A stretch of DNA of 64,000 bases from Heterotrichella gracilis. Its lineage: Eukaryota > Sar > Xanthophyceae > Tribonematales > Xanthonemataceae. Positions 1 to 64,000 of this stretch are shown one piece after another (position 1 is the stretch's first letter; each line of letters starts with the position of its first letter). The notes under the pieces are model-generated. The model did not search any database. It saw only the letters and a program-made list of their open reading frames with translations, and was not told the origin of the DNA. The position numbers and the translations under genes were made by a program. The stretch lies in assembly GCA_032358255.1 (NCBI GenBank), contig JAULBX010018746.1, positions 20,027-84,026 of the forward strand. The letters run 5' to 3'.

Positions 1-683
1 GGCAGCGATGCAGCAGCGTGGTTCGCGTCAACGTATACAAGAACGCGGTCAAAAACGCCGGCAACCTGCCGTCGCTGCCCCGCGAGAAGGCGCTGGTGGC
101 GTCGCTCACCGGGCCTTACTCCATCCTGCGGGCTGTGGGCAAGGAGCGAACCAACGGCAGGCCATGCACCAGCATCACCGATGTGCAGCGGGGCGCGGCG
201 GAGGCGTTTCTGCAGGTGGGGGTTATGGGGTACACATGTCCTGGTTTGGTGGTTTGATGCTCTTCCCATGTGCATGTGACCAAGCTCTAAATCACAACAT
301 CCCCACAGCTGTCCAAATATCACTAGGGTATGAACCAAAACCCTAGTAGCCAAACCCTCATCCTAATTCTCCCCCTTCCAGGTTCTGTCCAGCTACTACC
401 TGGACCTGTTTGGCAACCTGGAGGCGCACACTTGCAGACCCTAAAACCCCTCACTTAAAACCCTAAACACTTTCCCCCCTTCCAGGTTCTGTCCAGCTAC
501 TACATGGACCTGTTTGGCAACCTGGAGGCGCACACCATCACCGACGTGCAGACCTCTGAGCGCGTCAGCCTGCTGCTCAAGGACTCCTTCGTGGAGTCGT
601 TCCCGGTGAAGGACCGGCCCTTTGTCAAGCAGTTTGTGGAGACGCAAATGTTTGAGGAGTACACGGACGCAGTGATCACTTAG
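1..683 (+). CDS. DENN-domain-like protein, 3' end (partial)
   Basis: Two exons of a gene that begins before the window. The first runs from the window edge to 215 (frame codons at 18, 21 and so on) and ends at a CAG|GTGGGG donor. The second is 486-683, after a CTTCCAG acceptor, and ends in TAG. Phase is kept, giving about 135 residues. The last exon carries the pattern DRPFVKQFVETQMFEEY, which resembles the tail of a DENN module (guanine-exchange domain for Rab GTPases), where a run of RPF..F.ETQMF occurs. The family call rests on this short motif, so another protein is possible. The 5' part of the last exon is present twice (382-431 and 486-535), and a decayed copy of its final codons lies after the stop. 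Confidence 0.55.
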
Positions 684-768
684 GCAGGGGCGTGGTTTAG
701 GGTTTAGGGTTTGGGTTAGGGTTGGGGCGCAGATGGGTGGGTAGTATACGGATGCGGTCATCGCCTAG
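370..768 (+). repeat. Exon-edge duplications around telomere-like tract in the DENN-like gene
   Basis: The acceptor plus first 50 exon bases at 474-536 are repeated almost exactly (one difference) at 370-432, with CCCTAAA-like sequence between. The last eight codons (660-683) recur in degenerate form at about 744-768, still open and still ending in TAG, across a TTTAGGG tract at 694-727. Confidence 0.85.
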
Positions 769-1834
769 ATTGCAGCTTGGGAGCAGGTGTGGGGGCTCGG
801 GGGAGAGGGTGGAGGCGCAGGTGTGGGGGGGATGAACAGATGCGAGCGCCACCTAGGCATGCAAGGGTGCGGATGCTACACCTAACCATTTGGCGTGCAC
901 AGTGCACCCATTTTTTGTTTTTACGTTGGCGATCATTGCATGTCACACGCAGCGTATCCTTGTTGCTGAGGCTGGAAGGGATGGGGGGGGTATAACCTTG
1001 GGGGACACTAGTGCGTGCAGAGTAGACCACAGGAACCGGTTAAGACGACAGGAATAGATCACTGTTCATTTGGTTAAGGCAGCAGGGCAATTTACTGCAA
1101 ACTGGGGCAGGTGTGGGTGTGTGGGCGCTGGTGTGTGGGTTTGGGTGGGGGGGGTTGTCTGGGATGCGAAGCTTCGTTGAGAGCGGTGGTCATGACTTGC
1201 TATGCTTCTACGCAGTTGGCTGGCGGTGAAGGTGCAGGCGCTTTTCTTGGTAGGTAGATGGGTTAGTGGGTCGCAACCTAGCAGGACCTTGTTATGTTTT
1301 ATAATCTCAACATTTTGCCGTTAAAGTTATGGCGCACGCCGGTATCGGCTTGTCAATGCTGAATGCAAAATTATTGGAGCCTTCCTTGTAGTTGTAATAC
1401 TTCTTCATCTGATGATTTCATTGGAAAAGCGTCTATATGCTGGCCGGGCAGCATTGCTATACATGGCGCCATCCATGCTGAGCAGCCCAGGGAATTGTGA
1501 CATGATCTGCCCATGCGCTGTACCGCAAATGGTGGTGAGACTCGGAGTCTCGACACCAACACTGTGTTTCGGAATATCTGTTACAGTGAGGATGCAGGTG
1601 CACTGCCAATTTGGAGCCTTTAAGGCTCAGCCCCTAGTTGGGGCGACCTAAGCATGCCAACGAGATTGCATCTGCGTTATTGGTTGCTGTAAATAGTCCA
1701 TTCCCTGCTGACAACAGATCACGATGGTGTGTGCCCCCGGCGAGGGTCCCCTCCAGGGCCCCGCCAAACACCCAGAAAATAAGCAGCCTCTGCAACCGCT
1801 ACCCCAAATCCCCAACCTGAACCCTGAGCTTGCC
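684..1834. other. Intergenic, convergent 3' flanks
   Basis: Between the stop of the DENN-like gene (+) and the stop of the exonuclease gene (-). It should hold both 3' UTRs. Apart from the telomere-like tract at 694-727 and the decayed exon copy at 744-768, I see no coding signal. The short ORFs here lack splice or motif support. Confidence 0.6.
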
Positions 1835-4800
1835 TCAGGGACCGGCTGGCAGTGCATGCTTGACCGCGCAGAAGCACAGCGCCTGCATGGTGCGCTCGCT
1901 GAGCTTTGCCAGGTGCGCCTCCTCCTGCTGGGTCCAGGGGGGAAGGCCATCCAGCCCCGCCTGCCGCCGGATCTTCTGCTCCTGCACACGCACAAAGGGG
2001 CCAGGTTAGGGTTTAGGATTAATGGCAGTGGGTGTGCGTATGTGCGTGGAGGTCTGCTACTCTTAACTAAATTGCTGGACAGCACAGTACCAAGGCCCGC
2101 TAATCTGAGTAGCAAAGCTTGACATGCAACCATCTTGTGCACAGCTGCAGTGAATTCACGGTCAGCGCAGCACCTGCAGTCTGTACCCAAACCACAGTGA
2201 TCAAGATCAGCATTACCACCACACCTGCAGCCCGCGGCACACTCTGGCGTGTCCCCTTCCCCTTGTCTGCAATGTGTCCAAGGTGAAGTCCCTAAGCCCT
2301 AAACCCTAAACAACTGCGCACCTGCAGCCTGCGGCACTCTGGCGAGTCCCCTTCCCCCGTATACAGCACCAGCAGTGCGTTCTGTGGCATGGCATCCCAA
2401 ATGCGCCGCAGCCGCAGGTCCATAGCCTGGAGGAGGAAACCGAACATAGGTAAATCAGAGGAATTCATTGGGTGAAACAGTACAATATCACTTGGATACC
2501 ACAAAATTCAGGTTTTTTGTTATAAGATTCATTGCTTTTAAATATCTGAAAACGCAATTTCTAGATACAGGTGGGTTGTAGAGTGACAAAATTGATGTCC
2601 TCCTGGCAAAAACTACTGAAATACATTAATTGAAATGCTGAATAAATGTGTGCAGTGTCACTGAAAAGGGTGAGCTAGGTACCTGCAGGATGCCCCTCAG
2701 CCGCTCCTCCCCCACGTCGCCCTGCGCTCCAGAGGTGCTGGCCGCACCCTGCCCACCTTCCACCCCGCTGCCCGCTGCAGGGGCATCCCCCCTTGTGCCT
2801 GGTCCATCCCCAGGACCATTGCTAGCCCCATCAGTGGCAACTGGTTCTTGCTGCTGCTCCGCTGGCGTGGGTGCCGATGTTGATGCTGCGCCATTTGTGT
2901 CCATGGCTGGAGGTGAGTCAGTTGCTAGTGTGGGGTCGGGTGGGTGGGGGGCACTGGCTGCTGCAGCAAGCGCGTCCTGCTTTCGCCGAGCAGCCCGTTC
3001 CTGAACAGGGGTGCGGTAAGCATTATGGGATCGAGCGCACGTGGCTGCAGTAGGGTGTAGGGTTTAGGGTTATGGGCAAGTACAGTTGAGCGCATGTGGC
3101 TGCTGAAGGGTTCAGGGTTGAGGGTTGAGGGTGCAGGACATTGGCGAATTGAATGCATGTGGTTGGAACACACAGATGGACAATCTGCGGGCCGCAGGCA
3201 ACACCAGATGCAGGACTTCAAGCACTTCACTTTGGTCACTTTAAACAATGGAATTGCAGCTGCACTGCTCATGGTGAAGGTAACAGTAGACAGTGACAGT
3301 GAGTGGAAGTCGTTCACAGGAAGGGGAGGTTGATTAACTTCTGTGATCTGTGATCACTATCCAGTGGCCCCCTGACTCTGCATTTTGTGCCCTCTACTTT
3401 TTGCTTTCTTACCTGGTGGAAAGCATCCAGGTCCCTGAACTGAGTCCACACCAGGTCCACCCCCGCTGCCGCCACCTCCTTGGCCGCCTTGATGGACGCA
3501 TCCTCGTCGCTGTCTACGATGATGGCGCTGCTGTTGCCCGTCACATGGCGGTGGCACATGTCACTGCGCGCACATGCCACATTTACCATCACACACCTTG
3601 GCGCTCAATTGCAAAGTTACACAGCCACTGCAGGGCTCGCCATGTACCACAACCCCTAGCCCTTAATGAATGCCCTCCAACCCCTCCAATCACCCCAGTC
3701 CATCCCCGACGCCCGGAACCGCCCCATCACATCCAGCAGTAAACCAATCTACACTACCAACGTATAGGACCATTCACACAGACACATGTTTCCAATTCCA
3801 GGGACCAGCGTGAACCCTAACCCTACACCAAAAAAAACATTTCTCTCCCCCACTCACCCCCGGTCCACCACCGCCGCCCGCCTCCGGAACCTCCCCAGCA
3901 CATCCAGCAGCCGCTCCCCCCCTGCCTCCTGTGTGGTAATCCCATAGGAGGGACCGTTTTTCACCTTGAGCAGCACCAGGTCCATGGCAGCACGCGCATC
4001 GTCGATCGAGTCGTGGGACCCCGACTGGATCTTGCGCCGCAGGAACTTGTCGGACAGGATGCGCAGCGCGGACTTGTAGGGCGGGCCCTGCGCCGTGGTT
4101 TAGGGTTTAAGGTTTTAAGGTGGGGTTTGCGCGATGGGGTGCAACATGTACTGGTGCTGGTGCTGGTTATGATACTGTGCTGATATTGATGATGTTTACC
4201 CTATACATGTACACCAGAGAGGTTGCACTTGCACAACACCCCACCCGCCCACGCACGTACTCTAGGGTGCGGGTACTGCAGCGCGGTGTCGATGCAGTTT
4301 GCGTGCACCACCCTCATGGCCTGCAGGTCGTTGTCCAGCGAGTGCCCCACAAGCAGCGTCTCGCAGTCCACCACCGCCCTGAACTGCTGCTGCACATCCT
4401 CCAGGCGGGTGGTCACTCCGGCCAGCATGGCGGGGGTGATGCCAGAGTAGCGCGTGTTGTAGTCCAGGATGGGGTTGTGGGGGAGCACCAGCTGGTCTAG
4501 AAGGACCTGCGGTTGGGGGTTTGAAGGTGGAGATGTGGTACGCAAGGATGTTTTGCTAGGGGCACACAAGGGCACTGTGTGTGTGGGGGGGGGGGGAGTT
4601 GAAAAGCAGGGGGGCGCAGAAATGCAGCATGGCGGTGGTGATGCCCGAGAGCGCATGTTGTAATCCAGGATGGGGTTGTGGGGCTGGACGAGCTGGTCTA
4701 AAAGGACCTGTGTGTGCGGGGTAAGAGGTAAAGGGTAGAGGTGGTGGCTGTGGCTGTAAATGCTGTTAAGGCGTGCAGGGCTGGTTCGATGTCAGAATGC

Positions 4801-7563
4801 ACCGTGCTTCAGGCCATCATGCATGCCACCCCCACTCGCACCACTTGCCCTTGTCCCTTCTGCAGATAACTATTAACTGGAATGCATGTCCTTAGGTAAT
4901 CTCATTCCCAGGTACACACAACCTACGAAGGAGCAGCTGCATTTTACTTTCTTGCATAAACCTTGCCCTCCTCATCCACTAGCAGCACAAGCCTCGCCTG
5001 TGTGGAACACCACCTTACTTACCATAGTCGATGCCTGTACCATTCCCTACCCACGTGCCCAGGACATGGCCCCTTTCCACCCTTCGCCTACTTTTCCACT
5101 TCATCCAGACTTGTGCTTTAGGGTTTAGGGTCCCTCGCCACCCACCTTTCCCTCCTCATCCACCAGGCTCACACGCGTCAGCTCCAGCCCCGCCTGAGTG
5201 GAGCACATCTCACAGTCCATGGCCACCATGCGGTGCCGGGGGGGCGGCGCCTCGCCATCCTCACACTTGTCAGGAAGAGGTTGGCCTGTGATGTGTTTGT
5301 TAACTAAGTAAATAACCAATAAGAATTTTTTTTACTAATAATTTTAACAAAAAATTACAAATTTACTATTTATTGTAAGTAGTAGCACCGTTGTTTTCAT
5401 TCAGTATGTTGCTTAAATTTCCGCAGACAGCCACAGCTGGGGTACGGGTATGCATGCATGTGATGAGGCGGGGGCAGAACAAGGTGTGTCCTGAATTTGG
5501 TCACGGGTGTGCATGCACCACGAGAAGAAACGACAGAGAAGCTGCATGCGTGGGACCTTACTTGATGGCGGGGCTGTGACAAAGCCTTCAGGGCACAGTA
5601 TCTGCCCGCTGGCATCCATGGTGGGCACCGGGTAGTTGTTGGCCTGCATCTCATCCAGGCTGATGGTGTAGTAGGAGGGCGGGAAGGGGAAGTTGTCACC
5701 CCCCTTGACCGCCGCGCCGTTGGCCGCGCCGTTGCCTTCGTCCCGCTTGCGCTTCTTGCCCTTGGAGGGCACGGTGAAGAGCGCGCTCACAGTCTGGCCT
5801 ATAGGGTTTTTCCACAGGATGCCATCAGTATGGTGCACAGCAGGAGTGCCATCAGGGGGGTTGTGTGGATTGGAAAGTACTTATTTTTTAAGAAATTTTC
5901 ATTTTCAATTTCATCAAGATGGTGCAAATTATGCAGTGTGCATGGCATCCAGCACAGGGATGGCATGCCAGTGTCACGGCATGGGGCACGAGCAACAAAT
6001 GGTATGACCAAAACTTAATTTAAAAAAGTTAGTGGCCATGATCAACGCGTTTGGCCCCGCATGTGAAAGCCTGGCTTATACGCCAGACTGCATTGGTGGA
6101 GAGTAGTTAGACCAACCATCAGCAAGATGACTAGTTAAGAGCATGCAACCAGCATCTCAAGAGCAGACACCCACCCTCTCCACCCGCTTTACTAGGGTGC
6201 ACCACAATTAACACAGTATTCCCTAATAACCCCAAAATCCCAAACCTAATCAGCCTTACTTGGGTACACCACTGCGTTCTTGGCGAGGACCCGGATGGGC
6301 CAGATGAGGTGGGGTGTCATGGCAGGGAAGCAGTCCTGCAAGATCGGAACCAATATTGAGTCGCCAACTCAAGAACAGAACAACATGAAGGAGTGGTGTC
6401 AACACTGAAAGTGCGAGCTCGGAACCATTGGTGGGTTGTCAATGCAAGATATAACAACATGAACAAGTGATGAGCAGCGTGCACATCCAAGGTCGCCATA
6501 CCTTGTATTCCAACCCTAAACCCTAAACCCCTAAACCCTAACCTTGCCTTGTACTCCTCGAAGAGCTGTGCGTCCATGCCATGCAGCATGACCATCACCA
6601 CCGTTTTGATCAGCGGCTTGTTCTGCGAGGGCAGTGAACAAGAAACTTAGTTCCACACACCCCAGCAATACACCCAGAGAAGCAGGCCACCAGTGCCCGA
6701 TGCTACAAGTCGTGCAGCGTTTGCTTATTCCGTGACTTAGCATGATGTGCGCTCAAGTCAAAAGTGTGAGTGCAGTCAACAAACGTCCTGTATTATTGCA
6801 GCAGTCGATAATACAGGGCATTGGCTGTCTACACACCATCCAGTGACATTCCGCACCTTGACAAACATCCAGCGGGGGTTGATGCCATCTGCGAGCACCC
6901 ACAGCAGCAGGCCTTGTATGTCAAACACCTTGATAGGGCCCTGGGTCTGCGCCTGGACCTCTGCCTTGTCCTGTAAAGTCCAACATGGTGGGTGGGTGCT
7001 AGAGCATATAGAGAGGCAGACATTGTGTGGTACAAGTGATAGTGCGCCATTGATTATGCCCTTGTGTAGCTCAGGGTACTTCCTAACGCGCAACCCGCGG
7101 TTCGCAGAGTCTGGCAAAACAGCCGTACCATAACTATATGCATGCATTGCGCAAGTTTTTGCATGCAACGATATGCATGCATCCCGTGGTGGCCGCCACC
7201 CACCTGGCCATACACATCGAAGTACCCAGCAGCCGCTTTCCTCTCAAGCTCCAACAACCGAGCCTTCTTCTTCCCTTTCTTTGAAAGCTTGGCAGGCGCA
7301 GACTGCGCCGCTGGGGCCACTCGGCTGTGGCTTGCTGCTGGTTGTGGAGTGAGGTGCATACTGTTCGCTGCAAAAGTAGGCCGTTTGAACTCGGTTGCTG
7401 GCATCTTTATCTCACCATCTTCCAGATCCTCGTCAGGAGGCAAGGTCGAAACCGTTGCTGGCGTTGCCACTGATTGACTCCTGGTGTCATTGACACTGTC
7501 CTGAATGTTTGTCAGTACCCCTTGCAAGCTTGTAGCGTGCCCCCGGCCACCTTGTCTACCCAT
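1835..7563 (-). CDS. REXO5/SDN5-type DEDDh RNA exonuclease
   Basis: Likely 3'-5' exoribonuclease of the plant SMALL RNA DEGRADING NUCLEASE 5 / animal REXO5 group, probably nuclear. Twelve exons in transcript order: 7563-7204, 6970-6857, 6622-6548, 6335-6260, 5798-5562, 5285-5146, 4506-4261, 4087-3858, 3563-3413, 3000-2683, 2426-2322, 1981-1835. All phases agree, giving 732 residues. The DEDDh set is complete: MDCEM with D311 and E313, GHSLDND with D394, and HDSIDDA with H441 and D446. Upstream, a block with [17 protein letters not shown] and [11 protein letters not shown] matches the conserved N-terminal region of this subgroup. A basic KGKKRKR stretch could be a nuclear signal. Intron 3 appears to be GC-AG (AAG|GCAAGG, at 6548/6547). 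Residues about 545-650 are Ala/Pro/Gly-rich and look disordered. RRM domains found in some relatives are not evident. Introns carry four decayed copies of exon edges. Confidence 0.9.
2212..2375. repeat. Duplicated donor edge of exonuclease exon 11
   Basis: The donor end of exon 11 (about 2317-2375) recurs with a few differences at about 2212-2270, and the two copies are separated by CCCTAAACCCTAAA at 2290-2311. The copy lies inside the following intron. Confidence 0.8.
3705..3925. repeat. Decayed copy of exonuclease exon 8 donor edge
   Basis: About 40 bases at 3708-3750 resemble the donor end of exon 8 at 3872-3920 (shared CGCCCGGAACC and CACATCCAGCAG blocks). A short AACCCTAACCCTA stretch at about 3811-3825 lies between them. 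Confidence 0.6.
4425..4715. repeat. Duplicated acceptor edge of exonuclease exon 7
   Basis: The first part of exon 7 with its acceptor (about 4430-4512) is repeated with scattered changes at about 4632-4712, including the GGATGGGGTTGTGG and AAGGACCTG blocks. The far copy sits in the upstream intron as a possible pseudo-exon. Confidence 0.8.
4960..5220. repeat. Decayed copy of exonuclease exon 6 donor edge
   Basis: Sequence at about 4962-5012 resembles exon 6 at 5146-5212 (shared CCCTCCTCATCCAC and CCTG.GTGGA.CAC blocks). A TTTAGGGTTTAGGG tract at 5116-5132 separates the two. Confidence 0.65.
6513..6541. repeat. Telomere-like tract at a splice donor
   Basis: Four CCCTAAA-type units on the + strand. 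On the minus-strand transcript they begin five bases after the likely GC donor of exonuclease intron 3, and would supply an alternative GT (GTTAGGG) that breaks the reading frame. Confidence 0.8.
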
Positions 7564-8034
7564 GGTACCTGACTTTAACAGGAGCCCATTAGTTACTGCT
7601 TATATTGTTTGCCTGCGGCGTCTTGTGAGACTATGTATCACTGGTACTCGCTAGGTTTGGGTTATAAGGAAATTGCGCGGGAAACACTGCCCCCAGGCCA
7701 CAACTTTGAAATGCACACATACACTGAGGAGCTGAGTCACACGCTGCATGCTGTGAAACGTTGATTTGTCTGTGGGGTTACAGCTGAACTTGGCAGCTAT
7801 CGCTTCCATTTCCCTTCACATCTCCACAGTACCCGAGGCCTAGACTGAGACACCTGTTGGCAACAAGGGTGCCCCTGGCAGCTGCAGTTTGCCATTCTTC
7901 TGCATCGTGCCACAGATGGTGAACTATTTTGCCTTCGCATATGTACGATGAAGCAACGAGGTGCGGGGCTGACAATGGATATGCATGCATCTACTCCCTT
8001 ATGCATGCATGCAGTTTTGCTGCATGTAACCGCG
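7564..8034. promoter_or_regulatory. Divergent promoter region, exonuclease / GT32-FkbM
   Basis: 471 bp between two divergent start codons, so both promoters and 5' UTRs should lie here. ATGCATGCAT-type palindromes occur at about 7980-8013. In-frame ATGs at 7948 and 7984 mean the plus-strand gene could start earlier. No TATA box stands out. Confidence 0.5.
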
Positions 8035-11000
8035 ATGAGTATGCCCCCACACCTCACAAGAGTGGATCTCGATACAATAGTGGACATAGAGCCAACCCTG
8101 GGTTTCAGGCGTGGGTTCCAAGTTGGCCTCACCGCAAGCTTGTTACACTTGTGTGCAGGCACGAAGGTGATTGCTGCCAGGAGTGCGCTTTCCCTCCCGT
8201 CCCTAAAGTTCTCTTTTGTCACGAGCTTTTCGATCCTGCTGAATATCCTCCTATGCTACAAAGCCTTCCTCCCCTGTGACCTGCCGCACCCAGGTAAGAC
8301 AAGCGACTCACATGCACCTGGCGCATAGCCAGATACAAGCCAGTATGCTGTCAACAGTGGGCTTGAACCTGCCAAGCATCTACGCATGGCCAGGTACAGT
8401 GAGTGGCTGCCGACCATGTGCTTACTACCTGTGCAGTGGTCCAGCTCTCCAGGAGGGATGGACACTTCCAAGGCGCATCCGCAACACAGGTGGGTGGCAC
8501 CCCCGGGTGTTGAGCTTGCATACCTGCAATGCAATGGCCTACGAATCCAGCTTGGTTGACGATAACCAATGCAGTGATCTACGCATCCAGCTTGGTTGAT
8601 GACAACTTGTGCATGTGGCAGGTGCAGGATGCCAGCCCGCCACCCGCACCACAGGAGGTCAATACTCTCAGCGAGCACTGGCAGATACCGCACCAAATCC
8701 ATTTGCTGGGCGACGCGGAGCACCTCTCAGACGCCGCAAAGCCATTCTCTGACTCCTGGACGTATGTCAACCCAGGTGTGGTTCTATGCATAACCCTAAA
8801 CCCTAAACCATATGGATGGAAGTCGACCCAGGTGTGGTGCTATGCATGTCATCACTCCCATTTTTCAAGTGCTTGTAACTGCTTTGCAATATGATACCTC
8901 CCATATGTTGCCCCACCGATCAGGGCAAGATTGCAAGGGTGTTACAATTGCCCTTAACCTGGCAATTTCTCATGGAGGGAAGCCATCTGGTTGATGCATT
9001 CATGGTCACTGACAATGGTATATGTGCCACCAGGGTGGGAAGTCAAGTTCTGGACGGAAGAGGCCCGAGGGGAGTTCATAGCTACTCACTTCTCAGCATA
9101 CCAGAAGGCGTACAGGCGGCTCAAAATGGGCACAGACAGAGACCGATTATTCGCGTGAGTGCCTGAGAATTCTTGTGGAATTACATCCTGCATATCTTCT
9201 ATCATGTCCTACAGTGCGTGTTCATAATGTGAATGCGGGCATGCAACATGCAGGTACCTGCTTATGTACCAACAAGGAGGGGTGTATGCTGATCCGGATG
9301 TAGAGTGCCTGTGCCCGATGTCTCAGTTTCTCAGGGCCAAAGATGCATTGGTGGTGGTCTGGGAGGGCAACTACGTAACCTCGGAGCTGGCACGAGAAAA
9401 CGGCTTTGCAAGGTAGGCCCAAAAGTCATGTTTTAGCGATGCCATTGCTATACTGCACTGTTAACCCAGGTCATTGATTGGGAATATTCTGGCTGTACTC
9501 AAATGTATGTAATTAATTAGGTGTAGCGCTCAAAGCTCACAATTTGGTGCATTTAAAGAAAATGCACATATGTGGGTCACAGGCAAAGGCAAATGGCACC
9601 TTGGTTCATAGCTGCAGCCCCTGGGCACCCGGTTTTCAAAGATTTGGCGGAGCTAATAGTGAAGCAGGTGGATGTCGTTTTCTACAATGACCCCATCCGA
9701 GACCACCATGAACGCACAGGCGCTGGGGTCTTCACTGAGGCTGTCTTGAGGCATGCTGCCTTAAGTCAAAAGGTGAGGCCCTTGCACAAAGGCATGCCTC
9801 ATATGTTAGCTAAACATCATAACCAGCAGATATTGTTGCACCAAACTTTGCATGATGCGAGCTGGCAAGGACCTGAATTTGGCAATCCATCATTGTTTGC
9901 CTGTGGTTGGTTGGCTGACAGGACTTACTGGTTGTGGTATACAGGTGGAGGGCATGCGCCTGCTGCCGACAGGTGTGACAGGGAAGCCCGGCAGTCAGAT
10001 GTTGATCCTGCCGAGCATTTGCGTGATGAAGCACCTTTGGCCGTCTTCGCGAGAGGATAGCGGCGCTGCCCTTGCGGGGTAAGGCATTGCTGCATTATGT
10101 TGCTCTAGTTGTTGCTTGCAAATGGTCTGCACTTTCTGCACCATGTCGACTTTTTTACTGGCAAATGACTAGGAAGGTTTCACTCCATTGAAAACATGAA
10201 TTTCGCAACCGCAGGACACCAAAGTACTCCTCCACCTACATGGTCCCTCAACCACAGCAGCTCTTTCCTGTGACCACCACCTCCAATCCCCCTTTCACCA
10301 TGTTCGTCCATGCACCTGGGGCTGGGGACCCAATTATGGGTAGTGACGTCAGCAGCCTCATTAGCGAGTATGGCATCTGGCAGCCAACGGATGCGATTTC
10401 ACATCCACCGCACATAATCGATCGCCTGCTTGATGGTCTCAGGGAGTCCCAGGGAGCACTGCTGGACATGGGGGCCACCTATGGCATGTTCTCTCTAGCT
10501 GCAGCTGCACAGGGGTACAAGGCAATGGCCTTTGAGGTGTCACCAAAGTGCACTGAGGCCCTCAAGGCCAGCATCCAGTTCAACGGGTTTGAGTCATTGG
10601 TACAGCTGAAGGAGAACGTGTTTGGGGATAACGAGTTTTCCATTTGCTACTTGCCCAATAAACACAGCAAAGATGAGGGGGTCTACCATGGCTATGGGGA
10701 CCGTATTGGCACAGAGGTGAGAATTTTGTAGAGTGAAGTTACATCATGCCCTAGGGATCAATTGCCGCCGCATTGTCCATGAATCCCACAGCTGCAACAC
10801 ACTTGCCACTTTGCACATGTCGGTTTCCCAGATGGTGTTGAAATGGCAAGGTGGAATCTACCTCTGGGCTCCAACCCATTCTTCTCTGTTTCAGGAAACC
10901 GAGACTCGACAAGCAAACTGCAGCGGCTTCACTGTGCGGCAGCGTGCCTCTGTTGTACTGGCTGCTTATGAGGGCAAAATCGGTGCTGTGAGGATGAGCG

Positions 11001-11799
11001 TATATGGCTGGACTACCAAGATCATGACCAAGCTGCTGCCCATCATCCGGCATCACGCTCCAGCAACAGTCATGATCGAGTGGCATCCAACTGAAAACAT
11101 GAACTTGAAACAGTCTCTAGAGCTGACTGTACAAATGCTGCAGGTAAGCCATGCACGGAAAATATGTATCTATAGCATACCATGAAGCATGCAGTGCACC
11201 TGTGCTTTTGACAGAGCCAGTCTTGCTGATGGTGGCATCAGATCACGTATGCATGGTGAGCCAATTCATCGTTGTTTCATGCCTCCAGCCGCAACAGACT
11301 GGCAACGTTGTGATTCTACTTGTAATGGAACTAGCATGGACTTGGTAGTTCTGAGGAATGCATTCGCTAAGGGGAGGCATTTGCGTCCGCCAGGATGCCT
11401 GCACCTAATAGTGCAAAGCCAATCCAACCCAGGCTATAGGTTGCGAAGATTTTCATAATGATATCTGCCCCTTTGCAGGACCTGGGCTACCTGGAGGTTG
11501 AGCACACTGGACCATTCTGCAAGCACAAGCTCAGCGCAGCGGTGGTGGATCTGACAATTTCAGGCCCACAAGGTGTGGAATCGTTCTTGGAAAACAGCAG
11601 GTGGTGCCGGCTAGTAGAGGCAGACTACCCCAAAATGGATTCGTGGTTATCACTGCACAGCAATAAAATACACAGGCGCCACATTATCGAAGTTTTGATG
11701 TTCACAAGAAAGGCAGATGCGGCGGCAACGTATGAAACTTCCCTAAGACCTCAGAAGGCTGTTCTTGAGGTTGAAAAAGCTGATGACGAGGAAAAATAG
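8035..11799 (+). CDS. GT32-type glycosyltransferase fused to FkbM-like methyltransferase
   Basis: Predicted 713-residue type II membrane protein, probably Golgi, acting on glycans. Exons: 8035-8293, 8437-8489, 8622-8775, 9034-9154, 9254-9412, 9583-9772, 9945-10078, 10215-10716, 10895-11143, 11479-11799; every phase agrees. Residues about 59-80 form one hydrophobic anchor. Residues about 120-350 look like a GT32/OCH1-like sugar transferase: IPHQIH near 126, WTYVNPGWEVKFW, then GGVYADPDVEC with the DxD at 209-211, and AAAPGHPVF. Residues about 400-660 look like an FkbM-type SAM methyltransferase: ISEYGIWQPTDAI, a glycine motif LLDMGATYG near 440, and a later IEWHP block. The tail is acidic. The start is uncertain because ATGs at 7948 and 7984 are in frame. 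A sugar transfer plus sugar O-methylation role is inference; donor and acceptor cannot be told. Confidence 0.8.
8766..8850 (+). repeat. Duplicated donor edge of GT32 exon 3
   Basis: The exon end and donor at about 8766-8790 (GTCAACCCAGGTGTGG) recur at 8821-8847, with a CCCTAAACCCTAAACC tract between. The second copy could act as an alternative donor. Confidence 0.8.
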
Positions 11800-11947
11800 C
11801 TTGCAGCGGGCTTCCAACAAATCTTCACAGCATGCAGACAGCCTAGGACTGTAACAGCCTTTGCAGAACACTAAGAATTACTGCAATCACTGGAGGAGGA
11901 AGTGGCATGGTGGGCAAGCAGCCGACTCCGTAGTTAAATTGAGTACG

Positions 11948-14149
11948 TCACGGGATATGTTGCATGCTGAGCAGAAATTCGGCAGCCTCGTTGTATCGGT
12001 TTTCTACATCTATGATCAATTGTGCAACATTGGATACTCTGGGCTGCAATGGTGTCGGGCATACATGATGTGACAGGGCTGTGTTTTCAGAGGTTGGTGC
12101 GCCAGGCAGCTGCATGCCAGCCCTGTGGTTGCTGTCTGCTGGTTCACTGCATATGTTCACTGAGTGGCGTCCATTGCTCCAGGCTGCTGCATCATGTGCA
12201 CCAGCTTCAGATGTGAGTGGCGCCAGAAAATGTGGGATGTTCTCCTTGTCCAAATCCTGTTGTGTTGCTGCTTTTGATCCGCTGGCATAGGTCCCCAATG
12301 CCAAAGTTGGCGCCAGCAGCCCACCTACGCATGAAGCATAAGATTTTGCTTAGTGCACCATATCAAGGAGTGCCAAAAATACATTCAGCTTGAATGCAAT
12401 GCAATAGAGTTTATTGGCAGCTGCTGCAGCATACTTAGTAGTCTAAATTAAATCAGCTCATAATTAAGTTAATGCATTGTGTCACCACCTGCTGTTGCTG
12501 CGACTGTAAATATATTTACTTTCTTCTTTCCATACTTTATCATTGAGATAATGCAGCAAGTCCAGTCTGTGTGCGCACCAAGCGTCAGATGCAGGCGGGT
12601 GATTTAGAAACAGCGAGGAAGAAATAAACAGCCACCAGCATACATACACAGGGCTTGCCAGCAACGTTAACTCTTGATTCAATCCAGCACCTACACCCTG
12701 TTAGCCGCACACCATACCTTTTGTTGCTAATGACACTGAGCCGTAGTCATGCAGCTGATGGGTTGAAGCATTGGAAGGCTGAGCTGAATCGGTTTTATCA
12801 GCTGCCGGGATGGCCACCACAGATTTCAAACTGCCAAGCTGGGGAGGCACGGACTGTTCCAGGTGCAGGTCTGGTTTGTAGCTCATAGGATGGCTGATAT
12901 GGTTCCCAACTTGCGTGGGTGGTGAGTGTTGAGAGCTCTGGTGTTGGCCCAACGCGTAAGTGTTGTCAATTTCCCAGGCGCTTCCGTTGTCCAACTCTGA
13001 TTGCGCCTCAAGCCCCCAAGATGCTTGGCTATCACTTGGGTCACAGCGACGGTCGCCAAATTGGTTATGCCCTTGTTGGTAATCGTCGCAGATTGAATCT
13101 TGCTCATCCAGCAATGAGGGAACTCCACTGACAGTGTCCATGGTGGGTGGCTGACACGCATCCCTGAGGCCCATCGCAGAGAAGCACGGCACCAACCCAT
13201 CGTCAGCAGTGTGTCTTGATGTCCAGGGAGCAACGTCTGGAAACGGCGATGGCATGGCCTCCAAATCGCTTGGTGAACTGCACGCTGAGGTGCTCTCCAC
13301 AGGTCCACCTGGAACTGGTGTGCTGTGCAAGACTGCTGGTGGTTCTGAACTGCTGGCAGCTGAGTTGAATCTGCAAAGGAGATCAATTGGCGCTGTCTGC
13401 TGGGTTTGTGTGACTGAGCGCTTCACAACCTTCGCCACCTGTAGGAATCATGGTTGACTGTGACCCGGGCTGCAACAACGAAGGCAGTGGGCAGTTGTGC
13501 TCAAAACTGAGTCTTTGGTGCAGGGAGACTTGGTGTGGTGGGCTCCACTACAGTGTTGCTTACCTTGGTGGACTTGTCACGCCGCACAGCTTGCGTGTGG
13601 TATTGCCTGCACTTGGTGACGACCTCAATCAACAAGAGGATTTTCCTTTCAGCAAAGCCCTGAATGTAAGAACGGAGAGTTGGGTTGAGTCGCAAATAGT
13701 ATAACTCGCAAGTATCACGTGGAAGCAGAACTTCGTTGACAACTGAGAGGCGTGGACACACAAGTGTGCTTACCTGGCCAAGGAACTGTTGTGGCAGCAG
13801 CACTGGGTTGATGCCAAACTCCTGCCTCAACACCCTGAAAGCGTTCTCCACAAACCGAAGGTCTGTCTTGCCATGCAGCTGCACATGAAATATGGGTTTC
13901 TCAGTTCAAAGCAGTTTGCAAGTCAAATCAGGTTGTTTGTTCCACTCCTACCTCGTAGCCCTTGGCAGTCAGCATCTCGTTGATGTGCCTGGAGTACTTG
14001 AGCAATGCGTAACCAAGAATGGGCAGTAAAGAACCAGGATCACCGGAAGCACACTCATTCTTTCGGTTTTGCAGTGGGAACGGACACTTGATATGACGAA
14101 GTGCGTCCAACAGCATTTGCCAGTTCCCTGGAAGGTCCCCTGTGGCCAT
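11948..14149 (-). CDS. CEP44-like centriolar/basal-body protein
   Basis: Predicted 498 residues from five exons: 14149-13952, 13878-13774, 13659-13564, 13438-12718, 12324-11948; all phases agree. The N-terminal 130 residues match the CEP44 domain: TGDLPGN at the start, then GDPGSLLPILGYALLKYS, DLRFVENAFRVLRQEFG, LLPQQFLG and GFAERKILLLIEVV. In animals CEP44 is a centriole and spindle-pole protein needed for centriole-to-centrosome conversion; a basal-body role here is inference. The remaining residues are low-complexity, Ser/Pro/Gln-rich, ending with a possible helix (NVAQLIIDVENRYNEAAEF). The start ATG lies just before the domain. The intron between the second and third exons is free of in-frame stops. 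Confidence 0.8.
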
Positions 14150-14620
14150 CTCGCCCCAACAGTGCACCCCAAACTAGGTCACCAAGGTTTCAAACCAATG
14201 CACCAGCGTGTTAATCTAGGTGATTCAACAAATAGAGCCGAGCATGCGGTTCAGTTGCCCACGAGACCGTCGTACGAAACCACTTGAACACCGGTTTTGA
14301 AATTCCACCATGCCCACATGCCACCGAATCGTAAGGCAGGCACTGAGGCAGTGGCTTTCTCTTTGTGGTCTCTAGTGACGGCTGTATTCTTGAAAGTTGA
14401 TATCTGGGCTGCAACTGAGTTTCACCAGTGACAGGAGGTGTGCTGTTGGCATTCGAGGAGAATACCTTCCCGTCACAAACAACTGATCAGCCCCCCTGGG
14501 CGGCTGCAAAAACTCCTGATCTTTTTCAAGCCCAAAGACACAAAGCATGGCGCAACCCACAACCAGTCTTTATTCTTTGGCATAGCAGCGCACCTGAAGA
14601 GTCACTCGGAGTGCTGCAAG
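14150..14620. promoter_or_regulatory. Divergent promoter region, CEP44-like / RBM39-like
   Basis: 471 bp between divergent start codons. It presumably holds both promoters and short 5' UTRs. Minus-strand open stretches at 14211-14560 have no motif or splice support. No clear TATA box seen. Confidence 0.5.
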
Positions 14621-17377
14621 ATGGCAGAGTTTGACGAGTGAGTGGGCGATGATGATGCAATTCCTGTAGCTGATGTGTACGCTTGCATATCACTCATGGC
14701 TTTCTTGTGGTGCAGGTATGAGTACCTGGAGAAGATCGTAGAGAAGAAAGCAGACACCGGCAAGAGCGACGACGGAAGGAAGAAGGACAAGGAGAGGGAC
14801 AGGGATAGGGACAGGGACAGGGACCGCGGGAGGGAGAAAGACAGGGAGAGGGGGGACAAGGACAGAACCAGGGATCGCAGCAGGAAAGACCGTGATAGGG
14901 ATGCCGATCGGGACAGGAAACACAGGTCTCGGTCACGGTCCAGGCATCACGATAGAGATAGGGGCCGTGACCGAGACAGGGATAGGGACAGGGACTACAG
15001 AAGGGATGATCGCAGGTATGGTGGCAGGGTACTTTCGAAACTCGAATCCATGACCAACAACGCAGTGAATTTACTTGCATATGCCGAAATTTCATATCTC
15101 TCAGTGTTACCCACAAGTTTGGCTTCCCAAAGCCCATGCATGCATATAGGGCCCATCTGCATCATTGCCCACCTTGGCTCGCTGCCCTGCAGGCCACCTC
15201 CACCACCCCCAAGGGCGGCAACCCCACCCGAGGTGAAGGAGCAGCGGGAGAGGGAGAAGGAGCTGCGGGAGCTGGACCGCGACACCCGCACAGTGTTTGC
15301 CATGTACCTGCCACTCCGGGCGCAGGAGCGGGAGCTGTTTGAGTTCTTCTCCCAGGCGGGCACGGTGATGGACGTGAAGCTCATCATGGACAGGAACACC
15401 AGGAAGTCCAAGGGCTTTGCGTACATCGAGTACGAGAAGAAGGAGGATATCCTGAAGGCGCTTGCCCTCACTGGGCAACCGCTCATGGGCCAGCCCATCA
15501 TGGTCAAGCTGTCTGAGGTGAGCGTGCTTTTGTTGTTTGTACTATCATTTGTTTGTATCTTTACGGCATTTGGGAGTCAGAAAATGCACACAGCATGTTG
15601 TTGGTGGTGTTTTGCTTGTATCATTGCTGCATCGGCAACCTGAAGCTGCATACACAGTATGCATACATGTTGCTGGGGAGGTGGTTAGTGACCGCTTTTC
15701 GTTTCCTCGGCAGGCTGAGAAGAACCTGGCGTGGGAGGCCTCGCAGCAGCAGGCAGCGCAGATGCAGAAGCTCAACCAGGCGGCAATGGCGTCTGGGTCA
15801 GGGCCCTGCAAGCTGTATGTGGGCAACTTGCACCCAGAAGTCAACGTGCGTACTGCATACCTTGGTCCCTGGTCCAAGCTACTAGTAACAAGTTACATGT
15901 GGTCCTGCAATACTGCATATTGTCCGTCAGCCACACATTCCTTGTGGCAACCAGCCCTGTCCTACCACTGCTTGTATCGTCTCTGCATTGGCGGTTTAAT
16001 ACAGCTACTTGTGTTAAAGGAAGGCCCAAGGCACCATGTTCTAATACAGCTTCTCTTCCCCTTTTGCAGGAGCAAGGCTTGCGACCGCTGTTTGAGCCTT
16101 TTGGTGCCTTGGAGAACGTGGAGGTGCAGCGGGATGGGTCTGGGAAGGCCTTGGGCTATGGCTACGTCACGTGAGTGCTGCTGTCCAGTTGCCGCCAATC
16201 TTGCCTGGTCTTTCCAAGCCGTTGGTCAGCGACCATGTTGACCTAGCACTAATTTATGACCCCATGTTTCGTTGTGTGCAGGTTCAAATCAAGCTCAGAC
16301 GCACAAAAGGCTGTGCACGATATTGATGGAATGGACATTGGTGGGTCAAAGCTCAAGGTCAAGGTGGCAGAGATGTTACCGGCGGAAGCGATTGCTGTCA
16401 CAGAAACGCTGGATGACGATGCTGGTGCGTAGTGTGTCCCTCCTTTGTCAATGTGACGCCACGCTACATGCCATAGAGTTTTGCTGTTGTGCTTTAATTT
16501 ATTTTCGTTTCATCATGTTCATTCATTGATTCCATTTTGATATCTTGCAGATGATGGTGGCGGCATGAAGCTCACCTCCAACGCCAGGGCAGCGCTCATG
16601 TCCCGGCTTGCCGGCGCAGCAGGGCTGCCGCTACCGCCCCCTCCAGCTCCTGTGGCGCCTGTGCTCCCCGCAGCACCCGCATCAATCATCATGAACCAGG
16701 ACCTCGCAGCCATGCAGGGCATCCTTGGCCCCGCGTCGCCCATCCCAACCCCCTGCCTGCTGCTGAAGAACATGTTTGACCCCAGCGAGTGAGTGACTAC
16801 AGATTATTATCATTTCTTGCATTCCGACAAGAATGCAATCAGACCAGCAATCAGTCTTGCACAAGCTTGCGCCACGCAGCCCTGTCCTGACATTGCTTGT
16901 ACCATTTTTTGTATGTTCCGCTTGCAGATCCTTAGTAATGAGAGCAGCCTGTGACTACAGATGGTTTCCCGGTTTTCCCTGCAACTCCCTGTCTGCAACC
17001 TGCGTGACTGATTTTTCTATTTGCTGCCTGCAGGGAGACCGAGCCTGACTGGGACATTGAGATTGGCCAGGATGTGAAGGAGGAGTGCAGCAAGTATGGG
17101 CAGGTGGCACACATATATGTTGACAAAAACAGCAAGGTACGGGTGCCCTCCAATGCACGGGGCAATCATGCATTTATGGTGGGCCGGTTAGTATTTTGAC
17201 AGACTCCCCTTCTGACTTTGCCCTTTTGCGATGCAGGGCTGCGTCTATCTCAAGTTTGTCACTGCTGAGGGGAGCGCTGCTGCCCAGCGAGCCTTGCACG
17301 GCCGCTGGTTTGCAGGCAAACAGATCGCCGCCGACTTCCAGTTCGCGCAAGTGTACTCCAACTATTTCAAGGTCTAG
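14621..17377 (+). CDS. RBM39: RBM39/CAPER-like splicing factor
   Basis: Nuclear RNA-binding splicing factor of the RBM39/CAPER (CC1-like) family, 499 residues. Exons: 14621-14637, 14715-15014, 15193-15517, 15714-15845, 16070-16170, 16282-16424, 16551-16788, 17034-17136, 17237-17377, all in phase. Layout: Arg/Asp/Glu/Lys dipeptide-rich region (about 25-105); RRM1 (about 135-212) with VFAMYLPL and KGFAYIEY; RRM2 (about 245-325) with KLYVGNL and GYGYVTF; an Ala/Pro linker; and a C-terminal UHM-type RRM (about 405-495) with the RWF of the UHM Arg-x-Phe motif and a VYSNYF ending. UHM domains bind tryptophan-containing ligand motifs of other splicing factors. The first coding exon is only 17 bases (MAEFDE across the junction), which automated predictors may miss. 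Confidence 0.93.
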
Positions 17378-18078
17378 GCCAATGAGGGAGAGTGTGCAAA
17401 TTGCAGGCGCTCATGACAGCCAGGCGGTGGGGGCGCCTTTGCTGCACATATATACAATGTGAATTACTGCGGGAGAATGCAAATTGCAGGCCTGCTTGGG
17501 GAGCGCTTGTGCTCTACATGATGTGGCGTGACATCCACGCCTTGCCACCACCGAGATGCCCCTGAGCTCTACATGTCACATGGAGCACTGTGCGGGCGAA
17601 AACAGGGAGCGGTACAGGCTCATTGGATTCATTTCCGCAGGCCCTTCAGCAGCCGGAGCAGCGCAGAGTGTGGGGCGGAAGCAACAGAGGGGCATACTGC
17701 CCTTTGCAGGGCAGACTCTCTGACCAGTCACACATGTCCAGGTGGCGGTGGCAGGGCGGGCTTCCAGCAAGTGCTCGGTTCTCACTCGCACTTTTCGTGC
17801 CTGTTCAGCAGGGTCTCCCAAGGGCCATGTCGATTCTGCATCAGCAGCGTTGTCGGCGTGCTTGGTGGCAAGTGTGTCGCAAGCGGCAGCCGGCGTTTTT
17901 GGATGGGTTGCGGATGGTAGTGGGGCTAAAACCGGTGGTCACTGCTGCCTGTATTTTGTGCACGCCAGTTTCCATGGATACACAGTACAGTGGTGCATCA
18001 TGCGTCTGCTGCAGTGCACTGCAGTGCCCCAGCCTGCGTTTTGATCATGTTGTTTGCAACAACAGGCCGCGTCCACCC
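17378..18078. other. 3' flank of RBM39-like gene, no clear gene
   Basis: Should contain the RBM39-like 3' UTR. Overlapping open stretches (longest about 188 codons, 17590-18156) lack recognisable motifs. One of them is in frame with the small-protein candidate that follows and could be its N-terminal extension or 5' UTR. Confidence 0.4.
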
Positions 18079-18584
18079 ATGTTTGACTCTTTCAAGGAAG
18101 CGCTGACACTGAAGGTGACCTGGTATGTACCAGCTACTCTGCCACGCGGCATTTAGTCCCTACTTTTGGTCAGGAATATGCGCTTAATGACACAGGACAT
18201 TGCGGGGTTGCATCACAACGGTCACTCAGCTGCGCTGCACACATGCTCATTGCACTGTGGCCTGCTGGTCCATGGATGACATGATTTTTCACCAGCAGTA
18301 TTGTTCACAACTGGACTAATTTTCAGGTCATCGGGCGGATTTCTAAGGCATCCAGTCAGCTGCTGACTTCAGAGGCCTGGCTCAGGCATGTCGCTGCAGC
18401 CAGCCTTGTCTGTGGGCTGGCTTTCACGTTGCATTGCATGGAGGTGCCGGTACCTGGGGTTATGGAGCAGGCCATTTTTGCAGGGTTTATTGTTGTTTAC
18501 ATTGAAAAAGCATTCTTGTGGTTTCAGTATCGGTATGTGTTGCATGTCTCAACACTGTACATTGTGGGGCCTATCTGTAGATGA
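18079..18584 (+). CDS. Possible small two-pass membrane protein
   Basis: I do not recognise this protein. A two-exon model, 18079-18114 and 18327-18584, gives 97 residues. The AAG|GTGACC donor and TTTTCAG acceptor keep phase. Exon 2 is open for 85 codons with two hydrophobic spans (about residues 34-48 and 56-90) with charged residues between them (MEVPVP, EKAF). The open frame continues upstream of the ATG, so the start may be earlier. It lies just after the RBM39-like gene on the same strand and could instead be part of a long 3' UTR. Confidence 0.3.
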
Positions 18585-19531
18585 TGGTGCCATGTGCATA
18601 GCGTCATTATGATGGTGTAGCCCTGTCTGTTGGACACAGTGCTCAGTTTAGTCCACTGTAAGCAACATTACAGACTCCGAAACGCTGTCAGCGATCATCA
18701 TCTGATGGTACATTGAGATGAAGCCTCAGATCATTGCCTGCATGTCAATCATTGAAGCATGATGCTGGCATTCCTAGGGCATCATGCAATGGTTGCACCG
18801 GGACCCCTAGCCTAGACTCCCTTGACCCAATCCACCTGACTCGCTTGACGCCCTCCGGGAGCGCCGACAGGACAATGTGCCAGCCACAGGCAGTGACTGC
18901 AGCAGCTGTAGCATCCGCCTCAGGCGCACGCGGTACAATAAAGCTCGAAATAATTCCAGTAATTGTTACAAACTCGCCTTGAGCAAACTCCGCTGGGCAA
19001 AGAAAGCCTTGAGAATGATCAGTTCAACCCAACCACCAGGTCCTAGTTTGGCAAGGGCCCCACCAGTTCAACTTCATCGGATAAATCCAATACTCAGCAA
19101 CTTGACCCAAAGCGCTGATGACTCAGCCTGTAGGACTCCTAGAAAGTTTCTACCACGATGACAGGTTCATCACATGAATATTCGTTCGGAATCCCACCTA
19201 CAATGATTCACAGTGCCACTAGAGGCACCGGTCCAGCTTGTATTCATCAATCTAACAAAACAAATCAACTTGTAATGCAATGCCTGCTGTTGCAAAAGAA
19301 ACATGCTCATGGCTCTTCACTTTGTATAGACTAGTAGTCTGCATCTACCTCCGCATCTAGCTCATCCCTGCTGGCAGTGCCACCTGATGAACCCACAGCC
19401 ATTGGCTCAAGCCAGTGCAACCTCTGCACTGTACCGCAATGATGATCAGGTTCTAAATCTCAGGCAACTGCCCACCGCACTCAATGCTGCTTGTACGTTG
19501 CTGCCCAATTTCTTAAATCCGAGTGCACCAC
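18585..19531. other. Intergenic, no gene seen
   Basis: Between the small-protein candidate and the stop of the MetAP2 gene. Small open frames at 18734-18982 and 18877-19161 have no motif support. It should include the MetAP2 3' UTR. Confidence 0.5.
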
Positions 19532-23484
<3,953 letters not shown>

Positions 23485-23539
23485 CGCTGCGCCGTCACCT
23501 AGTGACGCGTATCCCAGCCTTTTACAGAACTTTGCAGCT

Positions 23540-25545
23540 ATGGAAGGTCCAACGTCTCTGTCGCGAATGCCACCCTACAAGAGGAAGTCCAAGTCTAGTA
23601 ATGTCGTATGCACCCTGGCCGTAAACGTATATGCATGCAATGTGACAAGGATATTGCTCCCCTTGCAAGTGCCCACGAGTGCCACTTTCATGCATGCATT
23701 TCAGGGATTCGCAAGCGTTGACGTCCCCCGCATACTGTTGCATGCTAGAAGGGTGGTTCAACAGTAATTTCGTTCCCCTCAAAGTACCCACCTCCTTTTC
23801 TGAACAGTGTTGGGGGTCCACATGCATGCATGTACTAAACATGCCCGCATGCCACGGAAGATTAGCGCGCAAATCTGAGGTTGCTACTGCGGTTACAGCT
23901 GAAAAGCAGAAGCAAACCCTTGGTCCGTCAGCCAACTGGACCCTTTCTGTGCAAGTGAGCACCGGTCCACGACGCACCTTGAAACCTGCAGCAACTGCCT
24001 GTGCAAACCCTCGTGTTTGGTCCTCGTGCATCGGTGAAGCAGCTATAATGCAGCAAACATATAGCAGGGTGAGACACCTAGTCTACATTGTGTTCCCGGG
24101 CTGTCTACAGTCACAATTGGCAGTGGATGATCTGCGCGAATGCCTATATGCCAGTTCACCAGTTGGGTCACTTGTCTCGAAGGACCCAGCTCCCACGTGA
24201 GCCCGCAACCACTAACCCCCAGTCACAGCAGCAGCATTAGCCTGACAATATGTTGCACATGCACATGCCGCGTGTTGCACACCCACCAGCCGGTGCACAT
24301 GGCCAGCACCCAGGCACTGCCTCCTGGTGCACGTGAGCCTTCCCAAGATAACCAGGGGCTAACAACCACTATCGCTCACAAGCACAGCATGCAACTGCAG
24401 GCTGTCATGGCCCCACCACCGCCCTTCCGCCGGCTGTTGCGGGCAGCGCAAGCACCATCCGACCCCCCGCCATCTGAACCAGCGGTGGTGCAAGTGGACC
24501 CCCCCGCCACCTGAACCAGCGGTGGTGCAAGTGGACCCCCCCGCCACCTGAACCAGCGGTGGTGCAAGTGGACCCCTCCCCTTGCTGCGAGACCAACCCT
24601 CCAGCAGACATGCTGGACACCACCACGCCACGAAATGTCATTGGGCTAACCGGCCAGCCATGGTTCCAACTCCATGAATGCTGGGACCACTTGCTGGAGG
24701 GCCGCACCAGGTGGCGGCCAGGGAGGGGCATGGGCTGTGACCTGGCATTTGCCACAGTCACATGGGGCATGGCTTCCGCATGCCTGGCGCCACGCCAGGC
24801 TTACACCCAGGGGTGCGCTTAGACGCCAGCCCAGCCACTGGCCTCACCGGCACCGCTACCCTCTGGGGCCAGCACATCCAGGTGGGTTGGTGAGTGTGTA
24901 TGCATGGGACAAGAGGGTGCACACACTGTTTAGGGTTTAGGGTTTTTAGGGTGCACACGCTTAGAGAGCTGAGGTTGATCTGTATTTGCGCACCCATGTG
25001 TCACACCCTGGCACCCTTGTCCTTTCATGGCTAGCTTACAAATGGCTCGGTGTGATGCCATCACAATAGGCTATCGCATGGTGTTAACCCTTAGACATGT
25101 ACGGTGGCAAAATGTCATCTTTGGCCCTGGGTTTCTTGCATATATCCTGGCTGCTGTGCAAAATTCTGGACTAGGGGTTGATACCCAGTTGGTCAGAACG
25201 TGTAGAACGCAAGGCCCCAAGATACCCCTTGGAACCAGGCGGTTGTGCTCATAGCCAAGTGGTGCAACGGGTGATGATTCAGGTATCTTGGATAGTCACT
25301 TGTAAATCTGAGTTGCTTGTAAATATACCTGTTTATTTGTGTGCAGGCCTGGCTACCCTAGCTGCCTGGCGGCGCCAGCTAGTGCGCAGCGCCCACCTCA
25401 TATACCCGCTGCTGCAGTTGGGTGTCGGAGGCACTGCCATGGTGCATTCCAAAGCACATGCTGCAATTGCATGCTGGGCACGCTGGCATGCAGTGCGCAG
25501 AGGGCTAGCAATATTTGACATGTCTATACCTCGTTACTGCAGGTA
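23540..25545 (+). CDS. Possible intron-bearing gene, unrecognised
   Basis: I cannot name this product and the exon joins are not settled. Candidate exons by open frame and splice sites: 23540-23602 (starts MEGPTSLSRMPPYKRK, GT follows), about 23863-24068 (contains TAEKQKQTLGPSANWTL, ends AG|GTGAGA), about 24395-24770 (contains VIGLTGQPWFQLHECWDH), about 24761-24889 (contains LDASPATGLTGTATLWG, ends CAG|GTGGGT) and about 25350-25540. A 37-bp tandem repeat at 24461-24583 shifts frame between units, so the third block reads through only if the repeats are spliced or the model is wrong. The region could instead be noncoding. Confidence 0.25.
24461..24583 (+). repeat. 37-bp minisatellite, three units
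   Basis: Units starting at 24481, 24518 and 24555 (AGCGGTGGTGCAAGTGGACC followed by a C-rich stretch and ACCTGAACC) are nearly identical, with a partial unit before them. The 37-bp length is not a multiple of three. Confidence 0.9.
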
Positions 25546-26403
25546 AAACCATGTACTGCATTGCCTTTGATAATTGACCGGCTACGTTCTGCCTTGCAAC
25601 CAGAGCCATCAGGTGTCAATTGGCAGTGCCCAGTGGACATATGTGTGCGACTGAGTCAGTGCCAGCAAGGGTATATACGCATAAATAGTCATAGTCATGT
25701 TTTAATCCAATTTTAATAAGCAATAAATTGTCATATATATAAATCAGTTTCAAACTGAGTCTGACTGTTTGTTGCCTTTTCTCCCATGCATATGTTTATG
25801 AGGTAGCACCATGTAAGGAAGTGATCTTTGTACCCATTCGTCTACTTGTGCTCAACCCATTTGCCTGTCATAGCCTGTCGAGTGTTTTATTTCACTCTAG
25901 CCCTTCGACCTAACTGCAAAACTTGACGACTGTCACCGACTTCCTGCTTGCTATACCCACGGTCATTGACAACCGTGTTTCCTTGAAGGACGCTCTTTCC
26001 TATACTGTGGCTAAGAGTCGTTCTTTCAGGCTTGAGCTTGGCTGTTTCTAACTCAAGTTGGGTTTGCGAAACGCTTTCAAGTGGGCTCTCCTCAAGGTAG
26101 GGTGTCAGCTCACCCAAAGTCGTGACTCTGTTGCTGTCAGACTTTGCTGCATGCGTATTTGTATTGCAGAATGCATGGTATTTGATCAAAACTCAGTCTG
26201 ACAAAGCACTCTGTTAGTAGCTAGGGCTGCCCAAGGCTATATGTTCCTGCAGGTCTTGCAGCCATAGAAAGCCCTCCTTATTAGAAGACCTGAGCTCAGC
26301 TGCAGAAGGTTCTGATACGAGGCATATACACTACATATTGCTGCAGGTCTTGCAACTACAGAAGGCTACTGCAAGTGTTGCGGCCATACAGGGCTCCTGC
26401 ACC
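25546..26403. other. Region upstream of GFAT, no clear gene
   Basis: AT-richer sequence that should hold the GFAT promoter. A minus-strand open frame at 25887-26189 (about 100 codons, hydrophilic) has no recognisable motif. CTGCAGGTCTTGCA occurs twice (about 26250 and 26342), a short direct repeat. Confidence 0.4.
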
Positions 26404-31626
<5,223 letters not shown>

Positions 31627-33003
31627 ATGGAGTTTGGCATACTACTAGCAGCTGCACTACTCCGTCCTGCGCTTGCAGTGACTCAGTCTATAGGCTATAT
31701 GCTGCATCTAGCCCATGCGCGCCGCGGTTGCAATGACGTGGCAGCCGGGCTTATCTAGCTGGACATAGGCCATAATGGCAAGAATGATTCAGCGGTGCAT
31801 TTTGCTTCATCATCAGAATGGTATGCAGCCTGGCAGCGTGCAGACTCTGTTCTTTCAGCAGTCATGGATTTCCTATTATAATAAGTGAATTTATTGGTGA
31901 TATGATTTTATTGGTGATTCACCATCCATGCAGGCATTCTTGATTCTTGAAATGGGATCATTAACATTAGCCAAGGAGCCAGGAAGCACCCCCCGTGGCC
32001 GCAAGAAAACAATCAATTATCATCAGATTATGCAGAAGGTCTAGTTATTTACGTCAGCGGACGCATGCACGACCCTGCTCAGTACGAACCTACTGTGTAT
32101 TAGAATCTCCGCAGAACAGTGCACGCTGTGGAACAATAGATCAGACAAGACTTCATAGGGTCCACTGAAAGTTGGTTCAACGGTTGAAAGTGGCAAACTT
32201 TAATCATGTGAACCGTGAGAAAATTGAAGCGAACCCGCAGGCAGCGAATGCTGTTATGCGCTAATGCACTCTATCTTTCTAATCACTATTAGGAAGAAAT
32301 TGAATGAACCTCGAGCTACCAGATAACGCTCACCGCTGCACTTGCACTTGGGCAGAGCAACACAGGGAACGTATCGCCAATACAGTAAGCAATGCTGATT
32401 CAGACTTCCAAATGAAACAACGTATTGTCAAACTGCTGGGAATACCTGTTTCCTGTAACTTGGTAGCCCCGACTATGATAAACCAGAAGTTGCCAATTAT
32501 GAGAGTAACATTAGGTGTTGGATCCATGGGAACCTCAATATTGGCTATCTGCTACAATAGAAATGTCTCCAATTTTGCATGAGGACGTTGGTAGGATCAT
32601 TACGTTGGTAAGCTCATGCCAAGTGTGGGCGCATTTGTTGTTGGCACTGGGCAAAATCTGCGTAATTGAGACGGTAAGAAAAAGCACCAAATTAAGGAAA
32701 AAGGATGTGAGCTCACTCAGAAGCTGACCAGCTCCATCTCATGCTCATAAATGTGACGTGACCCCCTTCCCATCTGTTCACTGACCATGCGGTGGGTGGC
32801 AGGCTTTCTAAAGCTGCCCAAAAAAGCAGCAATATAGGAAAATACTGCACCGATATTTACGCTGCGGAAAATCACCCAATGAATAAGATCGCCTCCACGC
32901 ATTGCAGCCCATGGCGGGTGAAAAGCACGGCACACCATGTCTGCCACTTACTGTCCCGCACCATCATACTGTACATATCCTAAATGTCGCCTGACAGCCG
33001 CAT
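31627..33003. other. Intergenic, convergent 3' flanks
   Basis: Between the GFAT stop (+) and the stop of the PPR-SMR-cyclin gene (-). AT-richer, with no open frame that has splice or motif support. It should contain both 3' UTRs. Confidence 0.6.
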
Positions 33004-36000
33004 TTAGGCCCTGGGGAATTGGACCAAATCCGGATGGCTGCCCACTTGTGGCACTCGAAGGCTTGGGAGCACGGCTACCGCTGCATGGGGGGGTCGCCTC
33101 AGGTGCAGGGCGCCAAGTATGTCCTGGTGGGTGCTGGCTTTAGGCCCCAGCAGCCGGCTGCACAAGCGCTGGGCTGCCTTTATGGCCACTGTTAGCTCGG
33201 GAGTGCTCATGTCCTGTGGCAGAGAGAGAAACAAAAGTTAGATTTTCAATTTATGGCTTTTCTTGACACAAATATAATTGAACATGTAACCCTGTGCTTG
33301 ATGGCCATCACAGCTTTGCAGAGCTGTTGATCACAAGCCTTGGCACAGTGTGAGAGGTACACATTTGCAGCCCTGTTCATATTGCAAGACCTTGGCAACG
33401 CCACTGTCGGGTACCCCGCCCATCCTAGAAATGCAACACAAACCAGCACGCAGCATCGCCACGCACAGCCAGCAGCAGACAAGCAGCATGGCACACATTT
33501 GCCTCACCCATTCCTCGCCCTACCTAGTACCCTCTCAACCGCAAACGTACTACCCTCCTGACATCCTAAAACCCTACCTGGTACCCCGTGAGCTTGGCCA
33601 GCATGGAGGGCCAGAAGGGGATGGCGCCCCGCTGCCGCCGCTCAGCGTACACGATGGCCGCCGCGATGACTGAGGGCCGGCAGTTGAGGAAGGTGGTGAC
33701 GGCAAGCGCCTCCCGCACAGCCCTGAGCGTGTTGCCTGCCACAGCCTGCGACGCCGCAACATGCTGTTAAATTTTGTTTAATTGACCTTTAAAAAGGGTT
33801 AGCATCCTAGATATAAAGAGCAAGTTCCCCTACCGACAGAATTCAGCAAAAAGAAATTCCTATACAACAGCCTTGTTACAAACTATCTTGAGGATCCACT
33901 CTGCCAAGACAGAGCCTGGTTGGGCTAATCATTGGTGAATGCATCCCACAAGAAGCACGCACGTGTCCATGGGATGTCAAGAGCATGTTTACTGACCTGC
34001 GACGCCGTGGCGCTCAGGAAGTTGCACCCCATGCGTTCCATGTACAGCTTGGCGCAGCGCAGGGTGGAGATTGCCGCTGTGTCGTTGCCCAGCACTTGGC
34101 GCATGTTCCACTCCATCTGATGCAGGGCGCCCGCCTGCAGGGGGGGAGGCACACAAAACATGAGTCGGCTGGGCTGGTGAGGGTTTGTATTTGTGTTCAT
34201 TAGGGTTTATTTGGGGGTCTGGCGCTCCATGTACAGCTTGGCGCAGCCCAGTGTTGGGGGAAGTTGCGGTGTACTCTGCCTGGCTTGCTAGGCCATCCCC
34301 TACCACCACTGCTACCGTCCGAGCCCCACCAGCTGCTCATGTAACCCCTTACTCCAAGCTCCTCAACCCTAAACCCTACGCCCTGAAACTTCTAGTAAAA
34401 GCATACCTGGAAGCCCGTTGCATGCTTCGCCTGGGCTCGCTAACCCCGTCCCCCATCCCCCTGCTGAGGCGTCACCACCACCGCGGCCACCGTCATGAGC
34501 CCCATCAGCTGGTCTCAAAATCTCCATAAACCCACAAAACCCTAAACCCCAAACTCTCTCCCCCCAAACCATACGAGATAGGCATTTACCTGGAAGCCCG
34601 TGGCCTGTTCCGCCTGTGCGTCGCTGGGCCCCGCCCCCGCGTCCCCCTGCCGCGCCGCCACCACCACCGCTGCTGCTGCCATGAGTCCCATCAGCTGGTC
34701 CTGGACCTGCAGGCTGGTGGACATGGTGCGGTCCATGAGCAGCACCGCGTCATGGCCAACCTCCTCCGGGAGGCTCAACCTGTGGGGAAGGGAGGGAGAG
34801 GGGTGAGTATGGGGGACGGAAGATGCGCCCAGGCATCATGTGCAGTGCGTTGCGCCAGTGGTGAGGTCTGAAACGCATCGGTTTTCCCCCGGGAGGATTG
34901 GGCATTGTGCGGTTCATGAGGAGCACTGGATCATGGCTATCCTCATCAGGGACACCCAGCCTGCCTCCCCAAGATGGTGGGGAGGTGAGGATGGAGGAAA
35001 CTTTCCATGTAACCACCGCACGCGTGTATACAGACAATGCATGCATAAAGCAATTCTCTGCACTCGAGACGGCGAGTTATGGCTGCACTCCTGATTGCAT
35101 AATATTACGCGCACCTTGCTGCCACGTCAAGTGCCCCTGCCATGAGCTCCCCCCGCCGCTGCAGGTAGCCATAGCTCATGTTCTGCAGTGCCAGGCAGTG
35201 CGTCTTCTCGAAATGCGCCACCGCCAGGAAGGCCCCGCTGCACCTCAACTCCACTGCCACCTCTTTGCTGCTGTCGAAATCGTCCAGGTCCAGGCAAAGC
35301 CCCTTGAGATTGGCGGACAGCTGGTCAATGGTGCTGCCCTGCAGGTGGAAATGGATATATTCTGATTTATGAATTTTGCTTGTATGGAAATTTATCTTCT
35401 ACTTTAGAAGTATGAAATGAATGCATGTATGTTAGCTGTGCAGATCATTATGCAGGAAAAGGGAATTCCATCCTTGCAAAAGTGAAATGCTTTTACAATA
35501 CGTTTTGCGCCTCACCTTTTGTGGAGGGAACACATCAGCGCAGGGGAAGAAAGCAAAGAGGTGCGCTTCAAAAGCCCCAGACAGCATCCATTCTCCCACA
35601 GCATCCCCATCCGCCTCCAGGGCCCCGCCATACACGCCCTCTGTGGACGGCCTGCAGCACAATCAGCATGAGTCAGTCGGCACATCATATACGAATCAGC
35701 AAGAATTAGGGACTGCATCTGTAAGTGTAGCATGCATCAATGACTGTATGCTTACTGTCACGCCCTATGATTCAGTGGCCCATTGATACAACATTGACAA
35801 GGCCAAAACATTCCGAACGCCAGTACAGTTGACAAACCTATGTTGTCCACCCACTGGGATCCAAACGAAGCTCGACCCACCAGCTGTTTTTGCCATTTGT
35901 ACTGCTGCAATTGCAATGACCACCCTGTAATATCGCAACCATTGGCAGCTTTGAATGAGACCTGGCCTGCCTGTACCTGAACGGCGCCCCCCATCTGGCC

Positions 36001-39000
36001 ATCATTGCCGCCACGGCCTCCTTGACCACGAGGTTGCCCTGCTCCCTGCTGCCCTTGCCCTTGTCGGTCACGATCAGAAGCACGCCAGGCAATGAACCTG
36101 GCAGGAATGGGAAGGGAGAGAATTGAGGGCGGTGTGCAATGAACAGGGTTTCTCACTCCAGGGCAGGGGCATAGCCATATTGCACGGGGGCATTATGTTA
36201 CCAAAAAAAACATATCAGCATACAACTCATGAGTAACGGTACCAGGCGTGCCAAGACAGGGCGATGGTGCAAGCTGACTAGACGATAAATATTAAACAGA
36301 TCAGCTGACGATAATTACTAAACCAATCAGCTTGTACCAACTAGACGCTAATTACTAAACCAATCAGCTTGTACCAACTAGACGCTAATTTTTAAACCAA
36401 TCAGCTTTGGTAAGTGACCAATCTATCAATTTGACAGCTGTTGAATTAGTCGATTAGTCACCAATCAACTAGTTGGTCAGGCAATCAATCACTAATCCAA
36501 CTCCCTGTTCTGCTGGGTCGAATATAATCTAATCCAGCCAAGGACAGCCAAGACTTGCGGCGCACCTGGCCCCTGGCGCAGCACCACCCCCCCACAGCTC
36601 CATGATCCAGGTGTACAGGCTCAGCATGAGTGGTTTGGGCAAGCAGGGCAAGGGTGACTAACCAATGGACTACACGCTGGACGCATGTAACTGGGATCAA
36701 GCTACCAAGATACCCCAAGCCAAGCAAACCAGGCTTTGCGGCGCACCTGGCCCCTGGCGCAGCACCCCCCCCCACAGCTCCATGATCCAGGTGTACAGGC
36801 TCAGCATGGCCACTCCAGCGGTGGTTGCGTGCAGGTTGACGTCGCAGCGTGCCTGGCTGCGGCCCCCCACGCGGGTCTGCTTAAAGTGGCCCTCCTCAAG
36901 GGACACCCTGCGTGTGGAAAGCAGGTTAGGGATTAGGGTTTGGGTGGGGATGGGCCTGAAACAGGCTTGCGAGTTGCGTGGTTTTCAAAGTTGGGTGCCC
37001 TGGGATTTGACTGATAATACATGAGATTAATAGGGGGGAAATGAGTATTGTATCACGCAGGAATTCCAGGTGCAATCTTAACCCTAGCTAGGGACGTTGT
37101 AGGGGAGAACAGCACCCCACCAAGCCCACCTGAGCTGCAGGGCTTTCCGCTGCGCCCAGATGACCCGCGTGCTCCACAGCGCATCCCGAGATATAGCCAA
37201 GAAAGAGAGCCAAAACCAAACAATTGAATATCTCACAGAGTTGGAAATTCAGGTGTACCACTACATAAGAAAGAACCACTTTATGCCCACCTGAACAGCT
37301 GCAGCGCCTTTCTCTGCGCCCAGATGACCCCCGTGCTCCACAGCGCATCCACGATGGCATTATACACAATGGCATCAGGGGCACAGCCCTGCATGCGCAT
37401 CTGCTCATACGCCAGCAGTGCTCGCCGCCACTGCCCCCCCTTCTCCAGTGCACTGATGAGCGCGGTGTATGTGACCACGTCGGGTGTGCAGCCCTGGGCG
37501 TGCATCTGCTCAAACACCTCGCTGGCCTTCTCCCACTGGGTGCCTGCAGGGTAGGGTTTAGAGTTTAGGATTGAGGGTGCCTACCACACCTAAGTGCCTG
37601 CACTTTAGGGTTTAGGTTTAGAGTTTGGGTGGCTTGTTCAGTGCGCTGATGAGCGCGGTGTATGTGACCACGTCGGGTGTACAGCCCTGGGCGTGCATCT
37701 GCTCAAACACCTCGCTGGCCTTCTCCCACTGGGTGCCTGCAGGATAGGGTTTAGAGTTTAGGATTGAGGGTGCCTACCACACCTAAGTGCCTGCACTTTA
37801 GGGTTTAGGTTTAGAGTTTGGGTGGCTTGTTCAGTGTGGTGATGGGTGCGGTGTATGTGACCCGTGATATGTCTGGGGTGCAGCCCTGGGCGTGCATCTG
37901 CTCAAACACCTCGCTGGCCTTCTCCCACTGGGTGCCTGCGGGGCAGGGTTGGGGTTAGGGTTAAGGTTTATGGCTGGAGTTTAGGACGCCTTTTGTCAAG
38001 TGCCAGCCTCCTTGAATGCCAGCGGCTTGGGGTTCAGGGCTCCATTCCCCCAGTGTTATGAGAATGTAAAAGACTAGGTTTCATGGTTCTACAAAGTGCC
38101 CATGATTTGAGGGCTAATGGCGCACCTTGTGCTCAGGCTGAGATGAGGGAGTTGCATGAAATTGTGTTTGGCTTGCACCCCTCCTTGCACATCTCCTTGC
38201 ACATTTCCAACGCCAGCTATTCTAGGGTTTACAGCTTAGGGTTTAGAGCTCCGGGCGCACCTTGCGCGCACGCCGTGATGAGCGAGTTGAAAGTCACTGT
38301 GTTTGGCTTGCACCCCTCCTTGTACATCTCCTGGAACAGCTCCAGCGCCAGCTCCCACTGCCCAGCCTTCTCGCAGGCGCTGATGAGCGAGCTGTAGGTG
38401 ATCACGCTGCGCTCGCACCCCTTCCACACCATCTCCTGCAGGGGAAAATCAAGGGAAAAAGCAGGCGTCAGCAGGGAGAAGATTTCCCCTGTAGCAATCA
38501 TGGCAAAAGCCCTACGGGGGATGTGCAAAACGTTGGAAGTTTTATTCAAGCAGCATCTCATGAGTGGTCAGGTTGCACACATTCCCTGCCATGGTCATAT
38601 TTTCAAGACGTAGTTTATGCACATTGGACAAGTATACTTCCAATAACATCACTAGGAAAGCTCACCCACCTGGAACACCTCCATCACCCTGTCCAGCTGC
38701 CCCGCCTTGCCGTACGCCGAGATGAGTGCGTTGTAGGTGGTGGCGTTGGGCGTGAACCCCGCGTCCAGCATGCGCGTGTACACCGCCACCGCCTCCCTTG
38801 GCTGGTTGCACATGTTGCAGGCGATGATGAGCGTGTTGTAGGTGCGCAGCACTGGCTCAACCCCCTGCGATAAAACCATAAACCTTTGTTAACTAGAAGG
38901 GATATATCGTTGATTGGATACATAAGCATGCCTGTTTGGCATGAGTAGAAAGAAATCCTGTACAGACGATGAGTGTATGCGCAAGGCTGGCTCACCTCGT

Positions 39001-40709
39001 GCTTGGTAGGGGAGGGGGGCAAGCCATGTTGCCCGATGTACCTGTTTGCTAGAAAAAAACCAATAACAACCAGTATGCTACAGTGTTAAGGGTTTAGTGT
39101 TGGGTGCTTCACCCCCTCATCTCAACAAGAAGTCCGAACTTCTTGTTTAAACCATCGACTCTCAATGCCCCATGCCATACATATTCCGCCGCGCATTGAA
39201 GGCAACCACATTAGGGTTTAGGGTCTCCAAGCCTAAACCCTACACCATAAACACCCTTAACCCTGAAACCTACACCCCATGCGCACCTCGGATTTCATGG
39301 TAGCCAGCACCTTCACAGCCGCCTCCCACTGCCCCATTTTGCCATACACATCCACCAGGGTGTTGAAAGTGACCACATTGGGGCTGCACCCCTGCTTGCG
39401 CATGGCCTGGTAGGTCTCCAGCGCCAGCGCGCACCTCCCGCACTTGATGCACACGTTCATGAGCGCAGTGTATGTGTGCACGTTCATGTCCACCCTCCGG
39501 GCCTGCATCTCGGCTGCCAGCTCGGTGGCGCGCGCCATGCTGTGCTGGGCGATGCACATGGAGATGGTGGCGGTGTAGGTGTAGACGTCGCACAGAGAAC
39601 TGCGGTAGGCAATAAATGAGAGTTGAGTTAGATATTTAGTGTCATAGTACATACCCTTGGAAGGAAATAGGGCAAGTATTTTATTCAGTTTGAAATCCGC
39701 ATTCATATAATCAGCATCTATATGTTGATAAAAACCATACTTGTATATAGAACACGCTCCTTATCTCGAGTTTGACGGCGTTGATTGAGTGAGAGGCAGA
39801 GTGAGAGAGCCAGCCTGGGAGGATGGTCATACCCTACCCTACCTGAGGGGGTCATCCTGGGGTAGTTTGCGCAGCCTGTCAAAGAGCTCGTTGGCCCGGG
39901 GGACAAGGCTTGCCTTGCTCAGCTCTTTCAGGAGGAGGGCGGTGGCTCGGCTGTCAAAATCGGCCAGTGCCCTGAACACCTGCGTGGATGGGGGTTTAGG
40001 GTTTAGGGTTATGGAGTTTAGGATTTGGAACCATTGCGCACACACCTGATGCACTGAAGGACATTTTAGGGTTAAAAACGTTGCGCACCAGTATGGAACA
40101 ATACAGGGTTGCAACATTTGAAGGGTTTAGGGTTTTGAAGGGGTTTTGAACCGCTGCACACACCTGGTCGGGCAGAGGCTGGGCCCTGGGCAGGGATGCC
40201 ACCAGCCGAACAATCTCCTGTGCTGAAAGGCTGTCTTCTGCCGCCTGGAGCCTGCCATCGCCCGCCTCCTTGCCGCCCCCTCCCCGCCCCTTTTTGCCCC
40301 CCTTGTGGAAGCCGTGCACCCCCCCCCCCCCGCCCCTGCCCCCGCCTCGCTGTGCAGGCGGGGCCTTGCCCTGGCTCCGCCCGAACCAGGGTACCCTAAA
40401 GTTGCTGCTCTCTGGTATGGCCTGCCCCCCCCACCCCACCTGTGTCTGTACATGTGGTGGGTGGGCGCTGGTTCGATCCCGTGCATTTGGTCCCGCTGCC
40501 GATACGCTGTCGTATGCCTGTGGTGCCATCCCCGTCGTGCTCGCCAAGACTGCTATGGGCGTGGGGGCGGTGGTGGCGGTGTACCAGTCCGGGTGCTGCT
40601 GCTTGTGGGTAGGCGGGTGCTGGTGCTGCTGGTCATATATGAAGAGGCTGTCTATTTCGCTGGGGATCCGGGTGGCAGGGTCTGGTCCCATGCGGACGAG
40701 TGTGTCCAT
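33004..40709 (-). CDS. PPR-SMR-cyclin fusion protein
   Basis: Predicted organellar RNA-binding protein. Fourteen exons: 40709-40164, 39979-39843, 39599-39287, 38864-38670, 38435-38261, 37543-37291, 36907-36747, 36097-35977, 35651-35516, 35338-35115, 34779-34590, 34134-33997, 33745-33578, 33213-33004. Every junction keeps phase, giving 988 residues. Layout: a disordered N-terminus with a Gly/Arg/Lys-rich stretch; about nine P-type PPR motifs of 35 residues, such as the one starting VVTYTALISALEKGGQW; an SMR-like domain with LLIVTDKGKGSREQG and WGAPFR; then a cyclin-like fold, with AVLLMDRTMSTSLQVQDQL and, later, MEWNMRQVLGNDTAAIST. PPR-SMR proteins act in plastid RNA handling; the cyclin-like part may be a protein-binding scaffold (inference). 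The true start is uncertain: the first exon stays open to an AG at 40804, and more 5' exons may lie at 40850-41180. No transit peptide is shown. Confidence 0.82.
34005..34285. repeat. Decayed copy of a cyclin-domain exon donor region
   Basis: CCATGTACAGCTTGGCGCAG at 34038-34057 within the exon recurs at about 34228-34247, with a TTAGGGTTTATTTGGGG stretch next to the copy. Confidence 0.75.
34405..34705. repeat. Duplicated donor edge of a cyclin-domain exon
   Basis: The exon end at 34589-34705 and a decayed copy at 34407-34515 share ACCTGGAAGCCCGT, CACCACCACCGC and CCCATCAGCTGGTC in the same order. AACCCTAAACCC-type sequence flanks the copy and lies between the two (about 34365-34375 and 34540-34552). 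Confidence 0.85.
34712..34975. repeat. Duplicated acceptor edge of a cyclin-domain exon
   Basis: GTGCGGTCCATGAGCAGCAC at 34726-34745 recurs as GTGCGGTTCATGAGGAGCAC at about 34907-34926, followed in both by a TCATGGC and CTCATC/CTCCTC block and CCC.GCCTG-type sequence. Confidence 0.75.
36270..36412. repeat. 37-bp minisatellite in PPR-SMR-cyclin intron
   Basis: Units at 36331-36367 and 36368-36404 (CTTGTACCAACTAGACGCTA then ATTACTAAACCAATCAG) differ by about two bases. Shorter degenerate units precede them from about 36272. Confidence 0.85.
36545..36812. repeat. Near-identical copy of PPR-SMR-cyclin exon 7 donor edge
   Basis: About 75 bases with GCGGCGCACCTGGCCCCTGG, the C-rich stretch and CTCCATGATCCAGGTGTACA occur at about 36557-36627 and 36739-36810, offset by about 182. 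The second is the functional exon end; the first could offer another donor. Confidence 0.9.
37126..37350. repeat. Copy of PPR exon 6 donor edge
   Basis: GCCCACCTGA then CTGCAG.GC.TTTC, CTGCGCCCAGATGACCC and CGTGCTCCACAGCGCATCC occur at about 37126-37188 and 37283-37349. The second is the functional exon end. Confidence 0.85.
37446..37945. repeat. Triplicated PPR exon acceptor edge
   Basis: The start of exon 6 (about 37446-37556) is repeated at about 37640-37745 and 37832-37940, a period near 191 bp. Each copy retains the acceptor and CTCAAACACCTCGCTGGCCT, and each is followed by TTTAGGG-type sequence. Copies two and three encode most of one PPR unit but have no evident matching donor. The third is more diverged. 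Confidence 0.92.
38100..38345. repeat. Copy of PPR exon 5 donor edge
   Basis: TGTGTTTGGCTTGCACCCCT at about 38163 recurs at about 38299 in the exon, flanked in both by GGCGCACCTTG upstream and CACATCTCCT/TACATCTCCT downstream. TCTAGGGTTTACAGCTTAGGGTTT-like sequence lies between. Confidence 0.85.
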
Positions 40710-42466
40710 TGCTGCACTGCGGGCGCTGTCTATTTGAACGGACACGTCGATCCCAAGTGCCTGGTGGCTATTAATATTGTCCCTCCAGAGCTTGCAGCAT
40801 TGCCTGAGTTAATGTCATTTACCTGTACAGAGAGGCACACATTGGTTAAGTGTAGCGCGGTGGGGTAGAGTGACAACACGCACACGAAACAACGGCATGC
40901 CACACCGGCTGAATAACCACCACCCACCTGCATATCCTCGCTGAACAGCGCTGCAGATAAAACCCTGTCAAGCGCTAAGCAATTCCTTCGCAATGCACGT
41001 TTTGCTGGTCCAGAGGGTATTCTTTGGAGACCTGGAAAAGCGTTTGCTTGCCTTGCTTTTGTTCAAGCACAAAGCGAGTGCATTGTCTGAGTCTCAGATG
41101 CGCTGCAGCACGCCGCAGGGCCACAAAAGTCTGCGGCCCAAACGACAGATTTGGAGGGCGCTGCTGATGTGGCACTGAACAATTATGTAAAGCGGGCACT
41201 GGAGACAGTTCAGATTCGGCGTATGAGATCAGATTTGCCCAGTCATCAATTCACGTGGGCCCCCATAGCCACAAGTCAGCCACAAGCACTTGTTCACTTT
41301 CGCCCCCAACAACGTTTCTCTCTCGTTTTAAAGCATCCTTTTCCCATCAAAGGGGCACCAAAGCTAGGGGGCTTCCTGGCTAAACAGGAGTAAAGTAAGG
41401 TGGGCACCAAAGCAGCGCACTGCATACTGGATGTCATTTGGTGCAATAGCAATCCACAGGCATTCCATTAGCCATCACCGTCCCAGGCAGCCATCTGCCA
41501 GTGTGCACGGGCAGTTACAACACGCAACAAGCAACCTGGCTAGGCCCAGCGGCAGTGTACATGAGGTTACAACCAAGGCACCTTTCATCTTGTATGTGTA
41601 TACAGCTGCTTGCCCGTGAGAGCACTAATTGGTAAGTAAAAGCAAACTTTGGCATGATATTGAGCCCGGGTTGGCTCCCTCATGAATGTCTCAGATTTCA
41701 ACCCCAACCACAGTCCAGCAACCTGAAACCCAGCGGTGTGCATCCGGCTGATAACAGTGAAAGCCGCGACCCTAGCACAGGGCGCATGGACAAAAACGCG
41801 AGTGTTGCAGGTGTGAAGTACAGCGCATCTCAGCCCACCTTACCCAGTTAAAATTGCTGGTGATTGAAGTGAAATACATTATAGCATCGCTATCTGCACA
41901 CAGCCCAGGGTGTGTGCAGACGGGTGGATGCGCACGAAAAGAACACAAAAAAAGCCCACACCAGCCCTGCAGGCTAGAATGGAAACAGATTCAAGCCATG
42001 GAAAATTGGTTTCTTACCCCCAAAAATTAACACTGTGATGCGATATGCCCAGGCGCCTTTCACCCACCCATACCACAATCCCATGGCCTACGCCTTTGCT
42101 GACCCACATACATCCCCCGCCACCCCCGTGCCGCCTTGCTGCCAGCCACCCAACTCCCAGCCCAGTCCTTGCTACACCGGCTTGTGTGGATACCGCTGCT
42201 GCTACTGCTGCACTTGTTGGCCTGCAGCAGGAATCCCTCCCGCTGGCAAACGCCACCCCCTCCCCCTCCACCATCGTTTCCAACACCCACCTCAGGCACC
42301 CGGTCCAGCAAATCCTACGCGGTGTTGACCATATATCAACAAAAAAAACTCTCTGCTGCTGCTGCTGCTGACTTGCTGGCCCAGCATCTCCTGTTGCAGG
42401 TGTCCACACCACACCCATCTCAGGCCCCATGTCCAGCATAACCCTAACCCTCCACCCTGTTTAGGG
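40710..42466. other. 5' flank of PPR-SMR-cyclin gene and 3' flank of CCS1
   Basis: No complete gene seen. Minus-strand open stretches at about 40853-40993 (ends AG|GTGGGT) and about 41033-41190 could be 5' exons of the PPR-SMR-cyclin gene. The part near 42300-42440 holds decayed copies of the CCS1 last exon and a short CTG run at about 42351-42370. Confidence 0.4.
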
Positions 42467-42540
42467 TTAGGGTTTAGGGTCGACCACCTCCACCTCCACC
42501 ACCATGTCGGGCACCACCTCAGGCACCTGGTCCAGTATGC
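42300..42540. repeat. Copies of CCS1 last-exon sequence around a telomere-like tract
   Basis: Blocks CACCTCAGGCACC.GGTCCAG at 42289-42310 and CATCTCAGGCCCCATGTCCAG at 42416-42436 resemble CACCTCAGGCACCTGGTCCAG in the last exon at about 42514-42534. A TTTAGGGTTAGGGTTTAGGG tract at 42460-42480 lies between. Confidence 0.65.
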
Positions 42541-45500
42541 GCGATAGGTCCTGCTCGAAGAGCGTAGGTGCGCGGTTGGTGTTGGCGGCCACGCACAGGG
42601 TGGTGCCGTTCTGCAGCGCCCACACTTGCGAGTGCGACCCGTAGCTCATCAGCGTGGCAAGCAGCATGCCTGCGGGGTGGGGGTTCAGGGTTTAGGGTCC
42701 GTGGATTAGGGTTTAGGGTTTATGGCTAACATTCAGGAACACGTGAGCCGTAGCTCATCAACCTGTGGGTTGGAGATGCAGGGTTTAGGGTTTGTGGGTA
42801 GGGTTGACAAAATGTGAGTCATGGCTCGTCAGTATGCCTGTGTGGTGGCGGTGGTGGGGGTACCATCAAGAAACAGCCACCACATCCGCACGAGTACAAT
42901 GCTCCAGGGTACCGTGCACACATAACCCCCCTCCCTCCCCCATCCATGACTGTCTTTTAACTCATTGATCAACTGTATTGCATATTTTACATTAATTCCT
43001 CACCTGCAAATCCCAGGTAGACAATTGGCACCCCCGGGTCCGCCTTGAGCTCCATGCCTGAGCTGGCTATGATGCCCTTGATCACGATATCCATGCCCTC
43101 AACTGTGATGGGCTTGTTGGAGTCCACGCGCCGCACACCTGATGCATTTGCGAGACATTATTTTTAAATGATGCAAATGAGGAACGGGGTACCCAGAACT
43201 GCCAAAATGTGGGAAGGTCAAGGGCAAGAGCAGAGCAGGAAGGAGGGAAATTCAAGGATGCAAAGCAGCAGAGTCAATGGCTCAAATGTGGAGCTTTGAG
43301 CCAGACAATCGCGTAACCCCAGGAGACAAGGGAAGGCAGTTTAGGGTTTAGAGTTCAGGGTGTTGCCAGGGCCACCCACCCTGCAACCTCTTGTTGTGGC
43401 ACAGCATGGTGATTCAGGGCTTTGGGGTTTCATGTCTCAGGTTTTTGGCAGCGCCATCCACCTGCAACATCTCCCTTGCTGTCGTACAACGTGATAATTC
43501 AGGGTTGATTGGTTAGAATATAGGGTTTTGGCAGCGCCGCCCACCTGCAAACTCCCCCTTGCTGTCGTAGAGGGTGACTGTCTTGAGGTCCTGCGCAAGC
43601 ACCGTCACCCCCAGCGGCTTGCCTGTGGAGGGGTCATCAGTGCCTGTGGGGATGAAGGTGGCCCACACGCGCTTCCCTGTGCCACGGAGGGGGTTCTGTC
43701 GGAAAATACTGTATGATGGGCGCTGTTGGTTGTTGAATTTATTTATTGTAAATAATATTTTGCATTGCATGTTGCTTATTTATTGCATACATGCCAGGCA
43801 CGCTATTCCTGCCACTACCTCACCCAAGTTGGGAAAGCAGTAACCAGCTTGAGGAGCCCTTATGATGCTGCACCATTACAAAGCTTGTTCTACTTGAAAC
43901 AAAAAAAAGGAGCAATCTAACCAACTACTACATCAACTTGATAACCCGCTCACCAAAGGACTTCTCCATGGAGGCCATGGGGATGGCCACAGCACCCCCG
44001 TCCTCCGCCTGCACAGGCGAATTTGTGACCTGCAGCGCCAGACCCGCCATGGACCAGTCGGTCTGGTACATGGTCACGCCACCAAACCGCAGCGGGTCAT
44101 TCACCGAAATGGTTTTGCGGTACAGGTCCTCCCCCTCGTAGTTGCGCACTGACAGGTCAGTCTTGAACTGCTCCACGCTGCCGTCGGATCGGTAGTCGAT
44201 GTCGAAGCTGTTGATGTGCATGATGGCGCCCGCGCCTGCAGCATAGAATGCGTTACATAAAATGTAAGATTACTTCAGGAATTTTCATAATTTTTCTGGT
44301 TTTTTTCCGGATTAAGTATGATTTAAGAACAAAATATAATTTAAAAAGACTAGTGGTGTAAAAGAACAAAGGAACAGCTAACAACAACTGATTTTTACTG
44401 CAATCGTCAAACTCCATGCATCATGCCTCACAGCGGATAGCACGGCCTTAAGGTTTAGGGTATTGATGCATGGCTCACCAGAGGGGGGGGTGGCCATGCT
44501 GCTGGCAGGCAACAGGTACTGCGCCACAAGGAAGTCGCCTCCCTCGGGGATCATTGCTGCTCCCCGGAAGCCGCCCACCGCCCCCACGCCCACCCCCAGC
44601 ATGACCAGTATCATGCTCACGTGCACGCCGATGGGCCCGATCTTGCCGGCCATGCCCTTAAACCCATACAGCTTCCCCTCCTGCAGTGGTTCACTCAGTC
44701 AGCTCAACCCCAGACTGTGCATGCAAGCAGATACATGTTGATAAGTGGCCTTTAGCGATGGCATTTAGCCATGGAATTTACTCTTGCAGCAACCCAAGTG
44801 CATGCATCTGCCAGTTACACAGAAAGACAGCCCAGCAAAACCGCCAAAGGTCAACAAAGCAAAACTTGTGTGGGGCGCTACGCATTTCCTTCCCTTTGTC
44901 CTCCTGCACCTTACAGATTTATGAGTCTTAGGGTTTGCGTCTAGGGTTTACGGTCTCCGTACCTTGCAGAACACCTCGAACCCGTCCTTCGTCAGCAGCC
45001 TCCCAAAGTCCCCCATGCGCGCGTTTGGCAGCTCCTCGTGGATCTGGAACTTTGCAAAGCTGCTGGGGCTCTTCTGGAACTGCCAGCGCTGCGCCACCCG
45101 CAGGGCGGGCCACTGGCGGGTGGTGGAGCAGGCGATGAGCGACAGACCCAGCAGGCCCAGCAGGCCCAGGAAGTAGTTTGCGCTGTAGATGTGGTCCCAT
45201 TGGAAGGCCTTTATCAACCTGCGCAGCCGAGTGTGGGTTTGAATGTCATTGCACTTGCAAGCATGGCGACGCCATGGCATTACAATGCCATTACAACGCC
45301 GATGTACTTTCATGCATGGGGTCACCCCGTGCTCTCTGCTCAATGCAGTGGCCACCTATCATAATACTAGAGGTAGCTGCATGGACAAACACAGAGCCCT
45401 GTACAAATGCAGTCACTGAGAAAAAAAAGGCTTACGTGTAGTCCACAAAGCCCAGAACCCTGGTGGGCCCATCCGGGTAGAACTGCATGTAGTACTCCAG

Positions 45501-46179
45501 CGACTTGTTCTGCTCGATGAATGTGCCCAGTGCAGACAGGGCAGCAATGACCACCAGCTCGGCAATGGCTAGCCTCAGGTCCGAGAGCCGCCTCAGGACC
45601 CGGTTGGTCAGTATTTTCACCAGGGAAGGCTGGGGCTGGCGGGGGGGTTCAGGGTCTGGCTTGCGCTGCTGAGGCCCCTTCACGTCTGGCGCCTGCACTG
45701 CCGTGCCCCCAGAACCTGCATATGGGTTAGGGTTAGGGTTTGTGATAAAGGGTTGTCGGGGCGGTCACTCGCGGCCATGCCACAGGTTGGAGGGGAAGGG
45801 TGTTGGGGTAGGGTTTAGGGCCTTCCCTTCAGCAGTGCACGCCGGGGCTAGGGTTTGGCCTCTGGAGTGACAGACCTTGCCCCACCAAAGGTGTTGATGT
45901 TAAAAGTACGGGAGAACGCAGTTCAGCACTGTTCCACAACCCCCTGCCAAAGTACCCAGTGCCGAGCCATGCCCACCCACCTAGCGAGCTGCATGTCAGC
46001 TGTTGCAGCCTCCTTGTTGCAGCCCATGGCTGGCAATACAAGGGAGCCCGGCTGAGGGCGTGGAGCCTTGGTTGGCGCTGAAAAGCCCTGTAGCTGGCCT
46101 CCAAGTGTGGCTGGCCAGGTTTCCGCAAGATGCCTAGCACAGGCTGCCCTGCCATTGTAGTGTGTAGCTGACACTGCAT
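42467..46179 (-). CDS. CCS1: Plastid cytochrome c biogenesis protein CCS1 (ResB family)
   Basis: Thylakoid membrane component of System II, which with CcsA handles heme for attachment to plastid c-type cytochromes. Eight exons: 46179-45981, 45715-45436, 45218-44963, 44680-44479, 44235-43932, 43708-43545, 43138-43004, 42669-42467; phases agree and give 580 residues, close to known algal CCS1. The first 66 residues look like a plastid transit peptide (Arg, Ser, Ala and Gln-rich). Membrane spans are seen near LAIAELVVIAALSALGTF, NYFLGLLGLLGLSLIAC and GPIGVHVSMILVMLGVGVG. A large lumenal region follows with FGGVTMYQTDWSMAG. Near the C-terminus SYGSHSQVWALQ contains the histidine region essential in ResB proteins. 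The fifth-to-sixth exon junction has two possible donors (43932 or 43938). The stop codon lies inside a CCCTAA telomere-like tract. Confidence 0.92.
42634..42850. repeat. Two decayed copies of CCS1 last-exon acceptor edge
   Basis: CCGTAGCTCATCAGC at 42645-42659 in the exon recurs as CCGTAGCTCATCAACCTG at about 42748 and more weakly as CATGGCTCGTCAGTATGCCTG at about 42820. TTTAGGG tracts lie between the copies (42688-42722 and 42783-42792). Confidence 0.7.
43370..43585. repeat. Two decayed copies of a CCS1 exon donor edge
   Basis: The exon end at 43540-43580 (CCACCTGCAAACTCCCCCTT, then GCTGTCGTA) recurs at about 43459-43490 (CCACCTGCAACATCTCCCTT, then GCTGTCGTA) and more weakly at about 43376-43405. 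TTTAGGG-like stretches lie between copies. Confidence 0.8.
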
Positions 46180-46680
46180 GGTGCCGAGACCGCCAAGGAC
46201 ACAATAGAGAGCTGTTTAGGCAAGAGTTTCATGCTACCATCTAAAAACTAGGCAGTAGTGACCACCCCAATGTTGCTGGGTTATCAAGTTGCTGTCGTGG
46301 TATATACTGGGTGGTTAGAGCACGAGCCGCAGGTGAAGGTGCCTCTTCTCGCAGCCCACCAACGGTTTTGGTTTCCGTTTTCCTGCTGTTATCCAGGAGA
46401 CGATGCTGTAGTACTAAGTAGCCACCCAGCTTGGCTAGTCGAGTCCTCCGTGGTGGTGTTGGCGCCACCAACTCCCCCGTACACCTTTTGTTGAGTGTCC
46501 TCCAACCTTTATGCATGGCAACTCGTGTTTTGCCAGCCGTTACATAAGCCTTGTCAACCTGGGAGAACGAACAACAAACGATATTTACATCGTATCTGAT
46601 CCTATGGTTGCTCAGCAGGTGTAACCCAGCCAACAGGTTTCCCTCCCTGAAGCAGGATGGGCCTCTTCCCGTAGCATAGC
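46180..46680. promoter_or_regulatory. Divergent promoter region, CCS1 / SAC3A-like
   Basis: 501 bp between divergent start codons. A long minus-strand open frame crosses it (46241-46807) but overlaps the SAC3A-like first exon and has no motif, so I treat it as chance. Confidence 0.5.
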
Positions 46681-49600
46681 ATGGAGTCTCAATACAGCGT
46701 GCAACAGGCGCCTCCTGCTCCAGCAAACCCGTCAGATCCTGCGGCCTCCAGTACGAACCAGGTAATATCCTTGAGGGAGCATCCCCCACCTTGTTTGTAT
46801 CACCCACTTGGTTGACACTGAAACCACTTCACATCGTCTTGCTTGCAGTGGGCAACACCGTGGCAAGGAAACGGTGCCTATGGGTACCAGCAGCCCTATG
46901 CACAGCCAACATATGACTACTCAGGCTACCAACAGCAGCAATATGCACAGCCATCGTACGACTACTCTGCCTACCAACAGCCATATGCACAACCAGCCTA
47001 TGACTACTGTGGCCAGCCAGCATCATCAGCAGCTCCAGCAGCACCAGACTATGCACCACCGCTGCCTCCGTCAGAAGGCGGTGCTGAGCCACCTCCACCT
47101 CCAGAGGTCCCACCTGGAGAGGAGCCAGTGGGTTCCACAGCTGGCTATTCCCCCTCCCAGCCTGCGTATTCGCCCCCACCTCCTGGCCAGCAACCTTCGT
47201 CTGCTTACTCCCCTGCCCAAGCCCAACAAGCACCCTCTGCCTATTACTCGGTATGCTGCTTGGCTTGGCTTGAAATTTGAAACCAGTCTTCTTACTGGTA
47301 CAAGCTTGACTTAACCGTGGATGCTCCAGTATATGTATATCCCTGTGCTGGTTTGTGGTAACTCAACACTGTGGTTGTAGGCGGCACAAACTCCGCCAAT
47401 AGAGACCAAGGCAGGGTATGACTCCTATTATCCACCACCCGACCCAACCAGCAGCTATTACCAGCAACCACAACAAGCATCCTACCAACAGCCACAGTAC
47501 AGCTACCAAGGTACCTTTTTTTGTTGTTTTGCCAGCTGTTCCTGCCGCTTTGCTGGAAGAAAACCCGCATCATCACCTGCTGCTTTGTCTGCGCAGGGTA
47601 CGGCAACGCACCTTGGCAGCAGTATGCGCAGCCTCCTGCGCCGCAGGCGCCTAGTTGGCCGCAGCAGTATCCGCAACAAAGTGCTGCCAGCAGGTGAGGT
47701 AGCTAGCTGGCAAGGAAGTATTGCCTTGTCTGGTATAGGCAAGGTCCATCAGATACCACGCTAGCACACACCCTCCGATGCAAAGAGTGTCTTTGGTGAA
47801 AAGAGTCCAAAGTTGCAGGGCCAACGTAATCCATTGTTGTTGTTGTTGATCTGATTCGTTTCCCAATTTGACAGATGGTTGCGTGTTGCGTGCAGTTATT
47901 CACCTGCGACAGCTTCACAAGCGGCGCCCGCTCAATATGGTGCGCACCGACTGTTGTTGAGTGACCGCGTGCACCTCAACATGTGGTAGGCAATGACTGT
48001 TGAGTGAAGGGAACCACCTGAGTCGAAAAAAGTGCCATCATTTTCTGCAAGCAGCCTGCAAAAGGCGCACTTGCAGGCGGGTTTTCACCCTAAGTATTAT
48101 GTTGCGCAGGAGCAACAGTGGCCACTCCAACAGGCTACGCGTACAGCCCTGCACAGCAGGCGGCGCCATCGCCGTCTGCCCCAGCGTCTGCGACCCAGCC
48201 AAAGCATCAGTTCATGGTGCCAAAGTGCGTTGCTTGCATGGCTCTGGACATTGCATGTGCTGCATGCGGGTGAACACTGATTAGTGCGCTTGATGGCCTT
48301 GTGGTTTTGTTGGCGTATTTTAAGACCCTGCCGGCCTCATGCATCACCCTTCCAATATGCTCCGAATGCTGTTGGGCCAAAATATGAACAAGGAAAGGAG
48401 AAATTAATGCGTAAAAGGAACTCAATGGGAAAAATGCACGGCTACTACAGAAACCTGTCGTGCGCACTGGCTCTTAGAATTTAGGGTTTTAGGGTTTATG
48501 ATGCACCACTCCTGGTCCACAGGAAGGCCGGCTTCCCAGGGGCCATGAAGTCCGCCACCGTAGGCTTCAAGATCAGGCCAACCGCCATGAAGAAGGCAGA
48601 GGCAAAACCTGGCCCAGCGGCTGCCTTCTCCAGTGCAGCCTACACCCCAGTGGCCACGCCAGCGCAGCCCAAAGCTGCGGGTGCTGGTGGCGGTATGCCC
48701 GCTGCCTCAGCGTGGCCTCCCTCCCTGCGCCAGTTTGTGGAGCGCGCTTTCAAGGAGTGCAAGACGGAGAGCATCAGGGCAGAAGTGCAGGTAGGCCTAC
48801 TAGGATCAGAATTAGATTGTGGTTCTTGTAGCAGCAATGGGGATTTAGGAGTTAGTAGGCTACGCCAGCACAGCGAAAAGTACAGGTAGTGGGGCAACTA
48901 GTTGTTGGACATCAGCTGCTGTACTCTAGGCGGGTAAAGCCATCATGCATGTCAGTACAGGTGCAATGCATGGGCTTGTGCTGGCGCATGTGTTTTCCTA
49001 CAGGGGAAAAAGGGAGTAGGTAGGCCCAGGCGCACATGGGCTAACCTGACAACTGCTTGGACCTGGTACCCGGCTGGATTGCTGGATGGCATGTGGCTGA
49101 CTGTGTCAGCGCGGTGCAGGCTGGCTTGAAGAAGCTGATTGGGGAAGTCACTGCTCGGGGCCAGCTGTGGACCCACTCATGGGACACACAGCCACTGCCA
49201 CGGGGTGGGTCGGGAGGGGGAGGGGATGCGACCCCGCCCTCACCCAGCATCACGCACGTACCTGGGGCTGGGAGGGCCAATGCGCGGCGGCAGCAGGCGG
49301 ATGAGTCGCCCGACCGGACGCCTGCCCGGAAGCGGCTGGGCAAGCGCTCGCCCCCCGACAAGTCGTATAGCTACGATTACAGCTATGACGAGGACACCAG
49401 GTGGGTTGGATGCATGGAGGGCAGCCTTGGCATGGGAGACGAACCTATATGCTTTGTGTGTAATTAAGCAATATTTCTGAGGTTCAATTTCCATTCATGT
49501 ATAGGATACGTGGCATGTGATAGGGGTGGGGATGATGGCCCCTATCACTGCATCATGCAGTTCATTACAGTAGTGCATGCATGATGGACCTTGATCCATG

Positions 49601-52118
49601 GCCGCCTGCCGCGCCCTGCCTGCAAACCCCTCGCACCCCAACAGGCGCCTGCTTCCCTGGTGCAGCAAGAAGCGGACCCGCAGGAAGCAGAAGGCGCCCG
49701 ACACTGGCAAGAAGCCGCGCCAAAAATGGGCACAGGAGGAGGAGGAGGAGCCAGGCGCTGCCCAGCTGTCAGACATTGAGTACGCGCGCCGCATGAAGCG
49801 CGCCGGCAGGTTTGGCCAGGGCAATGCGCCGGGCACCAAGGCGAGCGACAGCTACGAGGAGGGCGGGATTGAGGATGCCATTGCCATGGGGGCCAACATC
49901 AAGGTAAGGGTGGTGCAGGGGTTGGAGGGGTTGACTGGAACCCTAAGCTCTGAACCACATGGCCTTCTTATGATTTTAGTCAAACACAACTAATCAGGCA
50001 CTAAGTAACAATGTACGGCAGTACAGCGCTTCATCTATTGCAAAGCAACTTGCACACCCCATTGCATGCATGCAACCGACCAACTGCTATCTCACTTTAT
50101 CCAATGCGTGGTGTTGCAGGGCACCTGCCAGCAGCTTGAGAAGAGCTACTTCCGGCTGACTCGCGCGCCGGACCCATGCACTGTGCGCCCCGAACCTGTG
50201 CTGCGCAAGGCGCTGGACAGGCTGGTGCGCCTGATGTGGGAGGGGGGCGTCAAGTACGCATACGCGCTGGACCAGTTCAAGGTGAGGCGGCTGGGGAGGG
50301 GGGCTGCAACGAGGCTGCCTTTATATTGTGATGCTTTGCAGCAGATGTTGTGTCGGGGGATTAGTAGCGCGCAAGCAGAGCTTTACAGCATTGCCATGGA
50401 TTGGTTTGGAAAGACATCTGTATCAAGGAGTTCCAGCACCAGACTCCAGCCATGCGCTGCAGACCTGCACACATGTACCCACCACGTGCCCCTGACTTGC
50501 TCACTCACCCCCCCCTCCCCACCCGCAGGCCATGCGCCAGGACTGCACCGTTCAGGGGCTGCGCAACGACATCGCGGTGGCTGTGTACGAGGCGCACGGC
50601 CGCGCGGCGCTGGAGTATGGCGACATGGCGGAGTACAACCAGTGCAGGACGCAGGTATGAATGGAGGGCACAACATGGTGTACTGCAGGACGGGGCATTG
50701 CATTGTTGCTGACTGTACCATTGCCAACAACCAGGGCCATTCTCCATTGCGGCAGTATTTAGGTTTTCATTAGCCTCACTTTATTATTATTTATTTTTTT
50801 GCCGATTCTTAGGTTTATTATTGTTGCTAGTGTGTAAGACTGTGTAAGATCAAATATATCCTGTTTGTTATGTTTTTATCTGTTATTTATATATTTTGCC
50901 GCGCGCAGTTGGGCCAGCTGTATGCGGAGGGCGTGGTCGGCTGCCTGTCTGAGTTCAGCGCCTACCGCGTGCTGTACGACATGGTGCACGCAAAGGGGAG
51001 CGGGTCGTCGGCGCTGGACGCGTCACTCAAGGTGGTGGGGGCGCAGCAGGAGGTGGGTGGTGGTGGTGGTGGTGTTGGAGGCGGTGGTGGCGCACGCTGT
51101 ATTAGCTCCTGTTCAGGGTGCATTGCTACCTGGCGCCACCATTGGGTTGCCTCCTGGGCACCTGGGTGACGTGGTTATTGCGTGAAACATGGGGAATAGT
51201 AAAATGGAAACTAAAATAATGAATGGTGATGATAAACCTTCCTTTGCTGCGCAGGCCTCCCCCAGCGCCGCCGTCACGCACGCTCTCGCAGTGCGCCAAG
51301 CCGTGGCGCTCAGCGACTACCCCACCTACTTCGCGCTGTACGCCAGCGCACCAAACCTCGGTAGGGCCATTCTGGACAAGCAGGTAGAGAACGTGCGCGA
51401 GGCAGCGCTCCACGTGGTGGTGGCGGCATTCAAGCCCACCGCCCCTGTGCGGCTGATTGCCAAATTGCTGGGGTTTGTATCACGATGGGAGGGGGACGCA
51501 GGCGGGCAGGTGGGGACGGAGGCGCCCCCGCCTGCCCCGGGGTGCATGTCTGCGGTGTTCCCGGGCAAGTTTGCTGCCGCCAGCGATGTGCGGGAGGCCT
51601 GTGAGGCTTGCTTTGCATGGCTGGAATCGTACGGGGCGGTGGTGGTGCTGGCGCCTGACGGTAGGCGCGCACTTGCACATGCATATGCGCGATTACAAGC
51701 ATTAAACCACAGTCGCAAATGCCAAGTGCAGTTGCAATTACCATTGCAACCACGAGAAGCCGCTTCCAAGCAGGGCATTGGCATATGCTTGCCATTTAAA
51801 TTTAGCAGCAATTGTAAATTGTCTGTGCATGCACACGACAGCAGGTCTGGTATGTTGGTGGTATGCACAGCCGGAGAGGGTGCATTGCTGGATGGTGCGC
51901 ACGTGGTGATGGTTCACGTGCGCCTGTGTTGCACCCTTGCATGCTGTACTCTCCACTGACTTGACTGATTTACAGGTGATAAATGCGAGAGTTCTCTGGA
52001 CTGTAAGGCCAGCACTGGTAAGCTGAAACGGCCAGAGGACACCACAGCAGTGGCACACGGCGATGCCAACCTTGCAATTGACGATTTCCTCAAAACCATC
52101 GGCGACGACAGGCACTAA
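46681..52118 (+). CDS. SAC3A/THP3/LENG8-like SAC3-family protein
   Basis: Nuclear SAC3/GANP-family protein linked to mRNA export and splicing in relatives (plant SAC3A, yeast Thp3, animal LENG8). Fourteen exons, first 46681-46761 and last 51976-52118, phases agreeing; 885 residues. The N-terminal 280 residues are Gln/Tyr/Pro/Ala-rich with repeated QPYAQP and YDY units and look disordered. The middle contains KKLIGEVTARGQLWTHSWD, a charged Lys/Arg-rich section and an EEEEE stretch. The SAC3/GANP domain begins near residue 560 with GTCQQLEKSYFRLTRAPDP, then TVRPEPVLRKALDRL, QDCTVQGLRNDIAVAVYEAHG and EYNQCRTQLGQLYAEG. The tail (DDFLKTIGDDRH) ends at a TAA. Start chosen because it is the first ATG in a phase-consistent first exon. 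Confidence 0.9.
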
Positions 52119-54593
52119 CCCCCAATCCAACCGTGCTGTGGCCCTGCCGGACACCCCTGATACCCTGAGATCACACGCAGATTCATGCAGCGCCATGTTT
52201 GGGCGTCGCAGTTTCAGTTCAGTTACATGTGGGAGCGGTGTGGTTTGGTGAAGAGCGCTAGTTGGCCTCCAAGGGCTGGAGCCATATGGTGTTGGCGTGT
52301 ATGCAACACGCTTGAAGCGCCGCCTGCAACGGATGACCATTTTCCCAACGGATCACCATGCCCCCTCCCCCTCCTACTCCCCTCAAGTGCCCCCCCCCAT
52401 CAGTGCCACTACACTCACCTGGACAATGATGGCGGCCCAAGCGGATTTTCGTGCCCCCCAAAGTGCCTAACCCTCATCAGAGCTGATAGCTAGCTGGCAG
52501 GATGTCACGTGCCACACGCATCGCCATGTCTCCTTCAGTACCCCGCCACCCCTGGTGTATCAAGCTGGCGGAGGAGTGCAGAAGCCAGGAGATCAGTGGA
52601 GCTTCGGCAGCACTCTCCTGACCACCACACTGACACAGCCCTGATGCAGCCAGCTGGGGGTGGGCCAAGCCAGTGTCAACTGAGGAGCGGGAGCATGTTC
52701 ATCCTCAAGGCATGAACCGCGTCGTCAGCTGGCAAGGTCTTGAAATGCAATTGTGATGGGCGAGGATGGTGGTCCATGGTCCATCTAGAGATGGTTCGCT
52801 GCAAGGGAACAATTTGATGTGGAGTGGGCCTCAGGGGCAGCGGGCGTTAGATACTTGTAACCAGTTAGGTGGGGGGTATATTGTGTGTAAATGTACCAGC
52901 TTTAGGCAGAGTGGAACTGCATGCATCATCAGGCACATAACTGCGAGGCTGTTGATCATCAACAGAAACAATTTTGTCAGTTTATTGAAATTCAGAGCGC
53001 GGGTAGGTACATGGGAAGTAGCTATAAACTCTTAGTACTTTTTCATTCGTATTTTGCTTGACAATCATTCCACTAGACTAAGTACCAATTCTTTGTATTC
53101 CTGCTGCACTCCGTAAGCTAGCAATGCCGCACCGATCCAATGCATTGCTGATACGGTAACCCTGAGTAGGAGTCCTGGAGACCCCCTGCATCAAGCTTGG
53201 ATTAGCTAGCCTGCCAGGGGGCCTCAGGCCACTGTGACAGTGCCATCAGCCGGGCCGGTACAGTAGTGAAATTCTCATATTTGTAAATTTTGTTCCGAAT
53301 CAGCCAACTAGAAAATGGATCCTGGCAGACAGATTTGGCCATGCCACTCTTGTGTCGGTCCGGGACGATCCGTAGATGGAGCCCAGGCTGAGCTTCAAAT
53401 TCATCATGATTCACTGATTTCTGAAGTGATCATCATGCAAGTAATATGCCAAATGGGGCATCAAGATCGTACTACGAGTCGACTCGCAGACTGCTGGCCC
53501 AAGCTGAGCGTTGGCGCCCCGCCTGCAGGCATGCATCCTGGCAGGCCCTAGGCTAGGAAGACGGTCCAAATTGAATGGAGTAGCTTACTATTACTTAACA
53601 CAATCAGATTGTGTTAAGTAATAGAGATTCTCTTTGAAAGGTCAATGATTCAGACATGTTCAGTGACAGTCCGATTGGCAATGGCACAACTTTGGATGCA
53701 ACTCTTCAGACTCTAAGAGTACTCTCAATTGAGAAAGCACTGATACGGGCCCCAAGAAAATATTATTAATCAGCCCAAGGCTACGAGAAAAAGATCAGTG
53801 TAGATGATGCATTCCTTGTACACAATACCATGCATGCACCACGTAGAAGTTGAAGAATTTGACTGATTCAGAACGAGAAACTGAAACTGGGCCCTACCTG
53901 TGGCACCCGCGGCACATGCAAAGGGGCCGAAGGTGATGCCGCCCACACCCTGGCCTTCATGTGCAATTCATAGCCATGGCTGGGTGCTGTGCACAGCTTC
54001 AAATACGGCGCCTACAACGCTACACCGCCAATGGTCCACTGCAAGACAGCACTGGGAAATCAACTGACCCAGCCCTGCATGTACTACACCTACTTGGTGG
54101 TATCGAGTCCCACCCAACCCCAGTGCATCCAAACAGCATACGTGATGCTGATCACCACCCACGTATGATCGCTCCAAAGAGGATACTCTGCAGAGAAGCA
54201 GCAGTCCTGTCTGTGTAGCACAACCCCCCAATGGCATTGCACACGCTGCACGCCGTTAACAAGTCCGCGGCAAATAAAAAACCAAGAAGCAAAACCCCTT
54301 CACAACTCAGCCTGGCATGGCAAAATACGCCCTGATGTACGCACAGATCTATTGATAACCCACCCTCCTTTAACCCACGGGTACAACCAACTCCCTTGTA
54401 TTTGCCCACACCCGCTCCTGCCCCACGAGTCTGCTAGTAGAGCTGTCTCTCAACAAGGGGAAGAAAATTAAACACAGCCCCTTTGATTTACACCCGCTCC
54501 TGCCCCGTACCCCGCTGGTTGAGCTGGTTCCCCCGAAGAGGTGTAAATGGAGCAAGCTCCTATTTCACATACCCATTCCATGCAACCCCTTGC
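52119..54593. other. Intergenic, convergent 3' flanks
   Basis: About 2.5 kb between the SAC3A-like stop (+) and the antiporter stop (-). No open frame here has motif or splice support. It contains a perfect 18-bp hairpin at 53588-53624 and, at its right edge, two decayed copies of the antiporter last exon. Confidence 0.55.
53588..53624. repeat. Perfect 18-bp inverted repeat
   Basis: CTATTACTTAACACAATC at 53588-53605 pairs perfectly with GATTGTGTTAAGTAATAG at 53607-53624 around a single A. It may be an RNA hairpin or a foldback element; its position between convergent genes would also suit a 3'-end role. Confidence 0.92.
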
Positions 54594-54655
54594 TCACACC
54601 CGCTCCTGCCCCGTGAACCGCTGGTTGAGCTGGTTCTCCGAGGGGTACAGCGACA
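54405..54655. repeat. Three copies of antiporter last-exon 3' end
   Basis: CACACCCGCTCCTGCCCC occurs in the exon end at about 54594 and CACCCGCTCCTGCCCC recurs at about 54408 and 54490. The middle copy continues with CGCTGGTTGAGCTGGTTC as in the exon; the outermost is more decayed. Both extra copies are downstream of the stop. Confidence 0.88.
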
Positions 54656-57600
54656 CGTGCGCCGGCCGCGTGTCCTTGCCGCGGTGGTCCAGGCCCGCGT
54701 CCAAGTGTCCGCGCAGGGGCACCTCCTCGTCGTCATCCCCATACAGCGGCTCCTCCCCCTGGATGCTGTCCTTGCGCTTGCCCTTGAGCCACTGCAGCGC
54801 GCGGGGGATGGAGCAATGGGTAATTTGATTGCTTTGCTGGTGCGTTTCAGCTATTCAACCAGGTGAGCTTTAGTTGGTGGAATAGATAGCGACAGTGATT
54901 GCGGTTGAGAGGTAAACATAGCCACATGGGATTGCACAAGTCACCATCCACACAAACAACAACCCTCCCTTTATCAGCCATGCCCCTCCACTTCCTGCCC
55001 AGCCCCACGGAAACCCGAAAGCAACCGGTTTTTGAACAGAAAATAACTGGACTGAAATTTCAGATTTTATTTTATGTAGTTTCGTAATCCAGGGTTTCAA
55101 ATGACAGTCATGTGCCCTGTGCTCACAAGGCAATAAAACAAAACACAGCAAATACAAGGAATTCACTTTTATTATTGAGCATAATTATCATTTACTTATT
55201 TATTTATTTTCAATTTTAAAATGGTTCCACATAGCGCACCTCCCGGCCCTCCGGCATCTCCCCGTCCGGCCCGATGGGCTGGAAGGGCAGCAGGAAGCGC
55301 GCGCTGAACTGCAGCAGAAAAGGCGTGAGCAGCAGCGACAGCGCCGTCACCCCCATCAGCAGCATGTAGATCTGGTGGGGCATGAGGCCGAAATGCGTGG
55401 CCACTGATAGGAGGACAAAGGCGAACTCGCCTATCTGCGCCATGCTGAGGCCCACCGCCATGGCGGTCTTCCAGGGGTAGCGGAACACCCACACCACCAG
55501 GCTGATCTGCATGGGAGAGAGGACGGTTTCAGGGCATTGAAGGGGAGGGCTTAGGGTCCAAGCTTGTTCAAAGGGTACCCCCCTCGCACAGCTGTTGCTC
55601 AGAAGCTACCCTGCTCATACCCGCCTCCCCTACCCTACCACCCACACATGCACTCACCAGCAGAACACATGAGCAGGTATCTCTGCAGAACATGCACACA
55701 CCAGTGCCCTGTACCAGCACGACACAGGAGAAGGTGTACCAGCCCCGCCGCGGTCCCGACAGTGACTTCAGGCAAGCCATGCTGGCTTCGGACCATGGCC
55801 ACCCAGAACCACCTTTACAACAGCGCTTCACGGGTGAACACCGGCCTCAAAGGGCATGGTTTTCATGCTCTGTTGCGGCGCAATTGGAAAGGCGTGCCAG
55901 GTTGCCACAGGCCGGTGCCAACATGGACCAGTGATGTCAGCATGGGGACCCCGGCAGAACAGTCACATGGGTCTTTGCCAGCACAGGCCAACCCCAACTT
56001 CCCATCATGTACCAGCACCACCTTTGCCAGCACAGCCTGCATGAGCCCCCAACCTCCCATCATGTACCAGCACCATCTTTGCCAGCACAGTCCATGCACC
56101 CCTCCTTCCCACCAATTGTGCCAGCACCATCTTTGCCAGCACAGCCTGCATGAACCGTCGACCTCCCATTCTCCACCACCATTGCATCTACCACCATTCA
56201 CAAGCCTCCCTCCGCACCAGCGCCGCCTTCACCAGTATGGGCCCCACCGCCCTTCCCCCACACGCCACCACCACCAGCAGCAGCCCCATCAACACCATTA
56301 TCACACCACCACCAACACCACGGACCCTAACACTCACCTCCCTTCTCCCACACCCCACCGCCTCATCACCACCCCCGCGCACCAGCACAGTCTTGGCCCA
56401 GAATGACCACCAGCAGACGCAATACCACCACCACCACCACCATCACTACCACCTCCACACCACCACTATCCCATCACCACACCACTACCTCCACGTACCA
56501 GCACAGTCTTTGCCAGTATGACCACCAGCACGCCCAGCATGAGCACGGGCAGGTGCTGCGCCAGGAACACCGGCGACATGATGAGCCCCGTGCTGCTGAT
56601 GAACAGCGAGATGAAGAAGGACTTGATGCTCTCAAGGCGGTGCAGCGCAAGCTCCTGCTGGTCGGTCACAGACATCATCACACCAGCCACAAAGGCGCCC
56701 AGCTCCGTGGATAATTGCTGCGGGGGAGGGGGCGGGGTGAGGGGTATGGTGCAGAGGCAAGGAATTTAGGGGTTGGGGTTTAGGGTTTACAGGTGCAGGG
56801 CAAACTCCTGCTGGTCGGTGACTGACATCATCACCCCGGCCACAAAGGTGTGGGGGGGAGAGCAGTGTCATGGGGCTGCACCTCAAGGCTGGTGTACTGG
56901 TAGCAGTACAGACTCCGCATGAACACCGTAAACTAGTACAACATTCACGAGTACTGTGTCACAGGGCTTGTGTGCGTCAAGGGCTCTCACCAAGTGCCCC
57001 GATATCCATGCGCCGCACAGGCAGAACGCCACGACCACGATAGTGTACATCTCCTCGCTGGCAGCCCTTGCCAGCAGCCGCATGGCACCCGGCAGCATCG
57101 TGCGCGCAACCAGGGCAGCCACCACCAGGGAGATCCCGAGCGACGCGGAAACCCTGCGCAAGGGTATCAGAGGTGAGGCCGAGACCCTACGAAAGTGTGC
57201 CAGGGACAGCGCGGCAAGGATACATGTGCTAGGGTACAGCAGCAGTGGGGCGGGGTCAGTATTTTTCTTATGTTTCCTTTTTGGGTTTCCTTTGTATATT
57301 AGTGTAGAAACGCGCGTTGCGGGTGCGAGGCCAGCGGCATCAGAAATAGGCAAGGGCCCAACAACACATCCGGTACCACGGTTTCTCAGAGTGTAGGTTC
57401 TTAGGGTTCCAGGCCCACCTGAACACGATCGCCGCCACCTCCGTTTGCGACACCTCTGTCTCCGAGGTACTCCCCAGGATGGGCATGAAGGCAAACAGGA
57501 GGCCAACCATGCAGTCCTGCAGCATACCAGGTAGCTGTGTTACATGCAAGAGGATGACGAGGACAAGACTTAGGAAAAAGGTGGTATATGCAACATAATA

Positions 57601-60523
57601 CCCTAAAACATGATAATGTTGATTTTTCAACATTCCAGCCAGCCTGCACCCCCAACGCATGGTTTGCGCAGCCCGTATACTGCCATCGCAACCTTCAAAC
57701 CAGTATTCTGAGAGTTCAAGAATCTACAACAGCCACCATGACATGCCCAGCATGCTTACCTGCAGGATGAGCGTGCCTATCGTGATCTGGCCATGCGCGC
57801 TGTTCTGCGACTTGGTGTCTGTCAAGCACTTGACCACGATGGAGGTGGAGGACATGGACACCTGGAGAACAGAGGAGGCAGTTTGACATTAATAAACGCC
57901 TGAAATCTGCCCAAGTTCATTAACGAAAATACGTCTGAATTCTGCTCAATTTCTCTGCCATGTGGGTTGGACTGAGCTGCACTGAGGTGCTGCACTGAGG
58001 TGCTAACAAAAAGTTGACAGGTGAACAAATTGTGCTGATCCACACTGGAGTCACAATGCAGTGCATCATCCGTCGGAGCCCAGACTGCAGTGCACATGGT
58101 TACAAACCAGCCCTGTGATATACAGCCCATTTCTTGTTTTGAGGCGAATGGAAAAAACTGAAATGGGCAAATGGGCAAATGGGCAAAAACTGAAATGGGC
58201 AAAACCAGCCCTGTGATGTAAGGCCCATTTCCATTCGCCTGGTCAACTACCATCCCTCAACCAACACTCTACATTCCATGCGCGTGCACAATACCACCCC
58301 ATCATGCGCCTGGCTACCTACCAGTGCGCCAATGAACACCCCCTCATGCACCGATGCGCCAATGAAGTTGGCTAATAGGCCCGCCAGGATCATGAACAGG
58401 AAGATCTGGATCAGGCCACCTGGAGGACAAACACAGTCAGTGTGTTATTCAGAAAATAAGAATGGGCATTATGGCCAGGAGGTCAAGGTGAAGTCATTTC
58501 AAAACACACATGTAGCCGTGAGTAAAGGTACATACCCTATTCACTTTCCATTTCACCAGCGTCACCACTAGCGCTGGCAGCAAGGCATGGCGTGGTCGCA
58601 TATTACACCATGTCCATGTGCAATCTGAGGTTTGCACATTTGGGCTGGCATTGGGACAGCAAATGCCAGGTGTGCGGCAACATGAGTGGATCATTCCACC
58701 CCGGCAATCTTGCCCTACACCCAGCGCCAGCGGTGGCGATGCCGGGCCCCCAATGCACCCACCCACCTATGAGCGCCACGCTCCGCACCGCCCGCAGCTT
58801 GGACAGGGAGAACTCCAGCCCTAGCGTGAATAGCAGCAGCTGCACACCCATTTGGGCAAGGGACTCAACCTGCACAAGCTCCTGCAGGCGCACCAATCAC
58901 ACGCTGGTCAGTGCCAACGCACCGAGTCCCTGACAACCCTAGGGTTTCCAACTTCTGAGCCGTGGGTGCATGCGCAGGTGACCCAGCCAAAACCCTCGAT
59001 AGGGTGCACGGTCATTGGCGTCCAATTACGTGCACAGCATGCTGAGTGTGCGGTAATCGTTTCATGAGGTCCCTGGTTGAGGTTTGACGCTTTACCTTGA
59101 TGAGCTGTAGCCCCCCTGGTCCCACTATCGACCCCGCGATGAAATAGCCGTTGATCACAGGCTGCTTCATGGCTTCCATGGCTAGTCCAGCAAGCTGCAG
59201 GCATATGACAATCGGTGAGCGCATGATGGGTGAGCGCATATGCCCTAAACGTGAGCGCACATGACAGTGGTAGGTGGTCAACACCCAGGCTTGCAACCCC
59301 TTTGAGAGCTGTGATACAAAGCAGTGGGCGCGGTTCTGTGTTGAGCACTTACCGCAGAAGATGTGATCAACACCGTCAGGTCTCTGATTAATTGAGGGTC
59401 TAGAACCAGGCCTACTGTGCCGTCCCTGCACAACCAGACCATGGCTTGGTGGCGCACCCTTGTGCAGGGACCACATGTAGTTCCATGCGTGTCCCAGGCG
59501 GGATGCAAGCCCAGACGCGTGCCGTGCACTTTGTATATAAACCAGAGCCAGTGATCCAGCACGTGGCAGCTGTACATAGCCAGATGCAAGCAGGCTGTTC
59601 TGGACAAAGGGACTGGCTGGCACTTACTTGGGTTTGGACAGCACATACTCGTTGTCCTGTGCATCAATAATCCTGTCGATCTCCTTCTCAACCTGGGAGT
59701 CCATCTTCTGCTTGATGGGCACGCCCTTCTCCTTGTTCCCAGCCCCATACTCCTCAGCTAGGTTGAGGGAGTCGTCTGACTCGTCTGTCTTTTCAGCAGC
59801 CTTCTGCTTGGTTTGGCTCACTTTGAGCACTGTCTCCAGGGTTGCCTACACATATGATATACACAATGCATCTATAGAGAGCATGGGGTGGAGTGGCCAG
59901 GCTGGGCAATCAGCCAGATCCCGGCTGCAGCGTGCACAAGTGAGCACCTGAGCTGAATCTTTGTGGTTATAAGTGTTCAAATTTGGTTTACAGCCCCAAA
60001 CAGGGTCCAAACAGTGAACACTTTTGGACAAGGTGGGTATGGACATGCATGCAACCGTGCACCAGCTGCAAGCACAAGGTGCACAGAACCACTGGCAGGA
60101 TGAAGAACAGGCAGTGTTATTTGTAACGCTACTTACCTCGGAGCTGTGCGCAGTTTCATTGTACACCTTGCCTATTGCCTCCTGCTTTTCCTGTGGGAAC
60201 TCCTGCTCCAGTGCCTCGTCTAGCACCTGTGCGATGGTCTTCTTGAGCTTTGGGTCACCAGACGCGGGCGCCAGCACCGGAGTAGAAACTCCCTCTGTGG
60301 TATGCGTGCTGTGCGTGTCACCGTTGGTGTCCACAGTGGCTGCAGTTTGGCTGGCGGTGTCAGTGGGTGTTGTGTCACTGGGTTTGGCCGCAGATGCTTT
60401 CACGATTGGGCCAGCGATATCGTCCTCTGCGGCAGAGTCTGCGCAGTTTACGGTATGTGTGGCCAACAGCAGAGCAACGAAGCATAGGCACACAGCACGC
60501 CTGCCGAGTGTGACCTTGGCCAT
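54594..60523 (-). CDS. KEA4/5/6-type cation/proton antiporter (CPA2)
   Basis: Membrane K+/H+ exchanger of the plant KEA4-6 (animal TMCO3) branch, likely endomembrane. Twelve exons: 60523-60137, 59845-59628, 59425-59353, 59194-59096, 58881-58767, 58419-58322, 57861-57760, 57516-57419, 57153-56991, 56717-56499, 55506-55240, 54791-54594; phases agree and give 678 residues. A signal peptide (residues 1-27, LCFVALLLATHTVNCA) precedes a luminal Thr/Ser-rich then Glu-rich helical region (IAQVLDEALEQEFPQEKQEA). The transporter core has GYFIAGSIVGPGGL, LFTLGLEFSLSKLR, GGLIQIFLFMIL, MSSTSIVVK, ILQDCMVGLLFA with the CPA2 Gln-Asp pair, and MAQIGEFAFVLLS. No RCK/TrkA-N domain follows, as expected for KEA4-6. 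The last exon adds a 65-residue charged tail (GDDDEEVPLRG). If the final intron is kept, the protein would instead end in VRYVEPF. Confidence 0.93.
56638..56855. repeat. Copy of antiporter exon 10 acceptor region
   Basis: CTCCTGCTGGTCGGT then GACATCATCAC and GCCACAAAGG occur at 56651-56696 in the exon and at about 56809-56850 in the upstream intron. A GGGGTTTAGGGTTTA tract at about 56775-56790 lies between. Confidence 0.88.
57137..57205. repeat. Short duplication at antiporter exon 9 acceptor
   Basis: About 30 bases at the acceptor edge (GACGCGGAAACCCTGCGCAA at 57142-57161) recur in degenerate form at about 57177-57200 (GGCCGAGACCCTACGAAAG). Confidence 0.5.
58105..58240. repeat. Direct repeat with tandem AAATGGGC units in antiporter intron
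   Basis: AACCAGCCCTGTGAT followed by GCCCATTTC occurs at about 58106 and 58204, on either side of four or five AAATGGGC units. GGCGAATGG at 58143 and CCATTCGCC at about 58230 form an inverted pair. Confidence 0.75.
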
Positions 60524-60998
60524 CGTGGTCTGTGGATCAGTTGGTTTGGTTCTACATCCTGGGGCAGCACGGGCGACCCTCAGTGGCCTTTGAATCAGCC
60601 GTCTATCTGTGGAATGCTCGTTGCTGAGTGGTTCTGTTGCTGTTGCTGCTTGGTATTGTAACTAAGGAGGTCCACCCTTGGCCTTTTGCAAAAACGTTAT
60701 AATAAATTACATTTTAAAAGGTTAGCTTAAAAAAAATGGATAACACAGTGGAGGCGGAAACTGCTCAAGTTTTCCCTTCTTCTGCGCGCTGCTTTAACCA
60801 GATGGAGTCCTGCCAGAGTCCTGTTAACGTCGTCTAGTTTTAGGCCGAGCGTAATCACAGCCTGTTGAGAAAAGCGTCCCGCACAGCCCGAGTTTGTTCA
60901 GACCGTGTGCTGGCCCACCCACACACCCTTCGACACTCAAACCCAGGTTTGCGACTTAGCCTTGCTGTAATGCATTAGGGCGATAGTAGCTGCCTACA
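60524..60998. promoter_or_regulatory. Divergent promoter region, antiporter / CDP-DAG synthase
   Basis: 475 bp between divergent start codons. An AT-rich stretch (ATAATAAATTACATTTTAAA at about 60699-60718) lies near the middle. No element can be named with confidence. Confidence 0.5.
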
Positions 60999-62927
60999 AT
61001 GCAGGGCCTGCTGCAAGCCAAACGGCCACACGTGGGTACTTCGTTCACACATCAGCCTTTCTCGTGCTCGCCCTCTCTCTGCCCTACCCACACACGGCAA
61101 TCGCGCTGTAGGCTACGGCCAACTGCATTGAGGCTAGATCCCCTACCAGGTTGGAACTCCTTGCCGTCATCATCACAGTTCCTGGCAAGTTCCCAAACAC
61201 TCTCGTCAAAGTCCCAGGGCAGATGCAACCATAAATCCGTGCGGCAATGGCGCACCCTGGTGGCTGCAGCGGATGCTGGGGTGGGTGCAAGCGGGCAAGC
61301 GGATGTAACGAGGGGTGTGAAGCCCGGACTGGGCAAACTAGCAAAGCGGGTCATCTTCGGCAGCCTGATGGGGGTGACGGGCGGGGTGGTGGTCATAGCG
61401 GGGGGCTGGGTGTACACCATTGCAGCATGCCTGGTTGCCTACCAAGCCACCCAGGAGTACTACGGTTTCGTGACCTCGCAAGGGATATCAGCCGGCATGC
61501 CGCCTCCTCCCCCGCTGGTCAGCTCGGTCACCAGCCTCCTGTGCATGAGCCTCTCCATCTGGTCCTTTGTGACCAACGGCAGCAGCACAGCAGCCCTGGC
61601 AGTGGCCTCGTTCACCCTGCTCTCCCTGCAGCTGCTCTGCTCTGAGCGACCAACCTTCTCCCAGCTTGCCTCATCGGTGTTTGGCCTCTTCTACTGCGGT
61701 AAGGGTCCTTGCAGCCCTTGAAAGACTGGACACTTTTGTGTGTTGAGCATCTTTTCCAGGTTGGATGCATTCGAATGTGTGAACTGGTATGTTGCATGCA
61801 TCACCACACAGACGAGTGACCGGTGCTTTCAGCTCTGCAGTGGGTGCAATGCAAACCTGTGACTATCGCCATCCTGTACTGGGGGGACTACACGCTTGCT
61901 GTGCATCTAGCAAGGCCAACTGCATGCGGACCATATGTTGCTACGTCGCACCAAACAACTGGTTTGCAAGCCTGCTTAGCAGCAAGGGTGCTCACGAGCG
62001 CTCTCACCATGCCTGCAAGCTAAGCTCACACCTTATCAGGGAGCTCAGCAAGCAACGTAAGTAGCCTTGGTAAACCATGCGCAGCAGTGCAGCAACCCCT
62101 CACCTGCCCTTGGCCCCGCAACCCAGTGACCCTGTTGTTTCGCTCCCAGGGTACCTCCCAAGCTTCTGGGTGAAGCTGCGGTTGTTAGCTGCACCTGCCG
62201 TCCACTCAACCGTGCTACAAAACTGGCCGGTAAGCCCCATCGGTGGAAGTGTCGTGGATTGCTGTATGCTATGGCGTGATGCGGAAAGGCCAGCAGGCTG
62301 GCTGGCTGTGTTTGGTGCATTTCCGGGATCTCCATAGTACAGCCACTTTGGTACAGCATCACACACAATTTATCTATTTAATTATCATTAGCCACCCCAT
62401 TTGCCTCCAACCAACGTGCCACACATCTGGATTTAGCCATGGCAACGCATTGTGGCCGACGCACATCGGGCCCCCCGCAGGTATGCCTGGGCGGGCTGTC
62501 CCAAGCCTCGGTGGGCCTCATCGCCACCTTCATGGCGGTGGCATGCATCATCGCGGCGGACACGGGGGCCTTCTTCTGCGGCAAAACCCTAGGGCGCACG
62601 CAGCTGACCAAGATCAGCCCCAAGAAGACGGTGGAGGGCGCCCTGGGGGGCCTGGTGAGCAGCGTGGGGGTGGCGCTGCTGCTGCAGCGCGCCTGCTCCT
62701 GGCCGGTGTGCTGGCACCACGCCCTGGTTTTTGGCACCATTGTGTTTTTCTCAAGCCTGTTTGGGGACCTGATCGAATCGGTGATGAAGCGCGATGCGGG
62801 GCTGAAGGACGCCAGTGACCTCATCCCGGGCCACGGCGGCTTGTTGGATCGGTTCGACAGCTACATGTTCACCGGGGCGGTGTGCTTCTTCTACCTGCAG
62901 TTTGTGATACCGCTGTTTGGGGTGTGA
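60999..62927 (+). CDS. Phosphatidate cytidylyltransferase (CDP-diacylglycerol synthase), probably plastid
   Basis: Makes CDP-diacylglycerol from phosphatidate and CTP, precursor of phosphatidylglycerol. Three exons, 60999-61698, 62150-62229 and 62481-62927, in phase; 408 residues. The first 90 residues are Ser/Arg/Gln-rich with few acids and suit a plastid transit peptide. Several membrane spans follow (VIFGSLMGVTGGVVVIAGGW, then ASVGLIATFMAVACII). The CDS-family signature sits at residues 360-386: SVMKRDAGLKDASD, then LIPGHGG and the DRFD that ends it. Upstream GRTQLTKISPKKTVEG is the conserved loop of bacterial CdsA and plant plastid isoforms. The second exon is short but conserved in phase. 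It is divergent from the antiporter gene. Confidence 0.94.
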
Positions 62928-64000
62928 GGCTGTTTGGGGTTTGAGGGAAGGGGGGGCGGGGGGGGGAGGGGGAGGGGGAGGGCGCTTGGATTACTGCGGG
63001 TGTTCATGGAAACTGCTGTTTGGCCTGGGAGGGGTGGGAGAGAGCGCTGAGTGCCTTGCCTGATCATGAAACCGGCACATGTGGGTCCTGGGATGGCGGC
63101 CTTTAGGGGTGCATGCAGGATCATCCATGCGTAATGGTTTTTAGCATGATCAGGTACACAGGGAGTTAGCAGCCGCCCTGCGCTACAGAGCGGGTCTTTC
63201 AGCCTGGCTGCACAGCTCAAATACAAAAGGGCAATTGGTGTTTTAGGACGGCGCAATTGGCGTGCAAATCACACAATGCATGATGCTGTTCAATGACTGG
63301 TCAGCGCCCAGGGTGGTTCTCCAGGGCTTTTCAGGTGGTTTGGGGTCTGGCACACAGAAGGATAGAGCAAATGCATAAAGTTGAGCGCTACTTGCTATAG
63401 GAACTTCATGGTATGAGGGTTCATTTTGCAGACCTGTCACCACCAGACGGTGGCCGACAGTGGCACATTTGTGTGTCGAGGTCTTCCTTTTTCCCTGGCA
63501 TTTTTTCTGCTTATGTCATACCATTGATGGGCACAGTGCCTGCCAGCTACTCTTCACCCACGGAGATTGTCAAAATGAGAGCTGGTACTGTAATTACTGA
63601 ACCGTTTCATACCCACTGGCACCACCAGAGCTGGTGTACTACGTCCAAAATTGCACAATGCCAAAATTGAAGGCAAAGCAAACGGTGGCAGAGATTTAAT
63701 CTAAACCTGTTTAATTTAAACAACTATTTGAAAATGATGTGCACCATGTGTACAACGAGATGTGCGCATGGGTACACATGGCGCACACCGAGAAAGTCTC
63801 TTGCCAATGGCCTGGTACATAATTCCACACTGTCAGGCCATGACAAGCAGACTGCCAGTACTTTAAACCCCCAGTACTTTATCCTCTTGCAACTCTAAAT
63901 TAAATTTGAGATAAACATACTGGCCTTTTATATGGGGCTGACAGCTGGGCTATTAGGCAGCCTCAACTTGCTAGATTAGAGGTTTTTCAAAATGACTGTT
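62928..64000. other. 3' flank, no gene seen
   Basis: Downstream of the CDP-DAG synthase stop to the window end. A G-rich tract at about 62948-62982 (runs of 4-7 G separated by single bases) could form a G-quadruplex in the 3' UTR. Open frames beyond 63400 lack motif support. Confidence 0.5.

Follow-up and report, generated by a model that had tools for sequence, protein, structure and literature searches.

Exon-edge duplications around telomere-repeat inserts in predicted introns of Heterotrichella gracilis

Introduction

The interstitial telomeric sequences of rodents, primates and horse are short telomere-repeat insertions at former breaks, as the inserts described here probably are too. 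In these mammals the target is sometimes duplicated, as at a staggered break, and empty orthologous sites are known. A duplication accompanies 4.6% of the rodent and 16% of the primate insertions (PMC2246262, in part), and 4.5% of those in horse, plus 3% in complex changes (PMC7215372, in part).

Fill-in of staggered breaks likewise gives duplications that are repeat-independent, tandem and tens of nucleotides long. Adjacent nicks in plants, and insertions in rice, reportedly also lead to tandem duplications. Fill-in by CST-Pol alpha-primase at 3' overhangs has been described as a source of such duplications (PMC8355091, in part); unlike in H. gracilis, no telomeric filler is mentioned in the part of that paper covered here.

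Recent intron gains with flanking short repeats are known from Daphnia (review PMC3488318, in part). There, as here, intron change is tied to break repair, whereas H. gracilis mostly lengthens existing introns, and its repeats are long and its filler telomeric. The telo boxes of plants, likewise short telomere motifs inside genes, have been proposed to stem from telomerase acting non-processively on free 3' ends and concentrate in 5' regions; among the rice rows shown, 5' UTRs have the highest density and introns fewer than expected, and the first two introns of Arabidopsis genes hold more than later ones (PMC3022908, in part). Flanking duplication, as seen in H. gracilis, is unmentioned in the part of PMC3022908 covered.

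A literature search of an open-licence library gave no description of telomeric inserts between exon-edge duplications. The original prediction, that no named system covers the pattern, was thus nearly right, but close relatives exist in the mammalian telomeric insertions at breaks and the staggered-break fill-in duplications. The process in H. gracilis is a variant of known ones, unusually frequent and long.

Methods

The window is the whole stretch of 64 kb from which this analysis started; the sample comprises 288 kb of the H. gracilis genome, mostly two contigs. Gene models came from a self-trained predictor, run without transcripts, and exons and introns are predicted ones. Perfect telomeric tracts were at least 11 nt long. 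Exons were aligned to 345 introns of 70–1200 nt whose flanking exons were at least 40 nt long. The intron-versus-intron comparison drew on a set of 531 introns, of which those of 50 nt or more were compared, with telomere units masked. Low-complexity entries, and entries with at least 30% telomeric bases, were excluded from the duplication list. Overlapping loci (L003/L024, L004/L026, L005/L006) were kept in the flanking-repeat test on 102 merged tracts, and the matched-distance control used loci without overlap. Telomere-likeness of inserts was judged by shuffling (100 shuffles per event, 50 per background segment).

Results

TTTAGGG is the telomere repeat of this species: (TTTAGGG)6 stands on the minus strand at the starts of seven contigs, the arrangement expected of true telomeres. 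A telomerase RNA-binding domain is encoded at C626. A search for CTC1 gave no match, and neither did its controls. As in break-associated insertions, the inserted repeat is the species' own, yet many inserts are impure or unrecognisable. The window holds 29 perfect tracts of at least 11 nt, with about 0.2 expected from base counts. TTTAGGG tops 602 period-7 unit classes (96 versus 28 for the runner-up). Genome-wide, the telomeric 14-mer occurs 2845+2784 times (reversed control: 2+3). Within the 288-kb sample, 93 of 96 perfect tracts lie in predicted introns and none in exons.

After clustering, the window has 28 local duplications (29 before), against none in three block-shuffled versions. One copy touches a predicted exon in 20 of the 28, some of them members of one array, which fits the twenty or more sites originally predicted; in nine of these 20, telomeric 8-mer sequence lies between the copies. 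All eight coordinate sets named in that prediction were recovered, seven clearly and the eighth (42645/42748) weakly. The sets 34407/34589 and 37446/37640/37832 correspond to copies at 34404-34514/34587-34700 and 37440/37633/37810. The features are:

371..535, plus strand: acceptor-side event in a dDENN-domain gene; copies 371-431 and 475-535, 98% identical, around a degenerate CCCTAAA spacer with a tract at 458-468; copy 475-535 continues into the rest of the exon.
2222..2357, minus strand: donor-side event; the exon end at 2319-2357 is intact, a tract (sense TTTAGGG) lies at 2297-2311, and the decoy at 2222-2262 keeps its GT.
4960..5206, minus strand: older donor-side event; the tract at 5117-5131 lies between exon 5144-5206 and decoy 4960-5010.
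8757..8847, plus strand: donor-side event; 35-nt copies 8757-8791/8813-8847 around AACCCTAAACCCTAAACC (8792-8809); the gene-model exon is 8622-8775.
21179..21301, minus strand: donor-side event in an M24-peptidase gene (Pfam match Peptidase_M24), presumably a methionine aminopeptidase; exon end 21260-21301, tract 21241-21259, decoy 21179-21221, its donor now TT.
34302..34700, minus strand: two exon-edge copies (34404-34514, 34587-34700), a shorter related one (34302-34338) and CCCTAAA tracts at 34365-34378 and 34537-34549.
37440..37942, minus strand: PPR gene A has an acceptor-side array of three copies (37440/37633/37810) with a 193-bp period; tracts 37604-37616 and 37797-37809.
38119..38353, minus strand: donor-side event in PPR gene A; the tract at 38236-38246 separates exon 38254-38353 from decoy 38119-38218.
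39211..39242, no strand: head-to-head tract TTAGGGTTTAGGGT-CTCCAAG-CCTAAACCCTA in a predicted intron of PPR gene A.
42255..42535, minus strand: copies 42255-42308 and 42483-42535; tract 42467-42480.
42636..42830, minus strand: weak short copies (score 17) around CCGTAGCTCATCA; tracts 42687-42722 and 42780-42793.
56639..56848, minus strand: acceptor-side event in an Na_H_Exchanger-family gene (Pfam); intact exon copy 56639-56695, decoy 56792-56848, tract 56776-56789 (sense CCCTAAA).

In some events the predictor called part of both copies exon. It did so at 371..535, where by our reading the first copy is removed by splicing. The intron of the 4960..5206 event also carries an acceptor-side copy (4423-4509/4625-4710), which has no telomeric insert. 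An exon piece compared with solved structures gave no match.

The pattern extends beyond the window. In the alignment of introns to their own flanking exons over the 288 kb, 46 of 345 introns held a decayed copy of an exon edge (score at least 16), and neither the reverse-complement nor the swapped-exon control gave any. Lowering the score to 13 gave 68 introns with copies (controls: 1+2 and 1+3). At score 16, 44 of 102 merged tracts were flanked by direct repeats and none by inverted ones (5.3% direct at random positions, 0.6% with swapped flanks). Direct copies of tens of nucleotides, none inverted, are what tandem duplication at a staggered break produces, and the predicted likeness to long target-site duplications around a telomeric insert is borne out.

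The association of tracts with copies exceeds chance. Direct repeats enclosed 39 of 93 intron tracts but only 41 of 404 tract-free intron positions at matched distances from the splice site, an excess of about four-fold. The mammalian insertions differ in this: of the 93 intron tracts here, 39 have direct copies on both sides, against a background of 10%, and exon edges are commonly part of the copies. Tract density between exon and copy (24 in 4642 bp) exceeded that beyond the copy (23 in 13867 bp; Poisson p=2×10−6) and was about five times that in event-free introns (91 in 90679 bp; p=2×10−10). No tract-centred excess was seen outside the two main contigs (1/6 and 1/5 tracts versus 3/108 and 4/22 random positions).

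Duplications favoured exon edges (strict set 47:24, with telomeric 8-mers 28:5; random ratio 0.8), an enrichment that may in part reflect a bias of detection, exon copies being conserved. The insert was telomere-like at p≤0.02 in 15 of 51 exon-edge events, against 9.3% of 237 background segments. Tracts had been claimed between the copies in many cases, which is right; they are not always there, and several duplications have inserts of 0–10 nt, hardly any spacer. Among exon-edge duplications ranked from high to low copy identity, the share with tracts was 6/13, 9/15, 12/16 and 1/3. It does not fall with age, contrary to simple decay.

We consider it fairly probable that these are tandem duplications formed in staggered-break repair, with telomeric filler at the junction, and tolerated at exon edges through the duplicated splice site. 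We infer a break with single-stranded ends of about 30–100 nt. Fill-in on both sides would turn the overhang into two tandem copies, and the ends would be joined with a short filler, often telomere repeat, supplied by telomerase addition or by captured telomeric fragments, to give exon edge, filler, exon edge. An overhang spanning an exon edge would double the splice site too. Splicing would then use the copy that runs on into the intact exon, discarding the other together with the filler; the gene would survive because of this, its intron would gain roughly 50–200 nt, and repeated rounds would build arrays.

The original prediction had attributed tolerance to the retained splice site, and of the 34 intron copies examined (out of 51 events), 23 do keep their GT/GC or AG. 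Introns are lengthened as predicted, with a median of 390 nt over the 51 events versus 265 nt. We rejected the decoys as used exons: offset lengths are flat modulo 3 (24, 19, 23), which is not the look of copies in use as exons.

Alternatively, the tract may be the older element: interstitial tracts near splice sites would stall replication, with a duplication of the adjoining exon edge to follow. Interstitial telomere sequence is unstable in yeast (PMC11626172, in part), and a position near splice sites is also seen for tracts in introns with no detectable copy (first 100 nt, 42 tracts in 27.5 kb; last 100 nt, 31 in 27.5 kb; mid-intron, 18 in 35.7 kb). This order of events is unlikely, since the outer side of the duplication should then carry tract too. 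At least 8 telomeric bases were found in the spacer of 32 of the 66 exon-touching duplications in the sample (a count that includes members of one array), but on the outer left side in 9 and on the outer right side in 7. Likewise, in 12 of 15 events with a clearly telomere-like insert, the next 60 nt past the exon copy scored at most 8. The other three scored 9, 9 and 12, which would fit an older tract; a score of 9 is reached by 9.8% of event-free intron segments. Some arrays carry tracts on the outer side, and telomere-like outer sequence occurs, for example, at loci L015 and L026, also as an older tract would have it.

Paralogues speak against this order as well, their edges being devoid of tract and copy together. 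In PPR gene B, two copies identical at 41/41 positions surround TTAGGGTTTAGGG; the same site is a single copy with no tract in gene A, and a single copy with neither tract nor intron in gene C. Conversely, the acceptor array of gene A (37440..37942) is a single copy in B, and its donor event (38119..38353) is a single copy in both paralogues. Empty sites are therefore found in the trio A, B and C, in paralogues rather than orthologues and at few sites. Recent tandem gene copies (L012, L013/L014) had three indels of at least 12 nt, none with a 9-nt tract, and so do not bear on the question. A search for further paralogue families from window positions 8001-24000 and 42001-58000 gave, among the matches listed, only short, repeated ones and no additional gene family.

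It is quite unlikely that two unrelated features coincide here, namely ordinary tandem duplications from slippage or plant-type repair, and telomeric microsatellites retained near splice sites for the use of CCCTAAA as branch point and pyrimidine tract. In favour of this reading, insert-free duplications do occur. Moreover, the branch-point-like CTRAC peaks 20–29 nt upstream of acceptors, where CCCTAA/CCTAAC is about five-fold enriched, and in the sample (L005/L006 counted once) CCCTAAA outnumbers TTTAGGG 22:9 within 60 nt of acceptors, with 21:23 near donors. Against coincidence, the four-fold excess survives the matched-distance control, and tract density in the spacers exceeds that near the edges of event-free introns (p=4×10−8).

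Introners are known chiefly from rapidly evolving lineages, green algae among them (PMC9860276, in part), which would favour an introner-like or other mobile element family bearing the telomere repeat. Such a family is nonetheless highly improbable: some introner families make target duplications of 3–9 bp (PMC9860276, in part), against tens of nucleotides here, and the all-against-all comparison of 531 introns revealed no family, with 23 similar pairs involving 39 introns, several being duplicates of local genes. That introns were gained wholesale through tandem duplication of AGGT appears doubtful; junction-to-junction copies bounding introns showed a weak excess at score at least 10 (10/489 versus 1.5 in the control) and none at scores 7–8. 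One clear junction-aligned case was seen (L036 3276-3372, 97 nt).

Break repair with telomerase capture was one explanation offered in the original prediction. The repair part is supported by the joint arrival of tract and copy in most events open to judgement, but no telomerase signature appeared in phase or junction gaps. Tract ends fell into the seven phases 21, 19, 18, 14, 13, 11 and 8 times (of 104), with no clear bias, and tracts lay within 3 nt of the copy on the telomerase-priming side in 13 of 39 cases and on the other side in 14 of 39, with no asymmetry. Decay blurs both signals. In the 371..535 event the copies are 98% identical, yet the repeat units are imperfect; young events with impure repeats mean that the filler is no clean telomerase product. 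Healing of both ends, which predicts TTTAGGG followed by CCCTAAA, was rejected: tracts of at least 8 nt stood in that order twice and in the reverse five times (9-nt tracts: 1 and 1; 10-nt tracts: 1 and 0).

Discussion

A wider proposal, which we regard as rather doubtful, is that break repair with telomeric filler is a main engine of intron growth and turnover here, with the telomere repeat supplying portable splicing signals. The C-rich CCCTAAA, similar to the local branch point CTRAC and with added pyrimidines, would make the downstream exon copy recognisable to the spliceosome, so that a gene-breaking repair would be neutralised at once.

The duplications are a repeated, visible record of a mutational process that reshapes introns. 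In the aligned part of the PPR trio only two intron positions are common and several are private, and judging from these genes intron turnover may be quick enough to catch in progress. If the rate of 46 in 345 held over 68.5 Mb, an extrapolation from mostly two contigs, the genome would carry on the order of ten thousand scars. Such a number would suffice to test intron lengthening and movement and the capture of telomere sequence in break repair, and could also test a simple repeat as a ready-made splice signal.

Telomeric tracts and their location

The window (G000:C188:20027-84026, from an assembly of 68.5 Mb in 903 contigs) contains genes for PPR, M24 peptidase, Na/H-exchanger-family and dDENN proteins, and 29 perfect telomeric tracts (TTTAGGG/CCCTAAA) of at least 11 nt. 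This gene content and the Arabidopsis-type telomere repeat were read as those of a green alga. Genome-wide, the telomeric 14-mer occurred 2845+2784 times (reversed control: 2+3) and the 21-mer 406+428 times (control: 0). (TTTAGGG)6 opens seven contigs in true-telomere orientation (C70, C140, C526, C609, C712, C717 and C770); it was also found on the plus strand of other contigs, e.g. C173, C460 and C607, recorded by strand irrespective of place along the contig.

Genes were modelled with a small predictor self-trained on a 288-kb sample consisting of the window, twenty 10-kb tiles of contig C2 and 24 kb of C13, C46 and C57. Two contigs dominate this sample, a caveat that applies to every genome-wide statement. 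The 505 training introns had a median length of 270 nt and gave the consensus CAG|GTGAG for donors and TGCAG|G for acceptors. In the sample, TTTAGGG ranked first among 602 period-7 unit classes (96 vs 28 for the next). By predicted gene structure, 93 of 96 perfect telomeric tracts of at least 11 nt were intronic, three intergenic and none exonic, yet exons make up 85.3 of the 288 kb. The intron tracts clustered near splice sites. On the sense strand, 22 CCCTAAA and nine TTTAGGG tracts lay within 60 nt of acceptors, and 21 and 23, respectively, within 60 nt of donors.

The window also holds other repeats. Positions 16803-16949, in a predicted intron, had at least 39 genome matches at 77-91% identity and are a dispersed repeat, not a telomeric one. 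Short dispersed repeats with many genome copies lie at 39737-39859, 51030-51093 and 56406-56539; the last two have several matching places in common, often on opposite strands.

Exon-edge duplications and telomeric spacers

We aligned 345 introns with their own flanking exon ends and called an event where the intron held a decayed second copy of an exon edge. At the cut-off score of 16, there were 28 upstream-exon and 23 downstream-exon matches, in 46/345 introns; reverse-complement and swapped-exon controls gave 0 each. Where the alignment ended 6 nt or less from the exon edge (34 cases), the intron copy had retained its splice dinucleotide in 23. The original prediction that such copies in many cases enclose telomere repeats was borne out: tracts of at least 9 nt numbered 24 in 4642 bp between exon and copy vs 91 in 90679 bp of event-free introns, and 23 in 13867 bp beyond the copy. 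Acceptor-side spacers carried CCCTAAA in ten cases and TTTAGGG in none, donor-side spacers six and eight. Introns with an event (51 events) had a median of 390 nt vs 265 nt for the others, a difference to which the copy itself contributes.

Local direct duplications were also called independently of tracts. Of 94 (a total including co-members of single arrays), 66 touched an exon with one copy, 24 were intronic or intergenic only and four were exon-exon. Random placement gave a mean of 42.7 exon-touching duplications (range 28-55); the conservation of exon copies may have biased detection and thereby account for part of the excess at exon edges. At least 8 telomeric bases were present in the spacer of 32/66 exon-touching duplications, and within 60 nt outside the copies in 9/66 (left) and 7/66 (right). 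Telomeric spacers occurred in 28/47 exon-edge vs 5/24 intron-only duplications, and their share among the former did not fall with divergence (6/13, 9/15, 12/16, 1/3). Copy spacing of exon-edge duplications in the sample appeared bimodal (~45-125 and 165-225 nt, few between), possibly corresponding to one and two rounds.

Taking the tracts as starting point, direct copies flanked 39/93 intron tracts vs 41/404 tract-free positions matched for splice-site distance. Against random positions, the frequencies were 13/26 vs 13/256 in the window, 22/56 vs 47/855 on C2, 1/6 vs 3/108 on C13/C46/C57 and 1/5 vs 4/22 on C3; beyond the two main contigs, the numbers are small and do not by themselves confirm the tract-centred excess. 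Four of the five exon-edge duplications outside these contigs, all on C46, had telomeric spacers.

Empty sites and intron turnover in PPR paralogues

Three paralogous PPR genes, whose longer exons match at 73-85% DNA identity, supply empty sites:

PPR A: window 36.7-40.8 kb
PPR B: loci L030/L031/L034 (C900)
PPR C: loci L032/L033 (C898)

In PPR B, an exon start is present in two identical 41-nt copies, and the spacer between them begins ATTAGGGTTTAGGGTATCC. At this site PPR A is single-copy with a tract-free intron and PPR C is intronless. Conversely, a site that is single-copy in PPR B and C is duplicated on the donor side in PPR A, around a telomeric spacer; in PPR C a tract lies directly at that donor, with no copy detected. 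At the acceptor with a three-copy array in PPR A, PPR B has one copy and PPR C a short copy of its own, which we read as independent because it carries a C-specific base.

If a tract had come first and been duplicated with the exon edge, it would be expected beyond the copy too. Fifteen events have an insert that is clearly telomere-like. In 12 of them the 60-nt flank past the copy scored at most 8, and in the other three it scored 9, 9 and 12; a score of at least 9 is reached by 9.8% of event-free intron segments. Most events thus fit a joint arrival of tract and copy, and a few may not.

In the protein alignment, the three paralogues have just two intron positions in common. By our reading, three introns are private to PPR A, four to B and one or two to C; a fourth in PPR A is probably a prediction error. 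Some private introns lie only 5-20 codons apart between paralogues. Turnover is rapid, gains being the simpler account and loss possible for the outgroup gene. Several private introns lack a tract, so telomeric filler as a creator of introns is unsupported. A 97-nt intron (L036 3276-3372) resembles an intron newly made by tandem duplication; across the introns compared, this type was only slightly in excess (10/489 vs 1.5 in the control, score 10).

Splice signals at exon edges

An insertion within an exon would mostly disrupt the reading frame, and one across an exon edge would bring a second splice site and be removable by splicing. In the 288-kb sample, branch-point-like CTRAC was maximal 20-29 nt upstream of acceptors (34 in this 10-nt bin, against 13 in the following one and 2-7 in each of the rest). 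CCCTAA and CCTAAC were enriched about five-fold in the same region, where telomere C-strand 6-mers rank with the most enriched words. Filler of the CCCTAAA type could therefore provide a branch point and pyrimidines; TTTAGGG filler would introduce an unwanted AG. Such a supply would agree with the acceptor-side orientation bias, with selection inferred from the counts.

Origin of the duplications and filler

According to PMC8355091, fill-in of staggered ends yields tandem duplications; in human and mouse cells the CST-Pol alpha-primase axis produces them where the overhang is 3'. Its authors also cite such duplications in plants, from adjacent nicks, and in rice. In mammals, breaks are known to receive telomeric insertions, a minority of which come with target duplication (PMC2246262, PMC7215372). 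Fill-in combined with telomeric insertion at the break would produce exon edge, telomeric filler and exon edge in series.

The original prediction, staggered-break fill-in with telomerase capture, is largely right in outline; telomerase as the agent is unproven. Contig C626 encodes the telomerase RNA-binding domain. A search for CTC1 was uninformative, since neither it nor its control queries gave a match. Tract phase showed no clear preference, junction gaps no asymmetry (13 and 14 of 39), and young events already carry impure repeats, all of which we count against telomerase. Capture of telomere-derived or degenerate subtelomeric sequence, instead of synthesis by telomerase, fits as well.

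The feature is real and common in the 288-kb sample, and is likely widespread. What is new about it is how frequent and how long it is and that it occurs at exon edges; the process itself is not wholly new.
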